Origin: Malania oleifera
Lineage: Eukaryota; Streptophyta; Magnoliopsida; Santalales; Ximeniaceae
NCBI RefSeq assembly: GCF_029873635.1
Contig: NC_080422.1
Span: 14,291,936-14,355,935 of the forward strand
Reading direction: 5' to 3'
Length of the DNA: 64,000 nt
A program made the position numbers and the translations under genes. This document shows, one piece after another, positions 1 to 64,000 of the stretch. The stretch's first letter is position 1; every line of letters begins with the position of its first letter. The notes under the pieces are model-generated. The model was not told where the DNA came from. It did not search any database and saw nothing but the letters and a program-made list of their open reading frames with translations.

Positions 1-297
1 TGATAAATGCAAGTTTTGAAAAGGGGATAAAAAACTCCACTACCACGGGTAAAATTATAAAATGATTTGTAACTGGTTTTATATAAAATATCTGTCTTCT
101 CTTTTATCTCTCATTTTCTTTATATATACCTTACTTACTTCAAGCATACAAGTGAGTATATAAGCATACAAAGATATGTATTTCAAATGTGCAGGGTAGG
201 GTGCCCTTTTATAGAACAATATGAATAAGAAGGCATTTATTGGGGTGGAAAAATCGAAGTGGTGGAAGATGGGGTGACATTCACATTTTTCATAACA
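1..297 (-). mobile_element. Copia 3' LTR, truncated by the window edge
   Basis: This is the LTR of a minus-strand Ty1/copia element. Read on the minus strand it begins TGTTATGAAAAATG at 297. It is preceded by the purine tract CAATGGGGAG (plus 298-307), as expected for the boundary between a polypurine tract and a 3' LTR. A TATA-like stretch lies in the region reading gcccttttatag. The same LTR recurs at 1447-1767 with scattered substitutions, and the two copies diverge near position 25. The 3' end of this copy is lost at or near the window start. Confidence 0.6.
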
Positions 298-1112
298 CTC
301 CCCATTGAATGTCACTCATATATTAATTCTTTCTATTAAGATCTTTAAGATGTCTCATTTCGATGAGATGAACTAATTTCTTGAAATGTAGTAGGCAAAA
401 CTTTGGTAAACAAATCTGCTAGATTATCACTTATCGGATCTACTGAACATCTAGATTATCACTCATATATTAATTCATTCTACTAAGATCTTTAAGATGT
501 CTCATTCCGATGAGATGAACTAATTTCTTGAAATGTAGTAAGTAAAGTTTTGGTAAACAAATCTGCTAGATTATCACTTGATCGAATCTACTGAACATTT
601 ATATTACCATTCTTCTAAAGTTCATGTGTATAGAAGAATTTTCGAAAAATATGTTTTGTTCTGTCACCCTTTATGTATTCTCCTCTCAGTTGAGTTGTAC
701 ATGCAACATTGTCTTCATACACAACTGTTGGAATATTTTGATTGATTGAAGACCATAATTTTCTTGTATATGAGAAATCATTGATCTGAACCACACGCAT
801 TCTCTATTAGTTTCATGGATAGTTAGTATTTCCAAATGATTGGAGAATATTATTGTAATTGTCTGCTTTACTCTTAAATAACATTGAATTTGTTTGATTT
901 CATTCCAATGTTGCCGAGTAAAAGCAGAGTTATATCTTACTAGTACATTTACAGCAAATGCAATGTTAGATCTTGTACAATTTGCCAAATATATCAAAAA
1001 GCTGACAACACTTAAATATGGTACTTCAGGACCAAGTAACTCCTCCCCCTTATCATAAGGCTTAAATATGGTACTTCGGGACTAAGTAATTTCTCCTCCT
1101 CATCATGAAGTC
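298..1112 (-). pseudogene. Copia pol remnant: RT tail and RNase H, copy 1
   Basis: Broken minus-strand reading frames match the end of a Ty1/copia polyprotein. The stretch at 800-615 carries the RNase H signatures YEDN.AC and GDRTKHI, in the order usual for plant copia elements. The stretch at 997-880 carries ANCTRSNIAFAVN, the segment joining RT to RNase H. Between RNase H and the LTR the sequence at 313-430 is repeated at 461-584, a duplication of roughly 148 bp. Frameshifts and stops throughout mean no protein is made. The LTR at 1-297 lies directly downstream on the minus strand. Confidence 0.65.
313..584. repeat. Tandem duplication, about 148-bp unit, in the copia 3' region
   Basis: The sequence from cactcatatattaattc at 313 is repeated from 461 with few differences. 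Both units continue through the aagatctttaagatgtctc and aacaaatctgctagattatc segments. Copy 2 of this copia tail (from about 1785) has only one unit, so the duplication arose in copy 1. Confidence 0.7.
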
Positions 1113-1445
1113 TGTTGGCTCGAGAGTAGAGTTTAGATGGGGGTGAATGGACTATTTTGCGTATTTAGACTTTCCTCTACAAAATAAAATTCTTGGCAAG
1201 ATACAAGCAATTATATCACAATATATGAAATTTAAATCATGCACAAGATATGAAATAAAGAGTAAAGAGTGGAGAAACTTAACACCGATATTTTGACGTG
1301 GTTCGACACCAAGCTTACGACCACGCCTTGAGACCAACTCAAGGATTCCACAATCCACTATAAAACTCCTTCACCGGCAGACAAGCCTTACAATAAGAGA
1401 ACAAATCCCTCAACACTCACCAAGAGCCTTCACACGGGAATAAAG
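1113..1445 (-). mobile_element. Truncated LTR piece, same family as the LTR at 2425
   Basis: It starts tgttggctcgagagtagag and matches 2425-2770 closely, including the block gcaattatatcacaat and the downstream ccaactcaaggattcca. It stops near 1445 where the next copia LTR begins. Its U3 part with the TATA box and TCGTCGACGA array is missing. It is the distal part of a tandem duplication. Confidence 0.55.
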
Positions 1446-1446
1446 A

Positions 1447-1767
1447 CAAGACAAAATTTTACGTGGTTTGGCCATGCCTACTCCATAAGTGGATGGGATC
1501 AAAAACTTCACTATCACGAGTAAAATTATAAGATGACCTGGAACCGGCCTTGTATAAAATATCTATCTTCTCTTTATCTCTCCTCTTCTTTCTATATACC
1601 TTACTCACTTCAAGCATGCAAGTGAGTATATAAACATGCAAAGATATATATTTCAAATGTGAGGGGTAGGGTGCCCTTTTATAGGGCAATATAGATAACA
1701 AGGCATTTATTGGGGTGGAAAAATGGAAGTGGTGGAAGATGGGGTGACATTCACATTTTTCATAACA
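1447..1767 (-). mobile_element. Copia 3' LTR, copy 2
   Basis: Second copy of the LTR at 1-297. On the minus strand it runs from TGTTATGAAAAATG at 1767 to the acgtaaaattttgtc region near 1455, the usual 3' part of plant copia LTRs. A TATA box reads CCCTATAAAAGGGC on the minus strand near 1676. A purine tract CAATGGGGAG abuts it at 1768-1777. Confidence 0.6.
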
Positions 1768-2424
1768 CTCCCCATTGGATGTCACTCACATGTTAACTCC
1801 TTCTACTAAGATCTTTAAGATGTCTCATTCCGATGAGATGAACCAATTTCTTGAATTGCAATAGGCAAAGTTTTGGTAAACAAATTTTCTAGATTATCAC
1901 TTGATCGAATCTACTGAACATCTATAGCACCATTCTTCTAAAGTTTAAGTATTTTGAAAAATTTTCGAGAGATATGCATTGTTTTGTCACCCTTTATGTA
2001 TCCTTCTCTCAGTTAAACTATACATGCGGCGTTGTCTTCATACAAAACTGTTGGAATATCCTTGATTGATTGAAGACCATAATTTTCTTGTATATGAGAA
2101 ATCATTGATCTGAGCTACACGCATTCTCTATTAATTTCATGAATAGCTAGTATTGGAGGATATTGTTGTAATCGTCTACTTTACTCTCAAATATCATTGA
2201 ATGTGTTTGATTTCATTCCAATTTCGCCGAGTAAAAGCAGAGTTATATCTTGCTAGTACATTTACAGCAAATGTAATGTCGAGTCTTGTACAATTTTCCA
2301 GATATATCAAAAGGCCGAAAAACTTAAATAAGGTACTTCAGGACCAGGTAATTCCTCCCCCTTATCATAAAGCTTAAATATGGTACTTTAGGGTTAAGTA
2401 ATTCCTCCCCTACATCATGAGGTC
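1768..2424 (-). pseudogene. Copia pol remnant: RNase H, copy 2
   Basis: Minus-strand RNase H remnant parallel to 298-1112. The conserved blocks around the copia YEDN/GDRTKHI region are recognisable near 2080-1960, but stops and small deletions break them. For example, the part corresponding to 815-850 is shortened. It ends at the LTR starting at 2425, as copy 1 ends at 1113. Confidence 0.55.
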
Positions 2425-3870
2425 TGTTGGCCCGAGAGTAGAGTCTAGATGGGGGGTGAATGGACTATATTGCGTATTTAGGCTTTCCTCTGCAAAATAA
2501 AATTCTTGACAAGATAAAAGCAATTATATCACAATAAATAAAATTTAAATCATGCACAAGATATGAAATAAAGAGTAAAGAGTGGAGAAGCTTAACACCA
2601 ATATTTTGACGTGGTTTGGCACCAAGCCTACGTCCATGCCTTAAGACAAACTCAAGGATTCCACAATCCACTATAAAACTCCTTCACTGGCGAAGAAGCC
2701 TTACAACGAGAGAACAAATCCTTCAACGCTTACCAAGAGCCTTCACACGAGAACAAATCCCACAATGCTCACCAAGAGCCGCAAGGTTCACCAAGGAGCC
2801 TTGCAATTTTGGTTTACCAAGAACCTTCACCAATTGGTTCACAAAGAACCTTTTGCAACAAGAAGATGAATTACAAAATGATGCTCCTTTAATTTTAGGT
2901 GATATCAAATACAATACAACCTCACACTATTGTTTCAAGTAATGAATCAAACAAGATTAAAGAGCAAATGAGAAATTGAGCACTTGCTATGAAGAACTAA
3001 AATGCAAAATGCATAGGTTTTGTATTCAAAGGATGTTAATCACTAAACTCATGTAAAAATCTTCAAAACCATGTGTAATCAAGCCTAAAGACTTGTATTT
3101 ATAGCCAAATGCATGAGCTAACTGTTATCAGAATGTTGGGAGTGAATCCCATTTGAATGGCTCAAGAACTAGTCGTTTTCTTGCCAGTTAGTTTCAGGGC
3201 TCAATGCAAATCATCGACGAGTTGACTTTAATCGTCGATGAGTTGCCCTCAGTCGTTGATGAATTACCCCAATTCATCAACGAGTTCCCTAGGCAGAAAA
3301 CTCATTTAGATATTGGAAAAATTCATCGACAAGTTGCTCTAATTTGTCGACGAGTTCCCCCAATTCGTCGACGATTCACCCATATTCGTTGAAAATTTGA
3401 TTGGGCAGAAACTCACTTTGGTTACTGGCCTAATTAGTCGACAAATAAACCCAATTAGTCGATGATTTTCCCTGTTTTTCATACCAATATGCCTTTTAAT
3501 GAATTAATCCAATCTTGGACAGAAGTATATGAAAGATATTAAAGCCAATGATAGTTTATACTTGTCCTTATGAAGTTTTTATTAATTATAAGATATCTTG
3601 TTTATGAAAACGCATTTGAAAGATCATTTTGATATCTTATACACTAGTATGTCCTTTATAAAAATATACTTGACTTTCTTGAGACTTTAGGACATAAAAC
3701 TTGTTTTGACAAAATCAGGACTAAGTGTATAAATGTTCATAATACCATGATGTTGAAAACTTGTCCCTTGTGAAAACAAATTTTGATTATAGAATTCTTT
3801 TGTCAAACTCTTCGATTTATCTTTGAAAAACTATGAATATTGAGTTTGTGACTTAGTGAAATTGGTAGGC
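2425..3870 (-). mobile_element. LTR (copia-like, minus) with U3 TCGTCGACGA array
   Basis: The left edge reads tgttggcccgagag, followed by the G-run and gtgaatgg typical of one class of plant copia LTRs. The minus-strand TATA box is GGCTATAAATAC (3096-3105). Upstream of it, at 3200-3465, lies an array of about ten TCGTCGACGA-type boxes. The body matches a second LTR at 4241-5519 along most of its length. The right edge is approximate, taken from where similarity between the copies ends near gtttgtgactta. No target duplication was found. Confidence 0.55.
3200..3465. promoter_or_regulatory. Array of TCGTCGACGA-type boxes in LTR U3
   Basis: About ten boxes such as catcgacgag, cgtcgatgag, tcatcaacgag, ttgtcgacgag, ttcgtcgacga and agtcgatga occur at 20-45 bp spacing. 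They lie upstream (minus sense) of the TATA box at 3096-3105. Most deviations from TCGTCGACGA are C-to-T or G-to-A at CpG. A regulatory role is inferred from position only. Confidence 0.55.
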
Positions 3871-4240
3871 TCGCCAAGGCTTGGGTCCTTAACTATCAAA
3901 AATAATATTTTTATAACCTAACTATCCCAAGTTTTGTAGAAAGTGGGTAAGTTGGGTGTCGATCCTTAGGGACTTGAAGTGCAGTGATTAAACCTCTTCC
4001 AAATCAGTTTATTACGGCCTTGCTATGAAAAAGAAGTAAAAGGTGGTATTTTTCAATGGATGATATATAACCAACTACGGGAAAGCAATTAAATGAAAGC
4101 AAGTAAATCTATACTACTGGAAAGCGAGCAAATCTCTATGTTACCCTACTCCTACAAAGCGATGTTGAGGTCGGAATCAGATGCTGGACGCCATGCTTCT
4201 AACTATGCTCATCCACACTTCCATAGAAGTACTTGTTAGT
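3871..4240 (-). mobile_element. Athila/Tat-type gypsy LTR fragment, minus (distal part)
   Basis: There is no coding sequence. The phrases gtcgatccttagggactt and gaaagcaattaaatgaaagc resemble those at about 6060-6130. I read this as the distal part of the same minus-strand gypsy LTR that ends at 7102, interrupted by the LTR at 4241-5519. The assignment rests on sequence style and position, not on a full alignment. Confidence 0.35.
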
Positions 4241-5519
4241 TGTCCCAGCCCAGGAGTATGTAGTCCAGAGGGGGGGGTTGAATGGACTCTTTTGTGAATT
4301 ACAAACTTTCTCTAAAAAATAAAACACTAGGAAAGATGCAAGCAATTATATCACAATATATGAAATTTAAATCATACACAAGACAAATAATAAAGAGTAT
4401 AGGGAGAGAAAATCAACACCGGTATTTTTACATGGTTTGGCACCAAACCTACATCCACGCCTTAAGACCAACTCAAGGATTCCACTGTATGATCTCCTTC
4501 ACTGGCGCAGAAGCCTTACAACTCAGGAACAAATCCCTCCCGCTCACCAAGAGCCTCTTCGGTTCACAAAGAACCTTCACCAAACGGTCCATAAAGAACC
4601 TTACAAGAAGATGATGGAAATATAATATGATGCTCCTCAAATGAGAAAATATTAAATACAAAGCAAACCTCACACTATCTCTCAAGTAATGAATCAAACA
4701 CAATTAAAGAGCAAGAGAAAATGAGCACTTGTGAATGAAGAACAACAATGCAAAGTGCTAGGTGCTTAGGTTTTGGTGTAAAAAGATATTTTTCACTAAG
4801 AATGATCAAAAGCCTTCAAAACCATGTTAATACATGTCTAATAGCTTGTATTTATAGCCCAAGAGCCTTAAGAGCCGTTAACCAGCTGTTGGGGGGAAGA
4901 AAAGATATTTTATTTGGTAAACTAGCCGTTTTTCGCCTGTTAGCGTCATTTTGCCCATTGGACTCGTCGACTAGGCCCCTACACTCGTCGATTAATCATA
5001 TATTGCAACTCGTCGATGAATCCCCTGTGTTCGTCAACGAGGTCCCTGAATTAGAAAAAGTTATCAACGTGAAAGTTGTGGCATTTTGTCTTGACACCAA
5101 GATCATCCCATTTGGACTTTTCTGCACTATGGTAGTGACGATTGCTTTATTTTTCCTTATCAAAAAACGTTTTAATGACTCAAAACTTTCTTGGACAAAA
5201 GTATATGAAATATATTAAGTCTAATGAAGATTAAAACTTGTCCAAATGAGTTTTCTTTTGAATATAAGATATCTTAATTAATAAAACACGTTTGAAAACT
5301 CATTTTGATACTTATATGCTTAGTATGTCATTTTATAAATATACCTTTAGGACATAAAACTTATTTTAACACAATCGGGATTAAGTATAAAAATGTTCTT
5401 AAAACTAGGATGTTAAAAACTTGTCCCTTTGAAAACATATTTGAGTTTTAGGAATCATTTGACAAACTCTTGTTTTAACTTAGAAAACTATGAATTGTGA
5501 GTTTGTTACTTTTGTGCAG
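4241..5519 (-). mobile_element. LTR (copia-like, minus), second copy with TCGTCGACGA boxes
   Basis: It matches the LTR at 2425-3870. Shared parts are the G-run with gaatggac, the gcaattatatcacaat block, the ccaactcaaggattcca block, the TATA box (plus tatttatag, 4849-4857) and the 5' portion up to tatgaattgtgagtttgt. Its U3 carries four boxes at 4965-5045 (ctcgtcgact, ctcgtcgatt, ctcgtcgatg, ttcgtcaacga), fewer than the other copy. Both edges are approximate and no target duplication is evident. Confidence 0.5.
4965..5045. promoter_or_regulatory. Short array of TCGTCGACGA-type boxes in LTR U3
   Basis: Four boxes at about 20-30 bp spacing sit upstream (minus sense) of the TATA box at 4849-4857. 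The related LTR at 2425-3870 has about ten, so copy number differs within one family. Confidence 0.5.
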
Positions 5520-7102
5520 ATCCTATATGCTCATGTGTCCTAATATGCTTATGTAATGGCTCAACTCTTACTCAGAAATCATACAAGACACACACCGCAA
5601 GAGTTACAATACGCACTCACTCACACAACCCTTATTACAATTAATTTATACACAATAAAAACTTCAGGATGTGCTTTGGTGCTTCTGAGTCAGTGTCCAT
5701 CCGATCTTTCCTATTTGATGTCTACTCGGTCCGATCTTTGCTTCTGATTTGGTACCTCTGTGTATCCGACACTTTGTACCTGTACTAGATAAGATCTACA
5801 AGGAGGGAAAATATTAGGAACAACAAATAGGTTAATAACATCAAAACATATAAACCAAGATAGTGTAGTTGTTAGGGCTAACAGTACTAACCTAGGCGGG
5901 CCAAAGCGGGCGAGGGGCGATCAAAGGCACAAGGTAGCAAAGGTGCACCAACCGTCTAGAGTACAGCTAGGAAATCGGAGTATACCCTATCTTAGTAATA
6001 ACGAACACCTCCGCGGTTACGTAGCCAACTATTTCCCTCTGACTGATACATAGTAGTGCATATCCTTATCTGGAATATTTCATCAAACACACAGCAAGTA
6101 AATTGAAAGCAGTAAATTGAAAGCAGTAAATGAAAGCGTAAGTAAAAAGATCATCCCTTTATCATTCAAAATGTATGTCACTAACTTCAGAAGTACAAAA
6201 GGAGATCATATAATATACACAGCTATTGTATGAACGTTGCCGGTTGTCACGGACCATCATACACTCCACACATGAACTGAAACTACCCTACTCCTACTCT
6301 AACTTGGCTCTCAATGACTTCCTAGGTCTGTCACTAGCCTAAAAGAGGCCAAAGAGGAACCTAGAGCATGTGTTCGCAGCGAATAATTATAGGCTCTAGG
6401 GTTTACAAGTGTTGTTTTACAAGTTAGGAAAGTTTGCAACGAATCTCGCATAAAATATCGTCGTTGTAGACCAAGTTGCCCCTTTATCATTTTTGTGCGT
6501 GCCCTGGTCGAGACTCGCGAGAAGTCAAGGATTTGAATCTTCAATGTCTCTGACTTCGTCACGCCTCAAGGTCTTGTTGGTCGAGTTGATGGTCGAGACT
6601 TGTAGGATCTAGATCTCTAGGAAATCTCAAGAACTCGACATGATCGCCCCTCGAGGTCTCTTGGTCGAACACTTCGTAAAGACTCTCAGTATTTTTTCTC
6701 TCCATTCTATCTCAATATCTCGATGTGGTTGCCCCAGAGAGTCACTTGGTCGCGCACTTGGTCGAGCCTTGCAGCATTCTGATCTCAATTTGTACCTTGG
6801 AGTCCGCAGTGGAAGACTAAGTCGCTCTTATGTGTTTTTGGTCGTGCCACATAGTTGAACATCATCTTCTTGTCCATTAATGATCTGAAGCTTCAGGAAC
6901 TGGGCTGAACATCTAAATTGAGCTTTGAATCCTCCTTAGCTTCTCTTAATGCCTAACTCCATGGTTTTAACCTATTTTTCCTGAAAAAACAAACAAACCT
7001 TGCGCAACTCTAAACAATGATAACTCTGGGTAAATACACAATAAAATGAAGATAAGTAAAGATAAATGAGGGTCTAAAATCATGTATTTTAGGGACTCAT
7101 CA
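5520..7102 (-). mobile_element. Athila/Tat-type gypsy 3' LTR, minus
   Basis: The right edge is clear. On the minus strand the LTR begins TGATGAGTCCCTAAAATACATG at 7102, immediately after the purine tract CTTGGGGGTTG (plus 7103-7113). That is a polypurine tract/3' LTR junction. The interior is non-coding. The lower-coordinate edge is unresolved, and the LTR probably continues at 3871-4240 beyond the inserted LTR. The matching internal region follows at 7103-8628. Confidence 0.5.
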
Positions 7103-8628
7103 CAACCCCCAAGTTACACTTTGTTAGTCCTCAAGAAAAGCAAAATCTAAGAAAATTACCAAATCCTACCTACATCCTCTTTCGCGGGAACACGGTTGCA
7201 TTTACCGTATGCAACAAGGCTTTAAACCCCTAGGTTGATCCTAGTGGATGAGTTCTAGTCTCGTGAGGGTTTCCAGGGTGATACCCACAAACACTAGTTC
7301 AGTAAATAAAATATGGAAATGCATGCAGCATAATCATATCATTTTACATACAAAGATATAACTTTATTACCTACAAATTCCTTCATACATAACTCCATTA
7401 TACACACACTCCGCAGCATTTCAATCATGTAAAGCTCAACACAACACAGCTATCTCAAGACACCACTCATAGGGAATCAACTCATGACTATAATTCAGAG
7501 TTAATATTAGCATGCAAATCCAAGTATGAATAGGCCATTTCATAGGGCATGTGTAAGGTATATGATTTGTATCACTCAGAATGCTCAGGGGCACCTACAG
7601 AACGATCATATTGACTCAACCTCATTGGTTTATTTCCTCAAAATTCACTCAAGAGAATAGGTTCACTCTCATATGTAAGGAAGAGTGTTATGATCAAACG
7701 TCCCATATATATGAAGAACTAAAGCTAGAAGTGTGGAGTGAACTAGTCTTATAGGAAAGGAATCCAACCCTTACTGAGGTGTCAGGTCCTTCACCTTAGC
7801 ATCTTCTCACTTACTCGCCGCATTTAATCAAGATCGCCCTAGATAAACTTATTCCCATACTAGTTTGAATTCAGAAAATGCATTGGTCAGAAGATCTTTC
7901 ATACGTACAAAATCGTAGTGTCGTGTCCTTAGTTTGACCTATTTATCTTTGCTCAGAGCAGGTGTATATTTTTGTTTTCATTTTTCTCTGCTCAAATTTC
8001 TCTTTCTTTTTCATTTTCTTTCTTTGCATGGTCAGTTAAGACAATCATCACATTCTTATATTGTCTTGATGTTTCCAACAGGAATGTAGCTCGATCAAGA
8101 GTCTATGGAAAAAGTCAATTTCTAGGGGTGGCTTAACCTTCATGTCTTGAATAAACTACAAGACCTAGATTTATATCTCCCCACTTGATGTCACCTATAG
8201 GATAGCAAATACAAGAGCAAAGACTAGTTGAAAAAGGAAATCCAGTAAAAGAAGGAAGGTTGAGTTTTATAAACTCAAAGTTTGACGTCAAAAACTCGAA
8301 AAATGAGCAAACAGTTCAACAGTACCTCACCAGGTGTCATAGTCACCACGGTTGTTCTCTCAGTGCTCTCAAAGAACCCTAAGTGTTACAAATCACATGT
8401 AAGTGTGTTTTTGGCCCCATGAAGTACCATGTAAATACAAAATTTTACATTGCAGTATTAACCCAAACAAACCACTAGTCAATTACCTTGGTGAGCATAA
8501 TGAAATCACGTAGTTGAGAAATCTATGCATGTAACACTAGGTTATATAGGTGTATGTAAAGGTTCTGAAATGTATGTTAGCATGGTTCACTGGAATTTGT
8601 TTTCAAAAATTTTAAAATGTGTCATTTT
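7103..8628 (-). mobile_element. Athila-type 3' internal non-coding region, minus
   Basis: There is no open frame of note. The region 8300-8480 is the inverse of about 55140-55270 in the plus-strand Athila element. Shared blocks include cacttagggttc, gcactgagagag, gactatgacacc and gaggtactgttga. This ties the stretch to the long non-coding tail between integrase and 3' LTR of an Athila-like element. It continues at 10606 beyond the inserted solo LTR. Confidence 0.6.
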
Positions 8629-10605
8629 TGTTAGCTTTGGTGTATTACCAAGAGGGGGGTGAATTGGAATTTTTAAAAAATTTATCTCTTTGGTTAAACA
8701 AGATAGTCGTATAACACAACCTAAGGTCTTTCTAATCATACACCAATTGCACAGATAATGATATGCGGAAATTAAATCATGCGCAACATTCACAGTATAA
8801 CATATACGTGCGGTAAATATAAAGTGCAGAAATATAAACAGACACATGATATGTTATCAGGGTTCGGCCAATACTAGCTACGTCCCCACCCTGGCTACAC
8901 AGGCGCAAGGATTCCACTACGACTCACTTAAATGGGTGGAGCAGCACCTAATACAACACACCTTACCAGGGTGGCGCAGCTAGTTTTCCTAATCGGGTCT
9001 AAGCCAATTCTGGACTATTCAACAGGGCTAGTCTCCCTCTTCAGGCACACATCTGGAATATAGAAAATGTAAATTTTGCGTACAAATAAATGCTTCTTAC
9101 ACAAGCTGATATGTACCACTAAGCACAATATAATCAATGCACATCATATGTATGAACTATAAGCTCGGTGCTCTACGTGTGCAATCAACCTCAATAAGAA
9201 GTATAATCTCAAATATGCGTAGAGTGTTCTAACAAGCTAATCTTTGAAAGCAAAGTATATCAAATCTCAATATTAGATTAGTGTTTCAAAGATGCTAGCA
9301 ATAATATTCAAACGAATTCAAAAATATTTTCTCAAGTGTATCTAGCAAAAGAGTTGTTTGAAATCTAACTTTGTAAAATATTTTTGCACACAAAAGTATA
9401 TGCCCAAATGAGTATTGCAATGATAATGCAAACTCACTTAGCTCTATGATTTTTCCGAACCAAAGATTTATCAAATGAAATTGGGGGAAAAATCTAACTC
9501 AACCCTTAATATGAAAATCAAATGTGTAATATACAAGTGAGAGTTTCTAGCACAATATAACAAACAATAAACACTCACAAGGCAAGATTTCTCAAAGGAA
9601 TGAGGGTATTTGAGTGTTATGGGGTTGGAATAAACAAATAAGGTAGGAAATTTGAGAGAATTTTTGGCTAATCCTATATGCTAATCACCACTAATATAAG
9701 CAAATGAGCCCCTATATATAGAGAGAGGCCAAATTATGACCGTTGGTGACACCAAGGGTATTATTAAATATGTTTTAAAGCCCATTAAGAAAATTAACCC
9801 TGTTTACTTAATTTTAACTCTGGTAAAATATTAAGCAACCCGAAAGGTGTCAGGTGGCTGAACTTTAGTTTGGTCGCCTGAATAAACTCAACTCTAAAAA
9901 GCATTTTAAAAAGTTTGGTCACCCGAGTCTAGGTTCGGTTAACTAAACAAAAGTCATAAACATTATGTCTATGGTTCGGGTGGCCGAAACTAAGTTTGGT
10001 TGATCGAACTAACAAGTTTGGTCGCCCAAGGCCTCTTTGAATGCGGAGGTTCGGTTGCCTGGAGACGATACACTCATTTCTGGTTTGGTCGCCCGAAACC
10101 AGGTCAACCCACTAACTTCCCAGTGGTTTGGGTGCCCGAGGTGTTTTGAGCACCTGGGTTCGGTCGCCCGACATCTCACAGTGATTTTCATTTTAAGTCC
10201 AATTTTACCTCAGTTAATTCCCCTGATATTTTAAGTGAAGTTGGGGACTTTCTTACGTGCAAGTGTTGGGACCTAGGATCTTTATAAGGCCTTTTTAAGT
10301 ATACCAAAAAACCTAGCGTCGGTAGACTGAAGGGTGATCCCTAAGGTCTCTCTAAGGTCTTGAGCTTATAGTCCTACATGCATGATATGTAGATTATTAT
10401 AGACCTTGTATGATTATTATTATAGACCCAGCGAAATGAAATATAGATTACAACAATTAAAAACATTTCGGGTCTTCATTTTCCACAAGTTGTCTTTTGC
10501 CATCAATATGATCTTCCTAATATGGTCCTGCACACAAACTTGGAAAATGTTAAATACCAGAGTATTTGTCATAATCAAAATAGGGTATGACCCATGTGGT
10601 TAACA
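8629..10605 (-). mobile_element. Solo copia-type LTR, minus, TSD ATTTT
   Basis: On the minus strand the LTR begins TGTTAACCACATGGG at 10605 and ends CCAAAGCTAACA at 8629. The 3' part has the attcacccccctcttgg signature of many plant copia LTRs. The flanking duplication is ATTTT at 8624-8628 and 10606-10610, and the Athila sequence resumes on each side. A TATA box lies at 9712-9722 (minus CTATATATAGG). Upstream of it is an array of a repeated box (9840-10175). No internal region is present, so this is a solo LTR of 1977 bp. Confidence 0.85.
9840..10175. promoter_or_regulatory. Array of GGTTCGGTCGCCCGA-type boxes in LTR U3
   Basis: Boxes include tttggtcgcctga, tttggtcacccga, ggttcggttaact, ggttcgggtggccga, tttggttgatcga, tttggtcgcccaa, ggttcggttgcct, tttggtcgcccga, tttgggtgcccga and ggttcggtcgcccga. 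They repeat at irregular 20-50 bp spacing upstream (minus sense) of the TATA box at 9712-9722. The layout mirrors the TCGTCGACGA arrays in other LTRs here, but the box differs. Function is unknown. Confidence 0.5.
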
Positions 10606-11154
10606 ATTTTTATGCATGAAATGTGTCATGTAGTGTGCCACCCCCTACCCCCAACTTAGAACTTCAATGTCCTCACTGAAGTGGAGAAATAAAATGGAAC
10701 CCGAGTATGGGATAAGATAGTGCATGGTATCAGGAATATCCAATAGTGTGCCTGCAAAATATAATATCTAGAATAGTATGCATGCAAGAATACACTGTAG
10801 CACAAAAAGAAACGTAATAGCCAAAAGCACCATGAACGTTTTTTTTATTAATTTGCAAAATCTGCATTACAGAGCAGGTAAGTCTTTACAGGTATGGAGA
10901 ACCCTATAGAATCATGGTGGACTAACAGAGAGGAAAAGAAAAGAAAACAAAAGTGGGTCGTAGAAGCACCATGAACGAAGCTGCTAGGAGGCGTCCTAGT
11001 GACCCCCACTGTAGGAATCCGAGTCCGAGATGTGGAGCGGGTTAGTAGGGCAACTGTCGGGGCCATCATCATAGGTGGTTATTGCTGCAATGATCTTCCT
11101 GAGCACTTCTACTAACGCGTCCCAGATTACAGGGCCCAATGTCATGAGCGGCAC
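10606..11154 (-). mobile_element. Athila-type non-coding tail, minus (continued)
   Basis: This continues the minus-strand Athila-like element between the solo LTR and the Tekay-like insertion. The plus sequence acccccaactta near 10647 is the inverse of the gttgggggg block that follows pol at 54850 in the plus-strand Athila. No gene is seen; short frames here are chance. Confidence 0.5.
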
Positions 11155-11261
11155 TATAACGACCCAGAAAATTTTGACTATTTAAAATAATAAGAAGGAT
11201 AATAAGGAAAAAGGGAAAATAGGAGAAAAGGAAAAAGAAATATTAAAGGGAAATAAAAAAG

Positions 11262-11455
11262 CGCTTGTTGACGAGTTGGACTTTCTTGTCGACAAGAAAC
11301 CTGTGGAGCCTCGTCACCGAGCATGCTTGTCTCGCCGACGAGGGTTTACCCAGAGAGGGTTTTGAATACCTGAATTTCATCAACGAGATCTCGGTCTCGT
11401 CCATGAGTGGTGTACTTGGGCTCGTCAACGAGTCCAAACGTCTCGTTGACGAGGC
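11262..11455. promoter_or_regulatory. TCGTCGACGA-type box array in 5' LTR U3
   Basis: Boxes include cttgttgacgag, cttgtcgacaag, ctcgtcaccgag, ctcgccgacgag, catcaacgag, ctcgtcaacgag and ctcgttgacgag. They end about 20 bp upstream of the TATA box at 11472-11479. The equivalent boxes at 17395-17560 decayed at different CpGs, which points to a common CTCGTCGACGAG ancestor. Confidence 0.6.
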
Positions 11456-12214
11456 CACGTGGCAAGTTGCTTATAAATAGGGAGAAATCAGTTTTCAAAG
11501 AAGGAAATTTCATTTTTTTTCACTTTCTCTCTCTAAGCCACAACTTCTCTCCCTTCTCTCTTCGATTCAGGGTCAGATTTAGCTCAGTTCGATGATCGGA
11601 AGCTACCATAAGACTCTTGGAAAGATTCTCTGCAATATAGGCTGAGCGGATTTTCGATTAGAGAAGTTTGGAAAACATCCCAAAACCAAGGTAAGTGAAA
11701 TTATTTAAGGTTTTATTATTATTATGAGGTATTTGGAGCTTAGGAAGTATTATATGGGTATTTTTCTGAGATTTGAGGAATTTGAAATTTTTGGAATACA
11801 GGGTCTCGTTTTGTTGATTTTAGGCAGGAATCCTGAGGAGTAGGTAAGGGGAAATATTTTATAATCGCTTTTTAATAATTTTAAATGACTAATTTCGGGT
11901 ATAATTTTTACATATTCAGGTATAATTTTTCTGAAACATGTTGGTATTAAAAAATACTGATTATATATATATATATATATATATATTATATTGAGAAAAA
12001 TCATGTGGTTGAAACCATTCTTGTTAATTAAATGATTGTGAGCATTGTGGAATGATGAATCATTGAGATTGCGAATAATGTTTGGCTGTGATTTCTGCCT
12101 GATTGATTATACTAGTTAATTACAGATACTGTTGTTGTGTATACTGTGGTAGAACTGTGGATGTGTTGAATGATTGACTGTTGTTGACTTATGTTGTGGT
12201 TCATGTAAATTACG

Positions 12215-12370
12215 ATATAGCGTTGGCAGTGGTATGAGAAGGTTGTTATATCATACCTAGTATAACCGTCATATAACATTGGTAGTGATATGAGGAGGTC
12301 GTTATATGAGCGTTTATATTGGGAGGTAAACATTGACAGTGGTATGAGGAGGTTGTTTACCTATTTACCA
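12215..12370 (+). repeat. Direct repeats in LTR (cgttggcagtggtatgag units)
   Basis: Three units with the core ttggcagtggtatgag and gaggttgttata occur at roughly 55 bp spacing. The same set is found in the other LTR at 18320-18470. Intact frames do not run through them. Confidence 0.5.
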
Positions 12371-12404
12371 TGAACAGAGTGTTTATTATATAACCTGTGT
12401 GGTT

Positions 12405-12600
12405 TGATTAGTCTTGTGTGGATATATATGTTGTGTGATTGGTTAGTCCTGTGTGGACCATTCCTATGTGAACATGTATGTGTAATTGATAGTCCTGTGT
12501 GGACCATGTAATCTGTGCGATTGGTTAGTCCTGTGTGGATGTTTATGATGTGTGTGTTAGAAGTCCTATGTGGAGGAATACATATTGTGTGAATGTAGAC
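12405..12600 (+). repeat. AGTCCTGTGTGGA minisatellite in LTR
   Basis: The 13-bp phrase agtcctgtgtgga and variants recur about six times with variable spacers such as catgtatgtgtaattg. The 3' LTR copy at 18510-18790 has more perfect and more numerous units, including two back-to-back pairs, so copy number changed after insertion. Confidence 0.55.
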
Positions 12601-12989
12601 CCTATGTGGGTATGATTGAAGACTGTATGATTATCTTGTATGGATTGATTTTAATATGTTTATGTGTGTGGAGTTCTGTGAGACGAATATGGTTGGCTGC
12701 GTGTGACTTTAATTAATTAAGTATTTTGGGTAAAGTAGATTACTCCACCCGAGGGCTTGCTGAGGAAGGCGAATACCTAGTAATTATTTATGGATACCAG
12801 AGTAGAGGGAAGCCACTTGTATGGACGGGTGATCTTCCCTATTCTTAGTGACTTTACCTGGATACATGACCTGAGGGCTTACTAAGAAAGGTGAGTGTCG
12901 TGGTGTTAGCACTAGAGCAGAGAGAAGCTACTTGTATGGGCGGATAGACTTCCCTATTCTCAAGAATTATGTAATAACCTAAAGAATTA

Positions 12990-13210
12990 GAAGGGTTCTC
13001 GTTGACAAATACAGGGGATTCGTCAACGAGGATACAAAAGAGCTCGTCGACGAGGATACAAGAGGAGCTCGTTGACGAGGACAAGTTTCGTCGTCAAAAA
13101 GATACCGAGAGGGGGTTTATGGAGGTCTAAAATTCGTCGACGATGAGAGGAGGTTCATCAATGAACTCCTTTAAGGACTCGTCGACGAGATGACGTGTCT
13201 TGTCAACAAA
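12990..13210. promoter_or_regulatory. TCGTCGACGA-type box array in solo LTR U3
   Basis: Boxes include ctcgttgaca, ttcgtcaacgag, ctcgtcgacgag, ctcgttgacgag, ttcgtcgtca, ttcgtcgacga, ttcatcaatga, ctcgtcgacgag and cttgtcaaca. The last lies only a few bases before the TATA box at 13219-13226. This is one of the least decayed arrays in the window. Confidence 0.6.
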
Positions 13211-13265
13211 TCCGACGCTATAAATAGTGAAAACCTGGGTTAATTTTCAAAATTTGGCATAAATC

Positions 13266-13267
<2 letters not shown>

Positions 13268-13306
<39 letters not shown>
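13268..13306 (+). repeat. CT microsatellite
   Basis: An uninterrupted run of CT dinucleotides just downstream of the LTR TATA box, in the expected leader of the LTR transcript. Confidence 0.9.
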
Positions 13307-13307
<1 letters not shown>

Positions 13308-13890
13308 AAACACACCCTCTCCTTCTCTCTTCGATTTCGGCCCCGTTTCTCGTCGGATCGATGATCTGAAGCCACCATGATGCTCCTGGGGAAGTTCTAT
13401 GCAAGTCTGCCGAAGCAGATCGTTAGTGGAAGTGGTTTGAAATTCATCCCAAATTCAAGGTAAGGTGTTTTATTTAGAATATGCTTTCCCTGCAGTTATA
13501 GGAAATGTTGTATGCAAGAAAATACTGATGTTTTGTTCTAGTGGATGTCGTTTTCAGGGTGTTGAGTGGAGAACCCTACGGGTGTAGGGCCAGAGTTTAG
13601 TGAGGGCTTTTCATAAATTAGATAAGGGAAATATGCTATACTAGGAGATTTTATTACATTAATAGAAATTTTACAAATATACATGTATACCAGTTATTAT
13701 GTAGTTTTTATAGAATATGTGTTTTTAAAGTATGTGTGGCCTGAGTAGATAATATTTGATGTAGAATTTTGTACAATTTTTCCCAGTATATGAAATTATA
13801 CAGAACATACAGATATAGCCAGATATTCACAGATATTATACAGATAAATATAAGTACATATACAACATTTATTCAGATAGTTTCACAGAC

Positions 13891-13891
<1 letters not shown>

Positions 13892-13924
<33 letters not shown>
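13892..13924 (+). repeat. TA microsatellite
   Basis: A run of TA dinucleotides in the solo LTR. Comparable TA runs occur at 11961-11985, 18071-18102, 41808-41836 and 63560-63598, each inside an LTR. Confidence 0.85.
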
Positions 13925-13929
<5 letters not shown>

Positions 13930-15665
13930 TAAATACATATGCATATGTTCATTCAAATTAGTATGTTATAATTTTATTCAGAATCGGTGTATTACAGTTT
14001 TTACATAAATCAGTATATACCGTATTTATGGAATGTCATGTTTTCCTACATACCATAACACTCAGAGTATACAGACAGATTATACAGAAAGAGTATACAA
14101 ACAGAGTACGGACAAATTATACAGACAAATTATACAGTATAGCATCAAGATGCTACAGATATTCAGATATTACAGAATTATAGTGTTATGGTTATTTTGG
14201 AAACATGATGAAAACAGTAAAAGAGTATATATGTATATATATAGTATCAGATCCTTGTGAAAAGATTATAGACAAATACAGATATGGAATACAGAGCACA
14301 GTTTCGTTGCTAATACAGATAGAGTGTAACCACATATCTCATATAGTGTGTGGGTACCGTCAAACTGTGCTTGGAGAGGATGCAGCTCCCCAGTTCGCTG
14401 GGTTGAGGGGGCCAATTTGACGAGGTAGCAACCAGTCCCGAGCCTAGGAGTGAATGCAGTTTGGTCGGACTGAGGCAGTGTAAAATATAGTGACTTACCT
14501 GGAGGGCCGACCAGGTTGAGTCCCGCCTATAAGCCGCACAACCCCATCATGAGGGGTCAAATCATGACATACAAAGTTTCAGGGATAAAGCATAGTTATG
14601 TATATGTATACAATTTTACAGTATTTGATAAATATAGTATGATATTAGCAGTATGAAAAGTAGAAAACTCAGATGATACAATTATGTTTTAACAAAAAAT
14701 GTAAGATATGCTTTACAAATCTATCATTTATTACAACTCAGATGTTATTCAAAGTATATATATAACTTAGTCACCACACACTAGTAATAGCATATTTCCA
14801 CTTACTGAGCATCATCTCACCCTTTATTCTAACATTTTTCAGGTGAGCCAGTTAGGCGAGCAGATCAGGCTCGCGGATAGAGATTTCTCGGTTACCCTAG
14901 TTTCAAGGTAAGTTGGTGCAGGGTTTTGTATTTTGGGGTAGATATTACTGGAGAGAGATGTATTATATAACTATACTTTAGAGATACAAATTATTGGTAT
15001 TGTATGGTATATATGGATGTATAGTTTATGTTTCCGCTGCGTAGGAATGATTATTGTATACAGGAATACCCCTAGTGTCCCTTTGAGGCCTGATATTTTC
15101 ATAGAAAGGGTACCAGAGTAGCCCATATGTGTTTATAAAAAAAATGAATAAAATGATTTAAATTTTGAGGTCATTACAAATTATCAGTAAAATATTTATG
15201 AATGTGGGTACGTGATTGGATGACAAAACGTTGACCATGTTGTGATTATGAGTGTGTTACTTTGGCTACTAGTGGATTGTGAACGCATTTGTATGGATAT
15301 TTTAATTATATATTAAACACTTCAGCCACACACTATTATAAATTATTTCTTCCTTACTGAGAGGTGTCTCACCCCGTTGATGCAAGTTATCCTGGTGATC
15401 GAGCTTAGATATCTCCATGGTGGGTAGTTTTGTGAATGGTACCAGAACGATTATGTTTTTAATTTTTATGTTATGTATATTTTATTCAGGTTATGTAATA
15501 TAAAGAATGAGGTTGTAATTATTATGGATCTGCATGAGTAAATCTAGAACTCTAGTATATATATTTTTCGGTTATTTTATTAATTCTGCCACGTGAATGG
15601 TATCAGAGACGCGTGTTGGTCTTATTACACTTCAGGCCCTACGTGGCGGATTTGGGGGCATTACA

Positions 15666-17292
15666 GTTGGTATTTGAGCATAACGGTCTTACGGACTTTA
15701 GGAGGACTAATACCAGAGTATAGGTTTGAGTTGAATGAGGGTAGGAATGGGTAGATTAGGGTATTGACAGGAGTTTGAGTTTGTTTCATAGCTTGGGGGC
15801 AGAAATCCCTTGACGGACTTTTGTAATTTTATGAATCAGATGACGGTTTCAGAAAACCATGGTAAATCCATCGACAGTGATATTTCCAAGCGGAGAAACT
15901 AGAAACTGGAACTTGGATTTAAAGATTAATATGATTGCAGATAATTGGATGTCATATGCTAATGGCGGATATGGATAATAAAATGATTACTTGTTATATG
16001 ATTTTATCAGATATATTAAGATGTGGAGATTCTAAATTGCCTCTGTTGTATATTTATATTTAGGGATGAATCCTAGAGGCAAAGGCGTGGATGAAGGAGG
16101 AAGCAAAATGGGAGCTTCCAACGGAGACGAGATTGACACCTCTCGACTGTTATGAGGAATAGCTTATTAGGTTAGGGAAGAAATGAGACAGGATTTTGGA
16201 GGAACAAGCTATCCACTGGTGCACCAAGGTTGCACCATTGATCAATTTACTCATCTGAAACCCTCATTTTTTAGGGTGGTACTGATCCAATTAAGGCTGA
16301 GATGTAGATACAAGAGATGGAAAAGATACTGGCGGTATTGAACTGCACCGAGGAGCAGAAGGTTCTTTTTGCCACTTTCAAACTAGCCGGTGAAGCTGAA
16401 TGGTGGTGGCATGCAATGAAGCTGTTGGAGGAACAACGAGCGGTACCTATAGCAATGACCTGGGGTTGCTTCAAGTAGGTCTTCTACGACCAATATTTTC
16501 TCTTTACCACCAGAAATGCGAAGGCGGAGGAATTTTTCAGCTTGACTCAGGGGCGCCTCACTGTTCAGCAGTATGCTGCTAAATTTCTGGAGCTATCTCG
16601 TTTTGCACCTTCTCTGGTTCCAGATGAATCTCAAAAAGCGAGGTGGTTTGAAAGGCGCTTGAATTAGAGGATTCACAAGCATATGGCGTGTTTGCAGATT
16701 TAGGAGTTCACGGAGTTGGTGGATAAAGCTACAGTTGTAGAGTCAAGTTTGCAAAGAGGTACAGAGGCATCAGAACGAAGGAAAAAGGGTTGCGTCTCCT
16801 CGTTCCTAAAAAAATGTCAAACAAGGGTCATGGAGGGGCAGTAGGCCAAGGGTAAAAAAAAATGATTAAGGACGACAGGGCAATTCTTCATGCCCCTACT
16901 GCCCTCTATGTAATTAGCGGCATTGAGGAGAATGTCGGAGTAGGAGCATTGTATGCTATAGACGTGGCAAACAGGGTCACATAGCTCAAGAATGTTGAGA
17001 ACTACTGAATAATGCACCAGCTCTGAACTAGAATCAGAGGAATAACTCGGTGCCTCGCGGCGGCGATGCCCCAACACATGTCTATATGTTGGGTACACCT
17101 GAGGAGGGCAACACTAAAGGCCCAAGTATATGTTTATGTTAATATGTATGTTAATTTTGTATTGCTATGCATGATTCAATGCTGTATATGTTGGGATTGG
17201 TTGAAATTTATGAATGTGTGTAGTTAACTTTTTGATTGTGAAAATGGTGATTCATGAATTTCGAGGACGAAATTCTTTTAAGGAGGGGAGAA
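15666..17292 (+). pseudogene. Internal remnant of the Tekay-like element: PBS, gag, 3' tail
   Basis: The sequence ttggtatttgagc right after the LTR is a decayed tRNA-Met primer site (TGGTATCAGAGC). From about 16290 the plus frames give a gag homologous to that at 61635-61414 on the other strand. Shared phrases include [19 protein letters not shown] and [11 protein letters not shown]. This is followed by an [15 protein letters not shown] segment and a CCHC-like stretch near 16955. Stops interrupt it (for example after CFK and RRLN). After about 17120 the text jumps to the element's 3' end (tttcgaggacgaaattc and the purine tract aggaggggagaa at 17281-17292). All pol domains are deleted. Confidence 0.75.
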
Positions 17293-17394
17293 TGTAAAGA
17301 CCCAGAAAATTTTGACTATTTAAAATAATAAGAAGGATAAGGAAAATGGGAAAATAGGAGAAAAGGGAAAAGAAATATTAAAGGGAAATAAAGA

Positions 17395-17560
17395 GACGCT
17401 TGTCGATGAGTTGGACTTTCTCGTCGACGGGAAACCTGCAGAGCCTCGTCGTCGAGCATTCTTGTCTCGTCAATGAGGGTTTACCAAGAGAGGGTTTTGA
17501 ATACCTGAATTTCATCGACGAGATCTCGGTCTCGTCCACGAGTGGTGTACTTGGGCTCGA
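17395..17560. promoter_or_regulatory. TCGTCGACGA-type box array in 3' LTR U3
   Basis: Boxes cttgtcgatgag, ctcgtcgacggg, ctcgtcgtcgag, ctcgtcaatgag, catcgacgag and ctcgtccacgag lie upstream of the TATA box at 17580-17587. They are out of step with the 5' LTR only at CpG sites and one deletion. Confidence 0.6.
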
Positions 17561-18064
17561 GGCCATGTGGCAAGTTGCTTATAAATAGGGAGAAATCAGT
17601 TTTCAACAGAGGAAATTTCATTTTCTTCACTTCGTCTCTTTAAGCCACGACTCCTCTCCCTTCTTTCTTCAATTTCGGGCCAAATTTAGCTCGGTTCGAC
17701 GATCGGAAGCTGCCACGAGACTCCTGGGAAGATTCTCTGCAATATAGGTAGAGCGGATTTTCGATTGAAGAAGTTTGGAAAACATCCCAAAACCAGAGTA
17801 AGTGAAATAATTTAAGGTTTTATTATTATTTTGAGGTATTTGGAGCCTAGGAAGTATTATATGGGCATTTTTCTGAGATTTGAGGAATTTGGAATTTTTG
17901 GAATACAGGGTCTCGTTTTGTTAATTTTATGTAGGAATCATGAGGAGCAGGTAAGGGGAAATATTTTATAATAGCTTTTTAATAATTTTAAATGACTAAT
18001 TTCGGGTATAATTTCTACATATTCAGGTATAATTTTTCTGAAACATGCTAGTATTGAAAAATAC

Positions 18065-18104
<40 letters not shown>

Positions 18105-18509
18105 GAAAAATCATGTGGTTGAAACCATTCTTGTTAATTAAATGATTGTGAGCATTGTGGAATGATGAATCATTGATATTGCGAATAATGTTTGGCTTTG
18201 ATTTTTGATTGGTTTATTATACTGGTTAATTGCAGATACTGTTGTTGTGTATACTGTGGTAGAACTGTGGATGTGTTGAATGATTGGTTGCTGTTGACTT
18301 ATGTTGTGGTTCATGCGTATTGCGATATAGCGTTGGCAATGGTATGAGAAGGTCGTTATATCGTACCTGGGACAATCGTCATATAACGTTGGCAATGGTA
18401 TGAGAAGGTCGTTATATGGGCATTTGTATTGGGAGGTAAACATTGGTAGTGGTATGAGAAGGTTGTTTACCTATTTACCATGAACGAAGTGTTTATTTTA
18501 TAATCTGTA

Positions 18510-18790
18510 TGGTTTGATTAGTCCTGTGTGGATATATATGTTGTGTGATTAGTTAGTCCTGTGTGGACCAGTCCTGTGTGGACATGTATGTGTAATTGAC
18601 AGTCCTGTGTGGACCATGTAATCTATGTGATTGGTTAGTCCTGTGTGGACCAGTCCTGTGTGGACGTTTATGATGTGTGTGTTAGAAGTCCTGTGTGGAC
18701 GAATACATATTGTGTGAATGTAGACCCTATGTGAGTATGATTGAAAACTGTACGATTATCCTGTGTGGATTGATTGTGATATGTTTATAT
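18510..18790 (+). repeat. AGTCCTGTGTGGA minisatellite, 3' LTR copy
   Basis: Eight or so units of agtcctgtgtgga or cagtcctgtgtgga are separated by short GT-rich spacers. It is expanded relative to 12405-12600. Confidence 0.6.
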
Positions 18791-19589
18791 GTGTGGAGTT
18801 CTGTGAGACGAATATGGTTGGCTGCATGTGACTTTAATTAATTAAGTATTTTGGGTAAAGTAGATTACTCCACCCGAGAGCTTGCTGAGGAAGGCGAGTA
18901 CCTGGTAATTATTTATGGATACCAGAGTAGAGGGAATCCACTTGTATGGGCGGGTGACCTTCCCTATTCTCGGTGACTTTACCTCGATATATAACTCAAG
19001 GGCTTACTAAGAAAGGTGAGTGCCCTGGTGTTAGCACTAGAGTAGAGGGAATCTACTTGTATGAGCGGATAGACTTCCCTATTCTCGGGAATTATCAGTA
19101 AAATATTTATGAATGTGGACACGTGATTGGATGACAAAGGCGTTGACTATGTTGTGATTATGAGCGTGTTACTTTGGCTACTAGTGGATTGTGAATGCAT
19201 TTGTATGGATATTTTAATTATATATTAAACACTTCAGCCACACACTATTATAAATTATTTCTTCCTTACTAAGAGGTGTCTCACCCTGTTGATGATTTAA
19301 TCTTTTCAGGTTATCCTGGTAATCGAGCTTAGATAGCTCTAGGGTGGATAGTTTTGTGAGTGGTACCAGAATGATTATGTTTTTAGTTTTTATGTTATGT
19401 ATATTTTATTCAGGTTTTGTAGTATAAAGAATAGGGTTGTAATTATTATGGATTTGCATAAGTAAATCTAGAAGTCTGGTATATTTTTTTTGAGGTTATT
19501 TTATTATTTTTGCTGTGTGAATGGTATGAGAGATGTGTGTTGCTCTCATAACACTCTGGGCCCCACATGGCGGGTCCAGGGGCGTTACA

Positions 19590-20261
19590 GGTACACTGCC
19601 TGGCATTGGTGGTGCCACCTGTGACACCGGTGGAGTATGCATTCGCGACCCCTGTTCTCCTCTATGGTGCTGGCGGCATCGAGAGGATGTTCATAAGGAG
19701 TACCCCAGGCTCGGTTTTGGTCTTACTAGAGTGTAGCTTCATTGCAGCGAGTTCAAAGAGATGAAAAAGAGTAACTGCGGGGAGGAAGCGGAAAAGCGAA
19801 ACCCTAAAACAGAGAGAAGAGATTGGGTCACGATGGGTCGTCGGAGCTACGCACTCCAGCTGGATAGCTACCAGAGAATGAGAGGTGAGGCGTGGGTGCT
19901 AGCGATTAGGGCTAGGAGGTGGGTGACGATGTCGACGAAGAGACCACAATGGCAGGGAGCTGACAAAATGGGTGTGAAATGAGATTTTAAATGAGTTAAC
20001 TAGCTCGACCACATCACATCTTGTTCATGTGCCAGTCACACCTAGGATTTCAGAGCAAAGGCTCATCTGGTGACTAGGTTGCATACTAGTGGAGGGCTAG
20101 TCGCTCCAATGGTTGCACCCCCAACTTATTCTAAAACCTACTTTAAAGAATCTGATGTCTAGTTAATCTACTCCAAATAATCTAAGGACCTAAAAAAAAA
20201 AAACTATCGGGTTGCCTCCTGGAAACGCTAGTTTACCATCTTTAGCCAAACGCATTGAAGC
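19590..20261 (-). mobile_element. Athila-type region downstream of integrase, minus
   Basis: Continuation of the minus-strand Athila-like element across the Tekay-like insertion. The sequence caactt/accccca and the gggttgcctcctgg phrase follow the integrase remnant at 20262-21205 in minus order. Small plus frames here (around 19533-19982) show no domain and are chance. Confidence 0.45.
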
Positions 20262-21378
20262 TCAAGGTGGGTAAACCGGGTCACATAAGTGTACCTTTTC
20301 AACAAGTCCTTCAGTAATGCCCTCGACATATGGTTTTAAACACTGACCATTAACCTTGAAATGTGTGTTAGTCATGGGGTCTTTTATTTCAACTGCCCCA
20401 TGAGGAAACACCTGAGTCACAACATAAAGGCCCTGCCAGCGGGAACGCAGCTTGCTTGGAAACAATTTCAATCTTGAACTGAAAAGCCATACCATTTGGT
20501 GCGGTACGAAAGATTTCACAACTATGTGTCTGTCGTGAAAAGCTTTAGTCTTGTCTTTGTATGTACTGGCCACTTTCATATGAAGCATTTCGAGGCATCG
20601 TCCAACTCAATAAGTTGAAGACAATGATGAGTTTCTACAGCATCCATATCAAAATTGAATTTCTTAATGGCCCAATATGCCCTGTGTTCTAACTCTACTG
20701 GCAAGTGACATGCCTTACCGTAGACCAAGCGCTATGGGGACATATCGATAGGAGTCTTGTAAGCTGTCCTATATGCCCATAGAGCATTATCTAACCAAGA
20801 TGACCAGTCCTTTCTATATGATCTCGTAGTTTTCTCTAAGATGGTCTTGATCTCTCGGTTAGACACTTCCAATTGGCCACTAGTCTGGGGGTGGTATGGT
20901 GTGGCGACCTTATGGGTGATGGAGTACCTCCGGAGGAGTGTCGCAAAATAAAGATTGATAAAATGCTTACCCCCGTCACTGATGATGGCTCGAGGGCAAC
21001 CAAACCAATTAAAAAGATTTTTAAGAAAATGGACAACCACGCGGTGATCGTTGGTTTTAGTTGCAGTTGCCTCGATCCCCTTGGAAATGTAATCCACCGC
21101 TACAAGGATGTACATGTATCCTTGAGATGGAATGAAAGGGCCTATAAAGTCAATCCCCCATACATCAAAGAGTTTCACCACCAAAATTGGACTCAAAGGC
21201 ATCATATCACGCTGGGAGATGTTCCCACTTTGTTGGCATCGTGAACATGATTGACAAAAATCGTTAGCATCTCTTAAAAGTGTAGGCTAGAAGAATTCAC
21301 TTTGAAGTACTTTGGCTGTAGTTTTCTTTCCACCAAAGTGGCCACCACATTCCAAAGTATGACAGAACTTCAAAATAT
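20262..21378 (-). pseudogene. Athila-type integrase remnant
   Basis: The minus-strand integrase core at 21205-20732 has [11 protein letters not shown] at the first catalytic aspartate, VAVDYISK, then [10 protein letters not shown] at the second aspartate and [17 protein letters not shown] at the glutamate. That is the D,D-35-E pattern of gypsy elements, close to Athila. The C-terminal part continues at 20588-20262 (KLFPSKLRSRWQGLYVV, then the VNGQCLKPY ending). Frames are broken between the two pieces. RT and gag are absent upstream, where an LTR begins at 21381. Confidence 0.75.
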
Positions 21379-21380
21379 TG

Positions 21381-22777
21381 TGTTGCTCACATTCGGGAGC
21401 ACACCGCCTAAACTTTCTCAATAATCTCTCATCGACGAGACATGTGTACCTCGTCGCCGAAATCTACGGGATATTCGTTGACGAAGACCCTATGTTCGTC
21501 GACGAAGCCCTGCTATTCTCCCTTTTTAAATTTTCCTTCCCTTTCTTATTCTTCTCTCTCTCTCTCTCTCTTTATTACTTTTATCAATTTATTTTTCCAA
21601 CTCTCTACAGAGCGTGTCCCCAACGGTCATAATTTTCGTAAAATCTATAAAACTCCCTCATAACTCCAGATTAACAATTTTGATTAACTCCAAATTCTCT
21701 CTAAACCCTTTGTTAATCATAATTCCCCCAAACCATTTTTTATTAATTTTTATTGATAAAATCATTTCTTTGAGGCATATTTTTATCAAATCTCTTCTAT
21801 TCTCTTTCCATTTATTTATTTCAAAATTTATTTTGAAGGAGAGCATATTTATTTTGGGCATTTACATTTACTCTCATTTGCATATTCATTTATTAAAATC
21901 ATTTTTGAGAGTAGCCTTAATATTTCTTCCTGTTATTTTTCTTGATAAACATTTTTGGGAGAAATTATTTATTGCACAAATATTTTTCTTAAACTTAAAC
22001 TCCAGATTTTCCAAATACTTTTATTTGTAAAAATCTTTGTTGGAGAGCATAATAATCATTTTATATCCATATATGTTATTTGTGCAAATTTATTTGATAA
22101 CTCCCTTTCTCTACTGATCATAATGCATATCATAAGAGAGTGCATGTATTTAGAGTTTAAATGTTGTACATCTCTGTTTTTATTTAGAAGCATTTTATCA
22201 TATACAAAAATGTTTTTCTTGTATCAGTTGAGTTCAGCCCGTAATTGAATTGGGGAGTCTCAGGCTCGTAAGTGAGATCGGTTCAGTTCAGCCCGAAAAT
22301 TGAATTGGAGAGTCTCAATCCCGTAAATGAGACAGGTTTAGCCTAGAAATTGAATTAGGGTTTTCCTCACCCCGTAAGGAGAGGATGTAAACAGCTTCTG
22401 CTCCACCCGTTTAAGTGAGTAGGTTTAGTGCAATCCTTGGGGGATATGCCCAAGACGGGGACGTAAGCTGGTTTGGCCGAACTTCGATAACAAATATCAT
22501 GTGTGTCTCTCTCCCTATTTCATTTAAATTATTGCACTTTAAATTCAGTACGTGTATGCCTATTTATTTACTGTCATATTTATTTGCATGCACACTTTTA
22601 AATTAAATGAGATATACTACACACATGTGTATCTACACTCACAGTTTAATTATTTTACATACACGTTTGTATTATGAAAGAGATGTGATATGCGGTGAAT
22701 CAGCATAAATGTTTAATTTATTCAAAATATTTTAAAACTCAATTCACCCCCCTCTTGGGATCACATCAATTCCAACA
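21381..22777 (+). mobile_element. Solo copia-type LTR, plus
   Basis: It starts tgttgctcac and ends with the attcacccccctcttggg signature and tccaaca. The U3 has TCGTCGACGA boxes (21428-21510), then a CT-rich tract, then TATAAAA at 21646-21652. The middle contains three similar blocks built on cagcccg..aattgaattggg (22225-22370). No PBS or internal region follows. The expected 5-bp duplication was not found, and the Athila sequence does not resume on the right, so a flank may be deleted. Confidence 0.6.
21428..21510. promoter_or_regulatory. TCGTCGACGA-type box array in LTR U3
   Basis: The boxes are ctcatcgacgag, ctcgtcgccga, ttcgttgacgaa and ttcgtcgacgaa, upstream of TATAAAA at 21646. The LTR differs in end sequences from the Tekay-like LTRs that carry the same box. 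Confidence 0.55.
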
Positions 22778-24060
22778 ATAAGTACTTATTGCAAAATTTG
22801 CTTTTGCATAATCACTTTTAAAAAAAAAATAAACTATTTAATTGAAATTGAGAAATTAAAAAAAAAAAACTTTTAGACCACTTACAAGTGACGTTCATAA
22901 ATGAGTCAATTTTTGTAAATATAAAAAAAATTTAGTGGTTATTTTGTAATTTTAAAAAATATATTAGAAGATAATTATATATGATTTTATTATATATTAT
23001 AACCTACTAATTATTGATGAAACATAATTAATTCTAGATTGAACAAGAAGAACCATCTATTAATTTAAATTAATATTGAAAAATTAAAAATACTATTTAA
23101 TTATAATATTTTAAAATAAATTAATATGATATTTTATATATATCATAAATATAGATTAAGAATAAGATCACTTTTAATTAAAAATAAAACATTAACACAA
23201 ATGTTAATTAAATTATAATTTTAAAATATTATTTCTTAATTAAAATATATTTTAAAATATTTATATATTATTTTAATATGTATTATAACTTAGTAATTAT
23301 AAATTAAATACAATTCAATTTTAAAATGAATAAAAGGGACAATCTATAAATTTAAATTTGCATTAAATGAACAAAAAAATTAATTCAGTTATTAATACTA
23401 TTTTTTAATTAAATTAATGTGATAACCATATGTTAAAATCATATATTAATAACAAGATTATTTTTAATTTAAAAAAATTACATTACTTTAATTTATAAAA
23501 AATATTTACATTTAATTTAAAAATTATTATAATTATAAAGCAAATTTTTAATTATAGAAGTGTCTATTAAATTAATATTTAATAAACTAAAATTTTTACT
23601 TTGTTTATTAGTTTATTTACTTTGTTTATTAATACATTTAAAATAAATTAATGTAATAATTATATGTTATATACTTTGGTAACAAGATTACTGTTAACTA
23701 AAGTAATAATATTATACTATTTTAATTTATAGAAAATATTTAAATTTTAACTGTAAAAACTGATATAATTATAAATTAAAATTTTAATTAAAAATGTTAG
23801 TATTTTATTTAAAATATATTAATTAATAATCACATACTTTTACCATGTATCACGGCTAACATATTAGTTATTAGTGATATATAATTCATTTCTTGAATGA
23901 AGAACTATCTCTTGATTTAAATAAATGTTAAATAAATTAATTTTTTTTTAATTTAATTAATATAATTATTTTTATCATAAATTAATATGATAATCATATA
24001 TAATAAGTACGCATAAAATTCAAAACTAAGGTAATTGTGCACTATAACTGCATATTTGAT
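22778..24060. repeat. AT-rich repeat with degenerate ~220-345 bp internal units
   Basis: A very AT-rich stretch with no coding sequence. A diverged block aaccatctat/gacaatctat/aagtgtctat/gaactatctc followed by taaatttaa recurs at 23051, 23338, 23558 and 23902. A second block around aacaagattatt recurs at about 23165, 23454 and 23685. The reverse complement of the same unit occurs at 36760-37150 on the other side of the gene's inserted sequences. It probably represents a non-autonomous DNA element or derived satellite; identity is not established. Confidence 0.5.
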
Positions 24061-25042
24061 ATATAGAAATAAAGTGAAATGAAACCTAGCAGAATAGAAT
24101 CATATTTATCACCTAATTTTTTCAGAATCTCACCCCTAAGGCATTCCCCTCTGCAAGGATCAATTTTTTTCAAAATCGCATTGTGCCGCAAATTTACCCT
24201 TGAAAAATACAATTGTAGTTCACAAGGGCAAAAGCTATTTAAATTTTTTGTCTAAGGCATTCTATTTAGTGAATTGTACAATTAAGATTAGTGATAGTTA
24301 ATGGCTATTCTTTGATGCACGAAAATAGGATAAAATCGGACTAAATATAATTATAACTATTTTTTAATTTTTTTTTAAGTTTCTCATTCAAATTTTAGTT
24401 TTACTTTTCAATCTCATCTCGCTTCTTTGGGTAAATCAATTTCTTAGATAAAAAATTCATGAGCTTCTCAAAGTCAATTTAAATCATTCTTCAAAATTTA
24501 CCCCAAGTAAACAAATTAAAAAAAAATGACGCACCTTATTCAAAATAAAATCGAAACATATTTCATACTAAGGAATATATTTCATAATTCTAACATGCCA
24601 AACGCCAATGTCATGTGGTGCTTTGCAGTTTACCACTCTCTCTCAAATGACTCTTTACTTGGCACCATTGCCCTTGGATTTGAATCATTTAATGAGTGCT
24701 ATTTGGTTGATCACATCTACAGGAAAAAAATAAAAAAAACACATTGATCAGATGGTTCCAACAATTCCATTTCAATCAGTATCCCTCAATAATGTAAAAA
24801 ACCTTTAGGCAAAATATCTAAAACAAGCACCCAAAAATTAGATGAAGATTGATTCAAGCTGACATATTCTGTACATCTTATACCTAAAAAATGGTCAGCT
24901 CCTATCTCCTTATGATGCAGATACGCACGGGGTGGGTGGCGTGGTATGCATGCAGTTGTTTTCTAAAGCAATGTAGATAATTAAAGAATCATCAAAAAAT
25001 GAAGAGCTCTATCTGCGAAAGAGCAGCAATTTCACCAATGTA
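24061..25042. other. 3' flank of the PERK gene, no gene seen
   Basis: AT-rich non-coding sequence downstream of the kinase stop codon, which will include the 3' UTR in its first few hundred bases (minus strand). A 73-codon plus frame at 24526-24747 has no recognisable domain and I do not support it. Confidence 0.4.
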
Positions 25043-25324
25043 TCAGACTTGCTTCTTCATTCCCACTTCCACCCCTTGTGACATTTGCTGATCTCCACTG
25101 CTCGCGCTAGATGGGTGCGCGCCGAACTCGCTGATAGGTCCACTGGCCTCACTGGGGTCATGATCCAGGCTTTCTAATGCCATCTTCCTGAATTTCTTCA
25201 GGTCGTTGTAATGGCCCGAGTCATAGTCTGAGCTTCCATAGGAACTGTACACTGTGCTATGCCCAGGTCTGATCCCCTCGTTTAGAGAATCTAGCGATAT
25301 GTTCCCTTCCAAAGCTCGGACTAC
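25043..25324 (-). CDS. PERK: PERK exon 8: C-terminal tail
   Basis: Encodes [20 protein letters not shown] followed by a Ser/Gly/Tyr-rich tail with [20 protein letters not shown], a segment conserved in PERK proteins, and ends KKQV-stop (TGA at 25043-25045). Confidence 0.92.
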   Translation of the reverse strand, partial: VVRALEGNISLDSLNEGIRPGHSTVYSSYGSSDYDSGHYNDLKKFRKMALESLDHDPSEASGPISEFGAHPSSASSGDQQMSQGVEVGMKKQV

Positions 25325-28300
25325 CTGCTTCGTGTGGTGATGGCAGAAGGGTTAAAATGCCAACATGAGATGAAGATAAAAGACTTTCTCTTTCAATTAC
25401 AGCTTATAAAGTTAAGTGTCAAATTGAAAGGGTACAAACTTTGTTAGTGTACTTGAAATATTGAACAAGAAATGGTCATAACACGAGGACCTGCATTTCA
25501 TGCCCAGAGAAACAGCAGAATTCAACTCAACAATCACCGTTGAATTGATTGAGAGTTACCTGGCTCATGCGTGGCCGGCGCCGCGCTGAATGACGGATAC
25601 AGACAGCCGCACAAGCAACCATTCGAGCCATCTCACTGGAGTTGTAATCCTTCTGCAATCTAGGATCCACGATGGCATCGAAGTTCCCGTCTTCAAAAGC
25701 TTGCATTAGCAGAGGCCTTGCCTAAAACATCAAATGATATGACATGTTATATTTCCCATACCATCCAAGTTTGTAATTAAGGACTATCCTGTATTAATAT
25801 GAAACACAAAAAAGTCAATTTGGAAGACCATGATCATCACTCAAAACAAAAAGTACTGTGTAACAGTGAGATATGACCTTCTATCAAATATCTTTCACAA
25901 TGGATGTGCCTGCGTTGAGGAGTTGTCATTATTTTATAATAAAAGCCATGTGATGTCAACAAAATGCAAAATAGGAATTATCTATGCCTATGGCTGGAGG
26001 TCATGTACCAAGAAGAGTTTACCAGCATTTGCAAATACATTCAAGTTCAACCATTAGAAAGTACTATTTATGAAGGCGGACAAGAAAACTCTCACCCAGT
26101 CAACAATGCTGTCTTCAATGAAGTATTGAGCTTTATCGATTGGCCGATGCCCAGTGATCAACTCCAGAAGCACAACCCCAAAGGAGAAGACATCTGACCT
26201 ATCAGTAAGCTTCCCACTTGAAGCATACTCTGGGGCCAAGTAACTGCAAGCAGTACGCGTGCATGTGAGCAATAAGAAAAAGGAAGCACACAAGATGCAC
26301 AAGCACTGTTAAGACTGTATTCCCTGTTCAAAATATTAGCAGCTCCAAAAATTGGCAGAACAGTACAATATTTTTCTCTGTTAGGGCAGCAAGAGCAGCT
26401 AATCATAGAAGTCCTGCTGTTTATATGTTGTGATATGGATCGTATAATGAAGATACGCAGCAGAATAAACAACAAGAAGTAAATGTAAATAACACTCACA
26501 TAACCATAACAAGATCAACACAAAGATTTTACGTGGTTCGGCAAAACCTACATCCGCGGAAGCAATGACACACAATTTCACTAAGGAAATCAAAATGTAC
26601 ACAATACAGTTCTCTAACGATCATCTCCCATCTCAAAATATGCCCAGATGACATATATAGAAGTTCCACGGAGGTTTCCCCCCATTTGCCCAACCACCCA
26701 ACGTTCAAAAAATTCAAAATTCAGAAAAACTGCTGCAGCCTAGGCGCCTCTCATCGACGAACGCAGGGCCTCGTCGACGAGACCAAAAAGACCCTTTGTC
26801 GACGAATATAGGGCTCTCGTCGACGATGCCAAAAATCTGAAAGTTTTCTGCTCTCGGTAATTGTTTGTCGACGAGCTTCAAAACCTTCGTCGACGAACCT
26901 CTGCTGTTCCCTCACCGATGAGCATAGGCTCCTCGTCGACGAATCCTGCTGTGCTGCTCCCTTCATATTTTTCCTCCTTTCTTCTCTGCTTATCAAAACA
27001 GAAGTATAAGAGCCACAAATAACATTATATATTGTGTATCCAAACCCAAAAATGACATCAAGTGTCAATGTAACATAGCCTATCCAACAATGGAATGTCC
27101 ACTTTTCTATTCTTCTATTCTCTTCAGGGGTGTGTTGGGTGGTGGAGTGTAATTGAAATAATTTAGTGAGCCATGGATATTTGATTTCACATCGTAATAT
27201 CCTCTTATTGCCACTGAATCGCTAAGTTATCATCTATGAAGCATGAATGCTTCTAGACCACGAGTCCATGACCATATCATGTCTTTTCTGTATCAAAGAA
27301 GGTGGGGTATGCGCGTCAAGCTAAGACTATTATCATATTGTTTCTATATCAAAGTGTTGGGTTTCTGAGTCCCTTTCCTACATGGAAAAAAATCCAAAAA
27401 TTGTTCATAGATTTTAGGGATATTTACTGGTAAAAAAAAGTCCATAATTTGAGCTGAGCCGCTACGGGTCACTATATATATATCTCTAATGTGCCCTAGG
27501 GTTTTCAGGTGTTGATTGAAGAGAACAGAGGTTTGGAGAGAAAAATAGATTTTTAGTAGCCTTCATTCAACTCTGTGCAGCTCCATTCAAACGAGCAACC
27601 TGCAATGATCCATTGTTGGATCGAGCTGAAATTTTAACTAGACGTTCTTGAATCGTGGTTCTTCCATCTGAAAGGTGGGATTGGCAATTGGTTTTCTGTA
27701 GCTACGTGTTTTGTGGCCAAACAGCAGGCTCTGGTTTTGGTGATATTTCTCCAACTTTCTTCACACTCTTACTGTTTCAGGAAGCTTTATATATGTTGAT
27801 AGTATTCTATGCACTTCTTGTTAAGTGTTATGAATTGGACAATATAAAACTGCAATTGGTGATGGTGGAGTTTGATGGACCTTTGGTTTTGTGGTTTTTA
27901 CCATTCACATTGAGGGGGTTTTTTACATTAACATTTATGTTCTTTTGTGTGTTTGTGTTTTTGTGCATTCTTGTTTTTTATGTTGTGTTTTTCCATAGGG
28001 GTTTTTGCCCATGTTTCAGATTATTTTTTTCACATTCTTGCATAAGATTATTTCGGCAGATAAACTACCCTACAATGAAAACAACACAATCAGACAAAAG
28101 AACACAAAATTCTAATGCAGAAAAACTCCCTCAATGTAAAGGGTAAAAACTACGGGACCAAAGGTCCAGGCTCCAATATCACCAATTTCAATTTAAAATT
28201 TTTCCAACTTATTGCACTCAACAAGCATGAATCAGTATAAGTGTGAAGAAGGTTGGAGAAATATCATCAAAATACCCCCCCCCCCCCCAAAATCAGATTG

Positions 28301-31300
28301 AAGAACCATGAGTCAGGAACGTCCAATTAAAATTTTAGCTCAATCCAACAGTATATCGCTGCAGATCTCTCATTTGAAAGGAACTGCATAGAGCTGAATG
28401 AAGGCTAGGAAAAATTTGTCTCTCCCAAACTGTTAGGAATCTACGCACAATAAACACACGTCAGAAAAATAAGAGACACCAGAAATTACGTGGTTCGGTC
28501 TAGATTGACCTACATCCACAGAGCACACCACAATCCACTATGAAATCGGGAGAAAATACAAACTCTCTTCTCAGCTCTCTCTGCACTCTTCCTCATGCTC
28601 TTTTCTACACCTTTTCACTTGCACACACTTCTTTATTTTTAGATGGCTGGAGAAATTATAGTAAATGGCAGATTAAATTGTAATCAATTTCGGCTTCAAT
28701 CAATAGCTGCGGATTACAGCTCAAAGTGGCTCAACAGCTCACACGCGGCATCAGCTCACACGCGTCTCTGGCTCTAGCTACTCAACAATCTCCCACTTGA
28801 AGACGGAGACGCCTCCTCAATTAGTGATAAATGATGTGCTCAAATATGTCTTCAGGCATGAAGACCAACTGAAATTGAACACAACTTCAGCTTTTTTGTA
28901 GTTACCACCTTTGTTAACATATATGCTGGATTCCTACTATTTTGGATTTTTTTCAAGTGTCAACACGCCATCCTCTAACAGAGATCTGACGAAGTGATAA
29001 TAAAGTCCAATATGTTTGGTTCTGGAATGAAATGTAGAGTTCTTTGCTAGATGTATTGTACTCTGACTATCACCATGCAAAACATTTCTCTCCTGCTTTA
29101 TTCCGGCCTCTATTAACAAACCTTGAAGTCAAATCATCTCTTTACTTGCTTCTATCACTGCTATGTACTCAACTTCTATAGTGGATAGAACAACAATCTT
29201 CTATATCTGCGACATCCAACTAATAGTTGTTGTGCCAATAGTGAATATATACCCGGTGATGCTTTTGCGATAATCAATTTCACCTGCAAAATCAGCATCT
29301 ACATAACCTTGAATTTTCAAGTCGCTTTTGCTGAAACATAGGCACTTATCAATAGTGCCACGTGGATATCTCAAAATCAACTTCACTGCTTCCTAGTAAG
29401 TCTTTCCTGGATTTGACATGTACCTGCTAACAGCTCCCATTGCTTGGCCAATATCTAGTCTGGTACCAACCATAGCATACATGAGACTTCCAATGGTTAA
29501 GGCGTATGGTACCTTAGCCATGAAATTTTTTTCATCATCTGTCTGGGGAGACTGATCCTTAGAAAGACGGAAGTGACCTGCCAATGGTGTATTTACCGTT
29601 TTGGCGCTGTTCATGTTACACCTCTGTAAAACATGGCTAATGTACTCTGACTGAGATAACCGTAACGTTCCTTACTACTTATCTCTAGAGATCTGCATCC
29701 CAAGAATTTGTTTTGCAGGACCTAAGTCTTTTAATGTCAAACTCCTCTGACGATTGCTGTTTCAATTTTCTGATGTCTTCTATATATGATCCCGCGACTA
29801 GCATATCATCAACATATAACAATAGGATAATATAGCTAGTACGATACCTTTTGAAGTAGCAATAGTGGTCGGCATTGCACTTCTGAAAATTTTTCCTCTG
29901 TATACAACCGTCAAACTTCTTGTACCACTACCTAGGAGCTTGTTTGAGACCATACAAGCTCCTCTTCAATCTGCACACAAGATTCTCTTTACTTTTAACT
30001 GAGAAACCTTCTGACTGTTACATATAAATTTTCTCACCAAGATCACTGTGAAGAAATGTCGTCTTCACGTCCAACTGCTCAAGATGTAAGCCTTCTGAGG
30101 CAACAATACTCAAGACAGATCTGATGGTTGTCAGTTTCACAACTGGTGCAAAAATATCAATATAGTCAATTCCTTCCTTCTGCTCGAAACCTTTGACTAC
30201 TAACCAGGCTTTATACCTCTTGGATCCATCATGCTTTTCTTTGATCCCGTACACCCATTTGTTGTGAAGAGCCTTCTTACCTTTGGGCAACTTAGCTAGT
30301 TCCCATGTTTTGTTGGAGGTAAGAGATTTCATCTCATTTTTCATTGCAAGCTCCTCCTTGCTCGAACCTCCTGCCTGACATGCTTCAACATAGAATTCAG
30401 GTTCTCCTCCATCTGTGAGAAATAAATGATTCACATACCTCCTATTTGGTACATGCTGCCGAGAAGATCTCCTAAACTCTTGAGCTGAAGTAGGAGGCAA
30501 TGGTGCAACGATCTGCTCCACAGGTTCCTCTGCCTGAGGATTCTCGGTGTTCCGCTATCGTATGGGACATCATCCACATCTACATGGGTTGTTTCAAACT
30601 CTGTAGGTTCTGTTGTGTGTGTATCTTTGTACATTACCTTTTCATCAAAAAACACATCTCTGTTTCTGATCACCTTTTTGTTTTCATCATCCCAAATGCG
30701 ATACCCATATTCATCTCCACCATAATCGACGAAAGTGCATTTTCGGAATTTTGGATTAAGCTTATTCCTGACATGATCATTGATATGTACATACGCAACA
30801 CAACCAAAAACTCTCAAATGTGAAAGTCTTACCTCTTTACCACTCCATACTTCTTCTGGTAGTCTATAGTCCAATGGTACTGATGGACTCCTATTAATCA
30901 AGTAAGCTGCTGTGTTGACTGCTTCTGCCCAAAACATCTTTGGTAAGCCTGACTGTATACGCGTGCTTCTGGCTTTTTCTGTCAACGATCTATTCATCCA
31001 CTCGGCTATGCCATTGTGCTGAGGCATACCTAGCACAGTTTTTCCATCTTGATACCATTCTCATGGCAGAATTTCTTAAAATCGGTGTCATCATACTCAC
31101 CACCGTTATCGGTTCTCAGTTTCTTGATTTTCAAATCAATTTCATTTTCAACCATTGCTTTCCAAATCTTAAAGGCATCAGATTTGTATTTCAGGAGTAA
31201 ACCCATACCTTCCGAGAATGATCGTCAATAAATGTCACGAAGTAATGCTTCCCAATTGTGGATGAAATAGTCGTTGGTCCCCATACATCTGAATGGACTA

Positions 31301-34300
31301 GCACAAGTCTCTCCTTCTTTCTTTGGGGTACTGGTGTTCGTCTTGAAACTGACCCTCTTCTGTTTTCCAAGTATGCAATTCTCACACGTGTCAATCTTCA
31401 CTGACTGTAATCACTCAACTTTCCCTTTGAGTGCATCACCCTGAGTCCCTTCTCACTCAGGTGTCCGAGTCGTTGATGCCAAATGTTGCTATCATCATTT
31501 CCTGTAGCAACTGTAATAGACATGCATGTGTTAGGGGTTACATAAAGAGTTCCACTTTTATTACCTAATGCAATCGTGAGTGCACCCTTCGAAATCTTCC
31601 ATTCATTACCAATGAATGTTGTGTTATATCCTTCATCTGCTAGTTGATCAACTGAGATCAAGTTCTTCCTCAGATCTGGAATATATCTGACATCTCTCAG
31701 CTTTCATACTGACTTGTTCATCTTGATTTTCACTGTCCCCTTGCCAGTTATGTCGCTAGGTTGATCATTGCTAAGGTATACTTTACCGAAGTCACTTGGT
31801 ATATATACTTCGCTAGGCAATCTCTACTGCAAGTGGCATGAAACGAAGCTCCAGAGTCTAACACCTAAAACTTCTTTTTGCTCTCCAAAGAGCAGATCAA
31901 CATATCATCATTTTCTGAAGTAACATTTACTTCTTTCTTCACCTTCGTCTCATATTCTTTCTTCGGACATTTGCATTGATTTCTATAATGACTGGTTTTT
32001 CCACAGTTCCAACATTCTATATTCTTTGTGCCTTGTGAACCTGTGTCCTGTTTTTGGATCTGGACCTAGATTTGTCGCGATTGTTTGATCGTCAGTGTCT
32101 GCTTCCTCTGCCTCAACTTTCCATGTTCAAGGCTAAACTTGAAGTGGAACTATGGTTTGACTGCATTCTGATTTCTTCCGTCAAAATCATGCTAACGACC
32201 TCATCATATACTAACTTTGATTGCCCTGCGGAACTACTGATTTCAGTAACAATACCATTCCAACTTTCGGGCAACTGACTGAGAATCAGTAGAGCACGAA
32301 TCTCACTATCAAATGTAATCCCAACTGAAGCGAGTTGATTCGACAACTCGTTGAAACTATTCAAATGCCTACTAAAACTTTCACCTGTAGACATGGTCAT
32401 AGTAAATAACATTTTCATAAGATGTACCTTATTAGCGGCGGACGACTGCTCGTACATGTTAGAAAGCGCATCCATTAGAGATTTGGTGGTTGATATGTGC
32501 TTGATATTAAATGCCACAGACTTTGACAACGTCATTCTGATAGCTTCAAGAGCTTTACGGTCAAGCAACTCCTACTCATCCTTGTTCATAGGTCCTGGCT
32601 TTCCCTTCAATGGTAAGTGCAACTCCTACTCGTCCTCGTTCATAGATCCTAGCTTTCCCTTCAATGGTAAGTGCAACTCATTCATAGATCCTAGCTATCA
32701 GAATGACGTTGTCAAAGTCTGTGGCATTTAATATCAAGCACATATCAACCACCAAGTCTCTAATGGATGCGCTTTCTAACATGTACGAGCAACCGTCGGC
32801 CGCTAATAAGGTACATCTTATGAAAATGTTATTTATTATGACCATGTCTGCAGGTGAAAGTTTTATTAGGCATTTGAATAGTTTCAACGAGTTGTCGAAT
32901 CAACTCGCTTCAGTTGGGATTACATTTGATAGTGAGATTCGTGCCCTACTGATTCTCAGTCAATTGTCCGAAAGTTGGAATGGCATTGTTACTACAATCA
33001 GTAGTTCCGCAGGAAAATCAAAGTTAGTATACGATGAGGTCGTTAGCATGATTTTGACGGAAGAAATCAGAATGCAGTCAAACCATGGTTCCACTTCGAG
33101 TTTAGCCTTGAACATGGAAATTCGAGGCAGAGGAAGCAGAAATTGACGATCAAACAATCGCGGCAAATCTAGGTCCAAACGGTCCAAATCCAAAAATCCC
33201 AGAGGTTCTCAGGACATAGGTTCCCAAGGCACAAAGAATATAGAATGCTGGAACTGTGGAAAAACTGGTCATTACAAAAACTAGTGCAAAGGTCTGAAGA
33301 AAGAATATGAGACGAAGGCGAAGATAGAAGCAAATGTTGCTTTAGAAAATGATGATATGTTGATTTGCTCTTTGGAGAGCAAAAAGGAGTCTTGGGTGTT
33401 AGACTCTGGAGCTTCGTTTCATGCCACTTGCAGTAGAGATTGCCTAGAGAAGTATATACTAGGTGACTTCGGTAAAGTATACCTTGGCAATGATTAACTT
33501 TGCGACATAACAGGCAAGGGGGCAGTAAAGATCAAGATGAACGGGTCAGTATGGAAGCTGAGAGATGTCAAATATATTTCAGATCTGAGGAAGAACTTGA
33601 TCTCAGTCGGTCAACTGATAGATGAAGGATATAACACAACATTCATTGGTAATGAATGGAAGATTTCGAAGGGTACACTCATGATTTCACAAGATAATAA
33701 AAGTGGAACTCTTTATGTAACCCCTAATGCATGCATGTCTATTACAGTTGCTACAGGAAATGATGATAGCAACATTTGACATCAATGACTCGGACACCTG
33801 AGTGAGAAGGGACTTAGGGTGATGCACTCAAAGGGAAAGTTGAGTGATTTACAGTTAGTGAAGATTGACACGTGTGAGGATTGCATACTTGGGAAACAGA
33901 AGAGGGTCAGTTTCCAGACGAACACCAGTACCCCAAAGAATGAGAGACTTGAGCTAGTCCATTCAGATGAATATGAGTATCGCATTTGGGATGATGAAAA
34001 CAAAAAGGCGATCAGAAACAAAGATGTGTTTTTGATGAAAAGGTAATGTACAAAGATAGACACACAACAAAACCTACAGAGTTTGGAACAACCTATGTAG
34101 ATGTGGATGATGTCCTAAAAGGTGTAGGGACACGATAGCGGAACACCGAGAATCCTTAGGTAGAGGAACCTATGGAGCAAATCGTTGCACCATTGCCTCC
34201 TACTCCAGCTCCAGAGCTTAAGAGATCTTCTCGGCAGCATGAACCAAATAGGAGGTATGTGAATCATTTACTTCTCACAGATGGAGGAGAACCTGAATTC

Positions 34301-37300
34301 TATGTTGAAGCATGTCAGGCAGGAGATTTGAGCAAGGGGAAGCTTGCAATGAAAAACGAGATGAAATCTCTTACCTCCAACAAAACATGGGAACTAGCTA
34401 AGTTGCCCAAAGGTAAGAAGACTCTTCATAACAAATGGGTGTACGGGATCAAAGAAGAGCATGATGGATCCAAGAGGTATAAAACCCAGTTAGTAATCAA
34501 ACGTTTCGAGCAAAAGGAAGGAATTGACTACATTGATATTTTTACACCAATTGTGAAGCTGACAACCATCAAATCTGTCTTGAGTATTGTTGCCTCAGAA
34601 GGCTTACATCTTGAGCAGTTGGACATGAAGACAGCATTTCTTCACGGTGATCTTGATGAGAAAATTTATATGTAACAGACAGAAGGTTTCTCAATTAAAA
34701 GTAAAGAAAATCTTGTGTGCAAATTGAAGAAGAACTTATATGGTCTCAAACAAGCTCCTAGGTAGTGGTACAAGAAGTTTGACAACTGTATGCAGAGGAA
34801 AAATTTTCAGAAGTGCAATGCCGACCACTATTGCTACTTCAAGAGGTATCATACTAGCTATATTATCCTATTGTTATATGTTGATGATATTCTAGTAGTG
34901 GGATCATATATAGAAGAGATCAGAAAATTGAAACAACAATTGTCAGAGGAGTTTGACATGAAAGACTTGGGTCCTGCAAAACAGATTCTTGGGATGCGGA
35001 TCTCTAGAGATAAGCAACAAGGAATGTTGCGGTTATCTCAGTCAGAGTACATTAGCCGTATTTTACAAAGGTTTAACATGAGCAGCACCAAAATGGTAAA
35101 TACACCATTGGCAGGTCACTTCTGTCTCATGTACCATACGCCTTAGCCGTTGGAAGTCTTATGTATGCTATGGTTGGTACCAGACCAGATATTGGCTAAG
35201 CAATGGGAGCTGTCAGCAGGTACATGTCAAATCCACGGAAGACATATTTAAGCACATCATTTATCACTGGTTGAGGAGGTGTCTCTATCTCCAAGTGGGA
35301 GATTGTTGAGTAGCTGGAGCCAGAGACGCGTGTGAGCTGGTGCCACATGTGAGCTGTTAAGCGCGTTGAGCAGTAATCCGCAGCTGTCTGCGACTATTGA
35401 TTGAAGCCGAAATTGATTACAATTTTTTTGCCATTTACTGTAATTTCTCCAGCCACCTATAAATAGAGAAGTGTGTGCAAGTGAAAACGTAGGTCAATCT
35501 AGACCGAATCACGTAATTTTTGGTGTCTCTTATTTTTCTAGCGTGTGTTTATTATTCGTAGATTCCTAGCATAGTGGTCTCAAATTATGGGCTTTGTCCA
35601 CAAGTAAATATCTCTATATATAAGAAACAAGTTTTAGACTTTTTTGGAAATCCAAAAACCCAAAACAAAGAGAATATAAGTGCATCGAGTTAACTCGTGA
35701 GTTATATGAGCTCAACTCACTCTGTAGCTTGACACGACTCAAACTCTACTTGAGTGAGTTCAAGTCGAGCTCAAGCTAAAGTAGTTTGTTTGAAGGGTCA
35801 AGTGACTCGAGTTTAAGTTCTTTAAAATAAAAATCGAGAGAATAATCAAGCTTTATTAAACTTTTGTTAATTTATTATTTTTATATTGTATAAGTAATAT
35901 AATATATTTTTATAGGTACATTTAATGTTATATACATAAAATATGTCTTATACATATTTAATATTACTATATAACCGCTTAGAAAAAAATATATTTTATA
36001 ACCGCATCGATCTTAATTAAATTAAGCAGGTCAATTTCAAAATGAGTTTCAAGTTTAAAATTTTCAAAATTTTCAAGTTGGTTAAATTTCGGGTATCTTA
36101 CTTTCTTTATTCAAGTTGACTTGAATTTACCCTTGAAAACAAATACTGATACTCCTAGGAAATTCTTTGAAATCATGTCGGATAATTCAAAAACTTTTCA
36201 TATACTTAGTCTTCAACATATCTTAGTTTATTTTCAATTTTTTTTTCTAAATAAACTAAGAAAATAGGACAATATATGATGAAGACAAAAAACTTTTTTT
36301 GAATCATTGTACTTCTACTGGTTTATTTTTCTATTTAGGAATCGTTCGGAAACACTTGTGCAAAACTGCTTTTCAAAAAAAAGTACTGAATTTAATAAGT
36401 ATTGATAATAAGTGTTGAACTGAAAAGGTGTTAAATATTATAAGTGGTGTTTGATTGTGTTTAAAATAAGTGGCATTTGGATACTTACTTTTATTATGTG
36501 GTACTATATGATTAATTTTAAATATTTTTTAGATTACAAATATTAATATTTTTGAATTTAAAATTTTCATTAATAATTATTTTAATTATTTATAACTAAA
36601 ATTTAAATATTTTCTATTAAAAATAATATAAAATCATTAATTTTAATTAATAATAATCTTTTTATTAATGTATATTTATAACATATTACTATCATACTAA
36701 ATTATGATAAAAATAATATTATTAATTAAATTTTAAATTTTAATTTATTTAATGTTAATTTAAACTAATAAATAGTTCTCGTTCAATCCATAATTGAATT
36801 ATAATAACCAATATGTATATTTGTAATAAAAATAATATATTTTATAATTAAAATTTTAAATGATAATATATTAATTTTCTAATTAAATTTTAAATATTTT
36901 CTATTAAATAAAATAATATATTATTATAATTATAAATTAACAATAATCTTGTTATTAATTTATATTTATAACATATAATTATCACATTAATTTATATCAA
37001 AAATAATATTAATAACTGAATTAAAATTTTTAGTTTATATATTATTAATTTAGATTTATAGATGGTTCTTTTTGTTCATTCTAGAATTTAATCATATTTT
37101 ATTAATAATTAATAGGTTATAATGCATAATAAAATAATATATGACTAATTTTTAATTAAAACTTTAATTAATATTTATGTTGACTGTTATTTTTAATTAA
37201 CATATTAATATTTTTTAAAAATAAAAATAATATAATATTAGTTGAGATGCTTCTCAAAATTCATGCAACATAGAGCATGCTCATTCAACCCCTTTTAAGT

Positions 37301-39754
37301 TATTTACAACATATTTCAAACATTTTAAATTGAAATGCATAATAGATGGAAACATCAACAATGTCTGCTGAGAACTGATAAATTTTAAAAAAAAATAAAG
37401 AAAAAAAAAATAAAAATAATTAAAAATATAACAAAGCAAAAAGAACAAAAATAATATTTTTTCTTAAAAAAATAAAAGAAGAATCATACCCAAAAGTTCC
37501 CATCACTCGGGTAGAGACATGAGTCTCAGTATCCAAAGAAAACTTTGCGAGTCCAAAATCTGCAACCTGAAAGTAGGATTTAAATTTGCACACTTAATAA
37601 TAACAACAATTGCTGCTTTTGGGAATATGAATTTAGAACATTATATTTGAATTTGAATGAATTCAGACAAATTTCAATACAATTTTACATTGCATCATAT
37701 CCAAATTTAATACAACTCAAGCTCTGTATCGAAAGAAAATTTTCCTAAATTGCTTATCATAGCATATTAAACTAGGAACCAATGCTGAGAGGGGCCTAGA
37801 GGGAGAATGATTTCACGTGTATGATATATTTGACAGAGAACTCAGAATCACAAATATTATCTAATTTTGGAAGCCCTACCTTCGCCTCAAAATTGTAATC
37901 GAGAAGAATATTAGCTGCCTTAATATCACGGTGGATGATCCTTGGCTGACCTGAAATTGCAATTATTTCAACGAAAACCAGAACTCAAGCACTAATCAAC
38001 ACCTTAAACTAGAAAACTTGCACATTGTTTACTCACAGTCCTCATGCAAATAGGCAAGTCCCTTTGCAGATCCTAGAGCAATTTTCATCCTTGTTGTCCA
38101 GTCCATGAGCGGATTCCCTTTTCCTGCAATGTTATCTTTCTCTTGTAAGAATATAATTATCAGATAACAAAAGAACAGACCAGGCTGGCTGACAACTCAA
38201 AACGAAGAACAACATATACAGTAATCAGTGGGTCAATGAGAAATTAGATATTCAGTAATCAGCATCACAAACAATCTGCAAGGAGCTCAATCACTGAAGG
38301 GACTCACCGTGCAAATGGAACTCCAAGGTGCTATTTGGAACAAACTCATAGACGAGCAATCTCTGAGTCCCAGAAATGCAATACCCGACCAACGACACAA
38401 GGTGTCTGTGATGAACACGGCTAATAATCTCAACCTCTGCTTGAAATTCTCGCTCCCCCTGTCCGCTTCCAGCTTTCAACTGCTTGACCGCTACCTCTTT
38501 CCCACCTGCAAAGATTCCTTTATGAACATAGCCAAAGCCACCTTGACCGAGGAGATTGGCATTGGAGAAACCATTTGTGGCTATTGCTAGTTCTTCATAC
38601 GTAAAGGCAATCTTAGAGAAACTCAAGGCAATGCCTGAGGGTGCCGGACGCAGTGGCTTCTCAGAGCAAAAGCTGCTACTCGTCGAAGAGTGTGCGTGGG
38701 GAGTGGGAACGAACGCTGGTGGCAGCTTGTCTTTCAGTGCAATCTGTGGCGGAGTGCTCGGCCTTGGCAGCAAAATGACTTCACTGTCAGTTGGTGTGGG
38801 AGCATTCTGCTGCCAACGCTGAGGTTGATCGGCAAAAGGATCACCTGAAGGATCAATAAAGAACAGAAAACTGAACTAGCAGATTTAGGCATCCCCACTG
38901 CTCGTGGAAATTGAAACAATCAGTCCTTTCTTGCGTAATGGTTTAGCACAAATAATTTAGTAACGTTTTGAGATTCAACTGTTTTAATAGACAATTGCTG
39001 TGGAAAAAATTTAAAACGGCAATATTCAAGAACACAATGTGCATTTTTCGACATGCTAGTTTATGGCTAAAGCTTTCAAACATTTCATCATTCAAAACGG
39101 TATCTTTTGTTGTAACAGCACCCCAGGAATCGTCATTTGATTTGAATTATCAGTTCATAGATTGATCTTCCCCGTACAATCACGGCCATTAGCACCAAAT
39201 GATGAGATTTCACAGCAAGTTCAATGAAGTAAAAATATTATACAGAGAAACACAAAGCTTCCGACGCACAAAAAAACTTCACAACCACATAGGAACGGAA
39301 ATAAGATTACCAACAAGGACTTACGTTTAGGCCCTGGTGGCGGTCTTCCATAGTCATTCTCTGCTTTAGGCTCTGGTGGAGGTTCTCCATAGTAACTCCC
39401 TTCTTTAGGCTCTGGTGGAGGTTCTCCATAGTCACTCCCTGCTTTAGAATCTGGTGGAGATTCTCCATAGTAAAAATCCTGTCTCCTGCGTCTACGGCGC
39501 ATTAGGATGTAAATGATCGTGCCAAGCAGCATAAAAATTACTGCAATCAGAATTGCCAAAACGAACGCAATTTGTGCAAGCCTAGGGATGCCGTTCGGCG
39601 CCGGAAACGGGTCCAGCTCGGGCCCCGACGGCGAAATCGTGTCGTTCGTCACTGAAGAAGGGGCAGCCGGCGGCGGCGTATTGGTGCCGTTTCCCGGCAG
39701 AGGAGAAGCAGTCCCGTTGAATGAAGGCGGCCGAGCCGCACCGGAGGTCCACAT
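25043..39754 (-). CDS. PERK: PERK-type proline-rich receptor-like kinase (8 exons)
   Basis: A plasma-membrane Ser/Thr receptor-like kinase of the PERK family, 597 residues. The exons, each with GT-AG borders and consistent phase, are 39754-39325, 38844-38308, 38123-38037, 37950-37880, 37566-37490, 26243-26096, 25721-25560 and 25324-25043. An in-frame TAA lies four codons before the ATG, so this is the first usable start. Residues 1-60 are a short Pro/Ser/Thr/Asn-rich ectodomain, 62-85 a membrane helix, followed by six arginines. Residues 95-143 are [12 protein letters not shown] repeats. The kinase spans about 225-500: GQGGFG loop 243-248, K264 in VAVK, HRD aspartate 360, DFG aspartate 378, APE 404-406, with DWARPLL across the exon 6/7 junction. 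PERKs are known for roles at the cell wall-membrane interface. The ectodomain is short for the family, and intron 5 is about 11.2 kb and full of retroelements. All key kinase residues are present, so the gene is probably functional. Confidence 0.93.
25560..25721 (-). CDS. PERK: PERK exon 7: C-lobe
   Basis: Encodes [20 protein letters not shown] through [14 protein letters not shown], the C-lobe with the conserved arginine of kinase subdomain XI. Acceptor ttttag, donor GTAACT. Confidence 0.92.
26096..26243 (-). CDS. PERK: PERK exon 6: APE motif and C-lobe
   Basis: Encodes [20 protein letters not shown] then [16 protein letters not shown], typical of the PERK family, and ends VDW. Acceptor cttgcag, donor GTGAGA. 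Confidence 0.93.
26379..27089 (-). mobile_element. Solo copia LTR, minus, in PERK intron 5
   Basis: On the minus strand it begins TGTTGGATAGGC at 27089 and ends GCTGCCCTAACA at 26379 (711 bp). The part reading gccgaaccacgtaaaatc on the minus strand is characteristic of plant copia LTR U5. The TATA (minus TATATA) is at 26654-26659, with a U3 array of TCGTCGACGA boxes upstream of it (26750-26950). No clear 5-bp duplication was found. It lies in the same orientation as the gene. Confidence 0.7.
26750..26950. promoter_or_regulatory. TCGTCGACGA-type box array in intronic LTR
   Basis: Boxes ctcatcgacgaa, ctcgtcgacgag, ttgtcgacgaa, ctcgtcgacga, ttgtcgacgag, ttcgtcgacgaa, ctcaccgatgag and ctcgtcgacgaa alternate CTCG- and TTCG-type flanks at about 25 bp spacing. 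The array is well preserved, suggesting a relatively young insertion. Confidence 0.6.
27355..28430. repeat. Inverted LTR pair (hairpin), left arm and part of right arm
   Basis: Left arm 27355 to about 28015 starts TGTTGGG. It has a TATA-like run (27472-27483) and the tttttaccattcacattgag block typical of copia LTR U5. Its reverse complement is found at about 28060-28430: gctccaatatcacc pairs with ggtgatggtggag, gattgaagaaccat with gttcttccatctg, and gctgaatgaaggc with agccttcattcaac. The rest of the right arm lies at 35572-35667, split by the copia palindrome. A C-run is at 28275-28288. Confidence 0.65.
28431..28787 (-). mobile_element. Tork copia 3' LTR of left arm
   Basis: On the minus strand it runs from TGTTGAGTAGC at 28787 to GATTCCTAACA at 28431 (357 bp), after the purine tract CAAGTGGGAGAT. 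It carries the U5 phrase tctagaccgaaccacgtaat. It is the more complete of the pair. Confidence 0.85.
28788..32546 (-). pseudogene. Tork copia gag-pol remnant, left arm
   Basis: In minus order: gag (from 32546, [13 protein letters not shown] to 32113), a CCHC knuckle [14 protein letters not shown] near 32000, and protease DSGASFHAT near 31850. The integrase zinc-finger region is at 31661-31191 ([24 protein letters not shown]) and the integrase core at 31300-30450 ([29 protein letters not shown]). RT is at 30521-29640 ([26 protein letters not shown] near 29810) and RNase H at 29386-28937 ([24 protein letters not shown]). Domain order is that of Ty1/copia. Stops and frameshifts break it into several frames, so it is not active. 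Confidence 0.85.
32547..32692. repeat. Palindrome loop with three 54-bp gag repeats
   Basis: The phrase caactc(ctactc) recurs at 32566, 32620 and 32674, exactly 54 bp apart. On the minus strand the unit is an 18-codon piece of the gag N-terminal region (around MNKDE and LPLKGK). The third unit is cut where the right arm begins. Two units carry TAG where related proteins have tryptophan. Confidence 0.65.
32693..35303 (+). pseudogene. Tork copia gag-pol remnant, right arm
   Basis: Plus-strand gag at 32703-33146, CCHC knuckle [12 protein letters not shown] near 33247, protease [10 protein letters not shown] near 33402, and integrase N-terminal part to 33960. The frame then jumps from HSDE to [12 protein letters not shown]: most of the integrase core is deleted across the 5-bp overlap agatg. 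RT follows at 34172-35100 ([14 protein letters not shown] at 34880). About 50 bp are missing near 35128, and RNase H is deleted near 35250. Stops occur at several former sense codons. Confidence 0.8.
35304..35571 (+). mobile_element. Tork copia 3' LTR of right arm, internally deleted
   Basis: It begins TGTTGAGTAGC after ccaagtgggagat and ends GATTCCTAGCA, 268 bp against 357 bp in the left arm. The missing piece lies after gaagtgtgtgcaagtgaaaa (the transcribed CT-rich part). Confidence 0.8.
35572..35667 (-). repeat. Outer part of the right arm of the inverted LTR pair
   Basis: Its reverse complement (TGTTTTGGG, agatatttac, cccataatttgag) matches 27360-27461. About 70 bp of the arm, corresponding to 27462-27530, is missing where the copia palindrome sits, so that insertion came with a deletion. 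Confidence 0.55.
35690..36150. repeat. Repeat rich in CTCGAGT/GAGCTCAAG phrases
   Basis: Phrases such as gagctcaactcac, gacttgaatttaccc and tgagttcaagtcgag recur. Similar phrases appear at 40530-40826 with 43019-43090 (one copy split by an LTR) and at 45000-45120. This looks like a dispersed non-autonomous element; ends are not defined. Confidence 0.35.
36340..37260. repeat. AT-rich repeat, inverted relative to 22778-24060
   Basis: No coding sequence. Blocks aaatagttctcgttcaatcc (36770) and agatggttctttttgttcat (37060), about 290 bp apart, are reverse complements of the unit seen at 23046-23060. The blocks aataatctttttattaatg and aataatcttgttattaat follow the same period. Confidence 0.5.
37490..37566 (-). 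CDS. PERK: PERK exon 5: DFG and activation segment
   Basis: Encodes [20 protein letters not shown] then VMGTFG. The reading frame resumes in exon 6, 11.2 kb away, as GGT-TAC (G-Y), giving the normal GTFGYLAPEY motif. The exact codon completion across this gap is the main evidence that the giant intron is spliced. Confidence 0.92.
37880..37950 (-). CDS. PERK: PERK exon 4: catalytic loop
   Basis: Encodes the catalytic loop [14 protein letters not shown] (D360, K362, N365). HRD is complete, so an active kinase is predicted. Acceptor tttcag, donor GTAGGG. Confidence 0.92.
38037..38123 (-). CDS. PERK: PERK exon 3
   Basis: Encodes [20 protein letters not shown] and KGLAYLHED, the segment between the N-lobe and the catalytic loop. 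Acceptor attgcag, donor GTGAGT. Confidence 0.92.
38308..38844 (-). CDS. PERK: PERK exon 2: linker and kinase N-lobe
   Basis: Residues 144-323. The linker is rich in Pro, Ser and Thr. The kinase starts at [14 protein letters not shown], with [13 protein letters not shown] (nucleotide loop) and EVAVKQLK (K264), and [17 protein letters not shown] supplies the helix-C glutamate. Acceptor cttcag precedes 38844; donor GTGAGT follows 38308. Confidence 0.93.
39325..39754 (-). CDS. PERK: PERK exon 1: ectodomain, TM helix, repeat segment
   Basis: Encodes residues 1-143 plus one base. It begins [10 protein letters not shown] and ends GRPPPGPK before the donor at 39324 (GTAAGT). No cleavable signal peptide is evident, so membrane insertion is by the single helix [20 protein letters not shown]. 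The juxtamembrane part has four 13-residue units on the pattern [13 protein letters not shown]. Confidence 0.9.
39326..39478 (-). repeat. Coding minisatellite, 39-bp units in PERK exon 1
   Basis: Four units of about 39 bp (13 codons) encode [24 protein letters not shown] and GRPPPGPK, each introduced by YY or DY. Two units are nearly identical in DNA, so the tract may vary in length between alleles. Confidence 0.7.
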
Positions 39755-39861
39755 CGCCGGCTCTTAGTATGACGTCACACCACCGAGCCACCTCCGCCTC
39801 CCCTCCGACTACAACTCCCTTCGCCGGTGTAGTATCCCCGGCAATCTCTGACTTCGCGGAG

Positions 39862-39892
<31 letters not shown>

Positions 39893-40138
39893 TCCCGCTT
39901 TAGGCTCCCGGCAAACCGAACTTCATAGACACATGGTGAATGGACAGTGAAGAAGAGTGAGCACGGGCGCGGCTCCACCGTCCAGCGAAGCCGAAACGGC
40001 AGCGTTTTGGTCCCCTAACGACGCCGTTTCAGTCGCAGCGTCGGCGCAAAATCCCCAGTCAGGTCAGTGAGATTTTATTCTCATTGAAAGTGGTGATTCA
40101 GACGAGGTGAGAAATGCTAATCCCAATTAGCGGGTGGC
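39755..40138 (-). promoter_or_regulatory. PERK 5' leader and promoter region
   Basis: GC-richer than its surroundings. It contains a GA microsatellite on the gene strand (plus CT run, 39862-39888) about 110 bp before the ATG, as is common in plant 5' UTRs. The transcription start cannot be fixed from sequence, and no clear TATA box was identified. Confidence 0.4.
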
Positions 40139-40826
40139 GTGGAAAATTGTCAATGCAGGTCAAAAATCAAATCCCTATTTTTGTGGAATAGGGGGCGTAA
40201 TCGTAGGCTATTTCAAGATTTATGGGCGTTTTGTGATTTCGTGATTTGTTGGTGGCCCTATTTAATTTGGAAAGTTTGTCCGTATCCGATACCAAATTAT
40301 CATATTATCAAATCAATCCCCAAACTTTCTTTTTATAGGAAAAACTTATTCAAACATGCGTGCCTTGATGACTATATTATAATAAGGAAAATGCCTATGT
40401 GTTGATCATAATTAGATGGTGATGGGGAAAATATTAAGCATCTTGCCATGAATGTCATAATTCTTGTGATGCATTCCAACTAAGTATTTAGGTGTATTTT
40501 TTAAGTTATAGGCATATTTGAATCAATGGAATTGGTAGAATAAAATAGTCAAACTCGACTTGACTTAAAAATATTAAATTTAAAGTTCGACTTTTATTAA
40601 ACTTTAACTTGATTTGGCTAGAAGTTTTTAAAACTCAAGTTTGATTCAACTATAAATTAATATTAAATATATATATATATAAGGTAAATATAATATTATA
40701 TATTTATAGAATATATACTATATAATTTCTATAACATAAAAATAATAATGTTAATATATTTGTTTAGACTCGAAACTCAACTCTAGTACTATTTTTTAAT
40801 TCTAACTCAACTCGTTTAGATATTTG
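40139..40826. other. Intergenic; left half of a CTCGACTTGACTT-type repeat
   Basis: An 88-codon plus frame at 40139 has no domain. From about 40530 the phrases aactcgacttgactt and aactcaactcg belong to the dispersed repeat also seen at 35690 and continuing at 43019. Confidence 0.35.
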
Positions 40827-41802
40827 ACCCTGATTTTTCAATCCTTTTTTTTTATAACCATACATCTCTAATATTATAATATCATCATCAAAGTCAATGC
40901 AGTGGAAAAACATAATACTTCTAATCCTTATGTACAATACCAAAGTTCTAGAGTCTCCACATAAATACATATAACTCTTAAAAATCCAACTGATATCTCA
41001 AGGATTATACATCATATCCCCACTCCAAAAAATAAAAACACATACCTTGAACTATAGGAACTATGTCTCCTCTATCTCGAAGCTCGCTCTGCTTAGCTGT
41101 TTGAATTTCCTAAAATGTTTAAGATCTTTGGGGTAAGACACCTCTTAGTAAGTTGGGATAAATTATTATCAATGTGTGGCTAATGAGATTTAGTGTTTCA
41201 CAACATGTTCATATAATAATTAATTTAACTGATAAATCATGATAAATGTACTCATATCCACATTCCTATATATATTTGCAACCATATACTTTTTTTGAAA
41301 ATATGATAATGTTCAGTAAATATTTGTGTACGCAAAACAATATATTTGTCAAAATACAATCGTATGAGTGTATCGCATATGTAATGGGAAACTCATTCAT
41401 ATCATTGTCATGTAATAACCTCACATGACCGAATTGTGCGGTTCGAAGATAGGACTTAACCATGGCTGTCCTATCAGGCTAAGTCAAAATACCTCGTCTG
41501 TAGTACGATTGGCCCATTGCAGCCTATTCTGGACCCAAGAGCGGTCAACATCTCTCCGCAGGTTAAATCAACTTCCATTACCAACACGCTCCCCAAACTG
41601 TGTAGTTACACTAACTCAATCTCTAGCAACAGTAACATGCTCTCATAAACATCAATAACCAACCAGGTTCTCATTTCCACCACTCAATATACATATTACA
41701 TCATGTCTGTGTATATCTTATCATGTCTGTATATGCCTCATTTCATCATATTTGTATAAATTGTATCTGTATAAATCACAAATCATTATATCTGATAAAA
41801 CT

Positions 41803-41837
<35 letters not shown>

Positions 41838-43018
41838 TCATTTCTGTATAAATCATATCTATATAAAGCATATATCTCACATAAATCACATTTCATCATA
41901 TAATATTTTCACATATTTATTCACATTAATTAAAACCCTTTTTCATGTCACACAAATTTTCAATAATATTTTACAGTATAATAATTGTCTAGTAAAACAT
42001 AGGATAGTCCAAGGCTACTTATTTTCAAATGCCCGATAAGTCAAAAAAATCACTAATAATATTTTCATATTATATTTTAATTTAATTGATTAATTTCCAA
42101 AAGTTCCTCACATAATTTATTCCGCTTACCTGATTCCTAGAGAAATGCCCACAGGGATCGTAAAGCAATGCTTGCGGCGTTCGTACAAATCCATGTATTC
42201 TCACACTCTAATTTAATTAGTTCAACCTCCGAGTAATTACTATTTTAACATCCCTAGGCTCATACGCTCCCATTAAACGAATAAATTCTAAATAAAATTC
42301 ACTTTCCATATTTAAATTTAATTTCTAACATATTTAAAAACACCAATATGATCAAATCCCCACAGTTTAATCTAATTCCAAAATAATTTCAGAAATTTAA
42401 TTTAATCAAATCCCTGCAATTTAACTTAATCTCAAGAATATTTCAAAAAATCTAATATAATCTAATCCTGTAGTTTAATTTAATCTTAGGAATATCTACA
42501 AAAGTCTAATATAATCAAATATTATAATTTAATTGGTTAAAATTAAAATTTTAACAAACATAATTTGTACTCCTCACCTTAACCTTAGAATGATGTCTAA
42601 GATTATCAAATCAAAAATTTGCTCTGATTAACTTGCTCAGAATCGAAATCGAGACCTCGTGGTGGTATTTATTTTTTTTATTCAGCTTACCAATGGAAGA
42701 AAACTGAAAAGAGAGAGTGGGGGAGCGTGAGGAGAGAGAGAGAATTGAAAACCGTTGGGGGGGGGGGGGGGGGTTGGCTCTGTAATTGGAGGGCTTTGGT
42801 TCTGTAATTGGAGATTGAAATCTCCTTTCAATTCTTTAAGCTTTTGTTTCCAAACTTTAACATATATTAAAATAACAATATATATTTATTTATTTCAATT
42901 AATTTTTTTTCATTACAATACTATTCATTTTATTTGTTTATTTAATTAATAATTTAATATAACATTAATCTTATTTATTTTTAACATTTACACACATATT
43001 ATTTTTGGAATCGTTACA
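40827..43018 (-). mobile_element. Solo gypsy LTR (Tekay-like), minus, TSD ATTTG
   Basis: On the minus strand it begins TGTAACGATTCC at 43018. ATTTG flanks it at 40822-40826 and 43019-43023. The left terminus lacks the expected TG bases (ATTTG followed directly by accctga), suggesting a 5-7 bp loss. It shares with the other minus LTRs the agacacctcttagtaag block, the cacatgaccgaattgtgcgg block (41421) and cttacctgattcct (42127). A TA run is at 41808-41836 and a 17-G run at 42757-42773. It lacks a TCGTCGACGA array. Confidence 0.7.
42757..42773 (+). repeat. Poly-G run (17 G)
   Basis: Uninterrupted G17 downstream of a GA-rich tract in the U3 of the solo LTR. Length may be uncertain in sequencing. 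A C-run of 14 lies at 28275-28288. Confidence 0.85.
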
Positions 43019-43787
43019 ATTTGAGTAGCTCAAACTTGAATAAAAATTCAGTCAAGCCAAATTAGAGGATGAGAGTTCAAGTAAAATTGACATACTTATG
43101 CACCTACTTTTACCACAAAAATATTTAAGAAAGACGGTTCGTCACATAAGATTCATATTCACCAAACCAATTATAAGATGTTATATTTATATATGATCCA
43201 CTAAAATAATGACAACATTAATATCTACACCAAATTATATTTTTTTTTACCCATGCTAGACTATAAATCTCAACACTAACATAACATCTTACAATGTGTA
43301 GATATTTACTTATTATTATAATTTTTTTATTGTAGTTTTAAATTAGAGATTAATTTGCAACTAAATTATTGTGCACGTGGATTTTAATGAGAATGAAAAT
43401 GTTGTATAAATTTTTAAGCATAAAAATGAAAAAGTTATAATTTTATATAAAATTTAAAATAAAAATAAATTCAAAATCTAAGTTTCATCCTATTGGATAC
43501 TTTTGATTCTTTCTTTTATATTTTCATTATTGAAAACATATTTTAGCCAATTCAGGTTTTAAATTTATTATGATTTAATAATGGTATCATTAAATTGTAT
43601 AATTTCAATGGTAATATTGTTTGCTCACTGAAAAATGGTAGTAATTAATTCTTAGTCTTACCCAAGAACAACAAAAGGATGCATTCAATTGTATTTTTAA
43701 TTTATTTCAATCTTGAAAATATAACCAATCAGTATAAAATTTTAAATTTTATTTCTATTTTTTTATATTTTTATAAAATTTGACAAT
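43019..43787. other. AT-rich intergenic, no gene seen
   Basis: The first ~70 bases complete the dispersed repeat interrupted by the solo LTR. The rest is AT-rich with no frame or structure I can identify. Confidence 0.35.
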
Positions 43788-44299
43788 TAGGAGTGAGCAT
43801 AATTTAATTAAAACTGAATTAATCGAGTAAATTTAGTCGGTTTGGTTCTATTAAAAAATTATTCGGTTTGATTCGGTTTTCATTTTCATTGAATTTCAGT
43901 TTTCGATTTTTGGTTTGGTTTTTGGGTTCGGTTAATTCGGTTAAACGAATTAACTAAATAGCATAAATTAATAATAAATAATTATATATATTATATTAAA
44001 ATATTTTATATATTATACATATACTAAAATTTTATTTATTTTTTTTATATATTATATATATTAAAATTTTGAATATATCATTTGTATTTTATATTTTATA
44101 TATATTAAAAAGCTATATTATATATATATATATATTTTATAATATTAAATTGGTTAACCGATTTAACCAAAATTCGGTTTTATCGGTTTTGAGTTCGGTT
44201 AAATATTAAATTTCAGTCGATTTAGTTAATGAGATTTTTTAAAGGAAATTTTTTAGTTAATTCAGCTAATTCACCGAATCGGCTGAATACTCACCCTTA
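43788..44299. mobile_element. hAT-like MITE with TAGGAGTGAGCA ends
   Basis: Terminal inverted repeats are taggagtgagca on the left and tactcaccctta on the right (reverse complement taagggtgagta). Internal palindromic phrases are tcggttaattcggtt and aaccgaattaac. It has the same ends and interior as the MITE at 48726-49230. Flanks share acaat, but a full 8-bp duplication is not clean. Confidence 0.6.
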
Positions 44300-45161
44300 C
44301 AATAATACAAAACAAACCCTTAACTTATAATTGCTTTTCACATGGTTTATTAGGGTTTTAGATTAATAGTTGAATTTTAAAATTGATCTACTCAAGAATT
44401 TGACAATTTTTCAATGAATTGATTAGTCTAATTAATTTATCTTATTTAGTGACATGACTTGTTGATTTGATCTATAAAAATTTTATAATGTAATATAAAA
44501 TATGTCAGTATTTTAAATATTTTTAGAACTAAAACATTAAAAGTATTATTCTTTGTATATTGCCTCATTAGTGACGAGATTTTCAATATATAATGAAAGA
44601 TATAAATCTTTTATTGCTGATAAGATTCAATTTATTTAAATTAATGAGAAATATATCAATTTTTTTTAGATATACAAGATCCTAAAATTTGAAATAATTT
44701 CATAAATGCAAACATAACTCAATCAATTCTTTTAAATTTCTCCATTACTAGATAAATTATCATTTTTTTTAAAAAGGGTAATGTCTAACATTTCATATCT
44801 TATTGGTAATACATATAGAAAATGCTTTGCGCAAAAACTTTTTTCACTCTATATATATTTTTTTGGGACTCAATGGCATCACATATGCAATATAATCAAT
44901 AATATCTTTTCTTTTCAAAATTTTATCTAGTACGTTCGAATACTTAATTGGTAACCTATCATAAAATTATAAAAAGTGAACATAATTCACATTACTTTGA
45001 CTTGAGTTTACAAGCAAATAGCTTAAATTGAGATTGAACAAAATTTAACTTGAACTTGAACTTGAATTAATACGCACTCAAAATGGTTAAACCAAACTTG
45101 AACCTGATTATGGGCTCAATTGAATTACTGAACCCAAGTTCAAAGAAGTTGAGATCTGTCA
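44300..45161. other. AT-rich intergenic, no gene seen
   Basis: No frame longer than chance. Phrases like acttgaacttgaacttgaat near 45050 resemble the dispersed repeat at 35690 and 40530. Confidence 0.35.
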
Positions 45162-46409
45162 TGTGATGACCCGATTTTCGTACCACTATTATTATTATTT
45201 TTTTATAACATCAACACTCAACTATCTATCAAACAACCTTGATACCATATATCATCCATAACCCGACCCAAAATGGAATATTGGGTAATCAGTCCATCCA
45301 GAGTCACAATAATCATTCAGCGGATTACATATCATAACTAAGCCCAATATACAATACCAACCAAATACAATACAATACCAGAGTACTACCCATCTATACA
45401 TACACTTATACAACTCTAAGAATCCACCCAAATATACCAGGGAATTTCACAAATCACATTTCCCAATTCAAAACACTTACCCTGTTTATTAGCGCACCCG
45501 CTCCCCTCTATCTCAGAGCTCCCTCAACTGGTCTGTCATAGTTCCCTAAAATGTTTAAATATTTGGGTGAGACACATCTTAGTAAGTCAGAATAAATTAT
45601 TTACAATGTGTGACACATGAGTTCAATTATATCATAACACATTCCATTTTAATAAATATATCAGTTGAGAAAAATATATACAATTATGTACTCATAATCA
45701 CATATGTATAACATAGTTATGAAAGTTTTCATTTCATTTTCATAATTATATATACATATACTTCCATTTCTCAAATCATATACATATCCGCTCATTCTTG
45801 TATCATATACATACTCATTTATTCTCATATCATTTACATACTTTTTCATTCCTGTTAATCATATTCATATTCTTTCACGTCCCATATTCATATTCACATT
45901 TCCTAGCCTATGGGTGTCCACCAGCATATAGCACGTCGCGTCTGTAACCCACGAGTATTCATTTCTCATATCAATTTCACATTCTTTCATTTCTCATATT
46001 CATATTCACATTTTCTTGCCCATGGGTATCAACCAACCTAAAGCACGACGCATCTGTAACCCATAGCTATTCATTTTACTTTTCACTTTTCATAACATTT
46101 TCTAACTCATGAGCATCCACCAGTATATAATACACATCGTGTTTGTAGCTTATGGAAGCCCTGAGGATATTCACATCATCATGTATTCACCTCACATGAC
46201 GGGGTTGTGCGACCCGAAGGCTGGACTTAACCGCGATTGGCCTACCCGATTAGATCAAAACAGGGAATGCGTTTGTAGTACGATTGGCCTGCCCAATCTT
46301 GGTCTGGACTCCAGGGGAAACACTACCCTTCTCACTGGTCCAATCGACTATCACGCCACACGCTATACAAGCCGTGTGGTTGCACTAACACAATGCTAGC
46401 AATGGTACC
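45162..46409 (-). mobile_element. Partial gypsy LTR (Tekay-like), minus
   Basis: Left edge tgtgatgacccgattttcg, similar to the 3' ends of other Tekay-like LTRs. It contains agacacatcttagtaag (45570) and the cacatgacggggttgtgcg block (46193), shared with 41421, 55771 and 62860. Near 45900-46150 the phrase gggt(g/a)tc(c)acca with gcacg and ctgtaacccac is repeated three times. It stops where the Athila LTR begins at 46410, so its U3 is missing here. Confidence 0.55.
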
Positions 46410-48356
46410 TGATTATGCGCTTAAACTGCCTAATTAGATGCTTTAATTCATGCATTGAGGCTTACATTTTTAATTAAATACCTAATTATTCTCAATATTT
46501 CAACGTCGTGTCTTATTTATAATATTTGGATTTTATTGAGTAAATTATGAATTTTTCATATTTTTTATCGTAGGGCGATTATTGGAAGCTAAAACCGACG
46601 CTACTTTGTAATTTGTGCATAATTTTTCCGTACGAACTCCGATCGAGATGATTCAAAATTTTGTGAAATTATGAGAAAATTATCTAAAACTTTTGTGTTT
46701 CAAGCTTTGAGAGATACGGACTCTAGGATGGTCAAAATTGCCCTTGTTCGATGGGAAATAAAATGAAGAAAAAAATGAGAAATAAGAAATAGAAAAAAGA
46801 AAAAATAAATAAAAAGAAATTCTGATTTGACCCGGCCATGCAGCCGGGTCCTTATTGGCGTACGCTGGGTAGGGCTCTCTTCCCACTCTCCCTTTATAAT
46901 CTTTTTTTTCTTCCTTTCAAAAGGCAGCATCCCAGCCTCCCATTCTCCTTCTCCCTTCTTCCCGAACTCCCCTCTCTTCTCTGTCTTCTCTCCCTCTCCT
47001 CTCTGTGCTTGCTGCTCCTTCTTCTTACCTTCTCTAATTCTCTCTTCCTCCTAGCTCTCTCTCTTTGCCAACTCTCCCTCTCCCTTTTTTCCTCTCCTCT
47101 CTTCTCTCCCACTATTGGATTCTCTTCCTTTTCTCTATCCTCTCCCTGAACTCCCCTCTCTTCTCTATCTTCTCTCTAGCTCTCTCCCTCCTTCCATTGT
47201 TGCGGTTGCTGAAGGACCCAAACCTGAGATCCCCCCTCTGCTAGCTGCTGCTGGAAGGCTAGCCGAAGCACCCTACGGCTGCCGCTGCTGCTACCAGCTG
47301 TGAGCACCCTATTCCTGTTGCAGTTGCCGCCATTCTTCCTGCTGTGTTGCTGCTGCAACCAGCCACCGAGGTCCCAAGCCAACTGCTGCTGCTCCTTGCT
47401 GCAACCAGTCACCGAGGTCCCAAGCCAACTGCTACTGCTCCTTGCTGCACCTGCAAACTGAGCAGCAGCTAAAGCTGCTGGTGTTGTTGCTCTATTCTTG
47501 CTCCAAACGGCCAGCCACGGCTTGTTCACTCTCTTTTTTTTCTCTTTCTTTTTCTTTCTCTTTCTTTTCTCCTTCTTTAATTGGATTTTATTGCTTTTAA
47601 TTACTTGAATGGTTAGTGTTAATTTTGAGTAAAATTTCAGTTAAAGTTTAGCCTTTTGAATCCTTGATGGGTTATTATTATTAAAGTTAATTGATTTTAC
47701 TTTTCTTTTTAATTAATATTAGCATTATATTTAATTTTTATGTTTGAGTTAATTTTTATTTGATTAAATTTTGATTTAATTTCTTGAAAAGAAAAAAAAA
47801 TATTTTCTTTAGGTTTTAAAATTGTTATCTCCCCTAGATTTAACTTTTGTTGGGTTTTAATTGTTTCAATTTCAATTTAATTGAAGTTTGAATTTTTATC
47901 GCATTCTCGTTCATAGTTTAATTATTAAAGGGTTAATTTTGGTTCGAGTTATTGATTGCATTGGAAATTAATTTTTATTTGCATATGTGTTCGATTGAGT
48001 TTATTTTAAAGTTGCATGTTTGAATTGCATAGTATAGTTTTGATCTTTGAGCTTGTATATGAAATTTTATACATAGGATTTCTATTTCTTAGTGTTAATT
48101 TAGTGCGTGTTAGGACTTAAATTTTAAATTGCACGTTACTTTAATTTATCAAAAGAAATTTCAAACATCTTGAAAAACTCAAATCTGAACTGTATTCAGT
48201 GCCTTCTTGTTTCTTATTTTTGGATTGGAATTACATAAAATTTGAGATTAAACTGCATTATCTGAGGAGACAATCTGACCTTTGGGCTAAATATTACACG
48301 ACAGAACTCCTATACTTGAGATAACTTATGAGTTGCTCATTTTTAGAGTGAATCAA
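46410..48356 (+). mobile_element. 5' LTR of Athila element
   Basis: The right end is fixed by the primer site at 48362. The left end tgattatgcgc is my best estimate from where the flanking LTR stops. A TATA-like tttataatc lies at 46892, followed by a long CT-rich leader (46900-47200), then a GCTGCTG-rich block (47200-47480) and T-rich sequence. Frames in the CT- and GCT-rich parts are low-complexity, not genes. Confidence 0.6.
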
Positions 48357-48361
48357 GTTTT

Positions 48362-48379
48362 TGGCGCCATTGCCGGGGA
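48362..48379 (+). promoter_or_regulatory. Athila primer binding site (tRNA-Asp type)
   Basis: TGGCGCCATTGCCGGGGA, five bases after the LTR. It is the tRNA-Asp-complementary site characteristic of Athila-lineage gypsy elements, with one change (A for G at the ninth base). Confidence 0.85.
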
Positions 48380-48657
48380 GTGCCAGTTTTAATTTCAAAT
48401 TTTGTGTTTTTTCAATTATTTTTTATTTTTCATTAAAAATAAAAAAATAAAAAAAATAAAAAAATAAAAAAATTGAAAAAAAAGAAGAAAAAAATTTGAT
48501 TATGCCTGTTTGCTGCTGTGTTGGTAAATTTCTGCTGTTTACATTGATGATTGATGCCCTAAATTCGAGATAATTCGAATAGACTGTCTAAAATTTCATT
48601 TAGCACCAGTAGTTACCCATAGAGCGCACAAAATATGACTGTTTACTTGTTACTTTT

Positions 48658-50090
48658 ATGAGTGATTCTGAAATTGATTTGAGTAATCTGTTTGAAGAAT
48701 TCTTTGAGGAAGTTATGGTTGCACCTAAGGGTGAGCATAATTCGGGGACACCCGAATTAACCGAACTAACCGACCAATTTCGGTCGGTTTGGTTCGGTCA
48801 AGAAATAGGGTTGGTTCGGTTCGGTTACGATTTTACCAATTTTCGGTTAATCGGTTATCGGTTCGGTTAATATGAATTATCATTTCGGTTAACCGAATTA
48901 ACTGAATTGATAATTAATGATTCTAGTGATTCTACTCTTATAGTTTAATACCAAAATATCTTTTTTATTAATAAAATTAATAGATGAGATGCTTAATTAA
49001 GCTCGAATTAGTAAAAAAGTTATAATTATATTCTGTTTTTAATAATTAATTTCAAATTATTTCGGTTAAATTCGGTTAACCGAATTACTCGAAAAGGTAA
49101 TTCGGTCGGGTTCGGTTCGGTGAGCTTCCTTTGTTCGGTCAGTTCGGTTATCAGAAATCATTAACCAAAAATTTCGGTTAATTCGGTTAATTAACCGAAT
49201 GTGGCCGAACTAACCGTTTGCTCACCTCTAGTTGCACCTTCACCACGTACACTTCAGAATTTTCTACAGCCTACACGCACATCTACACCTTCCTGTATTG
49301 TGTTACCACAAGATGCACCGAATTTCACCATTAAGCATGGTATGTTATCTGTGATACCCCAGTTTCATGAGATGGATTCTGAGAGTCCATACCAGCATTT
49401 GATTGATTTTGAGATGGTTTGTACCACTTTCATTAATAGGGTTGAAACCGATGAGTATATCAAACTTCGCCTGTTTCCTTTTTCTTTGAAAGATAAGGCA
49501 AAAATCTGGTTTAATTTTCTATGACCTAACTCTATTACTAGTTAGGCTAAAATGTAGCGTGAGTTCTTACATAAGTTCTTTCCTTTTCAGAGAACTCAAT
49601 ACCTATAGGAGCATATCAGTCAGTTCATGCAAAGAGGTGACAAGACGTTCCAAGCTTGCTAGGAGAGATTTAAGGACCTGATGAATATATGTCCACACCA
49701 CGGATTCAAATCTTGGAAGTTAGTGAATTATTTTTATACTGTTTTAACCCCTGAATGTAAATAGTTTGTCCAAACCATGTGCAACGAGGAGTTCTTTAGT
49801 AAGGAACCGGATGAGGCTCTATCATTCTTTGATTATTTAGCTAAGAGTGCCCAACAATGGAACACATGTCATGAACGAGTACCAATGGTAGCACAACCTC
49901 TCAAAACGATCAGTGGTAGAGGCAGATACAAGGTCAAGGAGGAAACTAGTCTACAGGCTCTTGTTGCTGCGTTGTCTAAGAAACTAGAGGTTATGGAATC
50001 AGAAAAAGTGAAAGTTGAGGATTACTCTATCTGTGAGACCTTAGACCACAGAATTCAAGATTGTCATTTACTACCAGTTTGGTAGGAGAG
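48658..50090 (+). pseudogene. Athila gag remnant, split by a MITE
   Basis: It starts MSDSEIDLSNLFEEFFEEVM, is interrupted by the MITE at 48726-49230, and resumes APSPRTLQNFLQPTRTSTPS, then FHEMDSESPYQHLIDFE and FPFSLKDKAKIWFNFL, classic Athila gag text. Further pieces are at 49777-50085. Stops such as TAG after WFNFL and in the following block show decay. Confidence 0.8.
48726..49230. mobile_element. hAT-like MITE in Athila gag, TSD GTTGCACC
   Basis: 505 bp with 12-bp inverted ends taagggtgagca and tgctcacctcta (reverse complement tagaggtgagca). It is flanked by a perfect 8-bp duplication GTTGCACC (48718-48725 and 49231-49238), the size typical of hAT elements. The interior is built from palindromic phrases such as tcggttaaccgaat. 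Removing it restores the gag reading frame across the site. Confidence 0.88.
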
Positions 50091-51039
50091 TAGATTGGAT
50101 CGGGTTCAATCAGGGAATTGGGTCAACAAATCTCAAAATCAGCCATTCTCGAACACTTATAATCCTGGATTAAGGAATCACTCAAACCTCTCATGGAGGA
50201 ATGATCAGTCTGGTCCATCTTCCTCATGTTATCAGCAAGTTCCTCAATCTTATGCACCACCTCCGCAGCCGCTATATCATTTAGTTGCAACTCCTCAACA
50301 GCAGTATCAGCCGCAACAGATTTATCAGAGCTTCGCACCTCCGAGATTTCAACCAAATTTAGCTCCTATTCCAATAAAGAAATCTCCTGATGATAGCATG
50401 ACATAGATGGCGAACATGTTTTAGAAATTCATGTAGATTCACGTCACGACCAACAATAAGAATAATCAAGCCTTTAGTGAACTGAGAGACACCATGAATA
50501 AAATAAGTACAAAGCTGAATACCTTGGAAAAAAGGGACATTTCCAGCACAACCTCAGCCTGATCCCCAGGTATATCAACAACAACAATGACCAATACACA
50601 ATATTTCAAGGGATGCTTTGAGTCAGCTAAGGCAGTTATTACCTTGAGAAGCGGAAAGGAAGTTTCTCCTCTTGAAATGCCTACTGATCGAAAAATATTT
50701 ACTCCAACACCTGAAGTGACAACTGTGATAGATAAGGGAAAATAAAAATCAAATGAAGCAAACTTGAGTTCAAAGAAGTCAGATAATAAGGAGGATGAGA
50801 TGGTTAAGGAGTATCAACCTGTGGTACCCTCTTCTCAGCAATTAACATCTGGTTAGAAAAATAAGTATCACACTAAGATCCAAGAAATATTCAAACAGGT
50901 GATGATCAACATTCCACTTTTGGATGCCATGCAGCAAGTCCCTGTATATGCAAAGCTTCTAAAAAACCTATGCACAGTAAAAAGGAAACTGAATGTGAAG
51001 AAAAAAGGTTTTCTTGACTGAGCAAGTTAGTGCGTTGAT

Positions 51040-51325
51040 ATTGAGTCAGATTCTGCAAAAACTCAGAGATCCTGATTCTCCTACTATTTCTATCATGATT
51101 GGTGAATCTCATATCGAGAGAACTTCACTTGATGTGGGGAGCAATGTGAACTTGCTCCCATATTCGACATATGAGTAGCTAGGTTTAGGTGAGCTAAAGA
51201 AAACAACTATGATGCTATAGTTGGCAGACAGATCCATAAAAGCTCCACAAGGCATTGTTGAGGATATATTGGCTCAAGTTGACAAATTTTACTACCCCGT
51301 AGGCTTCGTTGTTCTAGACATGTAA
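51040..51325 (+). pseudogene. Athila protease remnant
   Basis: The frame near 51127 gives LDVGSNVNLLPYSTYE, the position of the Athila protease D-x-G-A/S motif, followed by LGLGELKKTT, LADRSIKAPQGIVEDILAQV and DKFYYPVGFVVLDM. TAG stops replace expected residues after YE and MML. Confidence 0.7.
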
Positions 51326-51667
51326 CAGCCCGTCTCCACCATATATCAGGCCCATATTATTCTTTGGCGACTATTCCTTGCTACTTCTAATGCCTTGATT
51401 AATTGTCGAAGTGGAGTACTTAAGCTCACGTTTGGAAACATGACTTTGGAAATGAACGTGTTCAATGCTCGCAAGATGTCAAGTGGGTGCGATGACACAG
51501 AAACACATGCAGTTGATGTAATAGATGATTTGGATATTTTAGAGTTACTAACAATACTTGATGTTGATGGTGCATTTGAAAATGACTCTTCTGAACATCT
51601 TGGGGTATTTGATGAAAAATTGCCTGGATCAGAGGGGTAGTTTCCAGAGATAGATGGTTCCCCTCAC

Positions 51668-53285
51668 TTGTTGGATGCAAGTTACACGAGTAGTTGGCGT
51701 AAGCCAATGTTTGAGGCTATTGACCTGCCCAAAATTATGAAGTCATTAGAAGAAAAAATCTCAACACTTGAGTTGAAACCATTGCCTGAAGAGCTAAAAT
51801 ATGTTTTCATAGGTCTAGCAGAAGGCACATTCCCTGTGGTAATTTCTTCTCACCTTACTCTTAAACAAGAAACTGAGTTATTGCAGGTATTAAGGAAACA
51901 TCAAGGAGCGATAGGATGGACCATTGTAAACATCAAGGGTATCGACCCTTCGATTTGTACTCACAACATCTTCTTGGAAGAAGATGCTAAACCAATTCAT
52001 GACGCGCAACGGAGGCTGAATCTAACCATGAAGGAGGTGGTAAAGAACGAAGTGCTAAAATTATTTGCTACCGATATCATCTATATCTTCGACAGCAAAT
52101 GGGTAAGCAGGACATAGGTAGTTCTAAAAAATTTGGTTTGACTGTCATTGAAAAGGCTAATGGAGAGTTGATCCCATCTAGGAAAGTAACGAGTTGGAGA
52201 ATGTGCATTGACTATCTTAAATTAAATTCGGTTAGCCAAAAAGATCACTTCCCATTGCCTTTCTTAGATCAGATACTCGAAAAAGTAGCTAGTAATTCCT
52301 TTTACTATTTCGTGGATGGATTTTATGGTTATTATCAAATTGTTGTAGCACCTGAGGATCAAGAGACTTGTCCCTTCGATACTTTCACCTTTTGTAGAAT
52401 GCCATTTGGTTTATGCAATGCACTTGCTACTTTCCAGTGCTGCATGATAAGTATTTTCTCTGATATGTTAGATGATATGTGTGAAATTTTTATGGATGAA
52501 TTTTCTGTGTTTGGCAAATCCTTTGATAGTTGTTTGAAAAATTTGACTGCTATTTTGAAAAGATGTGAGGAAAAGAATTTGCTTTTGAATTGAGAAAAAT
52601 GTCAATTTATGGTAAGTAGTGGTTTAGTACTTGGTCATTTGGTTTCTAAGCATGGTATAGAGGTTGATAGGGCTAAGGTAGAGCTGATTTCCCAGTTACC
52701 TATCCCTAGAACAATTAGGGATATCCATTCTTTCCTTGGCCATGCTGGCTTCTACAGGCATTTCATTTAGGGCTTTAGTAGTATTGCTAAACCATTATGT
52801 ATTTTATTGCAGAATGAGACTAAATTCTTGTGGACTGATGAATGTCAACAGGCTTTTGAAATGCTAAAGAAACATTTGACTATTATGTCTATCATGCAAC
52901 CTCCTCGGTGGGACTTGCCATTTGAAATCATGACTGATGCTAGTGACTACGCCCTTGGTGCCGTTTTGGGTCAAAGAATTGATAACAAGCCATCAATCAT
53001 TTATTATGTGATTTGAACTTTGAATGATGCTTAGAAAAATTATACCACCACTAAGAAGGAATTGTTAGCTGTTGTATTTGCCTTATAAAAATTTCGTTCT
53101 TATGTCATTGAATCGTCTGTCATTATTTTTACTGCTCACTTTGCTTTGAAATATTTGTTAGCAAAGAAAGATGCTAAACCTAAGTTGATCAGATGGATTC
53201 TACTTCTTCAGGAATTCGACATCACTATTTGAGATGAAAAGGGCGTGGAAAATGTTGTAATTGATCATCTCTCTCGTTTGTAGCT
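51668..53285 (+). pseudogene. Athila RT and RNase H remnant
   Basis: Linker text LKPLPEELKYVFIG and RKHQGAIGWTIVNIKGIDPS at 51668-52117. RT at 52099-52593 has WRMCIDYLKLNSVSQKDHFP, GFYGYYQIVVAPEDQE and MPFGLCNALATFQ. The active-site box reads FMDEF where FMDDF is expected, so the second catalytic aspartate is lost. A connection domain follows (GHLVSKHGIEVDRAKVELIS), then RNase H with TDASDYALGAVLGQ at 52936. Several TGG or CAG codons have become TAG. Confidence 0.85.
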
Positions 53286-53289
53286 ACCT

Positions 53290-54655
53290 GATGTGTCTGT
53301 ATCTCCCTCTCCCTTAAATGATGATTTTCCTGATGAGCGTCTTTTTGCAGTGTCACGCACTCCGTGGTTTGCCAAAATTGTGAACTACCTTGTCACTGAC
53401 CGAATGCCAAAACATTGGTTAACTCAGGATAAGCGTAAGTTCCTTGCAGAGGTACGACATTATTATTTTGACAATCCATATATGTTTAAATAGTACTCTG
53501 ACCAGTTGGTTCGCAGATGTGTGCCTGATGATGAATTCACTTCTGTAATGCATTTTTGTCATAGTGGAGCATGTGGAGGTCGCTTTGCTGTAAAGAAAAT
53601 CGTTTCAAAAATTTTGCAAAGTGGACTCTACTAACCTATTATGTTTAAAGATGTTGAGAATTTTTGTAAAACCTGTGAGATTTGTCAGAAATTAGGGAAA
53701 ATTACAGTAAAGAATGAAATGTCTATGTCTCTCATTTTGACTCTTTTGAAATTTTTGACTATTGAGGAATTGACTTTATGAGGCCATTCCCAAACTCTTT
53801 TGGGCATTCTTACATTTTAGTTGTTGTGGACTATGTCTCAAAATGGGTGGAAGCTATTACTTGTAGAACAAATGACCACAGGGTTATCATCTGTTTTCTC
53901 AAGGAGTTATTTGCACATTTTGGCATGCCCAAGGCGATCATTAGTGATGGAGGGTTACATTTTTGTAACAAACCTTTCGAAAAACTCATGCAAAAGTATA
54001 GAATGACCTATAAGATTTTGCTCCCTACCACCCTCAGACTAATGGTCAAGCTGAGTTGGCCAATAGAGAGATCAAAATCATACTTGAGAAAACAGTGCGT
54101 CCTAATCGAAAAGACTAGTCAGAAAAACTTGTTAATGCACTCTTAGCCTACCAAACTGCTTTCAAGACAAACTTAGGGATGTTTCTTTACAGGTTAGTTT
54201 ACAGTAAGGCGTGTCATTTACCCGTTGAAATTCAACATTGTGCTTTATGGGCTATAAAACAGATTAACTTTTCACTTGATGATGCCAAAGGTTTAAGGAA
54301 ATTGCTGGTATGTGAGCTTGAAGAATCTAGGAGGGAAGCTTACGACAATGCCCGCTTAGCTAATGAGCGGATGAAATTGTTGCATGATAGGAAAATCAAA
54401 GACAAACAACTTTTCCCTTATCAGCAAGTGCTTCTCTATGACTCCAGATTGCATGTGTTTCTTGGAAAACTGAAGTCCTGATGGGATGGCTCGTACATCG
54501 TTGAAAAAGTTCATTCTCATGTCGTGGTAGAGATTGTAGATCCAAAGAGTGGCCACAGTTTCATAGTCAATGGACAGCTTCTAAAGCCCTTTATAACTCC
54601 ATTCGATCCACATGAAGAGGTTTTGCTTCTGCAAGACCCTAGGGGAGTCCTCTGA
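53290..54655 (+). pseudogene. Athila integrase remnant
   Basis: The zinc-binding region at 53560-53690 includes HFCHSGACGGRFA and CKTCEICQK. The core from 53760 has ILVVVDYVSKWVEAITCRTN and AIISDGGLHFCNK. A frameshift near 54020 falls before the third catalytic residue ([12 protein letters not shown] instead of the usual HPQTNGQ frame). The C-terminal part is at 54179-54600 ([20 protein letters not shown], the VNGQLLKPF ending). Confidence 0.8.
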
Positions 54656-54911
54656 CCTTTCTATTTTACTGTTTTTCTTTTTCATTTTTTTTCTTTTCGT
54701 TTTATTTGTTCATATTTGCATCTTTCTTTTCTTTTTTCTGTTGCATTAATTGGTAGTGATTTTTTGTATTTTTTTCTTCTATTAGTTTGTTCACCCGTGC
54801 ACTTTTCTATTTCCCCTATGCTTTCACATTGAGAACAAAGTTCCACTTTAGTTGGGGGGTGAGAATTTGCATGTGACATTGTGCACGTCTACTTGTTGGG
54901 TTTTATATTAA

Positions 54912-54942
54912 GGAAAGAAAGAAAGAAAGAAAGAAAGAAAGA
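54912..54942 (+). repeat. GAAA microsatellite
   Basis: About seven tandem GAAA units in the Athila non-coding tail. Confidence 0.85.
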
Positions 54943-56124
54943 GTATTGAGAAATTACACTGACTTATATCATGATTAACACTAACTTATAGCCTTCACAT
55001 ACTTGCATATAACCTAAGAATTACACACTTGAATAATTTATGTGTAGTTTCTATTTATATGATTTTGTAACTCCATGAAGAATTGATTAGTAGTACACTC
55101 GTGTTAATTGGGTTATATAAACTCTTGTATTTACATGGTATCTCATGAGATTGAAAATATACGTTCACATGACTTATAGCACTTAGGGTTCCTTATGAGC
55201 ACTGAGAGAGCACCGGTGATGACTATGACACCTTGTGAGGTACTGTTGAGCCATTTATCGTTCTTTTGAGTTTTTGACATCACTCAGAGTTCATGAAACT
55301 CAACTTTCCTTTTTTTTTTTTCTTTTCTAGATATTCTTTGTACACTAGTCTATGTTTTTGACTTGCTAGCCTAGAGGTGACATCTAGTGGGCAGATAGAA
55401 ACCTAGACCTTGTAGCCTACTCAAGATGTGAAAGCTGAGACACCCCAAGAAGTAGACTTAGTTCATGGACTACTGTTCGAGCTTAATTCTCATTGGTGGT
55501 ATGAAGAAAATAAAAGAAGTGTAATGATTATACTAATTGACAATGAAAATACAGAAATTGAAGAATGAGCAGAATAAAGAATAAGAAACATAGAAATGCA
55601 CATGAAATGGAAGATTGATTGTAATGACCAGCTTAATTTTCACACATTTTTTTTCCATAATATAATAAAACCAGTATAACACATCCACCAGATCATAGTC
55701 AACCTAAACCCGTGGGTACCAAGGATTCAACAGAAATACAACATGGAAGCCTAAGCAGCAGGAAACTGCGTTGTGTGGCCCGAAGGCGGGACCTGACAAT
55801 GGTTGGTCGATCACTGCCAAGTCAAAAGTACAATCTGTAAGTTCGATGGGTCTGCCAGACCAGGTCCGTACACCAGAGGAGTCCCACTTCTTAAAACCAC
55901 ATCGACTATCCGTCCTTACGCTACTCCGTATAACAGCGTTAACACAATATCATGATGATCATGAGCACATAGCAGAAGTACCGTGCAAGTGCTAGCCTAG
56001 ACCAAGCCAACCAGGCTCTGATAACATATAGCATATAATCAAAATGTGATACATGAATATTTCATATTAATAATTGCCAAGTTAATATCATCACATCACT
56101 TTACATATATATACATCATGAAAA

Positions 56125-56315
56125 TCATCGGCTCGTACGCCGGTATTTCAAATTTTTACCATAGCTAAGCCTGTATTCCGGCAAAACATATCCATAACTT
56201 GGCCTGTATGCCGGTAAAACATATCCATAGCTTGCCCATATGCCGGCAAAACATATCCAGAGCTCGGCTTATACGCCGGAAAATCATATAAAACTCTCAG
56301 CCCGTACACCGGTTT
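56125..56315. repeat. Tandem ~35-bp repeats in LTR (gccggcaaaacatatcca)
   Basis: Five or six units of roughly 35 bp share the core tacgccgg(c/t)aaaacatatcc and (g)ctcggcc(t/c)gta. The same array is in the 5' LTR at 63225-63420. Units are in the transcribed part of the LTR. Confidence 0.7.
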
Positions 56316-56929
56316 TCCATTATAAAAATTCATATCATTATCATATTCCCAAAAAACAGTAATTCATCATAAATTTTACTCATGCCACACAAAATGGGTA
56401 TTATATATATCCAGAACATATCATCATTTTCAACAGTATTTCCTAACATAGTACTCATATATATACATATATTTTCATGAAATCAAATGCTATACAATTT
56501 TACTCATAATTTTCATAAAACAACTAGCTTAGTTTATCCCCTTACCTGATTCCAGAGAAGCTCCTAAGAAAAACAAACCTACACTCACAGGGTTCCCCGT
56601 TCAACACCCTGAAAATGATATTCTCCAAAACTAAACTTCAGTATTTCTACGCATACTACACTTTCTACAACTGTCAAGAAGTCAATTTTGAGTAGAAAGC
56701 CTTACCCTGAATCTGGGATGGATTCTAAACTAGCCCCACCAATGATCTACTCTGACAGATATGTAGAGAACTTCCCTAGGAGCATCGTGGTGGCCTTGAA
56801 TCGTCGAACCGGCAAAAGATCGGCCCGAAATCCTAGAGAGAAGTAAGGGGAACCGAAAGGAGGAAGAGAGAGAAGCTCTGCGAAAAAAATCAGCCAAGAA
56901 ATCGCATTTAGGGCTACTTATACATTGGC

Positions 56930-57125
56930 CTTCGTTGACGAGCCACGTCACCCCGTTGACGAGGTCAAGAAAACAATTCGTCGATGAACTCCTCCCTTGT
57001 CGACAAAATTCAGAGATGTCCAAAACATCCTCTCGGTATTTTCTCATCGACGAAATGCTTCCTTGTCGACGAGCCCCTCACGCTTTCTCGTCAACGAACC
57101 CCCTGAATTCGTTGACGAGGCCATG
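56930..57125. promoter_or_regulatory. TCGTCGACGA-type box array in Tekay LTR U3
   Basis: Boxes ttcgttgacgag, cccgttgacgag, ttcgtcgatga, cttgtcgacaa, ctcatcgacga, cttgtcgacgag, ctcgtcaacga and ttcgttgacgag start about 8 bp upstream (minus sense) of the TATA box. The array is arranged as in the plus-strand LTRs at 11155 and 12970. Confidence 0.6.
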
Positions 57126-57424
57126 TTTTCCTTATTCCTTTTTCCCTTCTTTTATTATTTAAATATTATAAATTCTTTGAGTCACTACATTCTCCCCTCC
57201 TTATAAAATTTCGCCCTCGAAATTTGCTATTCATGTAACTCATCATCCCTTAAAAGCAAAACGATCTACTTATTTTATTACTTACCCTCACTTATGGCGG
57301 AGGAATACCGTTGTTACAATTCAAGTCCTAGGAAATTACATATACAAAAGAAAATTTCTCTAAAACTAAAATGCTACTTGCTAACTATTACATGTACCTG
57401 CAAAAGAAATATAACCTAACTACT

Positions 57425-57620
57425 TAAGCTTCTTGAAATAATTGCAAATACTTCTGCTTCATTTGCTCATCGGATTCCCAAGAAGCTTGTTCCATTGTGT
57501 GATTCCTCTACAAAACTTTTACCAAAGGAATCTTTTTGTTACGTAACTCCTGCACTTTCCTATCTAGAATCTAAACTGGTACCTCCTCATACACTAGTGA
57601 ATCACTAAGCTATAATTCAC
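57425..57620 (-). pseudogene. Chromodomain remnant of the Tekay element
   Basis: Minus frames near 57600-57425 read RNKKIPLVKVL-stop-RNHTMEQASWESDEQMKQK and YLQLF, the chromodomain ending typical of Tekay/Del integrases. The expected tryptophan before RNH is TAG. In the family this domain guides insertion toward methylated heterochromatin. Confidence 0.75.
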
Positions 57621-57639
57621 CATATCTGATAATATGAGA

Positions 57640-58850
57640 AGGGTCTAAGATGTACTTCCTCAATATGGAAATGTGGAATACGTCGTGCATCCTGGATAAT
57701 ACAGGTGGCAAAGCTAACTTGTAGGCAACCGGCCCCACTTTATCTAGAATCTAAAATGGACCGATAAACTTAGGGTTAAGTTTACCTTTCCTCCTGAATC
57801 TCATAACCCCTTTCAACGGAACTATCTTGAGAAATACATGATCACCGATGTCAAAGTCCAATTTCCTACAGCAGGTATCAACATAACTTTTCTGTCGGCT
57901 CTAAGCTGTATTGATTCTGTCTTTGATAAGCTGAACTTTATTACGCGCTTGCTAAATAAGCTCTGGTCTCATAACTCACCGCTCACCCACTTCATCCCAA
58001 AATAAAGGAGAATGACATTTCCTACCATATAGTGCTTCAAACAATGTCATGCCAATGCCGGTATGATAACTGTTATTATATGCAAATTCCACCAACGACA
58101 TGAACTGAGTCCAACTACCCCCAAAATCTAATACGCACGCTTGGAGCATATCCTTTAATATTTGTAATGTTCTCTCAGTATGCCCATCTGACTAAGGATA
58201 GAATGTCATGCTAAATGATAACTGGGACCCTAGAGCTTCTTGCAAGCTTCTCCAAAAACATGATCTAAAGTGTGGGTCTCAATCTGACACAATAGATATT
58301 GACACCCCATGTGAACGAACTATCTCCTGAATGTAAATCTCCGCCAACTTGTTGAGGGAGTAGTTGATCTTGATAGGTAAAAAGTGGGCAGTCTTAGTCA
58401 AATGGTCAACAATCACCCAAATGGAATTCTGGCCGTGCAACGCCGTCGGCAGTCCTGATACAAAATCCATAGATATATGATCCCACTTCCACTCTGGGAT
58501 AAAAAACGGCTACAACTGCTCTGTCGACCTCTGGTGCTCAGCTTTTACCTGTTGGCACGTCAAACACTGGGCTACATACTCAGTAATCTCTTTCTTCATA
58601 CCACTCCACCAATAAGACTCACGCAGATCTCTATACATCTTTGTACTTCTGGGATGAACTGTGTACAAAGATTTGTAAGCCTCGTCTAAAATAGTCTTCC
58701 TGATCTCAGTATCAGTAGGAACGCATAATCTGGAAAGGAACCACAAAGCTCCGTCATTTACAATACTGAATTCCTCCCCCTAACCACTCTACACTCTGTC
58801 CATCACCTCTACTAATTCTGGATCTTCTTTCCGAGCAGCTTTAATTCTTT
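57640..58850 (-). pseudogene. Tekay integrase remnant
   Basis: The zinc-binding HHCC segment at 58746-58510 has LDEAYKSLYTVHPRSTKMYR, WWSGMKKEI and CLTCQQVKAEH. The core at 58470-58279 has MDFVSGLP (first aspartate), IWVIVDHLTKTAHFLPIK, HGVSISIVSDRD. The remainder continues in broken frames to about 57640. Stops lie between the pieces. Confidence 0.8.
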
Positions 58851-58851
58851 C

Positions 58852-60498
58852 CTACAGAGTAGGTTGCACTACTAAACTGACGATGCATACCTGTGAATCA
58901 CTCTCAACTAATTCAATGCCGAGTCTCTCCAGATCCATGATAATCGGATACTGGATCTCTTTAGCCGCCAACGCTGGTTCCTTACTTTTCCTGCTTAATG
59001 CATTAGCTACCAAGTTTGCTTTCCTTGGGTGGTAACTGATAGTACAATCAAAATTCTTAATTAACTTTAACCACCTACTCTGTCTCATATTTAATTCCCT
59101 CTGTGTGAAAAAGTACTTTAAACTCTTATGGTCGGAAAAGATCTTACACTGCTCGTTGTATAGGTAATGCCTTCAAATCTTCAATGCTTGTACTACTACA
59201 GCCAATTCAAGATCATGAGTAGGGTAGTTCTTTTCATATTCTTTCAATTATCTAGAAGCATACACCACCACCCTGTCATGCTGCATCAATACACAGCCAA
59301 GTCCTTTCAAGGACGCATCACTATAAATGACATAACCCTTACCCCCTAACGGAATGACCAATACTGGTGCTGTGACTAACCTCTGCTTCAATTCTTGAAA
59401 ACTCTACTCACAGTTGTCATCCTACTCAAATCTGACATTCTTCCTAGTCAGTCGTGTCAGAGGCCCTGACAATGCTGAGAATCCCTCAACGAAACGACGG
59501 TAATACCCAGCTAGCTCTAAGAAACTCTTGATCTCTTGGATGTTCCTCGGTCTAGCCCAATTCACTACCTCTTCAATCTTACTAGGATCCACAGAAATAC
59601 CATCTCTAGATATAACATGCCCCAAAAACACGACCTTCTCAAGCCAGAAGTCACATTTACTGAACTTAGCGTACAAATTCTTTTCCCTGAGCGTCTACAA
59701 AACCTACTTCAAGTGTGTCTCATGCTTCTCATAGCTCCACGAATAGACCAGTACATCATCAATAAAAACAATAACAAACTGATCTAGGTATGGATGAAAG
59801 ATTCTATTCATCAAATCCATAAATATTGCAGGAGCATTCATTAGGCCAAATGACATAGCAAGGAACTCGTAATGTCCGTACCTGGTCCCGAAGGTCATCT
59901 TCGAGATGTCTTCTACTTTCACTTTCACTTGATGGTAGCCAGATCTTAGGTCAATCTTCAAATACACCTGTGCACCCTGAAACTGGTCAAACAAATCATC
60001 TATACGGGGTAGAGGATACTTGTTCTTTATTGTCACCTTATTAATCTCCCTATAATCGATATACATCCTCATAGTCCCATCTTTGTTCTTCATAAATAGA
60101 ACTGGAGCTCCCCACGGAGATACACTAGGTCGTATAAAGCCCTTATCAAGCAAATCTTGTAGCTGATTCTTCAATTCTGCCAACTATGCTAGCGCCATAC
60201 GATAAGGTACTTTAGAAATCGATGTTGTACCTAGAAATGGATCTATAGGAAAGTCCACCTCATGATCAGGCGGCAAGCCTGGTAATTCATCTGGAAAAAC
60301 TTCTATAAACTCCTTTACTACAAGTGTGTTAACAGGTTTCATTTCATTCTCTGACATCTCCTTCACAAAAGCCACAAACCCCTGACAATCACTCAGCAGT
60401 AGTCTCCTCGCCTGAACAACTGAAACTAACTGGGGCGAAGATTGCACTCGAGACCCTACGAACCTAAATTCTGCTCTTCCTAGAGGTTTGAATATCAC
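58852..60498 (-). pseudogene. Tekay RT and RNase H remnant
   Basis: RT starts near 60183 with [20 protein letters not shown] and [20 protein letters not shown], followed by [10 protein letters not shown] and the catalytic [10 protein letters not shown] (FIDD box) near 59760. The connection segment at 59676-59422 has [19 protein letters not shown]. RNase H and tether parts extend to 59088-58852 (WLKLIKNFDCTISYHPRKAN, VANALSRKS). The upstream linker VFPDELPGLPPDHEVDFPID is at 60330-60240. Confidence 0.85.
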
Positions 60499-60627
60499 TT
60501 TTCGTGAATATTAATCTATACTAACAAAATTAGATGCTAACCAATCCATGCCGAAGATTACATCGAACCTATGCATGTCTAGTACTATCATATCAGAAGA
60601 CAAAATTTCCCCTTGAATATCAACTGG

Positions 60628-60861
60628 TCATTCCCAGAGTACCCTACTACACCTCACTATTGACCCAGTTGGTGTAGATACTAATAACTCAGTGTCTAAC
60701 AACTGTGTTTCTACCCCACATAGTCTAGTGCACTCCGAACACACAAACGAGTGTGTGGCTCCTGAATCAAACAATGCAATAACTTTAAAAGAAAGCATAC
60801 TAACCATACCTGTCACCACGTCACCAGTTGTCTCAGCATTACCTGGCGTCAGAGCGAACAC
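60628..60861 (-). pseudogene. Tekay protease remnant
   Basis: ALFDSGATHSFVCSECTRLC contains the aspartic protease DSGA active-site motif and the HSF that follows it in gypsy elements. The frame is open over 78 codons. Confidence 0.8.
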
Positions 60862-60939
60862 TCTGGCTGGAGCTGTATTCCCCTACTGGCCCCCACGTGG
60901 TGCTTGGTAGCCTCCTTGGCATGGTCTGGGAGCAGGAGC

Positions 60940-61917
60940 TGCATTTGGTGGTGTAGGGCAGTCTCGCACCATATGACCTAATCTACCGCAGTGATAGCAG
61001 ACAACTCCACCCGCTCGACACTCTCTCTAGTGTCTCCTTCCACAAGTCTAACAGATAGGAGGACCCTGCACTACCTACACCTCGCATCCTCTAGTCTTCG
61101 GCCTCCGTCCTCTACCATGGTTTCCTCTCCTCCATTGATTCCGTCTAAGACCCTACTGGTAGCTCAAAGATGCAGATCTCTTCCTCTGTCCTTGCTCCTC
61201 TGCATCCAAACGCTCACCAACCTCTGCCAAGGCTGCTCTATCTACTAACTTAGCAAAATCATGGATCCGTAGTTCTACCACCTTCTTAAATATGCTTTGC
61301 CTCAAACCTCTTTCAAATTGTCTTGCCTTCTTCACCTCATCAGGGACAATATATGGAGCGAAACAAGAGAGCTCTATAAAATGTGCTGCATACTGCTAGA
61401 CTGATAACTATCCTTACTTCAGACTCGGGAACTCTTCCACTTTAGCCTCCCTAACACTAGCTGGAAAATATCTATCGAAGAACAATTCCTTAAACCGATC
61501 CCAAGTCTTGGCTATCGGCGTAGTCTTCTGCTGCTCCAAAAGCCTCACAGCAACCCACCACCTCTCAGCCTCTCCTGTCAGCCTATAGGTGGTAAAGAGG
61601 ACCCTCTGTTCTTCGCTGCAATGCAACATGGCCAATACTATCTTGGTCTCCTACATCCAGTTCTCGGCGACTGCAGGATCAACTCCTATTGAGAATGTCA
61701 GAGGATTCATCTTCGTAAACTTCTCTATAGAGCACCCATGGCCTACCGATAGACCACCGTACTCCCTGGAGCTCCTAGCAATCTCAGCCATTACATGCTG
61801 AACCACTCTACATAATACTGTGTTAGAGTCTGTCCCGCCTGCACTTGAGGGCCCTACCCCATCACTGCCACTCTCATGGGCACTACCTCCTCCTAGATCC
61901 ATCATGAAAAACAACAA
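60940..61917 (-). pseudogene. Tekay gag remnant
   Basis: A likely start is the ATG at 61902 (MDLGGGSAHESG). The capsid region at 61635-61414 has HCSEEQRVLFTTYRLTGEAE, then RWWVAVRLLEQQKTTPIAKT and FKELFFDRYFPASVREAK. The segment at 61335-61153 has FERGLRQSIFKKVVELRIHD and AALAEVGERL. The zinc knuckle CYHCGRLGHMVRDC is near 60995-60955. TAG stops separate the pieces. It is homologous to the gag at 16290-16800. Confidence 0.85.
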
Positions 61918-62190
61918 ATGTAACTTAGAAATCCTATACTTTTAGCTTACACACCTAACATAGTTCCCCACTTTAACTTCCTCAACTCATTCCTGACCCC
62001 AGTCCTACATTTTAGGAACACAACCCGACAATAGTTTACTATGGTTCTCCTGGAATCGTCACCCCAGGAAAAACACAAAAATCACCACGGAAGTCTTGCC
62101 TCTATACTGTAGAACAAATCTCAAATCATTTTTCTATACTCTGGTATTGTTTCCACTGCACTCTAAAGTCTACAGAACCTAGCAACCTAA

Positions 62191-62202
62191 GCTCTGATAC
62201 CA
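62191..62202 (-). promoter_or_regulatory. Tekay primer binding site (tRNA-Met)
   Basis: Minus strand TGGTATCAGAGC, three bases from the LTR end, followed by TTAGG. This is the initiator tRNA-Met site usual for chromoviruses, intact here and mutated in the element at 15666. Confidence 0.88.
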
Positions 62203-63224
62203 AATTGTAACGACTTGCTTAATTTTCACACATTTTTTTTCCATAATATAATAAAACCAGTATAACACATCCAATAGATCATAGTCAACCTAAACCCGTG
62301 GGTACCAGGGATTCAACATAAATACAGCACGGAAGCCTAAGCTGCAGGAAACATAAAATCGTAAATAACTCATAATACCATATACAATACCATCCATCAC
62401 AATACCAGAGTTACTTTATCCACTGTATTTACATAAGTAAACCACCCAAAAGAGTCCTAGGGTCACTTCCCACAAAATACATATGACCCTATCACAAAAT
62501 ACATACCCTTCAAAGAGGGCAGATCAGCCGTAACTATCTCAGCGGAGCTTTATCCGTTCTCCTATCCGGGGCTCCTGAAATGTTTATGAAATTTTGGGGT
62601 GACTGAAATTTTGGGGTGAGAGACTTCTCAGTAAAGGAAATAAACTAGTATTAGTCTGTGGCAACATGAGTTTTTAGTGTTATGCATAAATCATATATAC
62701 ATATATTTAGTAAATTGTTATATCATATCTAGGAAAACATATATCATTATAACATGGCAGAACATACTGCATTTTCATAAAAATAATTCATCTCATATAA
62801 TAATAATAAAACGAAAGCAACCCTGGTAGGTTAGCTGGTTGTTGTCATGTATTACCCCCACATGACTGGATTGTGTGGCTTGAAGGCGGGACCTGAGAAT
62901 GGTTGGCCGGCCACTGCTAAGTCAAAAGTACAGTTTGTAAGTCCGATGGGTCTGCCAAACCTGGTTTGTACACCAAGGGCGTCCACACTTCTTAAAACCA
63001 TATCAACTATCTGTCCTTACACTACTCCGTACTGTAGCGTTAACACAATATCATGATGATCATGAACACATACCAGCAGTACCATGCAAGTGCTAGCCTA
63101 GACCAAGCCAACTAGGTTCTGATAACATATAGCATATAATCAAACTGTGATACATGAATATTTCATATTAATAATTGCCAAGTTAATATCATCACATCAA
63201 TTTACCTATATATATACATCATGA

Positions 63225-63420
63225 AAATCATCGGCCCATACGCCAGTATTTCATATTTTTACCATAGCTCGGCCCATGCGCTGGCAAAACATATTCATAA
63301 CTTGGCCCATATGTCGGTAAAACATATCCATAACTCGGCCCGTACACCGACAAAACATATCCATAACTCGGCCCATACGCCGACAAATCATATAAAACTC
63401 TCGGCCCGTATGCCAATTTT
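63225..63420. repeat. Tandem ~35-bp repeats, 5' LTR copy
   Basis: Five units with the core aactcggcccatacgccgac and aaaacatatcc. One unit pair is more uniform than in the 3' LTR, consistent with slippage or gene conversion. Confidence 0.7.
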
Positions 63421-63557
63421 TCATTATAAAAATCCATATCATTATCATATTCCCAGAAAACAGTAATTCATCATAAATTTTACTCATGCCACACAAAATA
63501 GGTATTATATATATCTAGAACATATCATCATTTTCAGCAGTATTTCCCAACATAGTA

Positions 63558-63559
<2 letters not shown>

Positions 63560-63598
<39 letters not shown>
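63560..63598 (+). repeat. TA microsatellite in 5' LTR
   Basis: About 19 TA units, against a handful at the equivalent place in the 3' LTR (56458-56470), so it expanded after insertion. Confidence 0.8.
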
Positions 63599-63612
<14 letters not shown>

Positions 63613-64000
63613 TTTCAAGAAATCAAATGCTATACAATTTTACTTATAATTTTCATAAAACAACTAGTTTAGTTTACCCCCTTACCTGATTCCTGAGAAG
63701 CCCCTAAGAAAAACAATCTTGCACCCGCAGAGTTCCCCGTTCAACATCCTGAAAATGATATTTCCCAGAATTAAACTTTAGTATTTCTACGCGTACTAGG
63801 CTTTATACAACTGTCAAGAAATCAAATATTGAGTAAAAAGCTCTACCCTGGATCTGGGATGGATTCCGAACTAGCCCCACCAACGATCCACTCTGGCAGA
63901 TATGTAGAGAACTTCCCTAGGAGCGTCATGGTGGCCTCGGATCATTGAACCGGAAAAAGATCGGCTCGAAATCCTAGAGAGAAGTAAGGGAAACCGAAAG

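Follow-up and report, generated by a model that had tools for sequence, protein, structure and literature searches.

A palindrome array upstream of TATA in Ty3/gypsy and Ty1/copia LTRs of Malania oleifera suggests a control switch passed between elements

The window analysed here is a stretch of 64,000 nucleotides of Malania oleifera DNA in which LTR retrotransposons carry arrays of one short box, TCGTCGACGA (Table 1). It is palindromic, 10 bp long, and contains three CpGs. Allowing one mismatch, the window holds 37 near-copies against 0.34 expected, and none of 100 shuffles equalled that count. Eight arrays, named by their approximate starts (3200, 4965, 11262, 12990, 17395, 21428, 26750 and 56930), contain 36 of the 37, with four to ten boxes in each as the preliminary description had stated, and the remaining box lies at 38680. 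The ratio of observed to expected CpG is 1.2–1.7 in five of these arrays versus 0.61 in the whole window. The LTR copy that begins near 55.6 kb is the carrier of the array at 56932.

Table 1. Box arrays, TATA boxes and associated features of the window (spacings in bp).
Array	Feature	Positions	Strand	Remarks
3200	10-box array, spacing 21 and 49; U3 of probable Sirevirus (copia) LTR	3211..3465	-	
3200	TATAAATA	3096-3103	-	107 bp downstream
4965	4-box array 21-25-21; second LTR copy of the family of the 3211 array	4964..5040	-	first spacer ACACAGGGGAT
4965	TATAAATA	4849-4856	-	107 bp downstream
11262	Eight-box array 21-25-21-45-20-25-21; left LTR (11157-12970) of gypsy-type LTR pair	11265..11452	+	
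11262	TATAAATA	11472-11479		
12990	Nine-box array, centre CCGAGAGG	12999..13209	+	starts 29 bp inside LTR beginning TGTAATAACC
12990	TATAAATA	13219-13226		gap 9
17395	Array of right gypsy-type LTR (17295-19095); last two boxes absent	17400..17541	+	TATAAATA 38 bp downstream
21428	Four-box array 21-24-22	21429..21505	-	upstream flank weakly gypsy-like
26750	Solo copia LTR, 599 bp, TGTTATTTG...TCACAACA	26426..27024	-	5-bp target duplication TATAA; ends match genome copies
26750	Eight-box array 21-25-22-48-21-25-20, centre ACCGAGAG, in solo copia LTR	26751..26942	-	TATATAT 91 bp downstream
56930	Eight-box array 21-25-19-47-19-25-21, centre CCGAGAGG; gypsy LTR	56932..57118	-	TATAAGTA 9 bp downstream
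	Ty3/gypsy reverse transcriptase piece (RVT_1)	59704..60183	-	between LTR copies beginning near 55.6 and 62.2 kb

Across the 1.49-Gb genome there are 132,361 exact copies of the box against 1,383 of the same word reversed, used as a control, counts in which large families weigh heavily and copies are not independent events. In evenly placed genome stretches totalling 200 kb, all 19 exact boxes found were within arrays. Chance or low complexity as the origin of the box is ruled out by the window and genome counts together with the quantised spacing, and a plain tandem satellite is rejected because the box is constant from family to family but the spacers are not. A viral source was also set aside, a three-box pattern having no match in viral_contigs. 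No title on plant retrotransposons appeared among the matches listed in a literature search for the word TCGTCGACGA, and the literature on shared or palindromic U3 motifs, judged from titles and abstract openings, gave no report of this box.

The arrays follow a strict spacing. Boxes form pairs 19–21 bp apart, which corresponds to two helical turns, and the pairs themselves stand 24–26 bp apart; among the 83 close pairs listed, 58 had the former spacing and 25 the latter, and no other value occurred within the range of 11–41. A complete array has four boxes on either side of a CCGAGAGG centre, and the arrays lie upstream of TATA. An exact box is followed by CCGAGAGG within 4–14 bp at 2,657 places genome-wide (backward control, 1), the gap being exactly 7 in 99 of the 100 places listed, and the opposite order, CCGAGAGG then box, is found at 15 places.

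The box also keeps to one side of TATA: genome-wide, the box stands 5–35 bp before TATAAATA at 18,117 places (9,697+8,420) versus 91 (50+41) for the reverse order, which bears out the preference first noticed in the window. At the 100 places listed, the gap was 9 bp in 38, 11–12 in 11, 19–22 in 14, 27–33 in 36 and 5 in one, the longest class being largely measured from the next box back. Measured array by array, the distance in 25 gypsy arrays was 9 bp in 10, 19–21 bp in nine and 38 bp in one, with no TATA found in five; it was 88–92 bp in five copia LTRs and 107 bp in the Sirevirus-like LTRs. Within the window a TATA-like box lies on the expected side of seven of the eight arrays (TATAAATA in five, TATAAGTA in 56930, and TATATAT 91 bp off in 26750), but the statement that it does so in every case fails for 21428, for which none occurs within 150 bp on that side; the opposite side has a TATAAAA at a distance of 140 bp. 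The 21428 array is therefore probably truncated.

The variants of the box appear to come mostly from CpG decay. In 215 boxes, called at three mismatches or fewer, 189 of 229 substitutions are CpG transitions and the non-CpG positions show 16 substitutions in 860. The genome contains 63,985 occurrences of TCGTTGACGA; for TCGTAGACGA the count is 3,071, and the reversed form of TCGTAGACGA, as control, gives 2,155. The preliminary description had seen WRKY and TGA sites in the TTGAC and TGACG of such variants; we dropped this reading of them as functional, and they look like products of methylated-CpG decay of the palindrome. A TGACG/ACGT core (ggTGACGTGgc) is present in the spacer adjoining TATA in several gypsy arrays.

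The eight LTRs had been described as unrelated. Two superfamilies are indeed present and the division into copia-type and gypsy-type LTRs was correct, with two different families on the copia side, but several arrays proved by alignment to belong to the same family or lineage. Identity is 89% between the LTRs of 11262 and 17395 and 68% over the 572 bp that align between 12990 and 56930, and the downstream flanks place all four in one cluster. Judged from these alignments, 11262/17395, 12990 and 56930 are one Ty3/gypsy LTR lineage of common descent, to which 21428 perhaps belongs as well, joining the cluster by a weak 58-bp upstream match alone (E 2.9e-4). Full alignment thus unites the gypsy arrays, while between superfamilies only short stretches align. 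RVT_1, RNase H and Integrase_H2C2 domains lie between or beside the box LTRs of this main lineage, which from the look of the sequence may be a Tekay/Del chromovirus; a scan of ten pieces, taken from L028 and L030, gave no chromodomain match. The full eight-box order (about 21-25-21-47-20-25-21) is kept in 13 of the 26 gypsy arrays read, usually with CCGAGAGG at the centre.

Arrays 3200 and 4965 are one family by alignment, with a copia-type gag (PF14223, E 4.1e-16), and this family is a probable Sirevirus. In the one copy examined (L035/L036) the 5' LTR junction reads ...CTAACA AGTGG TATCAGAGC, in agreement with the Sirevirus form CA / A(T or G)TGG / TATCAGAGC. On the strand of the element there are two AGGGGGAG octamers in L033 and five in L034, each expected at less than 0.01 by composition, and none in L036, L038 or 210 bp of L037. 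A candidate for the C-rich integrase signal of the LTR 3' end, CACCCCCCCTCTGG, occurs near the end of L035. The Sirevirus arrangement in which an octamer stands 10 bp ahead of the 3' LTR and precedes AT/TG was not found: where the LTR would start, the one copy examined reads TGGGTGAGG TA TG, and membership is therefore called probable only. The array at 3211 has a spacing of its own (21-49-21-21-21-49-21-21-21); none of its seven short spacers matches gypsy, nor do two Sirevirus-like centres. The first spacer of the 4964 array, ACACAGGGGAT, is identical to that of the gypsy array L029_5640. This is the one spacer of the family that matches a gypsy spacer, at 11 of 11 letters, a score reached by 4 of 100,000 shuffles; another gave no match (22,928 of 100,000). 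The case for exchange would accordingly be weaker here, on these spacers, than for 26750.

The LTR family of 26750 is Ty1/copia: PF07727 (RVT_2) is found in two pieces of one element (L040), integrase and reverse transcriptase similarity of copia type in two elements (L040, L041), and an iMet-type primer site, TTGGTATCAGAGC, directly after the LTR. A 31–34-bp match of the 26750 LTR to the Sirevirus-like LTR (E 2e-4, 5e-5) lies downstream of TATA (GATGTAGG...GAACCACGTAAAAT), and we did not count it as evidence of one family. The complete module, with the eight-box spacing of the gypsy arrays and a centre, is present in all five copies read of this copia LTR. Compared with 19 gypsy centres, the central spacer of the 26750 LTR obtains a score of 20.3; shuffles give 11.8 +/- 1.2, and none of 2,000 attains the observed score. 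When the letters of each of the five copies were compared separately with 13 gypsy arrays (1,000 shuffles), the score was reached by 0–2 shuffles for the centre and by 0–17 for the spacer between boxes six and seven (b6-b7). The other five slots were within chance in four of the five copies, L045 giving 14 of 1,000 at b7-b8. Only two of the seven spacers are thus beyond chance in every copy, which counts against exchange; outside the module, the 26750 LTR has no gypsy flank match below E 0.09. The carriers of the module are one Ty3/gypsy lineage, one copia family of classic size and a probable Sirevirus family, the last with a shortened form. The proposal that it was captured or exchanged rather than inherited does not hold among the gypsy arrays, which share it by descent, whereas for the 26750 copia LTR exchange or capture between superfamilies appears the best reading.

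We propose that the array acts as an enhancer module in the U3 of LTR retrotransposons, and taken whole, exchange included, this is the best explanation, held with rather more confidence than doubt. It speaks against this that the distance to TATA varies among the gypsy, copia and Sirevirus-like LTRs and that no more than 13 of 26 gypsy arrays keep the complete order of boxes. One host DNA-binding protein would occupy each palindrome as a dimer, and two dimers on the same face of the DNA, two turns apart, would help to start LTR transcription; silenced copies would be methylated at their CpGs and decay to TpG/CpA. For the 26750-family LTR an exchange with the gypsy lineage, in either direction, may account for the module, possibly through template switching between co-packaged RNAs or recombination between nested copies. 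The fuller statement, in which the eight palindromes, grouped as four pairs in helical phase about CCGAGAGG, form a position-coded promoter unit that is transferable, crossed between Ty3/gypsy and Ty1/copia in one plant genome and helped the palindrome to reach more than 130,000 exact copies, is one on which we consider belief and doubt evenly balanced.

A different origin of the likeness, improbable but to be taken seriously, is that LTR lineages built their arrays independently for the same host complex, whose geometry set the spacing, with no DNA exchanged. Most spacers of the copia module lack similarity to the gypsy slots, and since only the centre and b6-b7 match beyond chance in every copy, strong functional convergence keeps some likelihood; the distinct spacing and unmatched spacers of the 3211 array point the same way, as does the varied sequence of the palindromes that PMC2829016 describes as repeated motifs of Sireviruses in other plants. 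Against it, eight boxes, their spacing order and the central CCGAGAG occur all together in the copia LTR, with the centre unequalled by any shuffle, and ACACAGGGGAT is the same in a Sirevirus-like and a gypsy array.

Two other accounts concern function, and both seem to us very improbable. The palindromes might serve mainly as RNA hairpins that supply small-RNA silencing, an idea put forward for Sireviruses of maize; PMC10760457 describes palindrome clusters of Sirevirus LTRs as attracting small RNAs. Seven array stretches folded with z of -4.5, -4.4, -4.3, -3.4, -3.2, -2.7 and -1.3, but palindromes fold by construction, the -1.3 of the Sirevirus-like array equals that of the single non-array stretch folded, and hairpins need neither helical-turn spacing nor a fixed side of TATA. 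Slightly less probable still is an element-encoded protein that would bind the boxes and oppose silencing, in the manner of VANC on VANDAL motif arrays, and whose effect other families would exploit. VANC targets are described as short motifs in dense tandem arrays of non-coding regions (PMC5735166, PMC10398659), and the boxes are CpG-dense and adjoin the promoter; yet VANC motifs are reported as family-specific while the TCGTCGACGA box is common to several families, and the ten pieces scanned of L028 and L030 gave gag-pol domains or nothing, with no candidate extra protein.

The usual view is that LTR promoters change rapidly and independently from one family to the next. A palindrome array common to two distantly related superfamilies suggests instead a control switch passed between elements, and a module so shared, with a grammar that can be read, would mean that regulatory sequence moves laterally from one retrotransposon superfamily to another; several abundant repeats of the genome would have one host factor and one methylation target in common. 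One 10-mer would then offer a simple genome-wide handle for testing this sideways spread.

Among known systems, the arrays resemble the CpG islands of Del (Tekay) LTRs, being rich in CpG and close to the 5' end of gypsy LTRs, but consist of one palindrome in ordered repetition; PMC4029996 relates the CpG-rich stretches of Del LTRs to the promoter, reports no island for the Del LTRs of eudicots in its sample, and describes poor conservation of the 5' island in others. With the VANC target arrays of VANDAL elements they have in common a short motif, densely repeated in non-coding transposon sequence, and they differ in that the VANC motif, YAGTATTAY, is non-palindromic, reported as family-specific and found in DNA transposons (as given in PMC5735166). 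With the repeated motifs (RM) of Sireviruses, as PMC2829016 presents them, they share a many-copy, CpG-rich palindromic box repeated in the upper half of the LTR shortly upstream of TATA, and the Vitis RM box CGGTCGACCG has the GTCGAC centre of TCGTCGACGA. The core TCGTCGACGA differs in lacking the CGG-CCG signature, which according to the same source is also absent from Tnd-1; the carriers here are mainly Ty3/gypsy LTRs plus a classic-size copia family, whereas RMs are given there as Sirevirus-specific among the copia elements studied; and strict pair spacing with a CCGAGAGG centre sets the present arrays apart from RMs as described there. The closest known kind is the palindromic repeated motifs of Sireviruses, and what is new is a different box, its occurrence beyond Sireviruses and its strict grammar.

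The 10-bp palindrome TCGTCGACGA, here called the box, is abundant in the window, with 37 matches at up to one mismatch against 0.34 expected. The preliminary description had placed these boxes in eight arrays, and it is borne out by 36 of the 37 matches; the remaining box lies at 38680. The assembly searched (1,494,336,490 bp, 510 contigs) holds 132,361 exact copies and 1,383 copies of the backward word, a control without CpG. Twenty evenly placed 10-kb stretches contain 19 exact boxes (95 per Mb; 88.6 genome-wide), all 19 of which fall in arrays, nine in number. An old gypsy element of another type (49195-54481, Athila-like by eye) has no box array nearby, thus the box does not extend to every LTR family here.

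Exact box pairs with 1-31 bp between them occur at 20,690 places genome-wide and their backward control at none. Among 100 pairs listed, 17 were other-strand duplicates of the same place, and the 83 kept are spaced by 19-21 (58 pairs) or 24-26 (25 pairs), with no other spacing in the allowed range of 11-41. The full plan consists of eight boxes spaced by about 21-25-21, then 44-52, then 20-25-21, where CCGAGAGG or a near form usually sits between boxes 4 and 5. An exact box followed by CCGAGAGG at 4-14 bp is found at 2,657 places in the genome (the gap being exactly 7 bp in 99 of the 100 listed), and the opposite order at 15. By automatic reading, with LTR pairs counted as two, the plan fits 13 of 26 gypsy arrays; in the others boxes have been lost, gained or shifted. 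At L030, each of the two LTRs (287-574 and 7558-7845) carries one further, solitary box 55 bp upstream from its main array.

Solo LTR of the window and arrays departing from the eight-box plan (numbers, array starts in the window; L, genome loci outside it)
Feature	Length	Position	Strand	Remark
Solo LTR at 26750	599 bp	27024 to 26426	minus	target duplication TATAA
12999				extra boxes
L030				extra boxes
L031				extra boxes
17400				last two boxes lost
21429				four boxes
L017				irregular boxes
L024				irregular boxes
L028_336				irregular boxes

The box precedes TATAAATA at a gap of 5-35 bp at 18,117 places genome-wide, and the reverse order, TATAAATA before the box, occurs at 91. Among 100 such places listed, which are the first along contig C1 and in which large families weigh most, the gap is 9 bp in 38, 11-12 bp in 11, 19-22 bp in 14, 27-33 bp in 36 (largely the next box back) and 5 bp in one. 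In 25 gypsy arrays inspected singly, a TATA-like word lies downstream at 9 bp in 10, at 19-21 bp in nine and at 38 bp in one; the other five showed none on the expected side. In the copia family of 26750, TATATAT lies 88-92 bp downstream of the array in each of the five LTR copies read. A (CT)19 tract (13269-13306) stands about 45 bp past the TATA box in the 12990 LTR, close to the would-be transcription start. Arithmetic on the spacings puts each successive box pair about one third of a turn out of register with the last. The pair spacing of two helical turns suggests that two dimers may bind the boxes on one face, and the place beside TATA suggests that the array would control the promoter. 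Array hairpins are possible in modelled folding (z from -4.5 to -1.3 for seven array stretches, -1.3 for one non-array stretch), and they would arise from any palindrome array.

Thirty arrays were clustered by the 600 bp downstream and separately by the 120 bp upstream (single linkage). The downstream clusters are gypsy groups of 15 and 8 and a Sirevirus-like group (three copies, to which a single 31-bp match joins 26751); 21429, L024_5089 and L001 remain as singletons. Upstream, 24 of the 30 form one cluster, which takes in every array of the group of 8, the majority of the group of 15 and the three singletons, and leaves out 12999 and L010. Judged by this flank clustering, the best reading of the gypsy arrays is a single LTR lineage whose interiors have diverged. 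Domains of Ty3/gypsy type (gag, protease, RT, RNase H, integrase) occur in its elements. The lineage is putatively Tekay/Del-like; a chromodomain was not found among ten pieces scanned.

Four TG..CA pairs had matching 5-bp flanks; the 26750 LTR was taken as the one with TGTT..AACA ends, and its ends agree with genome copies. A first look gave 3,328 candidates; scoring 40 of them yielded 41 matches, one being the window itself (1-1151) and one a 93-bp fragment. The 39 other full-length matches start exactly at the predicted end (query 327) in 29 cases and at 318-329 in the rest, and their far ends lie at 921-933 (predicted 925). Same-strand pairs are separated by 4.6-5.6 kb (five cases) or 6.7-9.0 kb (three cases), both elements sampled show copia integrase/RT similarity, one has RVT_2 in two pieces, and one a primer site directly past the LTR; it is therefore a classic-size copia family. 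Eight boxes, with up to four mismatches allowed, are present in all five copies read, spaced 21-25-22-48-21-25-20 around a recognisable centre; the middle spacing is 47 and 52 in two of the copies. Near the solo LTR, receptor-like kinase gene pieces (PERK-like by eye) lie on the minus strand at 25043-26300 and 38291-39763; if they are one gene, an intron of more than 11 kb holds the solo LTR, its promoter co-oriented with the gene. At 28431-35571, two copia copies arranged head to head form a large inverted repeat, whose two longest blocks match at 89-91% and whose innermost arms are 147 bp apart.

The family of 3200 and 4965, for which a first look gave 5,111 candidates genome-wide and 40 of them were scored, is probably a Sirevirus. 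One copy has a copia gag (PF14223), a C-rich stretch close to the end of the LTR and, at its 5' junction, the Sirevirus arrangement CA/AGTGG/TATCAGAGC. The AGGGGGAG octamer occurs twice in one element and five times in another; the one copy examined for it lacks the octamer at its expected place, 10 bp before the 3' LTR. At 24-2757, repeated blocks of 1.3-1.5 kb (88-89% alike) join a copia RNase H-like piece, recognised by eye and tblastn with no hit in Pfam, to R/U5 of the Sirevirus-like LTR.

When its array is masked, the 26750 LTR has no gypsy flank match below E 0.09, and it shares with the Sirevirus-like LTR a stretch of 31-34 bp lying downstream of TATA. Its central spacer resembles 19 gypsy centres far more than shuffled versions do (0 of 2,000 reach it), and its best single match is equalled by 1 of 2,000. 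Slot by slot, with each copia copy's own letters set against 13 full gypsy arrays, the likeness is reached by 0-2 of 1,000 shuffles at the centre, by 0-17 between boxes 6 and 7 (15 in the window copy) and by 72-761 in the remaining slots, except between boxes 7 and 8 of L045 (14). Since the centre and the spacer between boxes 6 and 7 are alike and the other slots mostly are not, the copia module fits an old transfer, its likeness presumably kept in constrained parts alone; the rival reading is that copia and gypsy arrays converged on one protein complex. In the probable Sirevirus family, 4964 and L035 share a first spacer (ACACAGGGGAT) that exactly matches one among 37 distinct 11-nt spacers of gypsy arrays, a likeness equalled in 4 of 100,000 shuffles. 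Their third spacer is not special against gypsy spacers (22,928 of 100,000), and 3211 likewise shows nothing unusual in any of seven short spacers or, against gypsy centres, in its two centres (1,231 and 125 of 2,000). A 31-bp unit of two exact boxes around AYACAGGGGAT occurs at 464 genome places, families pooled, and its backward control at 0.

WRKY and TGA cores (TTGAC, TGACG) had been proposed in box variants. With boxes accepted at three mismatches or fewer, 28 arrays give 215 boxes and 229 substitutions; 189 of these are C-to-T or G-to-A changes at CpG, the rest being 24 transversions at CpG sites and 16 substitutions on the four non-CpG positions. Genome-wide, TCGTTGACGA has 63,985 copies (two strands), TCGTAGACGA 3,071 and the backward control of the latter 2,155. 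Five LTR pairs show 9, 11, 8, 6 and 8 CpG transitions inside boxes; the corresponding counts are 3, 6, 8, 2 and 2 for other transitions and 0, 4, 0, 0 and 0 for transversions. Given the substitution bias, the genome counts and the LTR-pair transitions, these cores would most simply be decay products. The last spacer of several gypsy arrays in the group of 15 is ggTGACGTGgc or a near form with an ACGT-type core, which we take to be a putative bZIP site.

Sirevirus LTRs are reported to have palindromic CpG-rich repeated motifs upstream of TATA, said to be absent from classic copia elements (PMC2829016), whereas here the ordered array is found also in gypsy and classic copia LTRs. Maize Ty3 elements are reported to be without an obvious hairpin-structure peak (PMC10760457), and Del LTRs of the eudicots studied are reported to have no CpG island (PMC4029996); in contrast, gypsy LTRs here carry an ordered palindrome array. 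With these three sources, the latter two in part, as reference, what is new is that gypsy and classic copia LTRs of one genome have this ordered array in common, together with its short form in the probable Sirevirus family of that genome.
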